Shown piece after piece: positions 1-64,000 of a stretch of DNA of 64,000 nt. The notes below the pieces were generated by a model, which saw only the letters and a list, made by a program, of their open reading frames with translations, did not search any database and had not been told where the DNA came from. How positions within the stretch are numbered: position 1 is the stretch's first letter; each line of letters opens with the position of its first letter. Position numbers and translations under genes: made by a program. This DNA comes from Tetradesmus obliquus (Eukaryota > Chlorophyta > Chlorophyceae > Sphaeropleales > Scenedesmaceae): positions 4,698,501-4,762,500 of the forward strand of contig CP126201.1 of assembly GCA_030272155.1 (NCBI GenBank), given 5' to 3'.

Positions 1-335
1 ATATGATTTTCTTGAGGAATCCAAAAAATTTCTTCTGTATAGAGTTCAGAATTAAATCTATTGAATGTTGATTTCGTTTGTAATTTTTTCAAGCCAAAGA
101 AAAGATCAAACTTTAAATTATTAAGATCAACTTCTTTTCTTTTTTTCAAAAATGAATGTGTGAATAATTCTTTTTGTTTAGAATTTGTTCTCGAAAAAAT
201 TTCAAAAACATTTTTAGTTTTTCGAATTAAAAATAAGTTTTCAAAACAGGCAGACTTATTTGTGTTTGTCTTGCACAAACTGACAATCAATCAGCATCCT
301 TTTGTCACGTTTAAGAGCATCGTATTAGCGACTTG
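1..335 (-). other. Plastid-like A+T-rich segment (candidate NUPT)
   Basis: The first ~335 bases are roughly three quarters A+T, against a GC-rich, CTG-rich background that resumes abruptly near 335-345. On the minus strand a frame is open across about 285 bases to the window edge. It uses TTT, AAA, AAT, TTA and GAA codons and reads like a plastid protein, with short stretches such as [12 protein letters not shown] and [15 protein letters not shown]. No start or stop lies inside, so it would be an internal fragment of a longer plastid ORF. I could not name the gene; ftsH, ycf1/tic214-like and rpo genes of Chlorophyceae are the obvious candidates. A chimeric assembly join is the alternative to a true nuclear insertion. 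Confidence 0.5.
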
Positions 336-1095
336 ATAAGGCTCACACCCATTTTGTGTGAAAGGCTGCAGGACCTGAAGCTCAGGCTGCCCGCAGAGCA
401 CCACTGCTGGTGCACATGTGCCAGTTGCAGTTGACTAAGACTACCGTTGATTTGCTCGTTGCATACCTCGCTCGTGCCAGTCGGTTGTGAACCAGTAAGT
501 AATCCAGTAATTAATAATGACCATACAGGCGAGACAGCCTCAAGGAAGCAAAACAGAGGCCAGCAGCAGCTGCAGCAGTTGCAGCAGTGACTACGGGAGT
601 ACATGTCAGCATGGCCCCCATCAGCAAACCAGCCAGTAAACATGTCTTCAGTGATCATGTACATACTTTGCAAAGCGCGGCTGAAGGCCTTTGCTGTGCA
701 TGTTATGTCACTCGCGGGAGGAAGGTGACGCAACTCTGGCCATTTGATATCTGGCATCGACCGCAGCCCCTTGAGCAGAACATCGCACAGCTGGAACTCA
801 TATTATCTGCCGCATTTTGATCTTCAAATCCGTGTCAGCAGCAGTTGGATTGCATCATTCTCACCCCTGGTGACCAGCTTACCACAGCGGTGCGTGTCGA
901 GGTGCCCTGCAACAGCATGCAGTTTTCTACCGTCAAAAAGATATCAACTAATCAACAGTGCTAGATGCTGATTACGGTGTACATCCCGATCTACACCTGT
1001 ATGAACAAGCTGCCGAGAATGCGATCTAATACAGTCATTTCAGCGGCAGCCTAACGACGAATGTATCTAATGTAATATGTTGCAGGTTCACAAGG
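336..1095. other. Intergenic, upstream of the secreted protein gene
   Basis: No gene supported. Short ORFs on both strands lack splice continuity or family resemblance. The 3' part must contain the promoter and leader of the gene starting at 1096. Confidence 0.5.
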
Positions 1096-2678
1096 ATGTC
1101 GTGCATGCGGGTGGCCGTGTTTCTGGCCCTTTTGGCCGTGGTGGCAGCAAGCAGGCCAGGCCAGGGGCCCTGCATCGAGTGCCGGGTAAGCTGCTGCTAG
1201 TACCCCGCTAACGAGTAGCTGAGATGCGCTGAAAACATATAAATGCCGCAGGCTTTCCGCAGCGTGTAGCCCTGCTGAGTAGTGGACCCAGCAGCAGCTG
1301 CTGCATATAATCACACACCTCATCCCTGCAAGGGTTACTAGATAGCTGTTCCATTGCAGCTCAACAGCAGCTGCGAGTATTTCTGACGTTTCCTGTGGCA
1401 CGTAAGCTGCTCTAGCTCAAACACCGTGCACAGCACGTGCTGATCCTGGTCATGCTGCTTTTGCACTTGCTGCGCCAACTAACGTGCCCTGCTGCCGCCT
1501 GCAGGACTGCCGTACCAACAACTGTTTGAGCGTGTGCCAGCGCTCCTGCGCTAAGCCTGCCAGCGTGAACATTGAGACATGCAAGCGCATCGGCAGGGAG
1601 ATTGGTGAGCAGCGGGTGCTCTATGCTGCATGATAGCAGATGCAGAGCAGTGAGGCAGTGCTATCTGCATGGCAGCAGACGCAGCTCTCGCAGGGGCTCG
1701 CAAGCTGCATGACATGCAGCAGCTGATTGCAGTGCTGAGGAGTGCAAGTTTAGTGCAGAGGGCGTTGCTGCTGCAGCAGCAGCAGCAGCTGACTGGGCTG
1801 GCTCAGTCTGGCTCTGCAGCTTGTGTACCGCCATGTATGTGGGCCGAATGTGTGTAGTCGAACTGATCACACGGCCATGGCTGTTCACTGCAGGTGGTCG
1901 GATCGGCATCGACGCCTGCGGCACAACCAAGGTGGGTGCACAGGATGCTCAGAGGGTGGCAGAATCGTTTTCGCTTCGACAGAACAGCAACTGCATGCAT
2001 GCTGCACTGCTGAGTACACGGCACAAGTCATTACCCCTCAATTCCTGGTTTATGTTGCATCTCCTTGTCCAGGCCAGCAACTGGTGCGGCATGGTGCATG
2101 CAAATATCAGCGCGGCGCCCCAACGAGCACCCCGGCCTGGTTGTTTCACCCTTGCCTTCTGCTCGCTGTTTGTTGCCCTGTGCAGAGGTTCTGCGGCGGC
2201 GGCAGGAGCTTTGGCGGTGCCCAGCGCAAGAGGGTGAACCTGCAGCAGGTGCGTCACTTTGACTGTGGTCAAACATCAGTCAAGCCATGGTCAACTCACC
2301 CTTTGACCAGGTGCCATGACTGCAAGACATGGGCTTTCTGCAAAGTAGTAGTAGTAGTAGTGTTGCCGCCTGGACTTAAAGCTGTGTCATAACAGATGCC
2401 GAAGAGTGTTAACATGTACCTCACTTGAACTGATCAGCTTTCAGCATAGCATCATCAAATAATCTTCTCCCTCTGCATGTCGTTGCTGCCTGCAGTGCCA
2501 GAACATTGCCTTTGGCACCTGCCAGAACCGCGCCAGGGAGGCTGCCAGGTTGGCGGGCGGCTGCCTCTTTGCCTTCAACGGCTTCCAGCAGTGCAACAGG
2601 CAGCAGTGGGCCGACTTTTTCAACCCGGAGGTGGATGAGCTGTGCGCAAACGCTGTGGCTGCACGCATCCCCAACTAA
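1096..2678 (+). CDS. Small secreted cysteine-rich protein (hypothetical)
   Basis: Five exons join in phase: 1096-1185, 1505-1604, 1894-1931, 2186-2248 and 2496-2678, giving 157 residues. All introns are GT-AG and all acceptors end in CAG. The N-terminus (MSCMRVAVFLALLAVVAAS) is a clear signal peptide with a likely cut after AAS. The mature part has 14 cysteines, an even number that suits disulfides, with motifs CIECRDC, CLSVCQRSC and CQNIAFGTC, a Gly/Arg-rich middle (FCGGGRSFGG) and a hydrophilic C-terminus ending ARIPN. The stop TAA is at 2676-2678. I do not recognise the family, and an enzyme is unlikely at this size. A secreted wall or extracellular role is inference from the signal peptide only. 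Unlike the next gene, no exon-end copies are seen in its introns. Confidence 0.75.
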
Positions 2679-3780
2679 AATCCTGCAACCAAACGGGGAG
2701 AACCATTGGACGCTAAGAGGTGGTGGTGGTTGAGGGGGTTCAACCATGGAGGCTGACGCATGAGGAGTTAGGGTGTTTATCAGGGTTGCTGCTGCAGAGC
2801 GTGCTGCTGCACAGATAGTGGTGGTCAGAGGTGTTGCGGCAGTGTGAACTCTACAGGAGCACCTGTTTGATCATGATGATTGGTTTATGCAGTCGCCCGG
2901 CTCAGCAGGTACCACAACAAATGCCAGGCAGAGGGTGACTTGTACAGTTTGTGAACAACCTGTCTCTTACTCTGCAGATTGTGCGGAGATGTGCAGCTGA
3001 GTTTGCAGGTGTGTGGTGGATGGCTTTTGTGCGTTCGTGCAAGTGATGAGACAGTGTGTCAGCAGCTGAGGTGGACTGGAACTTTCAACTCAACTATACA
3101 TGGCATTGAGCCAAGCATCGGCAAGTTGCCACAAATGGCATTGCAGCTGAGTCACGATTGGTGTATACACACATGTGCAGCTGGTGCTGCAGGGCCAGAG
3201 GTCTGTCAGACAAGTGGATTTTGTGCTGAATTATGTGGGTTGGTTTCAGTGTGGTGCTGCATCTGACAGCGCGAGTACGCATTGTGTTGCATGTGCTTTT
3301 GAATTATGACCTGCATGCACGTTGTAACCCTTTTACAGCGCAGTTGGCGCCGCTGTGTCTGGCCTGCTGATTACCCTCAGGCTGTGAATCAGCAGGCTGA
3401 GGGGTCCAACCCTGCTCGTTCACTGTTGAGGTTCTGTAAAAGGGACGTGTCGCAAACTCTGGTAACAAAATTGACCGAGGTATGCGGGGTTTCTTAGCGT
3501 TTGCTTGGCTGCTTGAGCAGCACCACCCAGGGTGCTGGGCAGGCAGCTGAGCAGACAACCGAATGTTTGTAGTTGCAGCACACTTGACAAAGAAACAGCA
3601 TGCCGATGCATTGTTTCCCTTTGTCTACCTGTTGATAATCTTCATCTCACGAGTAAGCGACCACAGCGTTGTTCGTGTCTGGTTGTTTCCTGCTGCCTGA
3701 CGTGTTGAGCGCCGATCTCAGAGACTGCGACCAGTAAACAACGCTAAGGCTTTGTTCATTGGATATATAACTTCGGGTTG
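2679..3780. other. Intergenic between the secreted protein gene and CYP71
   Basis: Holds the 3' UTR of the upstream gene and the promoter/leader of CYP71. A TGTAA motif at 3323-3327 could be a poly(A) signal but is 645 bases past the stop. A TATATAA sits at about 3764-3770, too close to the ATG at 3781 to be a usual TATA box. No gene seen. Confidence 0.4.
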
Positions 3781-6700
3781 ATGTCGGAGGAGGCGAGCGG
3801 CAAGCGCCCTGCCGCAGAGGCGCTTAAGGAAGCAGCAGCAGAAGAGGGGCCTCCCAGGCCCCCAGCAGACGCAGCAGATGGAGAGCAGGAGGAAGAGGAT
3901 AATGTCGGACCGCAGCTACCCAAGTCAAAGAAACGGAAGGTGCGCTGGCAGCAACAGCTGCTGCTTGTGAATGCTGCAGCGGCAGTTGTGCTGCTGCTTG
4001 TGCTGCTGCTGTACTTGCATATGTTGCTGCCACGGAGCTCCTTTGAGACACACAGTCGGTTGCTCACAGTCCTAACAATGTAAAATGCATCTTTAACTTG
4101 GTGAGGTTGCTTTGGCACAGTTCATTGTTGCCATTTAGCAATAGCACCAATCGGCTGCTCTCCTGCTGCTGACTGGTCACTCCTGCAGGTGCTGCCGTTT
4201 GAGCAGCAGTACCTGGATGCGCTGCCATGTGCACAGATGTACGAAAAGAGCTACATGCACAGAGACACAGTGACACACGTGGTGGTGAGCGTGCCAGTTG
4301 TGCAGCAAGCCCACAGCAACACAGCAGCAGCGCAGAGGTGCCAGCACGCCAGTGGCAAGCTATTGCCGTGCTTGGATGGTCAGCTGTGGCTGCAGCAGGT
4401 GCAGCAGCAGAAGCGTTACTCAGCTGGAAGATGCACAGCATGCGTGCCACAGCCCGCTAGGCTGCTGCAGGCATTGACTGACATCAGGCGTTTGCACTTA
4501 TCGCAGCAGCAGGTGGCAGAGCTGCAGCAAGCAGCAGCCTGCAGCAGTTGCATAATGCTGCTGCCATGCCCTGGGCCCTGCACCCTCACGTTTGAAGTAC
4601 ATGACCTGAACATAGCAGGTTGCAAACATGCTTGCTGCTGCTGCTGCTGTCGCTGCACCGCGCCAGGCCACCCCCAGCGACTTCATCATCACTGGCAGTG
4701 CTGACGGGCACCTCAAGTTCTGGAAGAAGCAGGAGCAGGGCATAGAGTTTGTGAAGCACTACCGCAGCCACATCGGCGCAGTGGACGGTGAGCAGCAGCA
4801 GCAGAAGCAACAGCAAAAGAAGCAAAAGCAGCAGAAGCAGCAGCATAGGTGCATCTGTGGATGAGCAGCAGCATGGGCTCAGCAAGCGGTACGCAGCCAT
4901 AGTTGGCAGCCGCTGCGCACTTGCGCCTGCAGGTGCACTTAACAATGCCTGTTTTCATAAGCTGTCATGCTTGTGGGTCGTGGCTGGTGTGCTGCTGCAA
5001 CTTCAGGCAGCCCACGCACAGCAAAATAGTTCGTGCGCTGGACGCGCTGTTGCTTTCGCGCTGTCTCTACATTGTTTGAGTGTGTGCTCCTCTCCTTTTC
5101 AGCCCCTGCCCCGCTGTTGACACCCTCACCTGTACCAATGCTGCGTTGCGGACCTGCAGGCCTGGCAGCAAGCCACGACGGCAGCCTGTGTGTGAGCATC
5201 AGCAGGGACCGCAGCCGCGGCAGCCGCTCTCACAGCTAGCCCAAAATGCACTGAACGCTGCTGGTCTTTTTTGCTGTTGTATTGCTTGCAGCCCTTGCAG
5301 CCAGCCACGACGGCAGCCTGTTGTTTGCCGCTATATCTTCAACCTGGCCACGGCCTTGGAGGCACTAACTGCTGCCGTTCTGTTTGCTGCTTTTGTGCTT
5401 GCAGGCCTTGCGGCCAGCCACGACGGCAGCCTGTGTGTGAGCATCAGCAGGGACCGCAGCGTCAAGGTGTATGATGTGCTGGGCTTTGACATGATCATGA
5501 TGATGAAGCTGCCATACACACCGGGCACTGCAGAGTGGATCTTCAAGGTGCGAAGCTCGCGGTGCTAGCGTGTGATTTCACAGTGAAGTTTGCAGTCTGA
5601 AGTTGATTGGAATGATGTGCTGAGCTTCGACATGATCATGATCATGAAGCTGCCACACCAGGCTCCGCAGAGTGGATCTTCAGGGGGTGAGAAGTTCATG
5701 GTGCTGCCTTGTATGAAGTTTAAGGCGTGGTATTGCATGCGTGTTGGACGCGATTGGGAGGCAGGAATTTGCTTCAGGGCTGCGTGGCTGGGATAAAGGT
5801 TGTTACAAAAAAGCGCTCTGCATATTGGTATCTCATATCATTATGCTCCACGAAGCGGGTTGCATTGCTGAGCAGTCAAAGGCTCAGTGCCCAGTCACTT
5901 TTCTGCAGCTGCTGGCTTCCTTTGCCGCCTCCTTCACAGCTGCCTTTGCCACTGCCTGCCGTGCATCTGGCACTATACATTGCAGAAAGGGGATGCCGCA
6001 GCCAAGCTGGCCATCAGTGACCTCAACAGCCCAGCCATACACATCTATGATGTGGCCAGCGGCAGCGAAGAGCCACTTGCTACGCTCAGCAGCGTTCACG
6101 CGAGCCCGGTGGCGGTCATGCGCTTCAACGCAGCAGCGAATGCCGTCATCAGCAGCGACGCCAAGGGTGAGCGTGTTGCATGTCACCTGTGTATCTTTGT
6201 GTGTTCTCTGAGTATCTCTTGTTGATTTTGAATGGTGGTCGAGCTGCAGTGAAACGTAGTAAGCTGAGATGCATATAAGGCAAGCTGTGCCTAGGGCTCA
6301 TCTACAACGGCAGCCAGGAGCCACTGGCTACGCTCAGCAGCGTCCACGCCAGCCCGGTGGCCGTCTTGCGCTTCAACGCAGTGGCAAATGCGGTCATCAG
6401 CAGCGACGCCAACGGTGAGCGCGTGTTTTGAATGTTGTGCTCCCTGGGTACCACTAGTGAAGCTGGACTAAAACTGGCAAACTGGAGATGCACGCAGGGC
6501 ACGTGGTGCCTGGTGGTAACCTATGACGAGCCAGCGGCAGCGAGGAGCCACTGGCTACGCTCAGCAGCGTTCATGCCAGCCCGGTGGCGGTCATGCGCTT
6601 CAACGCAGCCACAAATGCGGCCATCAGCAGCGACGCCAAGGGTGAGCGTGTTTCGCACGCTTTCTGTGTATCTTTGTGTGTTCTCTGAGTATTTCTTGTT

Positions 6701-7983
6701 GATTCTGAATGATGGTCGAGCTGAACTGAAATGTGATAAGCTGAGATGCAAATATATCGCAAGTGGCGCCCAGGGCTCATCTACAGCAGCAGCGAGGAGC
6801 CACTCGCTACGCTCAGCAGCGGTCACGCAAGCCCGGTGGCGGTCATGCGCTTTAATGCAGCCGCAAACGCAGTCATCGGCGGCAACGCCAAGGGTGAGCG
6901 CTGCTGGCGTGTTCATTTTGGTGTGATGTTATCCAGTATTGCGGTTTGATTGGAACCTGGTCGTGTCAGGACTGCACCGTTCGTCATGAAGACGGACACA
7001 GACCCGCTCATACACCTCACTGCTGCTGCAACATGCCAATTCTGCTGCAAAGGCTTCATTGAGTACTGGTCGTGTGACGACTACAAGCACCCCAGCGCTG
7101 CAGTGAGCTTCAGCATGAAGATACACATATGGACTTCTCAACTGCACTGCTGCCGCAATCTCTTTGTGTTGCAGGCTTCATCGAGTGCTGGTCGTGTCAT
7201 GGCGACCCTAACATCGCTGTGAACCATTTGACCATACTGACGTACCAATGCATAATTTTCATTGCTGCTGCACCACAGGCTTCATCGAGTACTGGTCGTG
7301 TGACGATTACAAGCACCCCAGTGCTGCAGTCAGCTTCAGCATGAAGATGGACACAGACCTCTTTGCACTGGCAAAGGCTAAGACGCACGCGCGCAGCCTG
7401 GAGGTCAGCAGGGACGGCAGCCAGTTTGCAGCCTTCTGCGCTGACAGCCGCGTGCGTGTGTGGCGCTTCGCGACCGGCAAGCTGCGGAGAACGTACGACG
7501 AGTCCATGGAGGTGCGCGGCGTTGTAAAACACTGTTGAATGCTGCCATTCAATGGCACAACCAATGGTTGGTTGTATGTGCTGCTGTCAGGAGATGCCTG
7601 CTGCTTGTTGCGCTTGATGAATCCTGCGCGGTGCGCAGAGCTCGTGAGTGCATGGTCCGCTACTGTTTTTATTCCATGCGGATACAGCTGCTGCTTCTTG
7701 TGTGTGATGCGTCAGTGGAGTTGCGCAGCGATGTTTATGTTGCTGTTACAGCAGGTGGATTTGTTTGCAAAGTATTCATACAGACTGTGCGCCACGCAGA
7801 TCCTTCAGCCGCCACCTTGAGATAGGACAGTGCGGCAGGTGTTGCCGATGCTGAGTGTGGGCAGCAGCCTTGACTGCTGCCCAGTGTTGCATGCCTCACC
7901 GGTCCCTTCTTGGTAAACTGTGGCGGTAGCTGCTTTGCTGCCATGCTGCACTGCTGGCACTATTCTACGCACCCTGCTGTACA

Positions 7984-8031
<48 letters not shown>

Positions 8032-8465
8032 ATCCCATGCAGGCTGCACACGAGCTGCAAAAGTCTGGCGCGGCACAGTTTGCAATCGATGACATGGACT
8101 TTGGCCGCAGGTGGGTGCAGTGTGTAATACAATGTGTGATAGCACAATACAAGCAGTTGACAAGAGAGAGCACGGTACAATCAGTTGACAACAGCAGTGT
8201 CAAACAGATGGCAGCAGTTTGTGATGGATGACATGGACTTGGCTGCAGGTGCCATTTGGTGGCCTGAGCTGTGCCAGCGATGCAGAAATATGGCTGTCAG
8301 CAAGAATGAAGTGCAGTTCTTATGCTGGGCACTTACTGTCATCAATGAAGCACAGTTTTTATTGCTGGGCACTGACTGTCAGCCATGAAGCACATTTCTT
8401 ATTGCTGGGCACTTGACACCTGGCAGCTTGCCATGCACGGTGCCGCATTGTTGGGCGGCTGACAC

Positions 8466-8506
<41 letters not shown>

Positions 8507-8561
8507 AGGTATGCCATGGAGAAGGAGATCCGTGCAGCAGGTGAGGCACCACACACGCCCT

Positions 8562-8594
<33 letters not shown>

Positions 8595-11500
8595 CAAAGC
8601 TGATCCCCTTCTGACAGCAGCAGCAGCGTACACCAGCAGGCGCTGCTGGCTTGTCTACACCAGTGCTCTTGCAAGCCCCCCACTTGTGCGCCCATCATGC
8701 CTTACAGTAAACCCTCGAAGTAACGACGCCACTGGGAACAGCCAAAAGTGTCAGTACTACAGTATGTGTTTGTCATTATTTTGCAACAGTTTTGCGGCAT
8801 TTCATGCACTTGGGGGCCAGCCGGACGTGTCGTTACCATGCGAAAGTCGTTACTTCAAGTGTCGTTACTTTGAGGCTTTAATGTACCGCCATGTTTCACC
8901 TGCTGCTGGTGCTGCTGCTGCCAGGTGACGCCGTGCCGGCCCCCAACGTGCTGTTTGACGAGTCCGGCCACTTCCTACTGCTGCCCAGCCTGCTTGGGAT
9001 TAAAGTCATCAACCTGGCCACAAATGCACTGCCACGGCTGCTGGGCAAGCCGGAAAACACGGAGCGCTTCCTGCGCATTGCGCTGTGGCAGGGCCTGAAC
9101 AAGAAGGTGCGGCTTTGCTGTTACATCTTTGTTCCATTTGTTGTATGGTCATCAACCTGGCCACCACTGCGCTGCCGCGTCTGCTGGGAAAACCCGAGAA
9201 CACGGAGCGCCTTTTGAGCATAGCGCTGTGGCAGGGCCTGAACAAGAAGGTGGGGGTCTCACATTGTTACATTCGAGCTGGCGTACAGCACTCATGCTCA
9301 ACCCTTGTTACAAACCCGGTTCTAAATCCTGCTGTGTGCCGCCCAAACCCATGTTACAACCCTATACTGCAGCACAAGAGCCGACCCGGCATGCCAGACA
9401 TGAAGCTGCCGGAGCGAGACCCTACGCTGGTGGCGCTGGCTTACAGTGCTGTTTTAGATCTCCATTGATTACCTTGGTTCTAAACTTTGCTGTGTCCCAC
9501 CCAAAACCATACCAATTACCCTGCATTGCAGCACAACAACCGGCCCGGCATGCCAGACAGACAGAAGCTGCCTGAGCGTGACCCCGCGCTGGTGGCGCTG
9601 ACCTGCAGCCCTCATCCTACATTCTTGTCTTCTAACCCTCAGCCTAAACCCTTGAATCTGCTGTACTAAAACCCCTAAAACCTGTGCAATGCAGCACAAG
9701 ATCCGGCCCGGCATGCCAGACATGAAGCTGCCAGAGCGTGACCCAGCGCTCGTGGCGCTGGCCTACAAGCGGCAGCGGCTGTACCTCTTTAGCCGGCGGG
9801 AGCCAGCAGACGCAGAGGATGCATCGGTGAGTAGGCTGGACTTCTTCTGGGTTTTAGGTTTCAGCGCTCTGATCAGATGAGTGACAAGTTGTTGTCGATT
9901 TAGCGGAGTCAATATGCGCCGCATTGAATCAGGTTTCAGGTGGGGCACGGCGTGTTGAGCCTAGCATGCTGCTCTGCTTGAAGTGCGGCAGCTGCCTGAC
10001 CTGACATGCCCGCTGCTGCTGCTGCTGCTGCCGCTGCTGCTGCTGCTGCTGCTGCTGCCGCAGATGGGGCGTGACGTGTTCAATGAGAAGCCCAGCACAG
10101 AGGAGCTGCTGGCGGCTGAGGCGGGCGCCACGTCAGCGCTGCCGCGCGGCGCATGCATACACACCACCAAGGTTTGTTCACAGTATGGCAGCGCCAGCCA
10201 TGCTGATCACCGACTACACTTCAGCATACATACTTGCATGGCGGTTTCGCATTCTAACTGGCAGCGATAGGTAAGATACGCGTGGCATAACTGGCCACAT
10301 TTTTGTGACTGTGCACGCACATGTACAGCAGCTGTACCTGAAAGCCGGCGGTACTGCTGGCATAGTGTGTGCCCCATGCAGCTGTGCGCTGCGTATTCCG
10401 TGCACTGCCGCGGCGCCAGGATCGCGCCATACTAGGTGCTGTGCGCTTTCTGTGTGTCGCTGCAGAGCCGCAGTTTCTTTGCGGCCTGCGGTAATGGTGC
10501 TGAATGCACATGTGCCGTGGGGTTCATGCTAACATCCAACATTTGCATGGCTGTCAAGTGATGGTTCCGGTGTGCTGTGTGTGCAGGGTGACATCACGGT
10601 GCGGCTGTTCCCTGACGAGTGTCCGCGCACGGTTGAGAACTTCACCACGCACGCCAGCAACGGCTACTACGACAACGTGATCTTCCACAGAGTGATCAAG
10701 GGCTTCATGCTGCAGACGGGCGACCCGCTGGGTGAGGCGCTGGCTGTGTAACATATCATAACTGTGTGATATAACTGTTGCGCGACTAAATAGTTATAGG
10801 TCTTGCGGCATTGCTGTGCTGTGCATGCTTTGCTGGTGTATTGAACACTTGCGTCATCAAGGGCTTCAAGCTGCAGACAGGCGACCCGTTGGGTGCGACC
10901 TAGGCGCACCCCATAGTGCTGTGTCGCTGCATATTCGTGGTTGCGATGCTGTGTGCATGCGTTGTGCTGCTGCATGCCAAGGCATTCTGCTGTGGTGTAA
11001 TCAGGGGTTTCCTGCTGCTGGCTGGCGACCCGCTGGTTGAGCGAGGCACATGTCAGTGACCCGCTGAGGCTTCGAGCTCTGTTCTGCGCCCGCTCTGCCT
11101 CGGCTGAGATGAATGCAAGATGGTTTGAGCTGCTGTGTATGCTGCTGTCATGGCGTTGCAGGCAATGGCCTGGCGGCAATCCATCTGGGGCAGCCAACCA
11201 CTGCATGACCCAATATATTTATCTTCAAACTGACTCTAAACCGTTTTTGTGCTTCTGTCCTGCGCAGGCGACGGCACTGGCGGCGAGTCCATCTGGGGCG
11301 GCGAGTTTGAGGACGAGTTCCGGCCCACGCTGCGCCACGACAGGCCGGGAATCCTGTCCATGGCCAACGCAGGTGAGCCGTTTTGTAGTCGCTGCTGCTG
11401 CTGCTGCTGCTTGTGATACATACGGTTGCAGTCTGCTGCACTGTGTGCTGAATGAGGCAAGAATGCATAACGATGCTTGTGTTACCTGACCGCAGGCCCT

Positions 11501-11918
11501 AAAACCAATGGCTTCTACTTTTGTTGTCACTACTGTGCCCACGCCCTGGCTGGACGGCAAGCACACCGTGTTTGGTGCTGTTGCCTGGGTTGCTTGCAAC
11601 GACTTGCTTGTTTACACCTGCCGCTTGCCTGTTGACTGCCACCTGCAGGCAAGCACACACATGCTCCCATGCTCAATCTCTCCCTCTGCTGCCCAAAATC
11701 TGCCACCCGCAGGCCCCGGCACCAACGGCAGCCAGTTCTTTGTCACCACCGTACCCACGCCGTGGCTGGACAACAAGCACACCGTGTTTGGGCGCGTGGT
11801 CAAGGGCATGGACGTTGTGAGCCTCATTGAGAAGGTCAAGACGGATCGCACAGACAAGCCCGTGGACGATGTGAAGATCGTGAACATCGATGTGCTGGAT
11901 GCGGTGGCGGAGAGCTGA
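3781..11918 (+). CDS. CYP71: WD40-cyclophilin CYP71/PPWD1 (peptidyl-prolyl isomerase)
   Basis: Fourteen exons splice to 652 residues: 3781-3939, 4189-4284, about 4619-4787, 5405-5547, 5986-6166, 7279-7511, 8043-8110, 8509-8540, 8925-9106, 9695-9826, 10064-10171, 10587-10731, 11268-11372 and 11713-11918. Only the exon 3 acceptor is uncertain. The order matches plant CYP71 and human PPWD1: acidic/basic N-terminus ending KSKKRK, WD40 repeats ([47 protein letters not shown]) over residues ~85-330, a linker with IYLFSRREP-type sequence ([16 protein letters not shown]), and a C-terminal cyclophilin domain from about residue 500. Cyclophilin active-site features are present: [22 protein letters not shown] and [13 protein letters not shown]. 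In plants CYP71 acts in the nucleus in chromatin-based gene control; PPWD1 is spliceosome-associated. Many introns carry extra copies of neighbouring exon ends, listed separately. Confidence 0.95.
5160..5404 (+). repeat. Two acceptor echoes of CYP71 exon 4
   Basis: Decayed copies of the first part of exon 4 (coding [16 protein letters not shown]) begin at 5160 and 5292, each right after a CAG, before the true exon at 5405. Spacings are 132 and 113 bp. A donor-side echo of the same exon ([10 protein letters not shown]..., 'agtggatcttcag') lies at about 5605-5683, after the true donor at 5548. Confidence 0.85.
6167..6894 (+). repeat. Three donor echoes of CYP71 exon 5
   Basis: After the true exon 5 donor at 6167, the exon tail of about 105 bases ([20 protein letters not shown] through SSDAKG) plus its gtgagc donor recurs three times. 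The copied donors are at 6415, 6642 and 6894. Flanking intron sequence ('tgtatctttgtgtgttctctgag') is copied too, giving units of about 227-252 bp. Confidence 0.9.
7053..7278 (+). repeat. Two acceptor echoes of CYP71 exon 6
   Basis: Copies of the exon 6 head ([20 protein letters not shown]) begin at about 7053 (acceptor changed to CAAAG) and at 7175 (CAG kept), before the true exon at 7279. Spacings are 122 and 104 bp. Confidence 0.85.
7985..8030 (+). repeat. (CTG)15 microsatellite before the exon 7 acceptor
   Basis: A pure CTG run ends 12 bases before the exon at 8043. Further CTG or CAG runs in this gene lie at 8467-8508 (directly part of the exon 8 acceptor), 8563-8593 (CAG) and 10010-10063 (leading into the exon 11 acceptor). 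Confidence 0.9.
8111..8249 (+). repeat. Donor echo of CYP71 exon 7
   Basis: The exon 7 tail (DDMDFGRR) is echoed at about 8215-8248 (MDDMDLAA) with a following gt at 8249. That is 138 bp after the true donor at 8111. Confidence 0.7.
8705..8883. mobile_element. 179-bp MITE with pogo/Tigger-like terminal repeats
   Basis: Inside CYP71 intron 8, the left end CAGTAAACCCTCGAAGTAAC and the right end read inward (CATTAAAGCCTCAAAGTAAC) match at 17 of 20 bases and both continue into GAC. TA dinucleotides flank both sides (8703-8704 and 8884-8885), as expected for a TA target duplication of the Tc1/mariner-pogo group, whose ends commonly begin CAGT. There is no transposase inside, so it is non-autonomous. 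The interior has a further 'gtcgttacttcaagtgtcg' repeat. Confidence 0.7.
9107..9249 (+). repeat. Donor echo of CYP71 exon 9
   Basis: The last ~100 coding bases of exon 9 ([20 protein letters not shown] ... LWQGLNKK) recur between about 9147 and 9249, followed by gt at 9250. That is 143 bp after the true donor at 9107. Confidence 0.9.
9373..9694 (+). repeat. Two acceptor echoes of CYP71 exon 10
   Basis: Copies of the exon 10 head ([20 protein letters not shown]) begin at 9373 and 9532, each after CAG, before the true exon at 9695. Periods are 159 and 163 bp. The second copy has a small insertion (DRQKLPERD). Confidence 0.9.
10732..11267 (+). repeat. Echoes of CYP71 exons 12 (donor side) and 13 (acceptor side)
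   Basis: The exon 12 tail ([14 protein letters not shown]) is echoed at about 10850-10892 ([14 protein letters not shown]) and 11005-11036 ([10 protein letters not shown]). An echo of the exon 13 head begins at 11162, 106 bp before the true exon at 11268. An exon 14 head echo ([19 protein letters not shown]) begins at 11496, before the true exon at 11713. Confidence 0.8.
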
Positions 11919-12181
11919 TCAGCTCTACACCTCATGAGGCCTAGGCGGCAGGATGGAGCTGGATTTGATTAACCTCTTCAGCGTTGACGTGCTGGATGCA
12001 GTGGCGGGGAGCCGGCAAGGTGGGAGTGGACTGCTGCCGCAGCAGCGGCTGCTGCTGCTGCTGCTACTGCTGCCACTGTTCAAGCCTGTGGACGATGTCA
12101 AGATTGTGAAAATTGACGTGCTGGATGCAGTGGCGGAGAGCTGAGGCCGCAGGGTTAAAGCAGACTGCTGCTGCAGCAGCA

Positions 12182-12212
<31 letters not shown>

Positions 12213-12959
12213 CCTTTCACGCCCGTGGACGATGTGAAGATTGTGAACATCGACGTGCTGGATGCGGTGGCGGAGAGCTGATGTTGCAGGCTGTGGATCC
12301 AATGCTGTCTTAGGCCGGTCAGCATGTGCGTGCTTGATGACGGTGCGGCGTGGCCGAGGCCGTAGCCAGCAGCAGGCACGGCAAGCAGGAAGTTTGATGT
12401 GGCCATGCGTCACGTGTGACGCTGAAACGCTGGCTGCTGTGCTGCAGAGTGCAGCGCAGCAGCAGTTGCGTGTTATGGGTGGTGTTTGGTGCCACGGCAG
12501 TGTGTATGTCTTGCGTGCGGACCGTCCACATAGACTGTGCTGGCTGTGCCTCTGTGTTCGGCATGCTGGCAGCCGCCAGGGGCAGCAGGCCCCTGCGGCG
12601 GCCGCTTGTGGCATCCAGCTTCACATTTGGAAGTCACAAGCCACTTGGTTCAAGCACGTTGCAAGCCACTTGGCTGCAGCTGTAACAGCTGACATCGGAC
12701 TCCCATTGGGCGGCTTTTGGGGCGGGTCCATGGCTCATTTGTGGTCAAAGGCATCCCCTCGCACAGCATCTGCAAACCCTTTGCTGCGGCAGCGCAACAC
12801 AATTTGTTGAACACAGAAATGCTGGGCTCATGACAGTGTTCCCAGGCTAGTCACAGCCTACTAGGGCTATGCTCAACAAGACAGAGCCCGCGATCAGTAC
12901 GTACGTACAACCCCCAAAACGTTGCCCAATATAACAAGGCTGGCTGCAGCGCTCAACAA
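11919..12959. other. Convergent intergenic region, CYP71 and LRR gene 3' ends
   Basis: Begins with the three tail copies of the CYP71 last exon. A TGTAA at 12681-12685 is a possible + strand poly(A) signal. No further gene seen; ORFs on both strands here overlap the tail copies or CTG tracts. Confidence 0.5.
11970..12281 (+). repeat. Three tail copies of the CYP71 last exon behind the stop
   Basis: After the true stop (11916-11918), the C-terminal codons ([18 protein letters not shown]) recur at about 11980-12015, 12087-12144 and 12224-12281. The last two keep the full segment and its TGA. Copies are separated by CTG-rich spacers of about 80-90 bp. Confidence 0.9.
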
Positions 12960-13130
12960 TCAGCGCAGGCACTGGTCTGCTACTACGGCAACACTCGCCC
13001 AAGGCATACGCTGCAGCAGCGCCTGCTGCAACTCCAGCCACGTGCCACCCTCACTAGCAGCCTGCAACTCCCCAGCAGGCCCGACAGCAGCAGCAGCAGC
13101 AGCAGCAGCAGGGGCCCCTGCCGCTGCTGC

Positions 13131-13178
<48 letters not shown>

Positions 13179-15824
13179 AGGTGTTGGTGCGACTGCCGCT
13201 GCTCCTGCACAAGGCATGCGCCCAGCTGGCACGTGCAGCACCAGGCTCTTCAACAGACCCACTCCACTTCCTGCACTGCTGGCCAAACCACCTGCGCTAC
13301 TACCACTACCTGCTGCTGCTGCTGCTACTGCAGGCGCTGCAGCAGATAACAGCTCCTCAAAAGTGCCAGCAGCTGCTGTACATGACAGCCTCAGGTGCTG
13401 CAGCTCTGCACTCTGCCCTACAGCATGCAGCACGCCAGGAGCCAGACACGGCAGGTGCTGCACATGCAGCTTCTGCAGCTGTTCAAAGCCACGCGCCAGC
13501 TGCAGCATCAGTTGCTCTGATGCTGCTGCTGCTGGCCCTGCTGCCCACGCTGCTGCTGCTGCTGCTGCCGGCGCTGCCTCCATGCCTGCCTGCCCCTTGC
13601 CTTTGCCACTATCACCGCTGCCGCTGCTGCTGCTGCTGCTGCTGCTGCCAGCCTGTGTATGCGTAGTATTCGGACACCACGCTGTAACATGCCTGAGGCC
13701 TGGCCAGGCTGCTGCTGCTGCCTGCCATCCGCCAGGCCAGCTGCTAGCTGCTGCTGTCAGCTGCTGCAGGCTGCTGCTAGCTAAGCTTCCAGCATCATCC
13801 AGCTGACAGTGCTGCAGGTGCAGCGCACGCAGCGCCGGCCTTGCCATTGCCGCTGCTCCCGCTGCAGTGCCGTCACCTGTGCTCCTGCTGCTGCTGCTGC
13901 TGCTGAGGTGCAGGCGCCGCCCCTCAAACGTCTTCAGGGAAGCTGGCAGGCAGTTGGCTGGCAGGGTTAAGGGTTCAGGCCCCAGCTGATGAATGCACAG
14001 CTCCTGCAGCCCATTTAGCTGCTCCAGCACATCCCATGCTGCTGCTGCTGCTGCTGCTCTGTCTGTACCTGCTGCAACACCAGCAGTTGCTGCTCCTGCT
14101 GCTGCCGATGTGAAGCAGCCAACCAGCCGCAGCTTCCTCAAGTTTCCGCCAGGTCCGCCTGCTGCTGCTGTCAATGGCAGTAGCGTGTCACCCGCCACCT
14201 CTGCTACACCCATACCTGGCAGTAGCACCAGCGACCGCAGCCGCCCAGCGCCGGCTGCTGCTGCTGCCGCCACAAGTGCTGCCAGATCTGAAGCCTGGCT
14301 GGACGTTGTTAGTAACGTTATTTTCAAAGACTGCAGGTCAGGCAGTGAGGCCAGTAGCGGCTGTAGCTCTGGCAGCTGGTGTCCTTGAATGGCCATTTGA
14401 AGCGAGCTGATGTTTGGCAGTAGCACTGACGCAGGCCTTGGGCTGTAGCGTGCTAGCTGCTTGGCAAAGTCAGCTGCTAAACCCGGCTGGCTGCTGCCAT
14501 AAGTGCTGCTGCTGCTGCTGCTGCTTGGGCTAGCTGGCCGCGTTGGCATGCCAGCATGGTAAGTGGCTTTGATGCGCGGCATCGGCCCCGCAGTACTGTT
14601 TGTGTTTGCCACATCAGCGTTGCTGTTGCCAGGCTGATTCAAATGGTGCCAGGTCAGCGCCAAGCTGGCTCCAGTTGTCTCCACAGTGCAGTGCTGCAGC
14701 TTCGGCAGTTGTAGCAACAGCCAGCTGCCATATGCATCCAGGCTGCTCAAGCAGCTTGCAGAAGGCGTCTGCGCTGCGCTGCTGTCTGCACTGCCTGCTG
14801 CCATAGCAGCAGCAGCCAGGGCAACTGCTGCTGCAGCTGCAGCATCTTCCGCTTCTGCTGTGCGTGCTGTCAACCCGCTGATGTCTGCTGCCCAGATGTC
14901 TGGTGCGCGGGTGATCTGCAGGATCCTCAGTTCCTGCAGCTGCGCTACTGCAGCTGCTGCTGCCGCCAGCGCTGCTGCCTGCTGTTGCCGCAGTGCTGCA
15001 GCTGCTGCTGCACTCGATACTCTGCCTGCTAGCGGTCCCACAATGCCTGCTGCAGATGGCAGCGCAGGCGCAATGGCTGGCAGCTGCAGTGACAACTCCT
15101 GCAGCCTGCTGAAGCTTGCAGGAAACTGCCGCATGTTTCCTGCAAAGCTGTCCAGGCTGCAACTGCCGCTGGGCCCCCATGCCACCTGCTGCACGCGCAG
15201 CGCCTGCAGCTGCTTCCCCACTGCCGCAAGCCTGGCGAAGTCACCCGCCAGGTCAGCGAGTGCGAGGTTTGAAATCACCAGGGTTTTGAGCCTTGGGGCG
15301 AGGCGGTTTAGGGGTTTAAGCGTCGGCAGGGAGGCTGCGTGCGGCGCGCTTGCAGGAGCGCTGCCAGGCGAGCCGATTAGGTGCAGCTCCCGCACATTGC
15401 CGCGTAGGGATAAAAGCTCCAGTGCAGCATCGAACACAGCCGGGCTGATGCAGCCGCAGCAGATGATATGGATGCTTGGAGCGTGTTGCAGGCGACGGGT
15501 GGCACGAGCCCAAGCACGCAGCTGCTCTCGTGTGGTGCTGGCGCTGAGGCGCAGGGTGATGTAGGGGGCTGCTGCAGCGCGGCTGCTGATGCAGTGGTTG
15601 ATCAGGCGCAGGGAGGCAAAGTCTGGGCCCTGCAGGTGCTGCAGGACTGCCTGTGGGAGCGTGGAGGGTGTGCAAAGAAGAGCAAGGGCAGTTGGTGAGG
15701 GCAGTGAGCATGAAGAGCGAATTGTGTTTGTTTTCTGCATATCATGGTGGAGTGATGCTGAGTTTGCTGCATCCAGAGCTCTTGAATTTGAACCAAACTG
15801 TCCAGTAGTATATAGCGTATACAT
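12960..15824 (-). CDS. Leucine-rich, F-box-like protein with poly-Ala tracts (hypothetical)
   Basis: One uninterrupted minus-strand frame of 954 codons from ATG at 15822-15824 to the stop at 12960. Residues ~45-95 (ALLCTPSTLPQAVLQHLQ then FASLRLINHCIS) resemble an F-box helix region. After that come irregular leucine-rich repeats (NVRELHLIG, LKTLVISNLALADLAG, LQALRVQQV, LQELSLQLPA, LQELRILQITRA, LRSLVLLPG, LRKLRLVGC, LQKLHVQHLP). Long alanine runs, written with GCA/GCT on the sense strand, interrupt it, the longest near the C-terminus around 13110-13180. Large F-box/LRR proteins of this style are common in chlorophycean genomes; substrate selection for an SCF ubiquitin ligase is inference. 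A CAG-ended acceptor-like site within the first 60 codons leaves open a shorter first exon. Confidence 0.75.
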
Positions 15825-16244
15825 ATGTAGACTACTGGCTTGGCTTCTTGTCGATACAGCTCGGCAACAGGACGTTCACCGCTGCTGCTGTGCTGTCACC
15901 GATGCTGCTGCTGCTCCTGGTTCTGCTGCATGTATATGCGTGTGCATGCATACTGATACCGTTATGAATGTTATTTAGTTTGTCAATGTCAGCTGTAGAC
16001 GTGTCAATGGACAGGCGACGGAAAGTTAAGACGCCCACCTGGAATGCAGAAGCGGGAAGCTCCTGCAGGAAAGCATCTACGTGCATCGCCATCAAGCTAA
16101 CACTGGTAAAGGATCGTAAGACACTAACTTCTGTACTATGGCAGTTGATGAGAGGCTGCAGGTGCTGCAGTGACTGAACACACGACGGTTGCGCTGGTAC
16201 AAGCAGTTGGTGCCTTGTGAGTGCTGCCTGTTTTGCTTCCAGCG
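15825..16244. other. Upstream region of the LRR gene
   Basis: Would hold the LRR gene promoter on the minus strand and that of the possible small + strand ORF. No other feature seen. Confidence 0.35.
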
Positions 16245-16517
16245 ATGGATTTTGCACCACAGACTACTGAGGCGTTCTTTATGTATGGTCTGCCTTCAAA
16301 GGATATGTTCTCGGCAGACCCCGCCCCACGAACCCGCGAGGCACCTCCAGTTCCGAGGAACTTCTTGCTTTCAGCAGCGCACCCCGTTTCAGGCAGGCAC
16401 GGCCTGCACGCGATTCTGGCATTATCAATTCCGCTTTTACGCAAGTCCCACATGTATTTTACAGAGCTGCAGGGCGTGAACGCCCTGAGGCATGAAGTGC
16501 TGATGCAGAAGCTGTGA
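16245..16517 (+). CDS. Possible 90-residue protein (hypothetical)
   Basis: An ATG at 16245 opens 90 codons to TGA at 16515-16517. The N-terminal half is hydrophilic and Pro-rich (FMYGLPSKDMFSADPAPRTR, EAPPVPRNF). The C-terminal half has a short hydrophobic stretch (LHAILALSIPLL) and a helical tail (VNALRHEVLMQKL). An acceptor-like 'ttttgcttccag' just before the ATG may mean an upstream exon. No family recognised, and base composition is less CTG-rich than neighbouring coding exons. It may be a real small gene or chance. Confidence 0.35.
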   Translation: MDFAPQTTEAFFMYGLPSKDMFSADPAPRTREAPPVPRNFLLSAAHPVSGRHGLHAILALSIPLLRKSHMYFTELQGVNALRHEVLMQKL

Positions 16518-18980
16518 GAGTCTCAGCTCTGACAACAGCATGCTGAGGGCAACGCAAAGCACTCAACAATACATAGAGCATACTCGATCTTACTGGGTTG
16601 TTGCTGCCAAGTAAGATGCCAAGAAAGGTCCAATAACACAGCTGCACAGGATACAACGGTGCACGGACCAGGGTACGCCACACCTTTCTGTGCTGTGTGA
16701 AAGGCAAGCATCCTGCACTCAGCCTGAAGCAAATGCAAGCAAGAGCTACCGTCTGTAACCACCAATGATTGACTAGCTAATGCGACAACATCAGTATGTA
16801 TGAGCGCGACTTGATGCTCGCGCAATGCAACCCACTCCCACACCTGTCAATGCGTCTGTCACGCAACAACGCGCAGCATCAACAGCATGCATTGCATGCA
16901 ACAGCAACAGCAAGAGAGGCCGCCTCAATGCAGCCAAGCAGTGCCGCCAGCGACAACACCCCACGCGCATGCACCTGGCACAGCTGCCCACAGCAGCTGC
17001 CAGTTGGTAAGATTGTGTTTTGATCCAGCCATTCCCTGCTGACACACACGCCAGCCCACACACCCCCCTCAGTGCTGCTATTCTGCGGCAGTGCCACGCA
17101 ATCAAGGCAGCCAGCCAGTAGGCTGCACAAAAGCAACAAGTGAAAATGACACAAGGCATGAGAATGACGACGACAGGCGGATTACCAAGCAGTCCCTGCA
17201 GCGACGGATGCAGAACATGCTGCGGCCCAGCACGAGAAACAATCAGCAGCACAGCGCACCTGACTGCCAACATCACAAACTCAGGGCCCGATACCGGCTG
17301 ACGCCCACCACAGCTGTGACATAACACCAGTTTATGAGCAAGCCTCCACATCTGACGATGCGAGGAGTATGCAGGGCAACCAAGCGTGGGCATTTTCATC
17401 CTTCAGCCCACAACACAATATGGCCAGGAGCCAGACAGCACACGCACACATCTCACGACATTAGCAGGCGGTCTCTGAAGCCGTGGCAAGCCTGCCTCCT
17501 GCAGCTGTGCACTGCAGTTGAGCAGAGCCCTTCCCAGCTGTGTTTCACATTCATTCAGTGCGTCCATACCCTTGAAAACCACAGTTTGTTTCCATTGGTG
17601 CAGCCAACCACACAGATCGGCCACAGTGCGCACCCATTGCTACACGACAACAAGTTCTGCATCTGCACTACACTACCAGCAACAGCGAACTTCAATAAGT
17701 GACCAGTGATACAGATAAGTGTCTCGTCACATGTTGGTTGGTGCAGGGGAGGAGTGCAACCACGCAAGTGTCAAGAAGTAAAAGGTTGAGCAACACAGCC
17801 AATGCCTGTTAGTTTCCTGCAAGCCTGCTGCATGCCCACGCAAAACGCCTGTGTGCGGCAGCAGCAGAACTTGGCAGCTACGGCACGCAAGCAGCTGCGC
17901 TGTCAACAGCACACAATGCTCTGCCTTGCTATTCAGCCACACCGTGGTAGCTCCAGGACTACACGCGAAAGACACGGAATACTTGAGCACACCAGCAGCC
18001 CGTGAGAGGGCACCACGCCACTCTGCACAGCAGTCAAGGGCCACACCCACATGCTGTGCACATGCAGCTTGACATGAAGCGCAGCTGCCAGATGCTGCGC
18101 ATGCGCAAGTAGTGCCGGGCCACCTAGCGTAACAGCCAGCCATGTACAGCCATCGCACACCAACGGCTTTGATCCACGCAGCCATTCCTCTTGCTTTCGC
18201 AGCAACACGAGGTGCGCAATGCTTGGCACGAACCCCAGCCACATTTGACGATGCGCAGGGGGAACACCCAGAGTGCTTGCCAGCATACTTGCATCATGCC
18301 ACCAACCACACCATGGTAACTGATGCTGACTGTGCCACGCATGTCATGGTGTCACAAGAACGCACATCACACCACAGCAATAGGCCAAGTATGGTTGACT
18401 GAACCTGACAGGAGTTCCATAGCAGGACATTGCTCGAGCCTACACGCATTGATCAGCTGGCTGCACAAAAGCCAGAAGTTGCCTGCTGATGCCATGCACC
18501 CATACATGCATTGGCAACAGCGCAGCCTGAAGCCCTGTGCAGCATGCAACCGTTGCAGTACTACAGCGCAGCTGCATAGCAAAACAGTACACGAGCCTGA
18601 TGTACAGGGTTTTCACCTCATCCCCCGCATGCAGAACAGAACAAAATGCGGCAAAGGGAACCGGAACCGCACTCCAAAACAGCCACACACACTCAAAAGC
18701 AGTGCCTTTCAGCACGCTCGATGCGTCGTGCGCGTCAAAACCATAGCACAGAACCACAGCACGCTCGCTGTTGCCTGCCTTTGCGGCCAGGTGCTGCGTG
18801 CTGCAGTTGCTGCTGTCTCAAAAGCACGGTGCAGGCTCAGCTGTTCATGCAGTCGCATGTCTTTCCAGAAGGCCCTATGGCCACATTTGGACAGAGCCTA
18901 CACACACAGCACTCGCTCACAGCAGCTGCCGCTGCGCTCATCAAACAGACACCTACTGCTGCTGCTGCCGCTGCTGCGGC
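16518..18980. other. Region without a supported gene
   Basis: The + strand is A/C-rich, with scattered short ORFs on both strands (longest 202 codons, minus, 16791-17399; 266 codons, +, 18323-19123) that lack splice structure or family resemblance. The 17-base motif CCACATYTGACGATGCG occurs at about 17348 and 18240, hinting at old dispersed duplication. Part may be the long 3' UTR of the minus-strand gene ending at 18981. Confidence 0.4.
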
Positions 18981-20200
18981 TCACGCCCAGCAGCCCATCA
19001 AGCAGTCTGTCAAGCCTCCAGAGCTGCAGCAGCTGGTCTCAGGAACAGGCGCCTTTCCTGCAAGCACATCCCCCACTGGGTCGTTCTCAAAAGCGCCCCA
19101 CTGGCAGCATGGCAGCAGGCTAGTCGCCAGGTCAGGAGGCGGTGTAGGCGACACCAGCAGCGACGCAAGCGACGGCATGGTGGCTGCGGGCTGCTGCTCG
19201 CGCATCTGCTGCATTGCTTGCTGATGCGGCTGCTGCTGCAGGAACGGCTCAGCTGCTGCTGCTGCTGTGCAGGAAGCTGCCTGCAGCTGGCTGCTGCATG
19301 CGCCTGCCCAGTCCGCAAGCGCTGCCTCTACGCCACCTGCGATGCAACAGTCAGGAGGAGGCACAAACGCAACACAAAGGGTTAGGCACATGTCAGCATA
19401 CTTCAACAAGGTTGGTCAGTGCATGCTGTACGGTGTTGCTGCACTGCATCCTGCAGCTCAAGGCACATACCATTGGCAAGCTGCAAAAGCAGACGGCACG
19501 CCTGCATGTTTGACCGCAACACATATGTGCTGCTGCTGCTGCTGCTGCTGTTGCGGCACTTGACCTTGCTTGCTGCCTATCGCATGTGCTGGTGCTACAG
19601 CTGCACTTCTTGCTCCTTCCAGGCACACAAGTGTAAGGGCATGCAGGCTGACTCGTCTCCATCACTTACCTGGGTATTCTGCTGTGTCCTCCAGCAGCAT
19701 GGATACATCCTCACTGGCCATGCATTCAAAGTCGTCACCCATGTGCGCCGTGCCAGTGCTGCAACAGCCACCGCTGCTGTGTCCGCCGCTGCTGCATGCG
19801 CCCTGGCTGCTACTGTGATGCTGCTGGTGCTGCTGCAGATACCAGTGCTGCTGCGGCTGCCGCTGCTGCTGGTCGTGCTGCTGCTGTTCTCCAGCTTGCA
19901 GAGTGTCCTGGCAATCTGCCTGTGCGATGCCAAAGTCTGCATCAAGGTCTGCGAGCCTGCTGTTGGTATCCTCCATTGGTTCCCCGCAGCAAGACTCTGC
20001 AGCAGTTGCAGGCACGTGAAGTACAGGTCAGCAGAGGGGTGGGGTGGGGTGGCCTACCTTACTTGAGGCAGCCGAGGATTGTGGCCTTTAAGCGCACAAC
20101 GTCCTTAATATAATCCCACTTCAAGCGCCTGGCCTGCCTCGGACTGCCAGCGTTTCCCGACCTTGCCGCAAGGTGCACGTGCGGCTCCACTGAGCTGCCT
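18981..20200 (-). CDS. Unrecognised multi-exon gene, partial model
   Basis: Two 3' exons join well. Exon 19670-19996 reads EPMEDTNSRLADLDADFGIA then Gln-rich sequence and EDVSMLLEDTAEYPG. Its gtaagt donor joins in phase 1 to the terminal exon 18981-19336 (GVEAALADWAGACSSQLQAA, MPSLASLLVSPTPPPDLATS, TGA at 18981). Upstream minus-strand pieces also look coding: about 20063-20200 (RRLKWDYIKDVVRLKATILG with gtaagg after it), about 20406-20453 (QQRQAALVRRMTPQLTQ) and about 20595-20655 (DFWSDPKALNPEVFAQTVLE). I could not join these to the two 3' exons with one consistent phase, so the 5' half is unresolved and may belong to a longer gene starting near 20700-20960. No family recognised. Confidence 0.4.
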
Positions 20201-20719
20201 GCTGCTACAAAGTACTGCAATTGACAACCGATCTGCATTTATGCAATCATTCGCCCCAAAATAGCACAACCACAGCTGGGGTGTCCCGCGCATCCCGTAC
20301 GATACATTGACTACTCTACGATGCATTAGCAATAAAGCATTTACACACACTGCTGCTTCGTCCAAAGTAAAAGGCCAGCTGCCAGTTGCTCCCCACCTGC
20401 GTCAGCTGGGGCGTCATCCTCCTGACCAACGCAGCTTGGCGCTGCTGCAGCTGACAATGTAAAACAAGAGCAAGCCATGCAATCAGCTGCCGGTTGATGG
20501 GTGTATACGTCGCAGCTGGGCGGACTGTAGTTCAGCGGCCCATCGCCCAGGGACTGCGGAAGCTGCTCTCGGCCAACAAACATGACTTGTAAGTACCTCC
20601 AGAACAGTCTGAGCAAAAACCTCTGGATTAAGTGCCTTCGGATCTGACCAAAAATCCTGCAGAGGAATTGGCGGGGTCAGTGCACCAGCTGCGTCAGTCA
20701 GGCAATCAGACACAAGAGC

Positions 20720-23128
20720 ACCATAAATGTATGCTAACAGGCAATCCGATGCTTTATATAAGCGTTGCTGCAGCGACGAGACAGCAGGGAAATATAATCA
20801 TCACCGTGTGGTGCTAATGTCAATCCACCAACAGTCCATTTCTCACCTGTGAACGCTACTGTGACAGCAAAAATCGTATTCTAAAGTATGGAAAAGCACT
20901 CGGACGCAGAGTGTCGCAAGTGCAGCTGCCGAACTGCAGCACCTGGACGAGTATATAGCACGGTTATCGCGAGTTTAGTTGTAAGGACCCACAACATGTC
21001 GCAGTGATTGTAGTTGCTGACACCTGAGCTGCCCATTAGTATGTCACGCATCCGTCCTCAGGGGCGCTTGTCATGACCATGCATGCCCCGGTTAGTGTGA
21101 CGCAGTGTGCGCCACTGTTCACCGATCTTTTGTCGACCATAAATGCTTCTGGATGTTTTTTGTTGATGCTGGGGCTGACTGTGACTAGGAGTTATAGGTC
21201 GGACAACTGTGTATAAGCCGACCATGCCGCGTGTGTCGATGTCAACAAGCATTAAATTGTTTTCGACGGTCTGTCACCCTGTTTGCGGGGTAGTAGGGTG
21301 CTGGTCACCCAACCGACTGCATCTTCCTGATGCCTGGGTGAGAACGTTGAGGAGGTGGTCGTCGTTCATTGCACGCCGCTGTCCCCTGCGCAGGTCAGAA
21401 ACGTTTCAGTATCTTTTGTTTGACTTTGTAGTTGTGTCAACTATGCTCGCACAGCAAATGCTGTGAACACACAGTACGTGGTTGAGGTGCCTGCTGTGGC
21501 GTTGCTGTCTTGCATGTTCCCCGAGCGCGCCCTATGCTGCAAGATGAAATCATTTCATGCCTTGTGTTGCCTTTCAAGATAAATGCACCAACCAAATGCT
21601 ACCCATGCTTTGAAAGCTGGACATGCAAGGCAAGAAAGGCAAATTACGGTATGTGAGAACCGCACACTGTGCACTTCATGATGCACTGGTACATAGCACA
21701 CACCCCTTATTGCTGGTTTGACGAGTTGTGACATGAAAGGGATCACGAGTACCTCATATTTACCCAACAACTGCCGTTGTAGTGCTGCACTAGTGCGGCA
21801 TGCCTGACACCACAGTCCGACTGTGCAAGAGACCAGCAGTGCTTCAACACGCTGGACAGCATGTGAACATGGTGCCTAAACAACACCACAGCACCAGTCA
21901 ATCAACAGCGAATGAATAAGGCACCTGTGGCAGGCACCTGCTGTGCCTATCATAGGCAGGGGAGGCCCCTGAATTTGCCTGCAGCCAGCAACGTGCTGAA
22001 CGCCACCTGCATGGACAAGAATTGGGTTCCCAGCGCTTCGCTCAACAGTGCCACAATAAACAATACTTGGTACAAGAGCTGAGCCAGATCTTCTGCATAA
22101 CAGACACGCGCAGCAGCATAGCAATTGAATGACACTGTTGACACAAAGATTGCATTTCTGTTGTTTGCTGAAAGCAGTAGCCCTCAAAGAATGTGACCGT
22201 GCTGACAAGAATCGCATCAAATCCGCTGGCGCTGCATAGTATATGTTTTTTGGTTGCATGCCGCCATGGCCACCAAATCCACAAGACAGGACAAGCGCGC
22301 AGGCAACCAAATGCCCCGAAGCGCATCAGCTGAGCAGGCCCTGCAGGGCAAGCTATGCGCAAGACCAAGGCTGCAAGGTTCCTCCTCTGTGAAGCACAAC
22401 ATGTAGAACTTCCACCAAGCCATACAAGGCTGTCAAAGAATGCCCGAGCCTCTGCCAGGAAACAGCAGAGCCCTGCATTGCCACACACACCTCTCGCTGC
22501 TCAACATGGGCGCAACTGACGTTATGAGCACTGTCCTGTACAGCTGGCGCTGCCAGCCGTCACAGCAATGCTATCATCCACCTAGGCACCACACACGTGG
22601 CGGCCAGTGGCATGCAGCAGCTGCAGCCCCACACTCATGGGGCAGAAGGCTTGTGTGTATCTGCAGTACCAACATCCCCTATGCAAAGCTGTACAGTGCA
22701 GTACTGCTCACTTATCAGCCGCGCATGAAGCATGCTCTGGCTGCAGAGCGGCTTCTCAATCACGGCTGTGACAATGCCTGCTGCCGGCTGCAACATGCAA
22801 CCCCGTCCACGGCTGATAAGTACCGACGCCAACGAGCAACATCAGCATTGCTGTTTACCAACCATTGAGCAGTGCTGCTAGCAGGCATCCCAGGCAGTAC
22901 ATGGACCCTGCTGTGTTGCATTTGTCACACGCCATCACGCACAGCAACACGAGCGCACTTGTGCATGCATGCGGCTGCATCCTGTTCACTTGCTCACTTG
23001 CTGCATCCCACTACAGCGAACAACAATGGCACACCTGCTGCACCATCTGTCTCATAGCTAAACCGCATCAGCAGAGCGCACAACTGACACTGCTGCAGCC
23101 CTCAACATCAGCCTGCGGGAGCCAGCTG

Positions 23129-23174
<46 letters not shown>

Positions 23175-23203
23175 TGCTGCCGCTGCTGCCGCTGCCACTG
23201 ATG
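20720..23203. other. Region without a supported gene
   Basis: No convincing coding exon, RNA gene or mobile element seen. Small minus-strand ORFs near 21060-21390 and + ORFs near 21209-21466 have no recognised motif. A long CTG-rich tract (about 23125-23175) lies just beyond the sulfotransferase stop. Confidence 0.4.
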
Positions 23204-25347
23204 TCACCGCAGCCGCTGCTGCTGCCTGCGCGTGGCATTCAGCTTGGGCAGGTACCCAAACTTCTCCGCATCACACGCATACCACTGGCTCACCGCATCA
23301 ATGCAGTGCTCATTCGCCCCGCAGTACGGCCCGTCAGGGTCCTCGCATGCACCACCAGCCGCCTGCCCAAACGGCACGTACCGCAGCGATCTGCGTGCAG
23401 ACATGCGCAGCGACGGCGGCGGCCGCGTATGCTGCTTTTTCTTTGGCTCCGGTGGCTTCTGCCCCGGCTCTACCTTGTGCACATGGCCGTAGCTAGAGTA
23501 CTGCACCTCCGGCACGCCTGGCAGCCGCCGCGCGTTCATTTCATTTACCACAACCTTCCAGTCCTCGTCGCCGTGCTCGACTCGGCCCAGGAAGTCGACT
23601 GCCCACTCGCCGGTGGAGGTGACCATGCAGTGGTACTGGTCCATCATGTGCCAGTAGCCGTAGTGGTGCTCCACGTGACCGCAGCCTGCAGGACAGCAGC
23701 ACACGCGCACATGGTCCAGCAGCGGAAGCAACAGCAAGGTATTGCTTGGCAGGCGCTGATGGCAGAACACATAGCAAGCTGGCGGCTGCTTGCACATCTT
23801 TGCATTGGCCATGACCTGCATGGCCGTACGGACAACACTGCTGCAAGCAGGCATAGCACCTGCACACCAACTTGTGTAAAAGTTATTCCCTAGGCGCAGC
23901 TGGCAATGCCCAGCAAGGCGACGACCATGCAATACTTCTACTGTTGCTGTTGCTGCGTGTGTCTCCCTGTTGCTGGGTAGCCCTCCCTGCTGCTGTTGGT
24001 GCTGCAGGCCACAGCGCAGCTGATGATGCCAGGCAAGGCCGTTGGCCAGCGTTGCTGCTGCTCCATGGCTCTTCCTGCTGCTGCATGGCCCATCATGCTG
24101 CTGCTTGTGCTGCGAAGGCCACCCTTTTCATCATTAGCAAGCTGAGCTAGCCGCACCTGTGTCTACCAGCCGGTCAAACTCGCCGAAGGGGTCCCTGCAG
24201 AAGCTGCCCCACGCCAGGCTGCAGCGCGGGCCGTGCTTGTGGATGAAGTGGTTGGTGCCCACGATGTCCTTGTACAGCGAGTACGCGCGGTCCCAGGGGT
24301 TGCGCACAAAGCCAAACACAAAGTAGTCGCTCCACAGGGCCTTGACCTCATCGATGCTGCGGAACAGCTCCCTGCAGGAAGGGCGTGATCATGCGGCAGC
24401 GGACGGCAGCAAGGGTGGTTTGGGCAGGGCGTGCATGGTGGGGGCAACAGCTGATGGTGGCAGTATGACTGCTGCTGCTGCTGCTGCTGCTGTTCTTGCA
24501 ACCTATTGTTTGCTGCAGAAGTGGTGTTGCTTATGGGCTAAGAGTGTTGCCTGCCTTTGCCATCTACACTGTGATATATTCAATGCCTGGCATGCTGCTG
24601 CTGTGGCTGCCTACGCTTGCCCTGTTGCTGCTGCTGCTGCTGATGCCCTCCCCGTAGCCGAGCAGCTGCTGCTCACCAGCTGTACTCCATGCATGTGGTT
24701 GAGTTCCAATTGCGTGTCTTGTTGTAGCGGCATTGCCCCAGCCAGTTCATAATGCTGGTGCTGGACGACTTGGGGCTCCGGATGTACGCAATGCGGTACT
24801 TGTGGTTCACAAATACATGGCATTGGTGGTGCGGCACTGGTGTGTGCCGCGCAGCGGCACACGTGACTGGCTGTCCGGGTTGCAGTTGCGGCAGGGGACT
24901 CTGCCGTTCCTGCTGCCGCCAGTTGTTGAATACTGCTTCCCGTGCTACTGAATACTTTGGTTCAAGGGACCAGTGCAACCGCTCTGCTATGCCTGTCTTG
25001 TTGACTCGCCCGTGCACTCCCATTTGCAAGTTATGCAAGCCCTCGCCGTTTATCAGCGATGGGTACGTCTGCAGGACTGCAGATGGGCCTGCGGGAGGGA
25101 GAGGTGGCTCTAGCTGCTGCTGTGCCTGCGCTTCCTCCAGTGTGTTGTTTGCTGCAGCTTGCTGAGCCAGCAGCGCCAGCGGCTGAAACGTCCGCTGAAT
25201 ACGGTTCATAGTAGCGTCCCTGAAGTGGCTCCAGTAGTGCATGCTGCCTTGCGTCTGCTGGAGCTGTGCTCCTACCAGCAGCACAGCAAGGATAGCCAGC
25301 AGCTGCCTCCGAGCTGGTACCGCCCGCAAATGTCGTATGTAAGACAT
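23204..25347 (-). CDS. Golgi-type sulfotransferase (sulfotransferase family 2-like)
   Basis: Three exons on the minus strand: 25347-24677, 24371-24157 and 23685-23204, 455 residues, phases consistent. It is built like a type II Golgi membrane protein: short basic N-terminus, then a signal anchor at residues ~15-32 (QLLAILAVLLVGAQLQ) and a luminal stem with N-glycosylation sequons (NNT, NKT, NST). The PAPS-binding motifs are visible: the 5'-phosphosulfate loop IRSPKSSSTSIMNWLG (~residue 195) and the 3'-phosphate motif FVFGFVRNPWDRAYSLYKD (~240). The C-terminal part is Cys-containing with HVEHHYGYWHMMDQY and a basic tail. The family moves sulfate from PAPS to carbohydrate in the Golgi; the acceptor here, perhaps a wall or extracellular polysaccharide, is inference. 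The ATG at 25347 is the first in frame. Confidence 0.9.
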
Positions 25348-26277
25348 CTTGTGTGTTATGTGCAACTCGACAAGTTCTCACGCCTCAAAGCAGTCTGTCC
25401 GATGAAATGGTGGCGATGGCGGGAGCGGTGAGCGGTCTGTACAGCTGTGCACGCGCGGCAGTGATAAGAGCCAACCAACACCTGAAACGAGTCTGTTGAC
25501 TCGGAATAATGAAATTTAAGGGCTTGAATTTTGTCACCCGCAAGACAACCTGTCACCCGCCAATGGTGATGTTCTTTGAAAGCAATCGCAGCTGTTTTTC
25601 TGCCTGTGGCTTCACTCAACGACCTCATAAAAGTCTGGTCAGCTGCAGGATGCCGGCATGTATGCTACTCGGCTAAACCTCCTTGTCATGCCCACTGTGG
25701 CACTATGACAGCGAGCCATGTGCCTTATCTAAGATAACTGCAGTGGGTAGGCGTTGCTACTTGCTAAGCAAGTTGAGACCTATGCACATGTAATCAGTGA
25801 ACTGCTGCTGCCATTCAGTTGAAAATGCAACACACAGGTATTCTAACAGGCAAGCTGCGTCAAGGTGCGGCACATGGCGAATGCTGGATGTACGTCCTCG
25901 TGTCTGTGCTGCATGCTGGCAGCAGTTCTTTTACTATAGATGGAGTGTAAAGCCACTATCATGTCAGCTAAGGTTACTCGTGAACTGTTGCTGCCGTAAC
26001 TGTTGAATCACAGCTGCTTACAGCGAGGTACAATCCGTCCTGATGTTATGCACATGCTGAGCTAGAGCTTATGAGGGAGCCCAGCAGGGCCAAGAAGGGT
26101 GTAGCAGCCCCAAGGTTCTGTGCAGCAGATATTGCTCAAAGCCACACGTCAACTAGCTAAGAGCAGCATGCACCTTGGGAGGGGTGGTGGCTCCTCGTGC
26201 TGCCAGTGGTGCTGCTGACGCTGCTGCTGACACTGCTGCTGCTGACACCAATGTAACTCGCGTGTCGTCCTGGTAGA
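25348..26277. promoter_or_regulatory. Divergent intergenic region, sulfotransferase / pseudouridine synthase
   Basis: About 930 bases between two outward-facing genes, so both promoters should lie here. No TATA box or other element is clear enough to place. Confidence 0.45.
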
Positions 26278-28001
26278 ATGCAAGTAAACAAAAAGTTAGC
26301 GACCAGAACGCCGAGCATTCGCCCTACCGCCTCGACAGCAGCACCGAGACCTTCAGACAAAAAGCAGTCCGAGAGAAGGCCGCGACCACTCACCAACAGA
26401 AGACCCCGGCCTGAGGCATCCAAGCCAGAACCTTTGACAGATAACGCAGCTGACGGCAAACAGGAGTGGCTAGCCAAGGCAAGCAGCAGCAGCGGCAGCA
26501 GCAGCTGGTGCAGCAGCAGCTAAGCAAGCGGCTTGCTCTTTTGGAAAACGCAGCAGAAGTAACACTTATGCACATTCTGACAGCAATTGGATGCAATGCA
26601 TTAGGCATCTCCAGCAGCAGCTGGCCTGCCGCTGCACACCACCTGCTGCATCCCGACATGTTTTGTTTCATCTTCCCCGACTGTAGCCAGCAACAACGCT
26701 GAACACATAACCACTGTGCTTCTCTCTTCACACCTGTACACTCGCCGCTCCCCAGGCCCTTGCAGCAGCAGGCGTGGCCAGCAGGCGCAGCTGCATAGAG
26801 CTGGTGAAGCAGGGCAAGGTGCGCGTCAACGGCGCCGTCGTGACTGACCCCGCCACGCGCGTGGATGCAGCAGCAGATGTGCTGGAGGTGGCAGGCACGG
26901 GGCGGCTGCAGCTGGCAGCGCCTGGCGGCCCAGAGGTGCGAAAGAAAAAGAAAAAGATGGCACCAATAAAGCAGCTTGTGGCAACAGTTTGGTACTTGGG
27001 AGCTATGTGTATGCTGTTGACGAAAACATGGGTGTCGAGCACATCAGCGTCAGCAACACTGGCACACCTCGCCAGGGTACATATAGGTTTGTTTGGAAGG
27101 TTTTATACGCTGATATTTTTGGCAGCGTCAGCACAGGTATGCCATCTCTGGCAGGTTAGAGCCATCTGCAGCTGCAGCTCCTATCATCACAGGCTGCTGG
27201 TGGCGGACCTGAGGCATGCAACAGCTGTACGCTGAAGGGCCGGGCTTGCCCTGCATCAACTGGCGTGTGCACCACATATGTGCGCAGCAGGAACAGCAGC
27301 AGCAATTCAAGCATCCTGCAAGCTGCTGTCAACACCACAGACACCACAGACACCACTGACAACCAGTGCACATCACAGCATTCTGTCTTTGCCCGTGCGC
27401 CATTGCATACAGCTGTCCTTAACCACTCTCAATTGCAGCTGCACTACTGCGCTGGAAAAGCCACCGGAAACTTGCCAGCTGCGCATACCTGCTCTTCTAC
27501 CTCGTCACCTCAATCCCTGCTGCACTGCTCTGTTTTGCGCCTGATCATGCTGCGCCTTGTTGTTTAGTTTTGCCTCTGTCTTTGCTGTGCGCTGTGCGCT
27601 GCTGCAGCTGCACTACTTTGCACTGAACAAGCCGCCCGGCTACATCTGCAGCAACGTGTCGCACAATGCGCCGGGCAAGCGCGCCGCTGACCTGCTGCAG
27701 CCCTGGCTGGACAGCTGGCAGCGGCAACACAAGGTGGGCACGAAAGGAATATGTTCGAGTCAAACAGTTTGACCAATTGTCCAGTACACCTTTTTTGTCA
27801 CTGTTTTACTCAGCTACCTCGTTCGCCGGCTACGTTGCCAGAATGCTTACGTGCGAAAGTACACACTATGTCGACAACGTACATAGAATAGCACAGCAAA
27901 GCACGGGCGGCGCGGGTGCGGCGTGGACATATGCTGAGCTTGACGCATGCCTGTGTGGTGGTTTTGCTGACAGTGAGATTGCAATTTGCTGGGTTGCTTT
28001 G

Positions 28002-28033
<32 letters not shown>

Positions 28034-29975
28034 GCTGCTGCGTCAGGGCCAGCTACCGCCGCGGCTGTTCACTGTGGGGCGGCTTGATGTGGCCACGTCA
28101 GGCCTCATCTTCCTCACCAATGACGGTGAGGCGGCACGCAGCCAACACCCCTCTTGCTACAAAGTAGCAGTGACGCCTGCTGCTGTGCTGTATCAAATGT
28201 AGCTAGGGTGGTGACGATATGCTTTGCAGCTGTTGTTTGTGTTTGTTGCACATTCTGACGCACAGTGTACAATGACGGTGACGTGGCAAGCTGTCACACA
28301 AGCAGCCATGACCCTCGCAGTGCAAAGTAACAGTGACGCTTGCTGCTGTGCTGTATATGATGTACCAAGCGCTATGCTGTGGCCACTCTGTGCTTTGCAG
28401 CTGTTGTGGTGGGCCACCTAGTGCATGCTGCACACAGCTGGCGCTTACATGTGCCAGTGCGACACATCCAACAGAGACTGGTTGTGATTGAAACTGTTAC
28501 CAGTCATTGTTCGAGTTGGATGAGCTGCCGCAAGAGTGGCTGGGGTCGACACCTGCTTTCCCAGCGCAATGTGTTGTTGGTGCAGTCAAATGCTCTGGGC
28601 CCTGCTGTTGCTGCTGCTGCTGCTGCTGCTGCCGTTGCACATGCAGGCGACTGGGCCAATAAGGTCATCCACCCTTCAGCCAACATCCTGAAGGTATGAG
28701 AAAGAGCTTCGAAAGCACAGACAGTACCTGTTGTTCCTCCTACGACTGTGTTACCCTGGATGCTTCCAAAATCTCTGGTATCACTCAGTGATGCGCTTGG
28801 CTGCCAATCTGGTGGCACTTACCAGCTGTTGTTGACTGCTTGCTGCCTTGCTTTGCAGGAGTATAGGGTGACGCTGCCGCAGCTGCCCATGCAGCAGCAG
28901 CTGCAGCTGCTGAAAGCTGGCACGACCATAGAGGGCGTGCGTGTGGTGCCGAAGCGCGTGCATCTGCTGCAGCCACCCTCTGTGGCAGCTGGCACTGCAC
29001 AGCAGACACCAGCACAACGCAGCAGCAGCAGCGGCGGCGGCAGCAGCAGCAGCAGCAGCAGAGCAGGGCCTGATGGCCGCTGCGTGCTGAGTATAGAAGT
29101 ATCTGAAGGCAAGAAGCATGAGGTGAGCTGCCCCTGAGTTGGCTTGATGGTCACAGCTGCTGTCCACGCGGTGCCGGCTGCGTGGCACGGGCGCAACTGC
29201 AGCTCCATGCACACGGGCTGGTGCATGAGCGCTGAAAGCATGGGCAGCTACTCTTCTGCCCAAACGCTGATTCTGTTTTGCAGCATCAGCAGCAAGTATG
29301 CTGCTGCTCACATTACACTTTTGTCTTGCAGCATTGGCAGCAGCTCCGGCAAGTCAGCGCCGGGGATCAATCAGGCCCCAACATGGGCAGCATTGTCAGC
29401 TGTGTAACAGCAGTATCCTCATGCCTGGTGATTTGGGTGAGCTGCCCCTATGTCAGCGGTCATACTGCCCACAGGCCCCACCCCCTGCGCTGCTGCATGC
29501 TGCGCTTTGTGATGCTGCTGCTGCAGGTGCGGCTGCTGGTGGCTGCTGCTGGTCTGCAGCTGCTGGCGCTGTCGCGAGTGCGCGTGGGGGGCTGGGTGAT
29601 GCCCCGCAGCTTAAAGCCAGGCGCTTACTTGTAAGTGACAGCAGCAATACTGTACTGTACTAGTGCAGCAGATGGTAGTTGAGCAGCATGCGTGACTGTA
29701 CAGCTGCTGGGGGCTGTTCCTCTTGTGAAGTAGTCATGGCGCCGAAGCAGCCGGCAGCAACTGTCCAAATCAAAATGCAACCAGCTATGTAGCAATACAC
29801 TGCACGCGTGCCCCGCATGTTGCGTGCTGATCAGCTGCGCTGTTATATGATCTGCAGCAACGAGCTTCAGGCGCCACCCAGCTTGCACTACGCTGCCCCT
29901 CTTGACTCATGTGGTTGCTGCTGCAGGAAGCTGCAGCCACAGGAGCTAGAAAAGGTTTTCCAGCAGTACAAGTGA
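26278..29975 (+). CDS. rRNA pseudouridine synthase, RsuA/RluB family, probably organellar
   Basis: Clear exons: 26756-26935, 27608-27733, 28047-28125, 28647-28693, 28859-29122, 29527-29630 and 29927-29975 (TGA), 282 residues, phases consistent. Order: S4 RNA-binding domain (AAAGVASRRSCIELVKQGKV, VNGAVV), then YFALNKPPGYICS, the catalytic-Asp motif GRLDVATSGLIFLTNDG, WANKVIHPSANILKEYRVTL and the C-terminal EGKKHEVRLLVAAAGLQLLA. These match bacterial RsuA/RluB-type enzymes, which turn uridine to pseudouridine in rRNA. The 5' end is uncertain. An Arg/Ser/Pro-rich N-terminal frame starting at 26278 would suit a plastid or mitochondrial transit peptide, but its reading frame must change near 26464 to reach the S4 exon (QQQLSKRLALLENAAE is in the other frame). 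The linker after PSV is low-complexity Ser/Gly. Confidence 0.88.
28126..28400 (+). repeat. Donor echo in the pseudouridine synthase intron
   Basis: The exon tail 'aatgacg' with its gtgag donor (true donor 28126) recurs at about 28271-28283. About 100 bases of following intron are also copied ('caaagtarcagtgacgc..gctgctgtgctgtat', then 'ctttgcagctgttg'). The period is 152 bp. Confidence 0.75.
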
Positions 29976-30853
29976 CCAGACACGGCTGAGCCTGCTGAAG
30001 CCAAGGGACGCAGCAGGCACGAGCAGCCCAGGGCATATGCATACGCAGTATACAGGGTCTGCTGGTGCCGCACAGTGGTTGCGCACGCGCAAAGCATAGC
30101 AGACATCTGTCAGCCTTGCATGCATTGGGGGGGCACCTTGCCCACTGATCAGTTATGAATGCGGTTTGTGCGCTGTGTGATGAACAGGAGAGAGCGTGCT
30201 GTCACCTTCACAGCCCAGCACAGTGCTACAGTTGTATTTTTTTTTGTGCTCATTTGCTATTGGGATCATGGTCAAAGGACGCATTGTGGCGGGCACTGAC
30301 CCAATGTATGTGTTGCTTTTGTGGTCCGGTGCCATCACCAAGGCAGAGGTCGCCAGCTGTGACCCGTTGTTGGTGAAACTGCTCACCGTTTTGTACTGTA
30401 GATGTGGTCATGCGCCCGGGAACACCTACGGCACAGCTCATGAGCCTGATCAGGCTGCAGGCTGAGGATGGCATGTCAACACTGGTAGCTTGCACAGACA
30501 GCATGCATGCTGTGTTGTTTTTGGGAAGGCAGCAACAGTGGTGCGAGAATCGAAGTAGAAGCTGGTGAAGCCCGCTCATGGCCTTCCTGCGGGAAGGCGC
30601 CCACAGCACGACGCAGCACATGACATGACAGCATAACAAGCGAGGCCTGCTCTGCTTACTTGTCTTGCCACGCTCAAAGCGAGGCAGCAGATGTTGGTAT
30701 TTCAAATCTTTGCACTTATCCGCTCGTTGCAGGCAGCATTACACACGTTGTTGTGAATCGATACGAACGCAAGACACCTCGCCACTCTGTTTGTCGAACG
30801 TATTTTCAACAAAAAAAATAACGTAAACTTGACTGTAATCCGCTTATTGCGCC
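29976..30853. other. Intergenic between pseudouridine synthase and RPA1
   Basis: No gene supported. Contains the 3' UTR of the upstream gene and the RPA1 promoter. A TGTAA at 30834-30838 lies only 15 bases before the RPA1 ATG and is probably not a poly(A) signal. Confidence 0.4.
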
Positions 30854-33800
30854 ATGGCGGTGCCCCCTCTCACGCAGGGCGTGCTGCCTCATGCACTCTC
30901 AGCGGACAACTTCACAGGCACGCCAATTATCGTGCAAGTTCTTGGTGAGTGTGCTAAGAGGCTGATCAGCACACTGCATGGCCTGCATGTTGCCCTACTC
31001 AATTTCAGCATGTCTGCTGTGCGTGGTGCCCTCCCGCTCTTGCAGACGTGCAGCACATCACGCCCAAGGATGGTGCAGGACCCAAACGCACAAAGGTCAC
31101 TGTCAGTGATGGTCTGTACAAGTGCACGGCACTGCTGGCCACGCAGCTGAAAGACCTGGTTGATCAGGGTGCCATTGTGAAGGGCTCTATCCTGGAAGTG
31201 ATGGAGCTAGTGGGCAACAAGAAGCTGCAAGGCACTGCAGCAAACAAGAAGTGAGAAAAAATAGCAGTCATTTCTCGATGCTGCTGCTCTGAGGTCCGCG
31301 GGGACCTGTGGGCTGCCAGCAGTGGCCGCTTATGCAACAGCGCTGCTGTGTTCATATCAATAGTGCTGCTGGCAGCGCTTCGTGCTATTCACTTGCTTGC
31401 GCCTCAGCCAGCAACAATCAACACGTTGGATGCATGCTAGTAACAAGGCGCATGTTCAGTTCACTGCAAGCAGAGGTAACTCAACACACTGGCGCTTGTG
31501 TGCAGTGGGGGCACTTAAGGCAGCAGCAGCAGCAGCATGCATGGAGGTGTTGCACAGATTGTGCACAAAAATATCGCATACAATGCATCCGCGTACACTA
31601 ACATGCGGATTTATGCTAGCCAGAACATTGCCTTTCATAGAAAGCAGTGTGGGATGACGCCGTGTGCATGTGTTCCGTTGTCCTGTCTCTGTGTATTCCC
31701 TCCTGTCTTCTAGCGCTTTGCTTGCACCTGTCACCAGCTAGTTAGCTGAACCCGCACAAAACCATCCAGCTGCTTCTCCAACCCTTCGCGCATTACTTGC
31801 AGCACATCACACACATCACCGCACTCTCGCTGCATGCTGACCTGTCACTTGGCTGCCACTGTCCTGCAGGCTGCTCATCTTCTTGAACCTCAACGTGATG
31901 GGCAACTACCCAGAGCAGATCGGCAACCCAGCAAACGTGCCAGATGGCGCGCCACCCCCTATGCCAATGGGCGGCGGACTTGCAGGACAGCCACCACCAG
32001 CAGCAGCAGCAGGCGGCTACGGCGCGCCACCCATGCAGCAGCAGGCCGGCGGGCCACCGCCCGGCGCAGGCGGCATGTACGGCGGGCCGCCACAGCCTGC
32101 AGGAAACATGTACGGCAGGCCGCCGCCGCAGCAGCAGAATGGCGGGCCGGGCGGCATGTATGGCGGCCCACCACCTCAGCAGCAGCAGCAGCAGGCGTAC
32201 AGGCCGCCTGGTGGTGGCGGTGGTGCTGCTGGTGGGCCTGGCATGTATGGCGGCGCTCCTGCAGGGCCACAGTATAGCATGGGCGGCGGCCATGGGCCTG
32301 TCACTCAGGTGAGCTGACTGTTGGCGATGAGCAAATTTTGTACAGCAGCAGCAGCAGCAGCAGAGCAGTAGCAGCAGCAGTGGCGACGGCAGCAGCACAA
32401 TTGCACAAGAGCAGCTGCGTTCAGCAACGGCAGCAGCAGTTGCATATCCAAACTGGCGCAACAACGCAACAACGTGCGTGCTGATTGTCTGTGCTTGCTG
32501 TGCGTAGCAGCATGAATGGCGCCCCGGATTTGCTGGGTGTCTGCTGTTGTGCCGGGTTTTGTTTGCAGAGCAACGTGCCTTAACTCAATGTGCCCATCTC
32601 CGGGTCAACCTCTATGATTCATGCCCTGCTCTGTACAACACAATGCATATATTTTGCTGCTTTGCCTGCTGCTGCAGAGCAACGAGCCGCATGGCATCGT
32701 GCCCATCTCTGGGCTCCTTTGCTGATGCATGGCACCTACCACGCAATGCGCTTCAAACCTGCTGCTTGCCTGTTGTCCTTGTCTGCTGCAGAGCAACGAG
32801 CCGCACCGCATCGTGCCCATCTCTGGGCTCAACCCCTACCTGGCTCGGTGGACCATCAAGGCGCGCGTGACGCAGAAGGGCGACGTGCGCAGGTGAGCCC
32901 GGCCGCTGTTAGCATGGCTGGCACACAACACATTAGCTGACAATGTTTGTTGCTTGCCTCCTGAGCTGCAACCGTGCACCACTGCGGCGCCTTGCTTCTG
33001 CCTTGCGTCAACCTGTGCTTGATTCCCTTCGTGCTTCATGTGCGGCGCCAGACACGTACAAAGCTATGCCTCTTTCGTGTCTAGCTGCGCCTGCACCTCA
33101 CTGCTGCCGCCATGTCAGGTGGCGCAACCCCCGCAGTGAGGGCAAGCTGAGCTTCAGCCTTGTTGACAGCGCCACACATACTCTTGTGCATGCTTCTTCC
33201 TGTGGCTGACATGCCTGCCGTTGCTGCGCACCTTGCAGGTGGAGCAACCCGCGCAGCGAGGGCAAGCTGATGAGCTTCGACCTTGTGGACAAGGCCGGGG
33301 GCGAGATCCGCGCCACGGCATGGAACGACCAGGTGGACCAGTTCCAGGACATGATCCAGGTGCGTTTGTGATTCGTGTCATGTTGTTACTTGTTACATTG
33401 TCACCCGACGTGCTGTTTCGTGCCTGCTGTCGTTGAGCGGGCCCGTGCCATGGCCTGCAACGACCAGGTGAACCAGTTCCAGGACATGATCCAGGTGTGT
33501 TATGTAACATGTTGCATGGTTTGATGTCGGTTGCTTCAAGTTGTATGCTTACATGATTGCTTCTGTAAGGTGGCTATTTGTGCAAGTCAACCAGGTGGGC
33601 CAGTTTTCATCATCGATGACTGGGAGGCACAGGCAGTGATGCTGTAAGGTTTTTTCAATGGTAGGTGTCACAGGAACATGTCTGTGACATGTTCCTGTTA
33701 CACATGGCTGCTGACGGATGGTGTGTTGCGTGGCTTGCCCGCTTGCTCGCTTGGCAGGTGGGGCGTGTGGTCACCATCAGCAAGGCCAGCCTCAAGCCGC

Positions 33801-35464
33801 ACAACCCCAAGTTCCACACCGACAACACTCTCACCACACACGTGCTATTGATTTTGCTGCTGCAGGTGGGGCGTGTGGTCACCATCAGCGAGGCCAGCCT
33901 CAAGCCGCGCAACCCTCTCCCGCAACACCAACAACACACTCACCATACACGTGCTGGTATTGTTGCTGCTGCAGGTGGGGCGTGTGGTCACCATCAGCAA
34001 GGCCAGCCTCAAGCCGCGCAACCCTCTCCTGCAACACCAAACAACCCTCCACACACGTGCTGTTATTGTTGCTGCTGCAGGTGGAGCGCGTGGTCACCAT
34101 CAGCAAGGCCAGCCTCAAGCTGCGCAACCCCAAGTTCATGACTGCACACAAAGCTGCTAGAGCCACACTCACAACACTGCACATGCATATGCTGTTGCCC
34201 CTTGTCTGCAGGTGGGGCGCGTGGTCACCATCAGCAAGGCCAGCCTCAAGCCGCGCAACCCTCTCCCGCAACACCAACAACACACTCACCATACACGTGC
34301 TGGTATTGTTGCTGCTGCAGGTGGGGCGTGTGGTCACCATCAGCAAGGCCAGCCTCAAGCCGCGCAACCCTCTCCTGCAACACCAAACAACCCTCCACAC
34401 ACGTGCTGTTATTGTTGCTGCTGCAGGTGGAGCGCGTGGTCACCATCAGCAAGGCCAGCCTCAAGCTGCGCAACCCCAAGTTCATGACTGCACACAAAGC
34501 TGCTAGAGCCACACTCACAACACTGCACATGCATATGCTGTTGCCCCTTGTCTGCAGGTGGGGCGTGTGGTCACCATCAGCAAGGCCAGCCTCAAGCCGT
34601 GCAACCCCAAGTTTACACTCGCACACAATCGCCACCAGAACCACACCACCAGCAATTGATATGCATGTGCTGTTGCCCTTGTCTGCAGGTGGGGCGCGTG
34701 GTCACCATCAGCAAGGCCAGCCTCAAGCCGCGCAACCCTCTCCCGTAACACCAACAACACACTCACCATACACGTGCTGGTATTGTTGCTGCTGCAGGTG
34801 GGGCGCGTGGTCACCATCAGCAAGGCCAGCCTCAAGCCGCGCAACCCCAAGTTCAACACCACGCCGCACGAGTTTGAGATCTACCTCGATCGCGGCAGCA
34901 TGCTGGCAGCGGTGGATGACAACGACCCGGAGGTGGCAGGAATCCCACGCATCATGTTCAACGTGAGCGGCGCAGGCCATTCTATGTGATATAACCAATT
35001 GTAGCAGTGTTTGGATGTAGCTTTCACACATGATGTTCTAAACCTCTGAATTGAGCCTTTTCTTGCGGTGTTTCCGACTTCACCGCTAGCTCAGCTGCAA
35101 CGCCAAATACCTGCTGCTGCTGCTGCCGTTGCATTTCAACAAAAAGCTGGCTGAGCTCAACAGCATTGAACCTGGGCAGAACGTGGACGTGATTATTTCT
35201 CTTGAACTGCTGTAACAACTCTGCTGCTGCTGCTGCTGCTGCTGCAGTTAAAAATCTGGCTGAGCTCAGCAGCATTGAACCCGGGCAGACCCTGGACGTG
35301 ATAAGTTCCTGTGCACCGCTGTAACATCCCTGCTGCTGGTGCTTCTGCTGCTGCTTCTGCTGTTGCTGCAGTTCATGAAGCTGGCTGAGCTGAACAGCAT
35401 CAAGCCGGGGCAGACCCTGGACGTGATCAGTTCCTGTGCACCGCTGCAACAATGGTGCTGCCGC

Positions 35465-35496
<32 letters not shown>

Positions 35497-37403
35497 CTGC
35501 AGTTCAAGAAGCTGGCTGAGCTCAACAGCATTGAGCCGGGGCAGACGGTGGACGTGATTGGCGTGGTGGACAGTGTGTCTGCCTGGGGCCTCATCAGCCG
35601 CAAGGATGGCAGCGAGACCAAGAAGCGCTCCCTGGTGCTGAGAGATGACAGCGGCTGCAGCGTGGAGGTGAGGTCTGCTGCAACTTGCACTTTGAATACA
35701 GGGGCTGCTGCATTCTTGTGGCAAAACTCTCAGCAGGGGTTGGACGGTGGGAGACCAAGAAGCGCTCCCTGGTGCTGCGGGATGACTCCGGCTGCAGCGT
35801 GGAGGTGAGAGCTGCTGCAAAGTAGGGATGCTGCACTGCATGATACATAGCGGGAGGTGAGATGAGCGACCAAGAAGCGCTCCCTGGTGCTGAGGGATGC
35901 CTCCGGCTGCAGCGTGGAGGTGAGGAAGTGCTGCTGATGTTATTTATTTCTGCAACACAGCTGGGAAACAGCTGGGAGTGGGGAGTGATGGCGTGCCAGT
36001 GCTTGGAGGGCAAGTGTGGCTGTACTTCTGCTGGGGTGGCCGTCGGAGACCAAGAAGCGCTCCCTGGTGCTGCGGGATTGTTCAGGCTGCAGCGTGGAGG
36101 TAAAAGCTGCCGCGTAGTAGCAGTTGCTGCATTGTTGTGGTACAACAAAGCAGGGGGTGGGATGCAAGACAAGAAGCGCTCCCTGGTGCTGCAGGATGAT
36201 AGCGGCTGCAGCGAGGAGTTGAGAATCTGCTATTTGAAGACTCTTTCTGAGGTCTGAGGACTGCTGCAATGTAGGGGTTGCTGCAGTGTGGTCATCGCAC
36301 TGCCTTATGCTCCTGCAGCTCATGCTTTTGGGCACGTTTGCAGCCAACCCAGGCAACAGAATTTTGCAACTCTCATGCACTGTGCTTGACTCACCTCCTG
36401 CTGTTGCTGTGGTGGCTGCTGGTTCTGCTGTGCAGTTCACGCTGTGGGACAAGTACACGGCCACTCCAGGCAAGCAGCTGGAGCAGATGATAAAACTTAT
36501 GCACTCTGCATAACTTGCTCGTTGCTGCTGCTGCTGCTGCTTTTTAATTGCAGCTCACGCTGTGGGACAAGTACACAGCGACCCCTGGTTACCAGCTGGA
36601 GCAGATGATCGGGGCGGGGCAGCACCCGGTGCTGGCAGTCATGCACCAAAAATTTCCAGGCTAACAGCATTCTTATGTTGTTGCCGTCACTGCTTTGGCC
36701 TTGCTATACAGCTGACGCTGTGGGACAAGTACACAGCCACCCCGGGTGACCAGCTGGAGCAGATGATCGGCGCGGGGCAGCACCCAGTGCTTGCAGTGAA
36801 GAATGCTCGCGTGGGGGACTTCAACGGCCGCAGCCTGAGCACGCTCAACAGCAGCAGCGTGATGGTGGAGCCGGCAGACAGGCCGGAGACAGGCGCGCTG
36901 CGCGCGTGGTGAGTGTGTGCTGCTGCTTTGATGCATTCTGATTTTATCTTGGTAGGCACCGTAGGCTGGCTGTAGTCATGGCTCAACAGTAGCAGCGTGA
37001 TGGTGCAGCCAGCAGACAGGCCAGAGACAGGCGCGCTGCGCGCATGGTGAGCATGAGCTGTTTGTACTGAGCCTGAGTAGGGAGGCTGAGGAAGGAGACG
37101 CAGACAATGACTGGCTGCTTGTGGCACAGGTGCAGTGGCGGCAATGCGGCGTATGGCACCTTCGCGTACTGCACACTCTGTGCTGTCAGCGCCGCTGCAT
37201 GCCTCCACATGTGTGTGCCATCTCCTCCTTAGCACATAACTGCTTGCGCACACGCTCATCTGCTCGCTGTTATGTTGCTTGCGTCCTTTCTGCAGGTATG
37301 ACTGCGGCGGTGGCGCGGGCATGCAGGTGTCAGCGCTGTTGGCGCAGGGGGGGGGGGGCGCCTCAGCACGTCACCTCGTGCACACACTTACACAGCTGTG
37401 TTG

Positions 37404-37438
<35 letters not shown>

Positions 37439-39974
37439 AGGTATGACCGCGGCGGTGGCGCGGGCATGCAGGTGTCTGCGCTGTCGGCGCAGGGCGGCGG
37501 CGGTGGCGGCGGCAGGGCTGACCGGCGCGTGACACTTGGCCAGATTATCGATGAGGACCTGGGCATGCACGGGGAGGCGGCATGGGTTGCGGTGAGCTGC
37601 TTGTACACTTTGGGTTCCCACATGCATATAAGTGCCAGTGCAACTGCGAGTGGTAGGCCATACAAATCATGGATGCAGCTTGGGTGGCGGTGAGTTGTAA
37701 CAAACCCTGAACATCCATCACGGTATTGATCACCACTAGGTAGGAGTTGCGTTGAAAAACGTCCACCTTGTGTCCACTGGTGTTGTATGCTTGCTGCTGC
37801 TGCTGCTGCTGCTGCTGCAGGTGGTGGCCACGCTGACTCAGGTCAACAACGGCGACAGGCCGCTGGTGTACCCCTCATGCACGCGGGAGCGCAACGGGCG
37901 GCTGTGCCAGAAGAAGCTGCAGGGCCAGGAGGGCAGCTGGTGCGGCCTGCTGCTGCAGCTCTTGAATAGCATGTCGGATATTGGCGGTGGTGACGGCAGG
38001 AGGCAGCAGTGAAGGGAGGCAAGCAGCAGATGCCTAGCAGTGTTCTGCTCGCACAAGGCTTGGTTGGCTGTGCTGCAGTGCTGGCAGGGCACTGGGCGCT
38101 GTGCTGGGATGCCTGGGCAGCGCATGAGGCATGCTGCACCTGCTGATGTGATTCTGTGTGCTCGCTCCTGACACTGGCTGTGTTGCTGCTGCTGCTGTTT
38201 TTGGTGGCTGCCGCTGCTGCAGGTTCTGTGAGACCTGCGGCACAACTGTGGAGCAGCCAGCCTACCGCTACCTGCTCAATGTTGTGGTGAGTGTGGAGTC
38301 CCGTGTGGGCGTTGACTTGACCAAAATCGTATGCTGCAGATGGCTCCGCAGCACCAGGCTTGCTGCACCAAGGGCTGTGTTGTTACACGCAGCTTATGTT
38401 TATAGACATGCTTCAACGCCGCTGCTGCGGCCCCGCAAACCAGTGTCTGCGCAAGCAAGGCCCTGCAGCTGCGTGCGAGCTCAGCCCTTATATTGTTGCC
38501 GCTGCTTTTGTTGCTGCGCTCCACTTCTTGCGCAGTGTATGGGCCACACGGGCCAGCAGAACCTGACTGCCTTTGGCGACACCGGCGAGGCCATCATGGG
38601 CTAAAGGTCAAAATAGCAAACAGCTCATCTCACCCCAGTGCCTGTGCACAAATGCTGCTTTTCATGCAGTGCATGGACCACACAGGGCAGCAGAACCTGA
38701 CTGCCTTTGGCGACACAGGCGAGGCCATCATGGGGCGCACAGCAGATGAGCTGGCTGACACGCAGGCCATGGGGGAGGCTGCGTATGAGGCAATGGTGCA
38801 GCAGCGCATGAATGCTGTGAGTATGAGTATTCAACTGAAGAAGACAGATGCGCCATGCATTGTGCTGCTATCTCAATGCTGTAGCTGTTGATATCTGCTG
38901 CAGCTTTGTCCATGAATTGTGACGGCACATTCAACACCCTGCTCTGATACGCGTGTTTCTCTTGGCTGCCTGCTGCTGGCAGGTGTACAGCTTCAAGCTC
39001 AAGTGCTTCCAGGACACCTACAACGATGAGACGCGGCGCAAGGTGAGGCAGCAGCAGCGAGAAGGCTGTCTTAAAAGGCTGTTGCGGCTATTGCGAGTAC
39101 TGCTGCGGTGCATGAGTGTGTGAGGGCATGCTTGTGTGAGGGCCCACATAACAACAAATCCACCAAGCGTAAATGAGACACGGCTGCGCCATCACCGCAG
39201 CTGGCATGCATGAAAGGCCTGGTCGTGTCACTTGCTTGCAGTTCAATCTTAGGGCCGTTGGCTTGTTTGTTGGTCCCTGAAGTTGCTGCCTGTTCACTGT
39301 GCTGCTGCTGCCGCTGCTGCTGCTGCCAGATCTCCATCTCCAAGCTGACCAACGTGGACTATGTGGCAGAGGGGCGGCAGCTGCTGGAGCTCATCGGCAA
39401 GCTGGAGGCAGGCCAGCCCATCTTCACTGCACAGCCAGCAGCAGCAGCAGCAGCAGGCGGCAGGGGTGGCAACATGGGCATGGGTGGCGGCGCACCAATG
39501 GGTGGTGGTGGCGGCGGCGCTGCCGCTGGGCAGTACGGCGGAGGCGGTGGCGGCGGCAGCTATGGAGGGGGGTATGGCGGGCCACCGCAGCAGCAGCAGC
39601 AGCAGGGCATGGGCGCGTCGCCGTATGGTGGCGGTGGCGGTTACGGTGGTGGCGGCGGCGGCGGTTATGGAGGGCCGCCAGGCGGTTACAATGCTGGCGG
39701 CGGCGGTGGCAATTGGAATGGCGGCGGTGGCGGCGGAGGTTACCAGCAGCAGCAGCAGCAGCAGCCACAGCAGCAGTATGGCAACCAGCAGCAGCAAGGC
39801 GGCTGGAATGGCGGCGGCGGCGCAGGTGAGTCATGTGAGCTTGTCGTGCTGCGGCTGCTGGCAGCGTTGGCAGCATAGCCTGTGTTGTGTTCACTGCTGG
39901 CTGCAGCCATCGAGTTGTGTGGCCGAAGTAGTTTACATGATGATTTGTGCGCTCATTACAAGTGCTCATTACGC

Positions 39975-40013
<39 letters not shown>

Positions 40014-40139
40014 GCAGGCATGCCAGGTGGTGGTGGCGGCAACTGGGGTGGCCCCGCCCAGGGGCCACCTGGCGGCTTCCAGCAGGGGCCTCCTCCTCAG
40101 CAGTACAACGCAGCACCCTTCAATGCAGGCTTTGCCTGA
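30854..40139 (+). CDS. RPA1: Replication protein A 70-kDa subunit (RPA1)
   Basis: Fifteen exons, 880 residues: 30854-30944, 31046-31250, 31870-32308, 32792-32892, 33239-33359, 34798-34962, 35503-35667, 36712-36908, 37441-37591, 37821-37939, 38223-38286, 38670-38816, 38983-39042, 39330-39825 and 40018-40139. Domains: N-terminal OB fold DBD-F (~1-105), a Gly/Pro/Gln-rich linker (~125-245), DBD-A (~246-365; [31 protein letters not shown]), DBD-B (~375-500; [17 protein letters not shown]), and DBD-C (~515-690) with the zinc ribbon [10 protein letters not shown]...WFCETCG and [18 protein letters not shown] long Gly/Gln-rich tail (~715-880) ends the protein; no CCHC zinc knuckle was seen in it. RPA1 binds single-stranded DNA in replication, repair and recombination within the RPA heterotrimer. 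Introns are crowded with copies of exon ends, listed separately. Confidence 0.96.
32569..32791 (+). repeat. Two acceptor echoes of RPA1 exon 4
   Basis: Heads of exon 4 ([16 protein letters not shown]) recur at 32569 (more decayed) and 32678, each after CAG. Periods are 109 and 114 bp before the true exon at 32792. Confidence 0.88.
33119..33494 (+). repeat. Echoes on both sides of RPA1 exon 5
   Basis: A head copy ([18 protein letters not shown]) begins at 33119, 120 bp before the true exon at 33239. A tail copy ([17 protein letters not shown]) ends at 33494 with a following gt at 33495, 135 bp after the true donor. Confidence 0.9.
33758..34797 (+). repeat. Nine-copy acceptor-echo array before RPA1 exon 6
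   Basis: The sequence ..GCAG|GTGGRGCGYGTGGTCACC with the following ~40 coding bases ([17 protein letters not shown]) occurs ten times, starting at 33758, 33866, 33975, 34081, 34212, 34321, 34427, 34558, 34689 and 34798; the last is the true exon. Spacings are 108, 109, 106, 131, 109, 106, 131, 131 and 109 bp. Unit types A (109), B (106) and C (131) form a 346-bp higher-order repeat, 33866-34211 and 34212-34557, almost identical between the two copies. Every copy keeps an acceptor. Confidence 0.97.
35133..35502 (+). repeat. Three acceptor echoes of RPA1 exon 7
   Basis: Heads of exon 7 ([19 protein letters not shown]) recur at about 35133 (acceptor lost), 35248 and 35372 before the true exon at 35503. 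Periods are 115, 124 and 131 bp. CTG runs lie between copies. Confidence 0.93.
35668..36219 (+). repeat. Four donor-side echoes of RPA1 exon 7
   Basis: After the true donor at 35668, the exon tail ([17 protein letters not shown]) recurs with ends at 35804, 35919, 36099 and 36218. The first three keep a GT donor (gtgaga, gtgagg, gtaaaa); the last has lost it (ttgaga). Distances between ends are 137, 115, 180 and 119 bp. Confidence 0.95.
36436..37046 (+). repeat. Echoes on both sides of RPA1 exon 8
   Basis: Head copies ([19 protein letters not shown] and [20 protein letters not shown]) begin at 36436 and 36554 before the true exon at 36712. A tail copy ([20 protein letters not shown]) ends at 37046 with its own gtgagc, 138 bp after the true donor. 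Confidence 0.92.
37296..37690 (+). repeat. Echoes on both sides of RPA1 exon 9
   Basis: A head copy ([20 protein letters not shown]) begins at 37296, 145 bp before the true exon at 37441, and carries a run of G. A short tail copy (DAAWVA with gtgagt) ends at 37689, 98 bp after the true donor. Exon 12 has one head copy at 38536, 134 bp before the true exon at 38670. Confidence 0.85.
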
Positions 40140-41059
40140 GCCTTTACTCACCCGGGCTGCACTGTTTCAGATTTCAGCACTTCTGGGGAGCGGTGGGTGT
40201 GAGGCAGGTGCTGGATGCGGAAGTCGAGGGCTGCACTTGGACTAGCAGTCGTCTCATGGCGTGTGCCCTGCTGAGGATTAAGCTAGATATGGCAAGCACA
40301 CACTGGATTTGCCAGTACAGCAGATGAAAGCACATGCGGCGCTGCACGTGTGGCTGCTGAGTCTGCAAGACGTGCTATTCAAAGAGCACTATTTGTTTGT
40401 GTGCAGCTGTCTGCTTAGCGGGTGGGAAGGCATCAAGTGGGTATGAGGACTGCTACATTGCTTTGTGTATAAGCATTTGGTGGGAATATGCATGCCATGG
40501 TGGCAGTCTGCAGTCTTACTGTCTGAGCAGGCCTCGAACATGGCTTGGCCTGGATTAATCCGAGTCTGGTGGCATCTACTAGTTGGCAGCAGCGTTAGCA
40601 AGAGGGAGTTGTGCGTGCTGTCAGGGCATTGCCAGGGCGAAGCTACCCACGTGGATGGAGATGCATGCTTCAAAGATTGTCATTGTCACCATTTAAAGGC
40701 TATTTTTGCACTTTGACATGGGTGACTCACCACTGCCAATGCTGCTCAGCAGCACCAGTAGTGAGTCGTCAAACACAACGCACATGAAACATCATCAGTT
40801 GGATCCCTTGGTTATGTATCATCACTGGCGCTCGCTAAATAATCACCAGCCACTGCACGTTGTACCAATTATATACTCGGAGCATGTGTCGTTCCGTTCA
40901 TTTCAAAACCCTACCTGTTACAGTTCAAAAGGCTGCACAGCACTGCAGGCAAGCTAACACTGCGATGGCAACGACATTAAAGGCGTGATCCTCCCTGATG
41001 GACTGCGAAGCGATCCGTCTGGAAACGTGCACATAGCAACCCAGCAACGGGATTTGAAG
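40140..41059. other. Intergenic between RPA1 and ZIP4
   Basis: RPA1 3' UTR and ZIP4 promoter/leader. A frame open upstream of the ZIP4 ATG (from 40985) lacks an ATG of its own. No gene, repeat or element supported. Confidence 0.4.
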
Positions 41060-44000
41060 ATGGCGGAGGTCCTGAGAGAATGTGTTGCCGACGTGAAACG
41101 ATGCGCAGAGCTGCTGGGGCATGCAGGGGATGACGCGAACACTGCAGAGCAGTTTGGTGCTGCAGTAACCAAGCTACGTGCTGCTTGCGCCGAGCTGCAG
41201 CTGTGCGACAGCAGCAGCAGTGCTCAGGACTCTGGCAACATATGGGGATCAATTTGCGCTGTGTGGGTGAGTATCCATGTTGAACAGCAGCAATCGTTGG
41301 CTTAATTGGCCCTGTGCCGTACAAAGCTTCCATTAAAGACAACCGATCAGGCTGTGCTCAGCAGCTGGCTGCCCTGCTGCCTCTTTACTGCTTCGTGTAA
41401 GCGGCCCATTGTCGTACTTGATGCCATGCTGTTCACTATCTGCAGAATACTGCTGTTGGTGTGGCCAACAATGGCCACTGTGAGGAAGCGGCTGTTGCAG
41501 TTCAAGTGGCCTGGCTGAGGCACGTGGCATGCGAGCTGTGCCTGGTGCTGCTGCAAGCAGGGCAGCTGCCGCAGCAGCACCAGCTGCAGCTGATTGACTT
41601 CTGTATCAAGGTGGGCCTGATTTTCTTCTAGTTCTTGCTGTGTGAACCAGCACACACCACTGCAGCAATTCATGCTTCATGCAGCACTGCAGTTGTAAGA
41701 TCTGCTGTTGCGCGCCCCACCATGTGCATAACTCTTCAGGATGTTTGAGCGCAGCGTTGCAGCTCTGACTCTGCCAGCACCAACACAACAGCAACCACGT
41801 TTTGCAGGCCAACCAGGCATGGGCAGCACTGGAGATGTGGGAGCAAGCAGAGGTGCTGCTTGCAAACGCTGCACAGCTTGTGGACAACATGTGCACAGCA
41901 GATGCAGCAGCCCTGCAGCAGCAGGATGGCGCTGCTGCAAGCAGTAGAGCTTGGGATGGCGCAACAGCTGCTGAGAGGCGCTGCCTGATGCTGTTCGACG
42001 TCAACGCAGCAAGATACATCGCTGCAAGCAACTTGGGACAGCAGGTAACAGCAAACATACTTGCAGGAAACTATCCTGCAAGCAGCTACAGCACGTTATC
42101 TGGTGTGGCAGGGTCTTCTGCAGTGGTTGAACGCCTTGGAGCCGGTTGTGCAGCTCACAGTTCTGCTTTCCTGCAAGCCCTGTATCCATACAATGGCTAA
42201 AAAAGGTGAAGTCGCTGCAGTGCTCCTGAGTTTGCAGGATGGCCATGAACGTGCTCCTCCGGCTGAACTGCTGTCCCTGTGCATGTCCGTCCCCTACTCA
42301 ACCACCCCTGCAGGACCCTGCAGGCCAGGCTCTGAGCAGGGCCAGGTCAGCTGCGGAGGACATGGCAGGCAGCGCGGAGACCAGCAGCAGGCTGTGCTAC
42401 CAGTGAGTGCAGCGCTGGTGCCGCAAGCACTGCTCACTGCCACCAGTGCCTTGATTAAACAGCTGGTTAGCATACTGCATGATGCAGTGGGAAGCCCTAA
42501 AGGTCTGGGACGGCCGACATAGTTTTGCATCTGTATTGCAGTTCAACTGCCGGCTGCGGTGGTCTGCAGCAGCACGTTTGACCAATGAACCGTCTGCTAC
42601 TTCTGCCGCTGACCACCACATCCCCCCTACATAGGTGTACAACTGTTGTGTTTGTAGGCTCGCCAAGACGATTCACAGCCAGGCAGTGAAGGCAATGGTG
42701 GAGCCGCAGGAGCCAGAGGCAGCAGCGGCCACTGCAGCCGACCTGGCAGCTGCCTATGAGCTGGTGTGCAGGGCCAGGGACTGCAGGGCGGAGCTGGGCT
42801 CGGCCATGGAGGTGGATGGGCAGGGGCAGCAGGCTACTGCAGCAGCAGCAGCAGATTCTGCTGCTGTTGCAGGCGGCATCATGGAGAAAGTGCTGCAGCT
42901 GGAGGCAAAGGCAAGTGCTGCAGGATGTGGGTGATGCTTTGCTGTTGTGTGCAGCGGCCGACATCAATTCCTGCAAGCTGGCGGGCGTATGTCTGCCAGC
43001 TGCATCATGATTGTCCTGCAGCCATGTTCCAACTGCGCACGGTGTGCATCACTGGTCGCAAGCACATGGCCATGCCCAACAAGGCTGCTGGTACCGCTGT
43101 CGCCAGCAAAACAGTGCATGTTTTACTTTAGTCCATCAGCCTGCATCTGCTCTGTTGCCTGTTGACGACCATATCCTGCAGGTGCTGCTGTGCCTGGGCT
43201 ACTGCCACCTGCTGCACCTTCGCGACGCAGCCGCCTGCCTCAAGTGCTGCGAGGCTCTGCGGCAGCTGGAGACACCGCAGGCTGCACACCCTGCGGTGGC
43301 GCTGCTGGCATTTCAGGCCTTCATGGCGCAGGGCAGCCTGGAGCAGGCGGAGCAGGAGGCCACAGGTGAGGCAGGGAAAGGTGTAATGGGCAAGCTTTGG
43401 GGGGCAAGGCGGAGGAGGAGGGCACAGGTGGGCAGGAAAGGAGAAGATAAGGGGATTGTGCAGGGGCTTGTGTGCAGCAGGCGGAGCAGGTGGACGAGGG
43501 CGAAGGGTTTGATCCTGCCGATCCTGCCAGGGAGTTTGCTTTGTAGCTGGTGTGATTGATGGGCAGACATCACACAGCCAGCACTGGCCGGTAGAGCTGG
43601 TGCGCGGGCATGTGTACGCATGTATGCGTGTCGTTTGCTGATCTCAATGCTTGGTGTACGTGTGCCCGTGCCTTGGATGCTGGCGTTGACCCTCTGTGCA
43701 TGTGCTGCTTGTTTGCAGGCATTGCGGTGAATGACGCCTCCAGCAGGGACGCCTGCTTGGCAGTGCTACTGGAGCTGCTGCAAGCACCAGAGGCTACAGC
43801 ACAGCTGAAGCCAGGTACGCACATGCTGCAGCTGCTTGTATGCAGTGATGGTGCATGCACACACACCTTGGCGGCAGTTGCAGTCTGTGAACACGACTTG
43901 ACTCATCACCCTGGGCAGAAATACCTAAAAAAAAAACAGGACACCTGTGGGCAACTACAACAATCCCACCAACAGCTGCATGCTCATGTGCATGGTTTGT

Positions 44001-47000
44001 GCACTTATGAACGGCGTATAAACAAGACTGCATCACCCTGTGTGCAGTGCTGGAGCTGGTGCTAGGCCGCTTCCCTGCCGATTCAACCATTCTGACAGCC
44101 TTCACTGAGCATGCACTGGAGGTGGCAGCAGCAGCAGGCAATGCCAGCACAGCCCCCAGCCTCAACAGCACGGGCCCTGCAGCCATGCTGGCACAGCGCA
44201 CAGGCAGTGCAGCCGCTTCAGCTGCAGCGACTGCACAGCAGCAGCAGCAGCAGCAGCAGCTGTTGGAGGTTTTGGTGCTTGAGCAGTTGGAAAGGGCTGA
44301 GGAGGCTCGCACAGCTGCAATGAAGGACGAAGACCTGTCATACAGGTGCGGCCTTGCCTCCGCCGTTTTGTAGCTGTCGTGGCCTTGGTTGGTCGATTTC
44401 GGCAGCAGCAAGGCGGTGTACGTCAGGCTTCAACTGTTGACGCTTGGAGTCGCGGCATGTTGCTGCGAGAAGCACTACCTACCTTTATGATTTGCTTTCT
44501 GCTGCTGCTGCTGCTGCAGGCTGCGTGAGGCGCTGTACAACCACGCAGCGGGCAAGTTCAGGGGCAAGGACTTCCAGGCGGCAGTCAAGTTCTTTGCTGC
44601 CACGCTGGAGGTGTGCGAGGTGAGCACTGGCGCTGCAGGTGAAGCCTGAGGCTCAAGTTTGTTGTCTTGCTGCAAAGGATGGGAGGTGCAAGTGGCAACG
44701 GGTCTAGCCACAGTGCAGTGTGAGCAGTGGCCACTCCTGCAGCTGCCGCACCGCAACAACACATGCCTGTTCTTGCTCAGCATCTGGTCTGCCATGTGAC
44801 ACGCTGTTTGGTACAAGCTTTGTCAACAAATCAACTGTTGTGTTGCTGACATTTTCCGCCTTGGGCCCCCTGCCTGCATGCTGCATGCATCTTTTCTCCT
44901 TCTGCAACACTAGGAGCGTGTCAAAGGCCGTGTGGCGCGTGCGCTGGCGGTGTGCCACCTGGGCTTGGGGCAGCTCAGCCAGTCGCTCAGCTACTGCGGC
45001 ATCGCAGGTGGGCAGCAGCTGCTGTTGGCCTGCTACGGCAGTGGCTTGCAAGAAGAATGTACTGCTTGCTTGTGGGTTGTTTACCGCTGCTGTTGGGTCA
45101 TTGCTGCTGGCCACTTCAATGACTCTCTGGTCAACGCTGAGGGCGCAGCCTAGGGTATCGCGTCACGTAACTCGATGCGCATGCTGGATTGCATTGTGCT
45201 GAATGCAGAGGCGTACGAGCCCGGGCGCATCGCCACCAGCTTCATCCGCTTCAAGCTGCTGCTCAGCCAGGGCGACCAGGCAGGCGTGCTGGCAGAGCTG
45301 CAGCACATGGCGCGCTGCAGCGACTTCTGCCACCACATGCTGTGGGTGAGTGTGGCGCTGATGGTTGGCCTGCGTGCATGCACTGATGCACAATGTAGGC
45401 TGGCACATATCACGATTGAATGTTGGGGTGGTCTATGGTGTAGGATACTTGCTGTTCTGTGCAAGAGAGCATGCTGCGGCAGCCGCACATGGCTCTGTAA
45501 AAATCAAAGGTTCAGTTTTGGAAGTGCAGAACAACTCCGTGCACACCAATGCATGCTCAGCTGCAAATGGGCTGCTGCATGCGAGCTATGTGCCTTCTGG
45601 ACGCTTTCCCGCCCGCCCGCCTGCCTGCCTGCACACCTACCTGCTTGCCTGCCTGCCGCAGATTGCTGTCAAGGAGTCCAATGCGAGCAGCCACCCCAGC
45701 AACATTCCCATTGCCAAAGCAGCCCTGCAGCAGCTGCTGGCTCTAGTGCAGGCCAGGCGAGACGGGGATGCCTCAGCAGAGCTGGGCAGTGAGGATGGCT
45801 TTGCTCTGACAGAGGCTGATGTGCTCAAGACGATGGTCAAGGTGCACCAGCAGGTAAGCTTCCTGCAAGAACAGCTTCAAGGGCGCTGTGGAGGAGCTCT
45901 GGCTGCAGCGTACATGCTGCCACAACCGCAGGCACATGCTTTGCCTTGCGCCTTGCCTCGTTACAAGAGCCTACGTGAATCAAGCAGCAGCAGTGCAGCA
46001 TCCTCCTGGCTCACATCGTGTGTGGTTGCTGTGCTGCCTGCTTGCAGGAGCTGGACGACAGCATGCAGCGCAAGGCAGCAGCAGCAGAAGCAGCAGAGGC
46101 CGCTGGCAGCACCCTGCTGCCAGACCAGCAGCAGCAGCAAGCGGAGCTGCAGCAGCTGCAGGCCAGTGTTGAGGCATGCATCAGCGGCTTAAGTGAGGTG
46201 TTGAACACTGCGCTGCAGCGGCTGAGGCGGCTGGGGCTTGAGGGCTTTGCTGGCGCTGGCGAGGAGGGCTCTGTGCTGCAGCTGGTGGAGTGGCTGAGCA
46301 CGTCCAGCTACAATGCAGGCGTGGTGGCGTCACGTGAGTGCTGGGGATTGGAGCAAGGTTGTCTGATGTCTGAGCAGCTTTATGTGTGGTAGGGAGACAG
46401 GCGGAATGCCATAATGTGACTTCTTCCTCCTTCCTGAGTGATTGTGTGGGCATAGCTGCTACACTGCACTGCTGGGCTGCCTGGTTGTGCTGACGTGGCG
46501 TTGGAGGGGTGTGCTGTGCAGTGATGGATGCATACCAGCGCTGTGCAGTGTTCATGCACACCTCCGCAACCCAACAGTAAACGGATGTCCAGACATTGTG
46601 CATGAAGGGAGGCGGGCAGCACGCCAGTACTCAGCTACTTGCCCCTTGCTGCAGAATGTTTCGCTGGTCGTGACTGCTGCGTCTATTTATGTTATGTTGA
46701 TGCTGCATGCTGCTGTACGTGCCTTGTACTGCAGTGATGGACGACTACCAGGGCTCTGCGGTGCTCATGCACACCTCAGCGCAGCTCATGGGGCTGCTTC
46801 CCAGCCAGGGGCCTAAGCAGCTCAAGCTGCAGAAGACCGCCTATGCGCTGGCGGCAGCCGCAGGGCTGCAGGTGCATGAGGCCATGCCACAGCATGCAGG
46901 TGGGCAGGGGGGCTGTGTTGCATGCATGCGCTTGCCCTCGTGCGTACCAGCTGCGGCTTGCTTATCTAGGGGTGGAAAAACCCAGACGACTTGTCATGCA

Positions 47001-48841
47001 GCCAAACATCCCTTGACAGCTGGTTGAAACGTACTCCTGAGCAAGCATCAGCTGAGGTTGTGTGCTGCTGCTGCTGCTGCAGGCAGCCTCAAGCTCGCCA
47101 GCAAAATGCTTGCCAGCAGCGCGGCAGTGACGGCCAAGCTGGGCCAGGCAGCCATCAGCGACATGGGTGCTGAGGCATATGACCTGCAGCTGCACTTCAG
47201 GATCGCGCTGTACCAGGTGAACCCTACAAGAAGAACTGGTTATGTGCTGTGCTCAGAGGCCATCAGCATGCGGCACGTGCAGCCGATGAACTCAGGCTGT
47301 ACAGAAGGCATCGTGTTGAGCGTACAGGGCAGTTGCGCCAGATGGATAGCCGCAGCGAGTTGATGCCTGCTGGCTTCTACTTCTGATGTAGCCAGGCATA
47401 GCAGCGGGATTGGGATTAGCAGCTTAGTCCTGCTGTATGGTGCTGCTGCTGCTGCCGCTACTGCTACCACAGAACAATGCAAGTGAGATGGTGGCTGTTG
47501 CTGGGCGCATGGCGGAGCACCCTGGGGTGGGCCATGAGTACATGTTCAAGCTGTACGAGTGGTCCTGCAAGCCGCCAAACACGTGAGTTGCATGTGTGAA
47601 TGGTGCAGCAGCAGGGTGAAGGTGCAATTCGGTTTTTCATATACATCTGAGCAGTTCGGCATTGCCTACCAGTGGCAGACCTTCTTGGGGCAATGACTGG
47701 GTCTGCCAGGGTCACGTCTCCAAGCACACAGCACAGCAATGCTGCATCAATGGCATCACAGTTCTCGCACCTCAATGATGCACCTGCTTCAACTGCTGTC
47801 CACCCTGGGCTGCTGCTGCCGCCGAGCGCAGGCACCCTGAGGTGGCTGTTGCTGCGCTGGAGGGCTGCCTGCGCAAGCTGATGGCTGTGCCGCAGCCCAA
47901 CTACGGCCGCGTGGCGCTGGTGCTGCGGCTGCTCATCCAGCGCGCGAGCTCAGACGCTGCAAAGCTGCACCTGTACAGGTGGGGCTGCACAGCAGTGCGC
48001 TGAATGCGCATACAATTAAAATGCACTGGATAGGCATGTGTGCAGCCAAACTGAATTGCTAGCAGATGAAGCATGTGCACTGGCCTTGCACGGGCCCAAG
48101 TTACTTACAGGGGTTGGCCTCTGTCGTGCAGCGTGTACAGCATCTACTCCCGCCTCATCAGCCCAGTGGCCATGCCAACACACACCGGCTTTCATGCATG
48201 CTAGGCATGTGCACAGCTGGTGGTGTGCCGACATGTGCGGCCTTCTGCTGCGGCTGCTAATCCTGGGCTTCTCCTGTACTGCTCCGTCTCTGCTGCCGCT
48301 GCTGCTGCTGTGCAGGGAGGCATGCGGCATCCTGTCCACGCTGCAGCCTGGCGCCTACCCAGCCCAAGAGGCAGCGTGGCTAGTGGGGGACGCCTGGCGC
48401 TGCGGCAGCATGCACGCGCGCTTCGGCAGGCACAGCCAGGCTGCTGCGTTCATGGAGGTGAGGCACAGCTTGGCAGCGCGGCAGTCGGGACGAGGATACT
48501 TATGTTGCATGCGGAGTGAATGACAGTTGCGACGCGCGAACAAACCTAGGGCTGAAGGTACAAGGCAGTTTGGATCACACCTCTTGCCTGTATTGAGCGT
48601 TATGGCGGTACAGATAGTGCTTGCAACATGCAGCTGACCAGGACAGGCCAAGATACACTGTCTGCCCTGCCTGCTGCTGCTGCTGCTGCAGGTGGCTCTG
48701 GAGCTGCTGCCCATCTGCCCCATGCACCAGCAGCAGAAGCCGCTCCTGATGCAGCGCCTTGAGCAGGAGCGGGCAGCAGCAGCAGCAGCAGCAGGAGGAG
48801 TAACAGCTGCAGTCAGGCCTGGCATCACTGGATGCGCTTGA
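41060..48841 (+). CDS. ZIP4: Meiotic TPR protein ZIP4/SPO22 (TEX11-like)
   Basis: About 20 exons, roughly 1,100 residues. Exons read: 41060-41266, 41446-41610, 41808-42044, 42067-?, 42238-42402, 42658-42910, 43182-43365, 43719-43814, 44048-44345, 44520-44619, 44914-45007, about 45154-45345, 45662-45853, 46048-46333, 46735-46899, 47083-47216, 47473-47582, 47832-47978, 48316-48457 and 48692-48841. The exon 4 donor and the 45007/45154 junction do not close in phase by eye. The helical TPR-like pattern (IWGSICAVWNTAVGVANNGH, ANQAWAALEMWEQAEVLLAN, NHAAGKFRGKDFQAAVKFF, RVARALAVCHLGLGQLSQS, HEYMFKLYEWSCKPPNT) fits plant ZIP4 and animal TEX11. In yeast, plants and mammals these ZMM-group proteins promote interfering crossovers. 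Ala/Gln tracts inflate the length. Assignment rests on architecture and motif memory, not a search. Confidence 0.82.
46522..46734 (+). repeat. Acceptor echo of a ZIP4 exon
   Basis: The head of the exon at 46735 (TGATGGACGACTACCAGGG, coding MDDYQGSAVLMHTSA) has a decayed copy at 46522 (MDAYQRCAVFMHTSA), also right after a CAG, 213 bp upstream. Confidence 0.8.
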
Positions 48842-49463
48842 CGGTCAGGGCTTGGCAGAGTGGTGATCGCTATGTTGTATGGTGCACAGGCCAGCCCTGA
48901 CGGGGAAAAAGGTCTGTGCTGTACACCAAGTACGTTGCTTACTGCAGGTGTAAGCAGGCAAGGATCGATGGCTTCTGACTGCCAGGTGACCTTAAGCAAG
49001 CTTGCTGACCTTGATACCTTTCACAGTACCATGGTATGCGATGTCAAACCACGTCATGTTGGAAGACCACAGGATGCACAGTCGTATAAAATCTATCTGT
49101 ATGCCTAGTCTGCATAGCGTTTCGTAGAAATCAATGGCATTCTGTCACCGAGAGACATGCGGGTACAGCTACAAACCCTAGCGACAGGAGAACAGTGGCA
49201 AGGCACAGCCATCGCACACAATGGAGAACCAAAACATGTCGTATGACCGTCTTACTGCATGCAGCTTTATACTGTTATGCTTGCCGCTGCCACTGGTGAT
49301 GAAGATGCATCAGAGCGGGAACGGACCCTCCGCGTCTGCCAGTAGCAACTTTCGATATCAAATCCTTTGTTGCTAATGTGATATCCTGAATTTAGAGCTC
49401 TGTGCTCTGCGGGCAAAGCAGAAGATGCGAAGCGTTCGAAAGCAGTAGAGCACAGCATCAAGC
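48842..49463. other. Intergenic between ZIP4 and the BTB gene
   Basis: ZIP4 3' UTR with a TGTAA at 48949-48953, then the upstream region of the BTB gene. No gene seen. Confidence 0.45.
48949..48953 (+). terminator. Likely TGTAA poly(A) signal of ZIP4
   Basis: TGTAA, the usual green-algal polyadenylation motif, lies 108 bases past the ZIP4 stop. Confidence 0.45.
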
Positions 49464-51300
49464 ATGGCCTACTTGGCCAACTACTTCAAGAGGCAGGACT
49501 TATCTGACATAGACATTGTCTTCAGACTGAACCAAATAGAGCAACAAGTGCAACCAGGCATCTCTGAGGACGATGCAAGCCCGCCCACGAAACGCGCCAG
49601 GCGCGAGACAGCGGATGAAGCTGTGGATGCAGCAGACAAGCACTCGCTGCAGCTGTCGCGTTTTCCTGGCCACAAGATTGTGCTTTTCAGTGTTGAGTAC
49701 TTCAAAGCACGGGTGAATGAACAGGCAACATGCGGCTTCACTAGGCGCAGACTGATGGCAGTATGTGGTTGTAGCACTGCACACACAGAATTGATGCCTC
49801 GACAGCAGCTGTCGATGCATCTTGCAGCGCATCATACACCGCTGTCATCCATGCAACCTGGAGCAATGGCTGTATAACCCATCAGAAACAACGGTGGAAT
49901 GGCCTGGCTGCTGCACTGTCTGCTGCTTGCTGCAGGGGTGCCACTGGCAGGCGCAGCGCACTGCAGCTGACACCTGCAAGCATGGCAAGGCAAGTGGCAG
50001 CTCTGCGGCCGCAGCGCGCGACTCTGTGCACCTGACCATTGATAGTGCAGAGCAGCTGCCAGCAGCAGAGGCAGTCATTGCGGCAATGTACGGAGTACCA
50101 GACGCACTTAGCAGACTGCAGCCGAAGCAGCTAGTGCATGCAGTGGTGATTGCAGACATGCTGGGCGCAGGAGACTCAACACAGAAGGCAGTGGCGGTGC
50201 TGAAAAGTTCAGCGCAGTCGGAGCAGGGCTTGTCAGCAGCAGCACTCAAGGCCTTAACCAGCATGGAAGCTTGGCCGGATTGTCTGCTGCAGCTGCTGCC
50301 AACCATCGTGAAGAACACCGCTTGCCGCCGCTGTTACCCCAGCGGAGTAGAGGCCATCGCAGCAGCAGACACCGCTGCAAGCACGCAGCGGCTGCTGCTT
50401 GTGGTGTTTGGTGACTTGGAAGCAGCATGCGCTGACAGGCAGTTGAAGCAGCTGCTGCTGTCGCTGCCGCTGCCAGCCATGCAGCTGCTGCTCAGTTCAG
50501 ATCAGCTACGCCTGGCGTCAGAAGACACCGTGCTGTATGTGGCACGTGCTTACCTCCCACTGTGCTTTGAGGCGATCTTTGATGGTAAAAAGGCAATTGA
50601 CGCTGCCGCAAAGGCCTCATTCATGGCGGGGGTCCAGGCAGCACTGGCATCTGTCGTACGCGCGCCCCATCTGTCTCTGTTTGCGCTCACTTGCGCTGCA
50701 CTGGCTGACACGTCACTCAGCAGCAGTGCAGAGCCGCTGCATGCTCACATCTCTCAGGTGCGCAGCCTGCTGTCAATCAAGCAGGCTGCGACAGCAGAGC
50801 AGCTGGCGACAGCAGTGCATGAGCTGGGCAACGTTCCTGCAAGCTGGCGGCTGGGTCTCCGCCAGATCAGGCCACTTGCTGGAGTGCGGCTGGAGTGGCG
50901 GCTGCCAGTGGAGCAGCTGCGGCAGGCCTGCAAGGACAGCTTTGCGCAGCAGACGACGGTAGACATCTGGAGCCCTGCATGTAGTCCCCCAATGGCCGGC
51001 CTGACCTGGCAGTTGCAGGTTCAGTGCGCGCAGCAGGATGGAGGCACTGTGGTGAGGCTGTATGTAGAGCCTTGCCAGCTGGCTGCAGGCGTGTGGTACA
51101 AGTGCAGGTGCACTGCTGCATGGGGCGGGGTGAAGCGCAGCAGTAGGGGGACGCCCGCTGCCAGCCTCAGAGGCTGGGACAACTTCCTGGCTCTGGCTCC
51201 TATGGCAGAGGGTGGATGGGTTGATGCAGTGTGGGCGGCTGAGGGCCAGCCGACGTCCAGGGAGATGCTGCTGCGGCTGCACGTGCACAGTGTCGGATGA
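49464..51300 (+). CDS. BTB/POZ-BACK domain protein
   Basis: Two exons: 49464-49712 and about 49936-51300 (TGA), 537 residues. The first exon opens MAYLANYFKRQDLSDIDIVF, then a basic KRARRE patch that could be nuclear-targeting, and ends in a BTB core (FPGHKIVLFSVEYFKAR). The second exon continues the BTB fold (VHLTIDSAEQLPAAEAVIAA then MYG) and a BACK-like helical region (QLVHAVVIADMLGA, ALKALTSMEAWPDCLLQLLP). The C-terminal third is β-rich (GLTWQLQVQC, VVRLYVEPCQ). BTB-BACK proteins usually act as Cullin-3 ubiquitin-ligase adaptors; the substrate is unknown. A TGTAA at 51970-51974 is a possible poly(A) signal. No exon echoes are seen in its single intron. Confidence 0.85.
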
Positions 51301-52087
51301 CAGGGAGGCGTTCGTTGCTATGGCGTTGCTATGGCTTGATGGGCAACATGCTGATGATGTTACAGATGATGACGGTGTCGGATGAGGCTGCCTGCACTGG
51401 CAGCATGCCGCATGATGCATGCATGATGCCACCATGGGAGAACCAGAGGGCCTGCAGTTCATTTGGCTTGACCAGATACAATGTGTTGTCAGACAAATGG
51501 GGCATTCAATGTGTATTGGCGGATGCATTGATGCCGTCCCTGCATATCAACCGCTTGTGCTGCCGCAGGTGGCTAGCGCTGGCGGTTGCTTGAATGTACG
51601 AGTCGTTGGCTGCAGTAACTACTGTGCTAACAGCATTGATAGGCATGATCATTTGATTGCAAGGCTGGCGTGTTGGGCTGTAGCTGGTGGCAGTGTACAG
51701 CAGATTGAACACCTGACACATGCTGCATGCACGTGCGGCACCAAACTTCAGATATCCTAGCAAGCCAAACTTCTCTGCCATCTACCTGACATACCTGCCG
51801 GGCCACGAGGGCATCATCGTCATTAAGTTACCATGAAACAGCCACCAACGCAAACTCAACTGGTTCCCAAGAAATGCATACAGCATCAATGCAGCTGCTA
51901 GCTAGGGAGCGCTCCCTGGATGCTCAGCGGTGCAGTGCTGGCAGCCCCCTCTCCCCGTCCGCCTGTGTCTGTAACGTGAATCAAGAAAGAGAAGGCGCCA
52001 TGCATGGTAAGTTCAAATAGTTGCAAATCAGTTGCAGCAACAGCGTTGCAGCCATGCAGACATTCCCCGGGTATCCCTGCTACTCAT
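51301..52087. other. Convergent intergenic region, BTB and RING gene 3' ends
   Basis: 3' UTRs of two genes facing each other. Only the TGTAA at 51970-51974 (+) stands out. No gene supported. Confidence 0.45.
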
Positions 52088-54514
52088 TCACGCCAGGATA
52101 ATGCCGGGCACCTGTGAAGCTACAGGAACCCTGCACACAGGGCACAACGCGCTACTACAATCATTACTGCCGCTGCTGCTGCCGCCGCCCTCCCGCTGCG
52201 CCAGCTGCTGCAGGTGGCGCGAGCAGCCCTGGCACAGCACCAGGTGCTTGCAGGGCAGCAGCAGCGTGTCACGCGGCGCATCCAGGCACACAACGCAGTG
52301 TGTTGCCTGGTGCAGCTGCTCCTCTGCACTCAACCCACCAGCAGCAGCTACTGCTGCTGCTGCTGCTGACGCACGGCCCACAGATCCACATGCCAAGTGA
52401 GTGCTGCTGCTTGACCCTGGCGCAGCACCGCTGCTGTTGCTGCTGGTGTGCTGTGCACCGGCCGCCTCTGCTGCTGCTTGGTCCCACAATGGCCCATTCC
52501 CCGCCACATCAATGATAGCACGCAGAGGCTGCACATCTTCTGGTCTGAGGCGGGCAGAGGCAGTGGCCAGGAACGTCCCAAGTGCGTCCAGCAGGCGCGC
52601 CCGCAGCAGCTGCAGAGGCCTCGCAGCACCGGTGCCTTCACTGCTGCCACCGCTGCCGCTCCTGTGGCTGTCAGTTGCGCCGCTGCTGTGCCTGCTGCTG
52701 CTGCTTGGTTGTGCTGCAAACTCTGTCGCTGCTGCTGATGAGGATGACGCGCCAACAGCAGGCAGAACAGCAGCCCTGCGGTGCCTGCTGCAGCCGCTGC
52801 AGCAGTTGCTGCACAGCAGGTTGGCACACGCAGGGCTCGCAACGCCGCCACAACTGCAGCTGCCTGGCTGCCCTGCTGCTGGCCGTGCTGGTTCAGGATA
52901 GCCGTGCCTGTCACAGCCACTGCAGCAGTTGCTGCAGAGTACGTTGTCGCAGGCAGGGCTTGCAATGCCGCCACAGCTGCAGCTGCCAGGCTGCCCTGCT
53001 GCCGGCCGTGCTGGTTCTACGTTGCCGTGCCTGCTGCACCCCTGGCAGCAGCTGCTGCATAGCAGGTTGTCGCACGCAGGGCTTGCAATGTTGCCACAGC
53101 TGCAGCTGCCAGGCTGCCCTGCTGGCGGGCATGCTGGTTCAGGGAAGCCGTGCCTGCTGCAGCCGGTGCAGCAATCGCTGCACACCAGGTGAGCGCAAGC
53201 AGGAGAGGCAACTTTGCCGCAGCTGCAGCTGCCTGGCTGCCCTGCTGGCGACCGTGCTGGTTCTGCGTTGCCGTGCCTGCTACACCCCTGGCAGCAGCTG
53301 CTGCACAGCAGGTTGTCGCAGGCAGGGCTTGCTATGTTGCCGCAGCTGCAGCTGCCAGGCTGCCCTGCTGCCGGCCGCGCTGGTTCTGCGCTGCCATGCC
53401 TGTCACAGCCGTTGCAGCAGTTGCTGCACTGCAGGTTGTCGCACGCAGGAGAGGCAATATTGCCGCACCTGCAGCTGCCAGGCTGCCCTGCTGGCGGCCT
53501 CAGGCGGATGTCATCGGCTACTATGTAGACATGCAGATGGTCCCCGATATACATGTTTGAGTGAAAATTATCCAGCTCCTCTTCAATCTGGTAGGGGTAG
53601 CACACCTCCAACAGCCGTGCCATCCCAATGCTCTGGCAGTACCACTCCTTGGCCTGCAGGCGCACATGGCAACAGCGCTGCAAAGGTTACAAGGTGATGG
53701 TGGCCTCCAGCTGTTGCAGCTGCACATCCGCGACGTGTCATTCACACAGGGCTTCTAAGCATCAGCACAGGCCTGCAACTCTTCAAACATTGCCTGCTGT
53801 ATAGCTCGATCAGAGCTCCATGCCCTTGCCAGTGCATCCGCATGCAGCCCCCTGCCGCCTGTTTCTGCGTGAGGACCTTACCAATGTACCAAAGACCACA
53901 GCTGCCCCGGCCACTGCCGGCTGATTGCTGGGGATGAGGTACAGCGTCTTCACAAAATGGCCTCCCTCCCAGCGCTCATAATTCTTCTTCGGCTCGCAGA
54001 GGTACCACTCCCCGCTGCAGACTCGCTGCAGCATGTCTTCATCCAGTTCTATGGGATCACCAAAGTGGGGGCAGCAGCCGCCAGCGTTGCTGTCACGGCA
54101 CACCGTCACTGTTGTGGCAATGAGCGGGAACGCCTGCAGGAGCAGGAGCAGCAGGAGCAGCAGAGGAGCAGCAGCAGCAGTGTATTAGTACCCCTTGACA
54201 CAAGACAGCCTACATGGTGCATGGAGCACCGCCTGCAAGAATTGAAGACGTCTAACAGTAATCTGGCCGACAAGCAGGCACACATGGGGCTCGCTGCTTC
54301 TGCAGACTAGCTACAAACTGCTTGACAAGCGCTGAGGTGAGGCACTACTGTTTGATGGGCAGCTGTGTAAAAGCAGCAGCGGCCGAGACATACAAAGGGA
54401 CGTTCAAATCACCTCTGTGAGCCCCTTCTTCCTGCTGTTGCGTGTCGAGCCGAGGATGACTCCGGCTTCCAGCACAGAGTCCCTGTCCTTGGTGCTGTGC
54501 AAGATGCACACCAT
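52088..54514 (-). CDS. RING-finger protein with six 41-residue Cys/His-rich repeats
   Basis: Three minus-strand exons join in phase 0: 54514-54413, 54133-53882 and 53653-52088, 639 residues from MVCILHSTKD. Residues 1-168 form a unique domain (CCPHFGDPIELDEDM, SGEWYLCEPKKNYERWEGGH, YQIEEELDNFHSNMYIGDHL). Residues ~169-412 are six tandem repeats of 40-41 residues with the pattern CxCGx2ASPACx4CxxCCxGCxRHG, i.e. seven Cys and one His each, enough for two metal ions. A Ser/Ala-rich linker follows. Residues ~571-639 are a C3HC4 RING (CVVCLDAPRD, PCKHLVLCQGC, LCPVCR) of the type placed at the end of E3 ubiquitin ligases. I do not recognise the repeat family. Ubiquitin ligase activity is a family inference; the repeats may bind protein, nucleic acid or metal. 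Confidence 0.85.
52772..53503 (-). repeat. Coding tandem repeat, 123-bp period, six copies
   Basis: The six Cys/His-rich units are encoded by 123-bp in-frame repeats, the first unit 120 bp, on the minus strand. Copies 2 and 4 differ only slightly, suggesting recent unequal exchange, while copies 1 and 6 at the ends are more diverged. Confidence 0.9.
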
Positions 54515-55664
54515 TGCTGCTTTCCTGTTAACCCTGTTCCTGCGAGAGCGCTGATTTGGTGCGATTCACCGAACACTGATGGAGTTTAAAGCTGTGCGAT
54601 TGATGTTGCCATGAGAGCACGTCTGCTTGATTAAACGGGCGGCAACAGTGCGGCGATCAGAGCGTTCGCATTCAGTGGTGCCGACTCAAGCGTGTTCAAC
54701 CAAAGAATGCTAACATCGTACCGCAGGGGCCTGAATGAAAAGCAGCGTCAGCAGCGTAGCATGGCTTTTACCGCTTAAAACCTATCCAACCCAACTCACT
54801 GCCTCCCTTTTTGAATTACCACCGAAAATACGGCGCCGGGCAGCGTCATTCAGCCGTAAGCATTGCAGTATTCAAAGCTTCACAGGTCGAAGCCAGCAGC
54901 ATCTCCAGAGCGGCCTGCAGTGAGTGCAGTGCCAGTGGCTGCACTGCTGAACCTAAGGTTCTCAAACTCTGGAGCAGTGTACTACTGTTGATACCACAAA
55001 CTCACGTGCATTCCATTAGGAGCGCAGCCCTTCTTGATTACTGGATCATTTACCCATATCACTGGACTTTCAAAAAGCCCTGCACAGTTTCTCAGGTGTC
55101 TCGACACGAACCGCCATACATCCACTGGATGCGTGCCAGTCAATTCACATTCAACCCCTGCCCTCAACAACAATAAAGCAGCATGGTGACCACAAAGCGT
55201 TTTCTAAGCGACAACCAGGTAGCGATGCGTAATGTCTGCATCTGATGCAGCACCGCCAATCAGGTTACCACAGGAACACAGCCGTGCAGCCATCTCGCAT
55301 GAACGCACCTTGACAGCGATTGCTTGTCCACAGCTTCAGCCAAATCCACACTGAATTTTTAAAGGCTGGCACTTGGGCAGCTGCCATCAACCGCCTGCAG
55401 CAAACATATAAGCTACACCAACGCTGCTGCTGGCCGGCCAACAGCACCATAACCTCCTGCCCTTGGCAAGGTGCCTTACAGCCCAACAAGGAGGCAAAAA
55501 CTCTGCCCAGCAGCCCCACACCAAACTGTCGCCCCTGGCCGCTACTGAACCACATAGTCCAACCTTTAGCATTAACACTGCGCCCGCGCGCAAGGCGTAA
55601 CAGCAGCATTATATCAAGTCGTCAGCTGCTGCTACCGCTGCGGCATGCGCTGGCCGCATGCCGT
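54515..55664. other. Intergenic between the RING and ELOF1 genes
   Basis: Contains the RING gene promoter and the ELOF1 3' UTR, both on the minus strand. ORFs on the + strand (54735-55176) have no recognised motif. No gene supported. Confidence 0.4.
55476..55480 (-). terminator. Likely TGTAA poly(A) signal of ELOF1
   Basis: TTACA on the + strand reads TGTAA on the minus strand, 185 bases past the ELOF1 stop. Confidence 0.45.
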
Positions 55665-56232
55665 CTATGTGTTCTGCTTCTCACACTCGTCCAGCCAGTC
55701 GTGATACACGTCGATCGGCTCGCTGAGGTGGTGGATGTTGCTGGTGAAGCTCTCAAGGCAGCTCACACAGCTGACCGTGCCGCGGCTCATCTCCCAGTCC
55801 ATCTGGCAGTACACAGTCTGGCTGCTGTTGCAGAAGGGGCAGTTGAACTGCTCCTCCAGCTTAGGCGCGGCCTGCAGGAATAGCAGGGCAATGGCATTAT
55901 TATTAAGCATTTCTGCTGAGTAGCGAGCGACATCGCTTGCAGGGAGCGTCAATGCCTGCAGGATGCAGCGGCAGCACGTTCGCCAAGGAGCAACAGTGTG
56001 CTGTGGGATTGCTGTGATAGCAGCTGCACGGCAGCAGAGGCTGCACGGCCCTGGTCGCATGGAAGTGCTATTCAAGTGCTGTAGAAGTCCACCACAACTG
56101 CATAATGTATCCACAGAGTGTTGCGACCTACAGCTGCTGCATGAGTGCCGTGCAGCAGGCATGCAGCTGCGCAAGCAGCAGGTGCCCCACCTTCTTGGGA
56201 GGGGGCTTTGCGCTGCTCTTGCGCTTGCCCAT
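55665..56232 (-). CDS. ELOF1: Transcription elongation factor 1 homolog (ELOF1/Elf1)
   Basis: Two exons: 56232-56191 (MGKRKSSAKPPPKK) and 55871-55665 (TAG), 82 residues, the usual family length. The basic tail and the C4 zinc ribbon (FNCPFCNSSQTVYCQ, then VSCVSCLESF), followed by NIHHLSEPIDVYHDWLDECE, match eukaryotic Elf1/ELOF1 almost end to end. The protein binds RNA polymerase II near the downstream DNA and helps elongation through nucleosomes and transcription-coupled repair. The gene is head-to-head with OFD1 across 647 bases. No exon echoes are seen in its single intron. Confidence 0.96.
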
Positions 56233-56879
56233 TGAGCTGCCGCAAGCTCCTCCCCTTTTGTGGCTGTGGTTTCTTGAGTTGCTGCCACTCTGGTGACCCC
56301 TGTTGCTTTCAGGTGTGCTGTGCTGCTGTGCTGGAACGGATTGCGCTTGGGCGTGTCTCTGCCTCGCTTGGCAAAGCTACTTGCGGGTCAAAGAACGTGC
56401 TTGTGAGACTTGAACAGCCGTCAAACAGCCGTGTAAGCGAGATCGGGCAGCAGGACGCAGCACAGCAAAGAAAGCAGGTGCCCTGAACGCACTGTCTAGA
56501 GGCAACCAAAACTTGAACAGTAATTGATGCAAAAACCAGGTTGGTTAGCTGGTGTCGTGAGGCTTCCATTAGATAGGATTGCTCCGGCGATTGCTAGGTT
56601 TCGACACTGTTGTTGTTTGTTTTGGCGATGACAGCTGAGCTCCCTCAGGGTGTCCCAGCTTCCACAACAACGAAGCTTACAGCATTCACCATAAGTACCT
56701 CGTTCCGGTGACTCATTAGGACCGACATCAGCACAACAACATCTACTGCTCAACACTCAATGTGGCAAAGTTCCCTGTACCAGTTCGCAGGCAACAACCC
56801 GATTACTAAATTTCAATGCTGGACAGACTCAATTAGTTGCAGCTGTTAGTGGAGCAGTGCTCATCCATAGCACTACAGC
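56233..56879. promoter_or_regulatory. Bidirectional promoter region, ELOF1 / OFD1
   Basis: The 647 bases between two divergent start codons must contain both promoters and leaders. No TATA box or distinct regulatory motif can be placed with confidence. Confidence 0.5.
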
Positions 56880-59652
56880 ATGGACAGGCAAGCTGCTTCT
56901 CCAGCTGCTGCTGCAGCTGGACCTGAGGAACTGAAGCAGCAGATATACAGCCAGCTCAAGAAAGCAGGAGTGGTATCATCCCTGAAGGCAAGTAACAGCC
57001 TAAAAATAGACCATACTTGCAACTGCCTGACATGCCCTGCCGGCATCCCGTACGCATGCACACCACGGTCAAGCTGTCACAAGCGCTTGCAACCTGCGCC
57101 TGTTTTGGGGCTGCGGTCAACACATCTGCCACCGCATGTGCTGTCTGTGGCGCCATGCATGCTTCACGTTTTCGTCCGCAGAGCCAGCTTCGCATGCAGC
57201 TGCTGGATCAGCTGCGCAAGCTTGCAGGACCAGATGCAGTGCGCGCAGCAGGCACAGGGACCGACCAAACTCGCAGCATGTGGCATGCAGCGCTGAACTG
57301 CATGCTTGCGGAGTACCTGCAAGCCTCAAATTGCCAGTTCACGCTGTCTGTGTTCAACTCAGAGACAGACACAGCGCCTGGGCAGCCAGCGTACTCGACA
57401 GAGGAGCTCTGCCAGCTGCTGAGGCTAGACCGGCAGCCGCAGCTGCTGCAGCGCGTGCAGGAGCTGCTGCCATCCCACGGTGAGCTGCTGCAGCGGCTGC
57501 TGCCTTGCATTTCAACAGCATGCAAGTGCATGCACCTGAAATGGCAGTAAGGCCATCCACATGACATGCACAGTTTGCCAGCTGCGCAGTTGACGGCTGT
57601 TGATGCGCCTGAATGTATCATGAGCAGCGGCTGACTTGCGGTGCTGCACAGCCATGCATGCCCACACCAATACCAGCAGGTCTTCCTGTTGTACATACAG
57701 CTGTTATCTGCGCATGACTGTGTGCCCGCAGGCTGCTTGGTGCTAGCGCTGCTTCAGGCACTGGCCAGCAGTGGCGGTGGCCCCACCACCGCTGACAGCA
57801 GCTGTCAGACCAGCCGGCCAGGGCAGCTGGATGGCCTGAAGGGGCGGCTGCTGCAGCTGGAGGATGCATACATGGCAAAGGTGGGCTTCAGCTGCTACGA
57901 CCTCAGGCACCGGGCACAGTAGCAGCATGTGTGCGGGAATGTAAGGCAGCATGCGTCGCCGTGCAGCGGCACATGCAGCAGATGCTTGTGGAAAGTTGCA
58001 GCATGGCAGCAGCAACAGCTGGCAGGACATGGGACAAGAAATTCGTCCGCATTCACTCCCTTGTGTGTGAACAGGACACGCTCTGCATGCGCAGCTGGGT
58101 GTGCTAAGCCGAACTTTGTTTGATACTCTGTCTGATACAGGCTGCGCAGAAGGCTACCGCAGACCCACGCCTTACTCTGGACCAACAGATGTCTGCTTAC
58201 AAAAAGGTGATCACAAAGCATGCACTCATGCAGTACCCAGCGGTGACCAGAAAGTGCTGCGCCAGACTCACACAGCAGTGCATGTGCCACCTCTTGTCAG
58301 CACTGCTCGCTCATGCACCTGCCCCAGCTAATACCCACCTCAGCACCGCATGCCACTGCACGACTTGGTTATCTCACACACTCACACACGATGTTGTGCT
58401 GTGTGCTGTGGGGCTGCAGGAGTGTGATGAGCTGGTGGAGCTGCAGGTTGCTGCGCGTGTGGCGCGCATCAGGGAGGTGGAGCTGGCCGCAGCACGCCAG
58501 GAGGCGGCAGCAAAGTGAGCAGCAGCAGGCGGCAGAACAGCAGTTGGCGTCGCAGCATGGCTTCCAGCCGCTGAATTGTGTATCATCAGCTGTTCAAGCA
58601 GCTGGGGCACAAAGTTGGTTTGGCCTCAACTCGTAGTGACTAGCCAGAAAGATTGTAAATAGCATGACAAACGCATGCAGGCAACGCGATGCACAAAGCA
58701 TAACGCCGGCAGCCCTGTGCGCCTTCGCCACCCCATGCAACGGGTGGCACTGCTTTTGCTGCAGCCTACCTTGCTCTTGCTTGGCCGCGATTCCACTCTG
58801 CATGTTGGGTGTCTGTGTCCCATGGTACCAGCAGCAGCTGGAGGGGGACCGGCAGGGGCTGGAGCGCATCCATGCCTCTGTGCTGATCCCTACTTTCCTG
58901 TCACATATCATTGCGTTGCTGTCGCTGCGCCGCGCAGGCACCGGCAGCAGCTGGACGCCGACAGGCGGGAGCTGGAGCGCACAACCGCGCCTGTGTGCTG
59001 ATCTCTGCTGGAGAAACAAATAACGTTTCTGATTATGTTCACGCAGGTACCGGCAGCAGCTGGAGGCGGACCGCCAGGAGCTGGAGCGCATCCACAGCGA
59101 GCGCCTGGCGCGCCTGGCAGCACGCGAGGAGGCAGTCGGGGAGAAGCTGCGCCGCCAGCAGCGGGACGTGGAGGGCATTGCTTACAGCCAGCGGCAGCGC
59201 ATACTGGCAGAAGAGGACCGGCTGCGCGGCATGAAGGCAGAGGTGCGTGCGCGTGATTGATGGCTGGGCCTGCGGTGATGGGGCTGGGTATGGGGAGAGG
59301 CATAGTGCGGCGGGGGGTGCAGACAGCTGCATGCAGATGAGGGCCGCCTCACATGTTGATCAGCAGCTGCAATGGCACGCTGGAGCAGTGCTGTATGTGT
59401 TCATCTGCACGCGCCATCACGTTAGGTTGTGTTCGCGGCTGCCACGTCTGCTGCTATCTACAAGCGATTCCATCACAATTTCTTGTGTGTACTGCTGTGC
59501 CTCGGATGCCTGCAGGTGGGCCGCCAGCTGGAGGTGCAGGAGCAGCTGCTGCACGGCCTGGAGGCGCAGCTGAAGGAGCGGGAGCGTGCGGTGTCCGGTG
59601 AGGCAGCAGCAGCAGCATCAGCACCAGGCATCCCCACTGTAGGTTTGTTTGT

Positions 59653-59699
<47 letters not shown>

Positions 59700-62600
59700 C
59701 AAGTTGTGTGTGGTGCGCTCTGTACTGCTCGTGCTGCCTCGTCATGGCGTCGCTCGCGCTTGTGGCATGGCTGACGTCCGACGATGCTGCTCCTGTGTAT
59801 GTGCAGCGCGTGAGCTAGCTGCGGAGACGAAGCTGGCAGAGGTGGCTGAGCTGGAGTCAAAGCTGGCAGCAGCAGCCCGCAAGGATGCAGCAGCAGCGCT
59901 GGCGGAGGAGCAGGCAGCGCTCAGGTGAGGCCTGGGCGGCAGGCACGCCAGCATATGAGATATGCAAGCGGGTTGATTGGAGCAGCACAATCCTCGTGAC
60001 AGATGATTTACAGCACTCCTTGCCGCGCTTGGCGCTGGTTGCAGTCGCGTGTGTCGCTGAAACTCACGTGTGCGTTGGTTTGGTGACCAGCTGTGCGCGC
60101 GCTGCGCGCGTATCACCACGCTGTTCTCAAAGAAGCTGCTTCTGCCTGGCCGGCTGCACGTGCGCAGGGGCGAGCGCACTGCGCTGGAGTCTGAGCGCGC
60201 TCGGGTCTCTGAGCTGAGGAGTGCCGTCAACGCTGACCTGGCGGTGGCACGCGCACACGAGGACAGGTGCGTGCCGTGCATGGCTCAAAGTATGTTGACC
60301 TGCATCTACGTGTATGCACATGCAAGCGCGCACATCTTCGTGTGAGGGTTGTCAGTCGGAAGTCATGTAGGGAGTACACCAGCACAACCCTCTGACCCGA
60401 CAACTGCAGAGCCGATTTGCACTACCAGTTATCACTCATTACATACCACAAACGTTGCTGCTGCTGCTGGCTACTTCGTGCGCTGCCGCATCCCCGCCAG
60501 GCTCCGCACACTGGAGGCGGCGCGTGCAGAGGCCGAGGCGCGCTCAGCAGCACACGCTGCCGGCGAGGAGGTGCTGCGCATGCAGCTCAAGGCCCTGCAG
60601 GCAGAGGCAGCAGCACTGCAGCAGGAGCTGGTGCGCACCGGTGCTGCCGCCGGCGCAGCTGCTGCAGCAGCAGGAGGCATGGATGCGCAGCAGCAGTTCG
60701 GCTATGTGCTGGGTGGCAGACCGCTGGGTGGGATTGGTGGAGGAGGCGGGGCGCCGCTGCAGCTGCCGCAGGCGCTGCGGGAGCTTGGGCAGTGGCAGCG
60801 GCGCGCGCAGCAGGCTGAGCTGCTGGCTGAAGAGGTGGGTGAACTGGCAGCAGTGCGGTTGGTGCTGTGTGTGCGCTGCATATGTTGGTTTGAGATTTTG
60901 AACAATGCGCAGCAGGCTGAGCTGCTGGCTGAAGAGGAGGGTGAACTGGCAGCAGTGCGGTTGGTGATGTGTGTGCGCTGTATATGTTGTTCAGATGTTG
61001 TGCGAACGATGTGCAGCAGGCTAAGCTTCTGGCTGAGGAGGTGGGCTGGCAGCATTGTAGAAGGTGTGATTTATGCACTGCATATGTTGTTCCAGATGTT
61101 GAGCAATACGCTGCAGGCTGAGTTGTTGGCTGAGGAGGTGGGTGGGCAGCAGTGTGGTTGGTGTTTTGTGTGCACTGTATTCGTTTTTTGAGATGTTGAG
61201 GACAGTGCATGTGGGCAGTGGCAGCATCTTGAGCTGCTGGCAGTTGCGCTGCATTGGCCAGTTGAGTGTTTCTTCTTGTACCCATACAAGGCTGCACCCA
61301 CGCATCACACCCCGTGCTGTTTTTGCCACCGCCTTCTTTGCAATGCAGGCGGCTGTGGAGCGTGATGCAGCGCAGTCGCGGGCAGATGAGCTGAGCTTGG
61401 ACCTCAATGCAGCGCGCAGAGAGGTGGCAGCGCTGCGCAGCCAGCTGGCGCGGCAGCAGCAGGACATCATTCAGCTGAAGCTGCAGCTGTCGCAGGCTGC
61501 AGCCAGCGCAGCAGCTGCTGCAGTAGCGAGCGGCAGCGGTGGAGGCAGCAGGGGCGGCAGCCTTGGCGGTAGGCCTGGCAGCCCCCTGGGCCGGGGTGCA
61601 GCCGCCACTGCTGCTGCTGCTGCCGCTGCTGCTGCTGCTGCAGTGGCGTCTGGGAGGTCTGGTGTATTCATGGGCAGTGCTGGGGGCGCTGCGGCAGCTG
61701 GCTTCTCGCCTGCAAGGGGTCAGTGGCAGCAGCAGCAGCTGCAGGGGTCGCCAGCTCCAGATCGGGAGGGGTCACTGGGCTTTGGCTCCCCACAGCAGCA
61801 GCAGCAGCAGGAGCGAAGCGGGTCTGTAGGAGGTGCAGCAGGCAGCAGCGGTGGTGCCGCAGAGGAGAGCAAGGTAGGTGCTGCTGTTTGTGCCATGTAC
61901 ATGCACATGTGTTGCGCGCATTGTTGGCACGAAGATGTAGACTCAATTGCAATGCACGACCAACAAGCATGCAACGGGCTGCACATCTGCAAAATTAGCC
62001 GATTGATGTGGCGTGTGCCGCTTCAGACCTGTGGCACAGCATCAGCTGTGGGTTGAGTGGGACTCCTCCGATGTTGGTGCTGGCAGGCTTGCAGCGCTGT
62101 CTGCTGCCCCAGGCTGCCACTTTCTACCAAGCACAGCATCGACTGCTGAGAATGCACTGCTGCACGGCTGACCTGCTGTTGTCTGGCTGCCGCCGCTGCT
62201 GCTGCTGCAGGCTGCCTCTGCGCGCCTCGCGCAGCTGTCTGCCGCTGATGCCTCCATGTCGCAGCGCCTGGCGGAGTTCAGGCGCCGCAGTGCTGCGCAG
62301 CGCGCAGTAGCAGCGCGCCAGCTGGCAGACCTGCGCGCAGCCAACAGCGGCGGCGGCGCAGACCCCGCTGCTGCTGCATCACGGCCTGGCGGCTCTAGCG
62401 GTGGTGGTGCGGCAGGCTTGCAGGGGCAATGCAGGCTGTCCATTCCCAGCGAGTTTGATGGCTTTGGGGGCAGCCAGGTGGAGGAGGCTGCAGGTGGGCT
62501 GAGCTTGATTTTCGGGATGTAGCATGGCCGACTGTGCTGAAGGGTGCAGATGTGCGCGGCCAGCATGGTTGCAAACTGTTGCTGCAGCTGGGCCTAGCTA

Positions 62601-64000
62601 AAGGCACTGCATGCGTGAGCTGTGTTGCATCAGCGTGCTATACATCATTGTGCTGCATGTGTCATGCTGAAGTGAACTCGTGTTAGCTGTCGCTCAGCTG
62701 CTAACCTAGCACGCCTGCTGCTTCAATTGCAATGCAGAGCTGGATCCACAAGCTAGCTATGAGCTGCAGCAGCAGCAGCAGCGCAGGGAGACACTGGAGC
62801 TGGCCCTGCTCCCACAGCAGCAGCAGCAGCAGGCGCGCACGGCTGGTGCTTGGCCAGCCACGTCGACTACTGCTGCGGCTGCTGCTGCTGGTGGCATTCG
62901 GCTGTACTCGTTGAGTGATGCCTTGCTGCCAGGGGGCGTGGCTGCAGCTGGCTGGCTGCCTCAGCAGCAACAGCAGCAGCAGCAGCAGCATCCAGCTGCG
63001 ATGTGCGAGCAGCCGCTGGCCGTGCAGCAGCAGCAGCAGATGCAGATGCATGAGCTGACGCTGAGCCGTCCAGATGCTGCGCAGGAGCAGCAGCAGCAGC
63101 GGTTGTGCGGCGCTGGCTCTCCTGCTGGCTCAGACGCTCAGCGCAGCAGCATTGCACGGCCCCCGAGCAGCAGCACGGAGTTCAGCTTTGCACAGCAGCC
63201 TGCTGATGAACAAGGTGGCAATGGAGCTGCAAGGGCAGCGGCGACAGATGCAAACGAAGGAGCTGGTGCTGCTGTGAGCAGCGGCTTGCAGCAGCAGCAG
63301 CAGGCAGGGATGGGTGGAGCAGAAGCTGCCTCAGGCTTTGTGCAGGCAGAAGTACAAAGGATATCAGCTGCTGCGGTAGATGCAGCACAGGCAGCAGCTG
63401 CACTGAGGAGCTCTGGCAGCTTCACGCAGCAGCAGCAGCAGGTGCAAGGGCAGGCCAGCCGTGAACCTAGCGATGCTGCTGCAGTTGCAAGTGATGCTGC
63501 AGCTGGCGCATCCCTGGGGACAGACGACACCACAACAGGTCAGGCTCTTGCAGATGTAGCAGCAGCTGCAGCTGCGGGTGAGCAGTTGCAGGCTGGTGCC
63601 GCTGAGAGGGATGCGGCTCACAGCCATGCGGAAGACAGCCTGCTGGCACAGCAGCCGAGTGAGCAGCACGAGGCAGGCGCAGCAAACAATGATGTTGACG
63701 AAGATGAAGCAGCCATGCATGGTGAGGCCAGCGGTCAGACTGCTGCTGCAGGCGAGCTGTCTGCAGTGAGCTCTGGCGTGGCGCTGGCAGCTGCTGCTGC
63801 TGCTGCTGAGGGAGACTTGGAGGGAGTGCGGCTGAGCAGCGGCAGCATGGGTGCTAGTGGCAGCAGGTCTGTTGACAGGTATGCCAGCTGGGCAGCTGGC
63901 GGGTTTGGTGAGAAAGAAGATGGGCAGGAAGCAGAAGAGGAAGAGGAAGAATGGGTGGAGGAGCGGGAGGTTGATGAGGATGATGATGCACAGCATTACG
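56880..64000 (+). CDS. OFD1: OFD1-like centriolar protein, 3' end beyond the window
   Basis: Thirteen exons give about 1,205 residues without reaching a stop: 56880-56987, 57182-57479, 57732-57880, 58141-58206, 58420-58514, 59047-59242, 59516-59597, 59807-59924, 60168-60266, 60501-60834, 61349-61873, 62211-62493 and 62738-64000. The N-terminus (EELKQQIYSQLKKAGVVSSL, then SQLRMQLLDQLRK and YLQASNCQFTLSVFNSET) lines up with the start and LisH region of vertebrate OFD1. A long coiled coil follows (RIHSERLARLAAREE, AYSQRQRILAEEDRLRG, RQLEVQEQLLHGLEAQL), with the family's LERIH and YAQRQ-like points. Gly/Ala/Gln tracts and an acidic Glu-rich C-terminal part come after. OFD1 sits at centriole distal ends and is needed for cilia. 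Intron 1 uses a GC donor (AAG|GCAAGT). Confidence 0.88.
58825..59046 (+). repeat. Two acceptor echoes of OFD1 exon 6
   Basis: Heads of exon 6 (YRQQLEADRQELERIH) recur at 58825 (acceptor lost) and 58938 (CAG kept), before the true exon at 59047. Periods are 113 and 109 bp. Confidence 0.9.
59655..59699 (+). repeat. (CAG)n microsatellite in an OFD1 intron
   Basis: An almost pure CAG run of about 15 units between exons 7 and 8. Similar CTG runs elsewhere: 37407-37440 and 37793-37820 (RPA1, ending in acceptors), 39976-40010 (RPA1) and 23131-23170 (behind the sulfotransferase). Confidence 0.9.
60835..61137 (+). repeat. Three donor echoes of OFD1 exon 10
   Basis: After the true donor at 60835, the exon tail (QQAELLAEE) and ~70 bases of intron ('gtgtgcgctg..atatgtt') recur. 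Copy ends are 60936 (donor GT changed to GA), 61040 and 61137 (GT kept). Periods are 102, 104 and 97 bp. Confidence 0.92.

Follow-up and report, generated by a model that had tools for sequence, protein, structure and literature searches.

Exon-edge copies in introns of Tetradesmus obliquus genes: probable silent duplication across exon junctions and possible re-copying from the exon

Minisatellites under concerted evolution consist of units of ~100 bp, which form arrays and higher-order repeats. In the potato RdRp gene, an intron is described as gained through a tandem duplication crossing an intron–exon boundary (PMC4974935), and in intron gain by AGGT exon duplication (Rogers/Hellsten) a duplicated exonic segment is described as becoming the new intron (PMC3443670, PMC4974935). 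Gao and Lynch (2009) is cited for common internal gene duplications, also for duplications holding entire introns. Introner elements are described as copies of one element across many genes (PMC9860276). Here, we analysed 64,000 nt of Tetradesmus obliquus DNA (the window; GCA_030272155.1, contig CP126201.1, 4,698,501–4,762,500, forward strand), in which introns hold copies of the adjacent exon edge, hereafter echoes.

Exon models of RPA1 (13 exons, 31870–40137) and CYP71/PPWD1 (12 exons, 4667–11919, leaving out 5′ exons) were built from reading frame and splice sites. For RPA1, the translated stretch running from exon 2 into exon 12 matches the RPA large subunit (PDB 4gnx, 4.5e-84) and also RPA70 (8rk2), with exon 1 and the last exon lying outside this homology check, and the CYP71 translation aligns to PPWD1 (5yzg, 8e-184) and CYP71 (6lkb, 7.5e-82). 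Since these translations match solved homologues, the true junctions are established, wherever they lie in an aligned part, independently of the echoes; both aligned proteins read through without any echo. To count echoes per gene, every exon was searched with blastn (E ≤ 1e-3) against the gene it belongs to, in which the exons had been masked. Moreover, in a wider sample of 344 kb (the window plus seven 40-kb blocks, B1–B7), 30-bp exon edges and middles were sought beside their own exon, and the resulting 84 echoes were reduced to the 45 nearest per junction where stated. Simple-repeat pairs, low-complexity 30-mers, exons near block ends and pairs with <26 identities were left out, as were 3 of the 45 pairs without room in the following-exon homology test and units >165 bp (12 of 45) in the junction-placement test. 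Scoring any AG or GT within a repeat as a junction gave 168/171 and was discarded as meaningless. The self-trained gene finder called echoes as exons; a few of its ‘real’ exons are echoes themselves (e.g. window 6414 and 6641), and some of its introns are implausibly short, at its 45-bp floor.

In RPA1, 25 exon copies lie outside the exons; 19 of them are upstream heads and 6 are downstream tails (Table 1), with no middle piece, none on the wrong side and none in a non-adjacent intron of the gene. Its controls gave 2 matches to three other stretches and another 2 on the antisense strand. CYP71 carries 19, of which 7 are upstream heads, 11 are downstream tails (3 past the stop codon) and 1 is a 20-bp piece of an exon middle; both of its controls gave 0 matches. 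Hence, the preliminary description, which had ~26 copies in RPA1 and ~16 plus 3 behind the stop in CYP71, was close to our counts (25, and 16 plus 3), and exon middles are seldom copied, as it had said. The tandem origin that it suggested is supported. Beside their own exon lie 26 head-upstream and 17 tail-downstream copies (3 tails behind the stop), all but one of the 44 in the two genes. Identities of 79–100% agree with the reported range of decay stages, and the reported periods of 100–180 bp were likewise found. In the RPA1 exon-4 array, periods are 109 and 131 with a higher-order period of 346, and the intron flank of the outermost copy is unlike that of the true acceptor; the flanks of the RPA1 exon-5 tail echoes look homologous by eye, with strong divergence. 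No splice site is known at the edge copied behind the CYP71 stop codon, thus the boundary that matters may be that of constrained sequence and not splicing.

Table 1. Gene models and exon-edge copies in the window
Feature	Positions	Strand	Basis
CYP71/PPWD1-like coding exons 1–6	4667-4787, 5405-5547, 5986-6166, 7279-7511, 8043-8110, 8509-8540	+	homology-aligned translation
CYP71/PPWD1-like coding exons 7–12	8925-9106, 9695-9826, 10064-10171, 10587-10731, 11268-11372, 11713-11919	+	homology-aligned translation
Exon-2 head, two echoes after AG	5160-5215 (95%), 5293-5321 (97%)	+	blastn
Exon-2 tail, 87%, no GT at aligned position	5612-5682	+	blastn
Exon-3 tail, three echoes with GT, 87–90%	6305-6412, 6521-6641, 6784-6893	+	blastn
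Exon-4 middle piece, 20 bp	6985-7004	+	blastn
Exon-4 head, two echoes after AG	7053-7127 (92%), 7175-7197 (96%)	+	blastn
Exon-5 tail with GT, 85%	8210-8248	+	blastn
Exon-7 tail with GT, 86%	9148-9249	+	blastn
Exon-8 head, two echoes after AG, 89% and 86%	9373-9607	+	blastn
Exon-10 tail, two echoes, 90% with GT, 82.5% with TT	10853-11036	+	blastn
Exon-12 head after AG, 82%	11504-11575	+	blastn
Coding end, three echoes behind stop codon, 89–95%	11986-12012, 12081-12144, 12218-12282	+	blastn
RPA1 exons 1–7	31870-32308, 32792-32892, 33239-33359, 34798-34962, 35503-35667, 36712-36908, 37441-37591	+	homology-aligned from exon 2
RPA1 exons 8–13	37821-37939, 38223-38286, 38670-38816, 38983-39042, 39330-39825, 40018-40137	+	homology-aligned into exon 12
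Exon-2 head, two echoes after AG, 79% and 95%	32569-32716	+	blastn
Exon-3 head after AG, 83%	33119-33168	+	blastn
Exon-3 tail with GT, 90%	33443-33494	+	blastn
Exon-4 head array, nine copies, 91–100% to exon 4, all after AG	33758-34738	+	blastn, repeat analysis
Exon-5 head, three echoes, 87–91%, 2/3 without AG at aligned position	35140-35427	+	blastn
Exon-5 tail, four echoes, 85–93%, 3/4 with GT	35751-36218	+	blastn
Exon-6 head, two echoes after AG, 89% and 92%	36439-36639	+	blastn
Exon-6 tail with GT, 92%	36981-37046	+	blastn
Exon-7 head after AG, 90%	37296-37358	+	blastn
Exon-10 head after AG, 92%	38536-38600	+	blastn
ZIP4-like region, weak head echo (23/30) of predicted exon starting 46735	46522-46567	+	edge scan
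OFD1-like gene, tandem copies at predicted exon edge, period 113	58824-59094	+	repeat analysis
OFD1-like gene, four-unit array at predicted exon tail, period 102	60805-61200	+	repeat analysis

Three further genes of the window had been named as echo-bearing. Both OFD1 arrays are real repeats, and the flanks of the four-unit array are homologous, which makes it a true tandem duplication, but the gene name derives solely from a LisH match below the Pfam cutoff. The region attributed to ZIP4 holds a single weak echo, and Pfam gave nothing for the piece tried. The pseudouridine synthase gene is backed by Pfam S4 and PseudoU_synth_2, but its repeat (28135–28407, 74.5%) fell outside the exon-edge class.

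In the 344 kb, 30-bp exon edges recur at 7–10% of junctions, compared with 1–2% for middles and 0 in the control. The direction claimed earlier, acceptor plus head upstream and tail plus donor downstream, was confirmed (heads 17/229, tails 22/222, versus 1/222 and 2/205 in the swapped directions). The scan of edges against middles thus came out as the preliminary description had anticipated, but it does not discriminate, because any silent tandem duplication across an exon edge leaves an edge copy alone. Repeat clusters have units of 96–165 bp in 54 of 77 cases, and edge clusters are present both in the window and in six of the seven blocks (B1, B2, B4, B5, B6, B7), with none in the 40 kb of B3. 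Among the 70 clusters classed as edge or none, 48 are edge and at most 22 other, compared with an edge share from placement of ~25%, or 33% if edge copies are detectable 1.5 times longer; exon edges exceed intron interiors several-fold. The junction is non-uniformly placed within the unit (KS 1e-5; units ≤165 bp), and the intron share of donor echoes is at least 41 bp. This over-representation and placement speak for something junction-related. Eight of the 13 clusters with ≥95% identity are classed as edge (9 of 13 counting window 5155, an edge by blastn), so formation itself may be edge-biased. Arrays have the form (exon-flank)n-exon, the outermost flank being unlike, and echo-bearing introns are longer (median 544 versus 303 bp). 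Echoes accompany 0 of 13 start-codon edges and 1 of 15 stop-codon edges.

Echo decay is roughly neutral. The nearest echoes of 45 junctions differ at codon positions 1:2:3 as 33:32:68, and their 107 changed codons comprise 49 synonymous and 58 non-synonymous changes with 0 stops. In a high-identity subset (55 echoes ≥27/30, with array members counted repeatedly) the ratio is 15:21:64, the third position being above 1:1:2; this pattern and the absence of stops could hint at past constraint. At the 23 junctions with at least two echoes, differences at positions 1 and 2 are mostly unshared (15 shared versus 108), and third positions are more shared (44 versus 97). Echoes ignore reading frame, with spacings modulo 3 (0/1/2) of 14/15/16 in the 45 nearest. 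Strong splice sites, close to real ones in strength, are left in the echoes, in keeping with the preliminary description; 35 of 39 echoes retain AG and 39 of 45 retain GT. The earlier suggestion of alternative splice products found no support: use of an echo would add an in-frame stop in 66 of 84 cases and a frameshift in 55, with frame kept in 6, so echoes would mostly break the protein. On these stop and frameshift counts, the reading of an echo as a coding or alternative exon was rejected.

The intron flanks appear far older than the exon copies attached to them. Flank scores are <12 in 31 of 45 nearest pairs, compared with 3.4 (indel ratio 0.2) or 8.4 (ratio 0.5) expected from exon-part age, and intron-side homology is ≤16 bp in 36 of 45, including pairs with exon parts 94–100% identical. 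In 14 pairs the flank is clearly homologous (score ≥12, e.g. B1 22535/22792). Weak flanks keep residual homology against a same-gene control (KS 9e-5; 36 pairs after removal of p ≤ 0.05) and a within-intron control (donor echoes 2e-8, n = 31; acceptor echoes 0.011, n = 19), hence they look old, not foreign. Pairs with weak flanks have a displaced spacer match in the outer intron in 7 of 31 cases (p ≤ 0.05), so some flanks may be merely shifted. Weak-flank acceptors have a mean pyrimidine-tract score of 1.35 versus 3.75 in real sites, with AG kept in 17 of 19, and weak-flank donors a mean strength of 2.05 versus 1.51 in real donors, with GT in 27 of 31.

We infer from this age decoupling that exon halves may have been re-copied. 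In the proposed mechanism, echoes would originate by tandem duplications of ~100–165 bp across an exon edge or the coding end. Such duplications would be silent, as the extra edge becomes part of the intron or lies past the stop codon while the copy on the exon body still works; duplications within an exon would break the protein and be lost. Hence, edge copies alone would accumulate, and no junction-seeking machinery is needed. Since the exon is kept constant by selection, it and the exon-derived half of the echo would stay able to recombine. Unequal exchange, slippage or gene conversion could then write the exon edge, invariant splice consensus included, over old echoes and expand some of them into arrays, while intron halves diverge freely. 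The outcome would be exon-anchored minisatellites with a young exon edge and an old intron flank. We give silent junction-spanning duplication with later re-copying from the selected exon about an even chance. Two features are unaccounted for by re-copying, the 96-bp lower size limit and the minimal intron share of donor echoes, and the lack of overdispersion in exon-part divergence (chi2 49.6, df 44) counts against it, since conversion at random times should have left some spread; nor was a conversion event directly seen. A more general proposal, somewhat short of an even chance in our judgement, is that exons are standing templates re-seeding their own introns: the constant edge would repeatedly rewrite nearby decayed junction copies, leaving strong decoy splice sites genome-wide, with a young exon half and an ageing intron half, and introns lengthened in a subset of genes.

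Plain tandem duplication with neutral decay, whose survivors are edge-limited because they are spliced out, would account for direction, edge restriction, roughly neutral decay, absence of frame preference and the 14 pairs with clearly homologous flanks. However, too many flanks are diverged (31 versus 3.4–8.4 expected), random placement predicts a one-junction to intron-only ratio of 0.33, far from 48 to at most 22, and the junction is non-uniformly placed in the unit; alone, this process is disfavoured and quite unlikely. The short intron-side homology beside nearly identical exon parts would instead follow if repair or template switching at splice-like microhomology (CAG or GTGAG) made copies that end at the splice site from birth, which also fits the over-represented edges and the mirror-image acceptor and donor forms. 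Such junction-specific copying is doubtful, though, given the residual flank homology, the genuine junction-spanning duplications (14/45) and the copies ending at the CYP71 stop codon; moreover, the spacer of B1 19101/19246 has no other match in the genome, so no donor was found for that flank. Foreign insertion is not a general source of spacers either: one of the two searched holds a ~60-bp dispersed repeat, the other is unique, and weak flanks are residually homologous. Displacement by later insertions may apply, but only to the 7 of 31 weak pairs with a displaced match.

Retention of AG and GT, donor echoes equal in strength to real donors, which could also mean function, and the absence of stops among changed codons would suit decoy or regulatory splice sites under selection. 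This we consider improbable, since differences fall 1:1:2 over codon positions like a neutral copy, dinucleotide retention (74/84) is near the neutral expectation of 0.86 from exon-part age, most echoes would introduce a stop if used, and several copies (RPA1 35140, 35250, 36170 and CYP71 5612, 10997; 82–91%) do not have the expected AG or GT where it should align. In B1 22011/22296, a clear true duplication, exon and intron parts diverge about equally by eye, which also opposes both function and intrinsically faster intron mutation. That an echo was taken from a functional allele that had diverged, or from a hybrid, was considered for a few pairs with third-position differences and rejected on the 33:32:68 of the 45 nearest echoes, with some room left by the 15:21:64 subset. 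Haplotype or repeat mis-assembly is hardly credible: it would not create the decay range, directionality and codon-position structure, and edge clusters occur in nearly all blocks.

In this genome, the raw material from which introns lengthen and alternative splice sites and new introns arise is visible at many stages of decay. Silent tandem duplications thus become measurable here in their rate, size limits and fate. If re-copying is true, purifying selection on exons shapes the evolution of adjacent introns, a link of which no description was found in the literature searched. Gene finders will call echoes as exons.

As with introners, the blocks carry splice signals and shape introns. Three units were searched in the genome and none recurred as the same sequence in many introns: two (RPA1, B1) matched their own locus only, and the third, whose spacer has the dispersed repeat, had its exon part at its own locus only among the matches listed. 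Frequent tandem duplication of gene segments is shared with the work of Gao and Lynch; the passages citing it mention no dense partial copies of exon edges. The Rogers/Hellsten cases, as described, also involve tandem duplication within a gene, its effect hidden by splicing; here, however, the duplicated segment spans an existing junction, echo-bearing introns are longer, and the sequence beyond the exon part of the echo is not generally homologous to the exon that follows (n = 42, KS 0.55; 6/42 at p ≤ 0.05). Like the duplicate described for potato RdRp, an echo is an intron end plus adjoining exon edge beside the original. That is one case, in which the new intron took in part of the upstream copy, whereas here ~20 copies per gene occur in two genes, on acceptor and donor sides, apparently silent and partly arrayed, and the intron half appears to differ in age from the exon half. 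Units of ~100 bp, arrays and the higher-order structure of RPA1 (109/131/346) resemble minisatellites; unlike these, each array here contains the exon edge as its single selected copy, and it is mainly that half of the unit which stays alike.

In the genes RPA1 and CYP71 (PPWD1-like), 44 exon copies lie outside exons and all adjoin their own exon, comprising 26 exon heads (acceptor-side edges) upstream, 17 tails (donor-side edges) downstream and one 20-bp middle piece. For RPA1, control searches gave 2 matches across three other stretches plus 2 on the antisense strand; for CYP71, both kinds of control gave none. Since the self-trained HMM gene finder used for exon calls labels some of these echoes (decaying copies of an exon edge in the adjacent intron) as exons, exons of RPA1 and CYP71 were modelled by hand and verified against solved homologues; gene models elsewhere were computed, and support for the names OFD1 and ZIP4 is weak or absent.

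The wider sample consisted of the window (C11:4698501-4762500; GC 57%) and seven 40-kb blocks (B1–B7) from contigs C1 to C4, 344 kb or 0.33% of the 104.66-Mb, 17-contig assembly, in which 295 of 653 exons met the length and score cuts; Table 1 of PMC5966456 lists 108 Mb, 57% GC and a mean intron of 462 bp for Tetradesmus obliquus. In a scan with 30-bp windows (≥25/30 identical positions, in roughly 800 neighbouring bases), heads recurred upstream in 17/229 cases and tails downstream in 22/222, against 1/152 and 3/152 for exon middles; the claim of the preliminary description that edges are copied and middles rarely so was borne out. Swapped directions gave 1/222 (heads downstream) and 2/205 (tails upstream), wholly intronic windows gave 2/201 to 7/242 upstream of acceptors and 5/247 to 8/239 downstream of donors, and the different-block control gave 0 for every class.

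This comparison of edges with middles had been proposed as the test of junction-centred duplication. A tandem duplication across an exon edge would place an extra edge in the intron and leave the exon intact, and the mRNA would be unchanged provided that splicing takes the outer site, whereas one within the exon would alter the protein. Duplication with no preference for junctions should therefore also leave edge-only copies, so the test is undecisive. The same logic covers three copies of the coding-sequence end found behind the CYP71 stop codon. Use of an echo site was predicted to introduce a stop in 66/84 cases and a frameshift in 55/84, and to keep the frame in 6/84.

Between exons and their nearest echoes at 45 junctions (nearest pairs), differences at codon positions 1:2:3 were 33:32:68, consistent with the 1:1:2 expected for a free echo and an exon changing at third positions only. 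Among echoes with ≥27/30 matches, array members being counted repeatedly, the split was 15:21:64, and in the 45 nearest echoes there were no stops among 107 changed codons; both results lean away from a neutral echo. Echo spacing was indifferent to reading frame (14/15/16 modulo 3). Echoes of one junction were mostly independent of one another, with 15 common and 108 unshared differences at positions 1+2, and 44 and 97 at position 3.

Flank age is not accounted for by silent duplication alone, as judged from modelled decay. Similarity of the flank, the intron sequence beside an exon edge or its copy, was predicted for each nearest pair from exon-part differences, assuming neutral decay and a uniform prior on age; 31 of 45 pairs had a flank score below 12, against 3.4 (indel ratio 0.2) or 8.4 (0.5) expected. 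These weak flanks are non-random, as p-values against same-gene junction controls stayed skewed after pairs with p ≤ 0.05 were left out (36 pairs, KS 9e-5), and skew against same-intron interior controls was 2e-8 in 31 donor echoes and 0.011 in 19 acceptor echoes. Given this residual homology, many echoes seem to combine a young exon copy with a flank that is an old relative of the true one; a displaced match was detected in 7/31 weak-flank pairs. At weak-flank acceptors the mean pyrimidine-tract score had decayed to 1.35 versus 3.75 in real sites, with AG retained in 17/19, and weak-flank donors match real donors in strength (2.05 versus 1.51) with GT in 27/31.

Cluster placement, unit size, junction position in the unit and echo clustering are also not explained by silent duplication alone. 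Among 77 repeat clusters, 48 lie at strong-exon edges, 6 are exon-internal and 1 is partial; the other 22 have no contact with a strong exon, and several of them are, by eye, edges of weaker exons. With units placed at random, the predicted ratio of one-junction to intron-only units is 0.33, and 48/70 clusters were at edges (binomial p = 2e-14 against 0.25, 2e-9 against 0.33). The smallest spacing was 96–165 bp in 54/77 clusters (3 shorter, 20 longer); in 33 units ≤165 bp the exon share was non-uniform (mean 0.38, range 0.17–0.71; KS 1e-5) and the intron share was ≥41 bp on both sides. Echo junctions were clustered (45/531; permutation p = 0.0005 over 43 8-kb bins). Over the window and blocks, echo exons (38, versus 239 others) had GC3 of 0.81 versus 0.74 and coding score per base of 0.140 versus 0.123, which may be a sign of expression level or chromatin.

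In the best reading, junction-spanning tandem duplications would furnish copies that splicing conceals. Because selection holds the exon constant, the exon-derived half of an echo would stay a homologous partner long after the intron halves diverge, and exchange or conversion between exon and echo would refresh that half and grow some echoes into arrays. The duplication step is well supported, and we infer the renewal. Arrays with the structure (exon-flank)n-exon, whose outermost flank is dissimilar, and the decay pattern of acceptor splice sites, fit this reading. A possible alternative is a copying process that halts by itself at the splice site, where homology falls off sharply (intron side ≤16 bp in 36/45 nearest pairs). 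Neither this process nor duplication followed by renewal explains the 96-bp lower unit limit.

Arrays, other repeats and neighbouring features
Feature	Position	Strand	Remark
Exon-flank arrays	B1 19381; B2 37320; B5 13917; RPA1 exon 4		
GCT/CTG microsatellites	window, e.g. 7985-8031, 8467-8506, 10012-10058, 35456-35500		immediately precede several acceptors; window introns often end in ..TGCTGCTGCAG
40-bp unit x 2.8	window 8305-8414		CYP71 intron; simple repeats aside, one of few tandem repeats with unit <96 bp
971-codon open frame	window 12960-15875	-	alanine/leucine-rich; immediately behind CYP71, opposite strand
123-bp repeat (41-aa, Cys-rich), about 5.8 copies	window 52773-53499, inside ORF 52088-53686	-	exon-internal, RING-finger protein; unit within size range of intronic echoes, yet in frame
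~60-bp dispersed repeat	L032:5436-5503 (C4:1025436-1025503)		within the spacer of two exon-tail copies that are 100% identical; at least about 30 partial matches (75-93%) at other genomic sites; a short intronic, mobile-element-like sequence
Satellite-like array, period 191 bp	L030:1-1135		about 91% identity; predicted intergenic DNA

PMC8355091 treats human tandem duplications that arise when staggered breaks are filled in as short insertions of <100 bp, so the algal unit size is unusual for that route. Introners are a poor match to the algal units searched. Among top-ranked papers in the full-text literature, a scope outside which most subscription papers fall, there was no account of the dense, genome-wide, edge-restricted form. 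PMC4974935 describes one instance of tandem duplication across an intron–exon boundary in a potato RdRp gene; the algal echoes likewise cross boundaries, but are dense where the potato case is single, and given this precedent the algal phenomenon is a variant of an already known kind.
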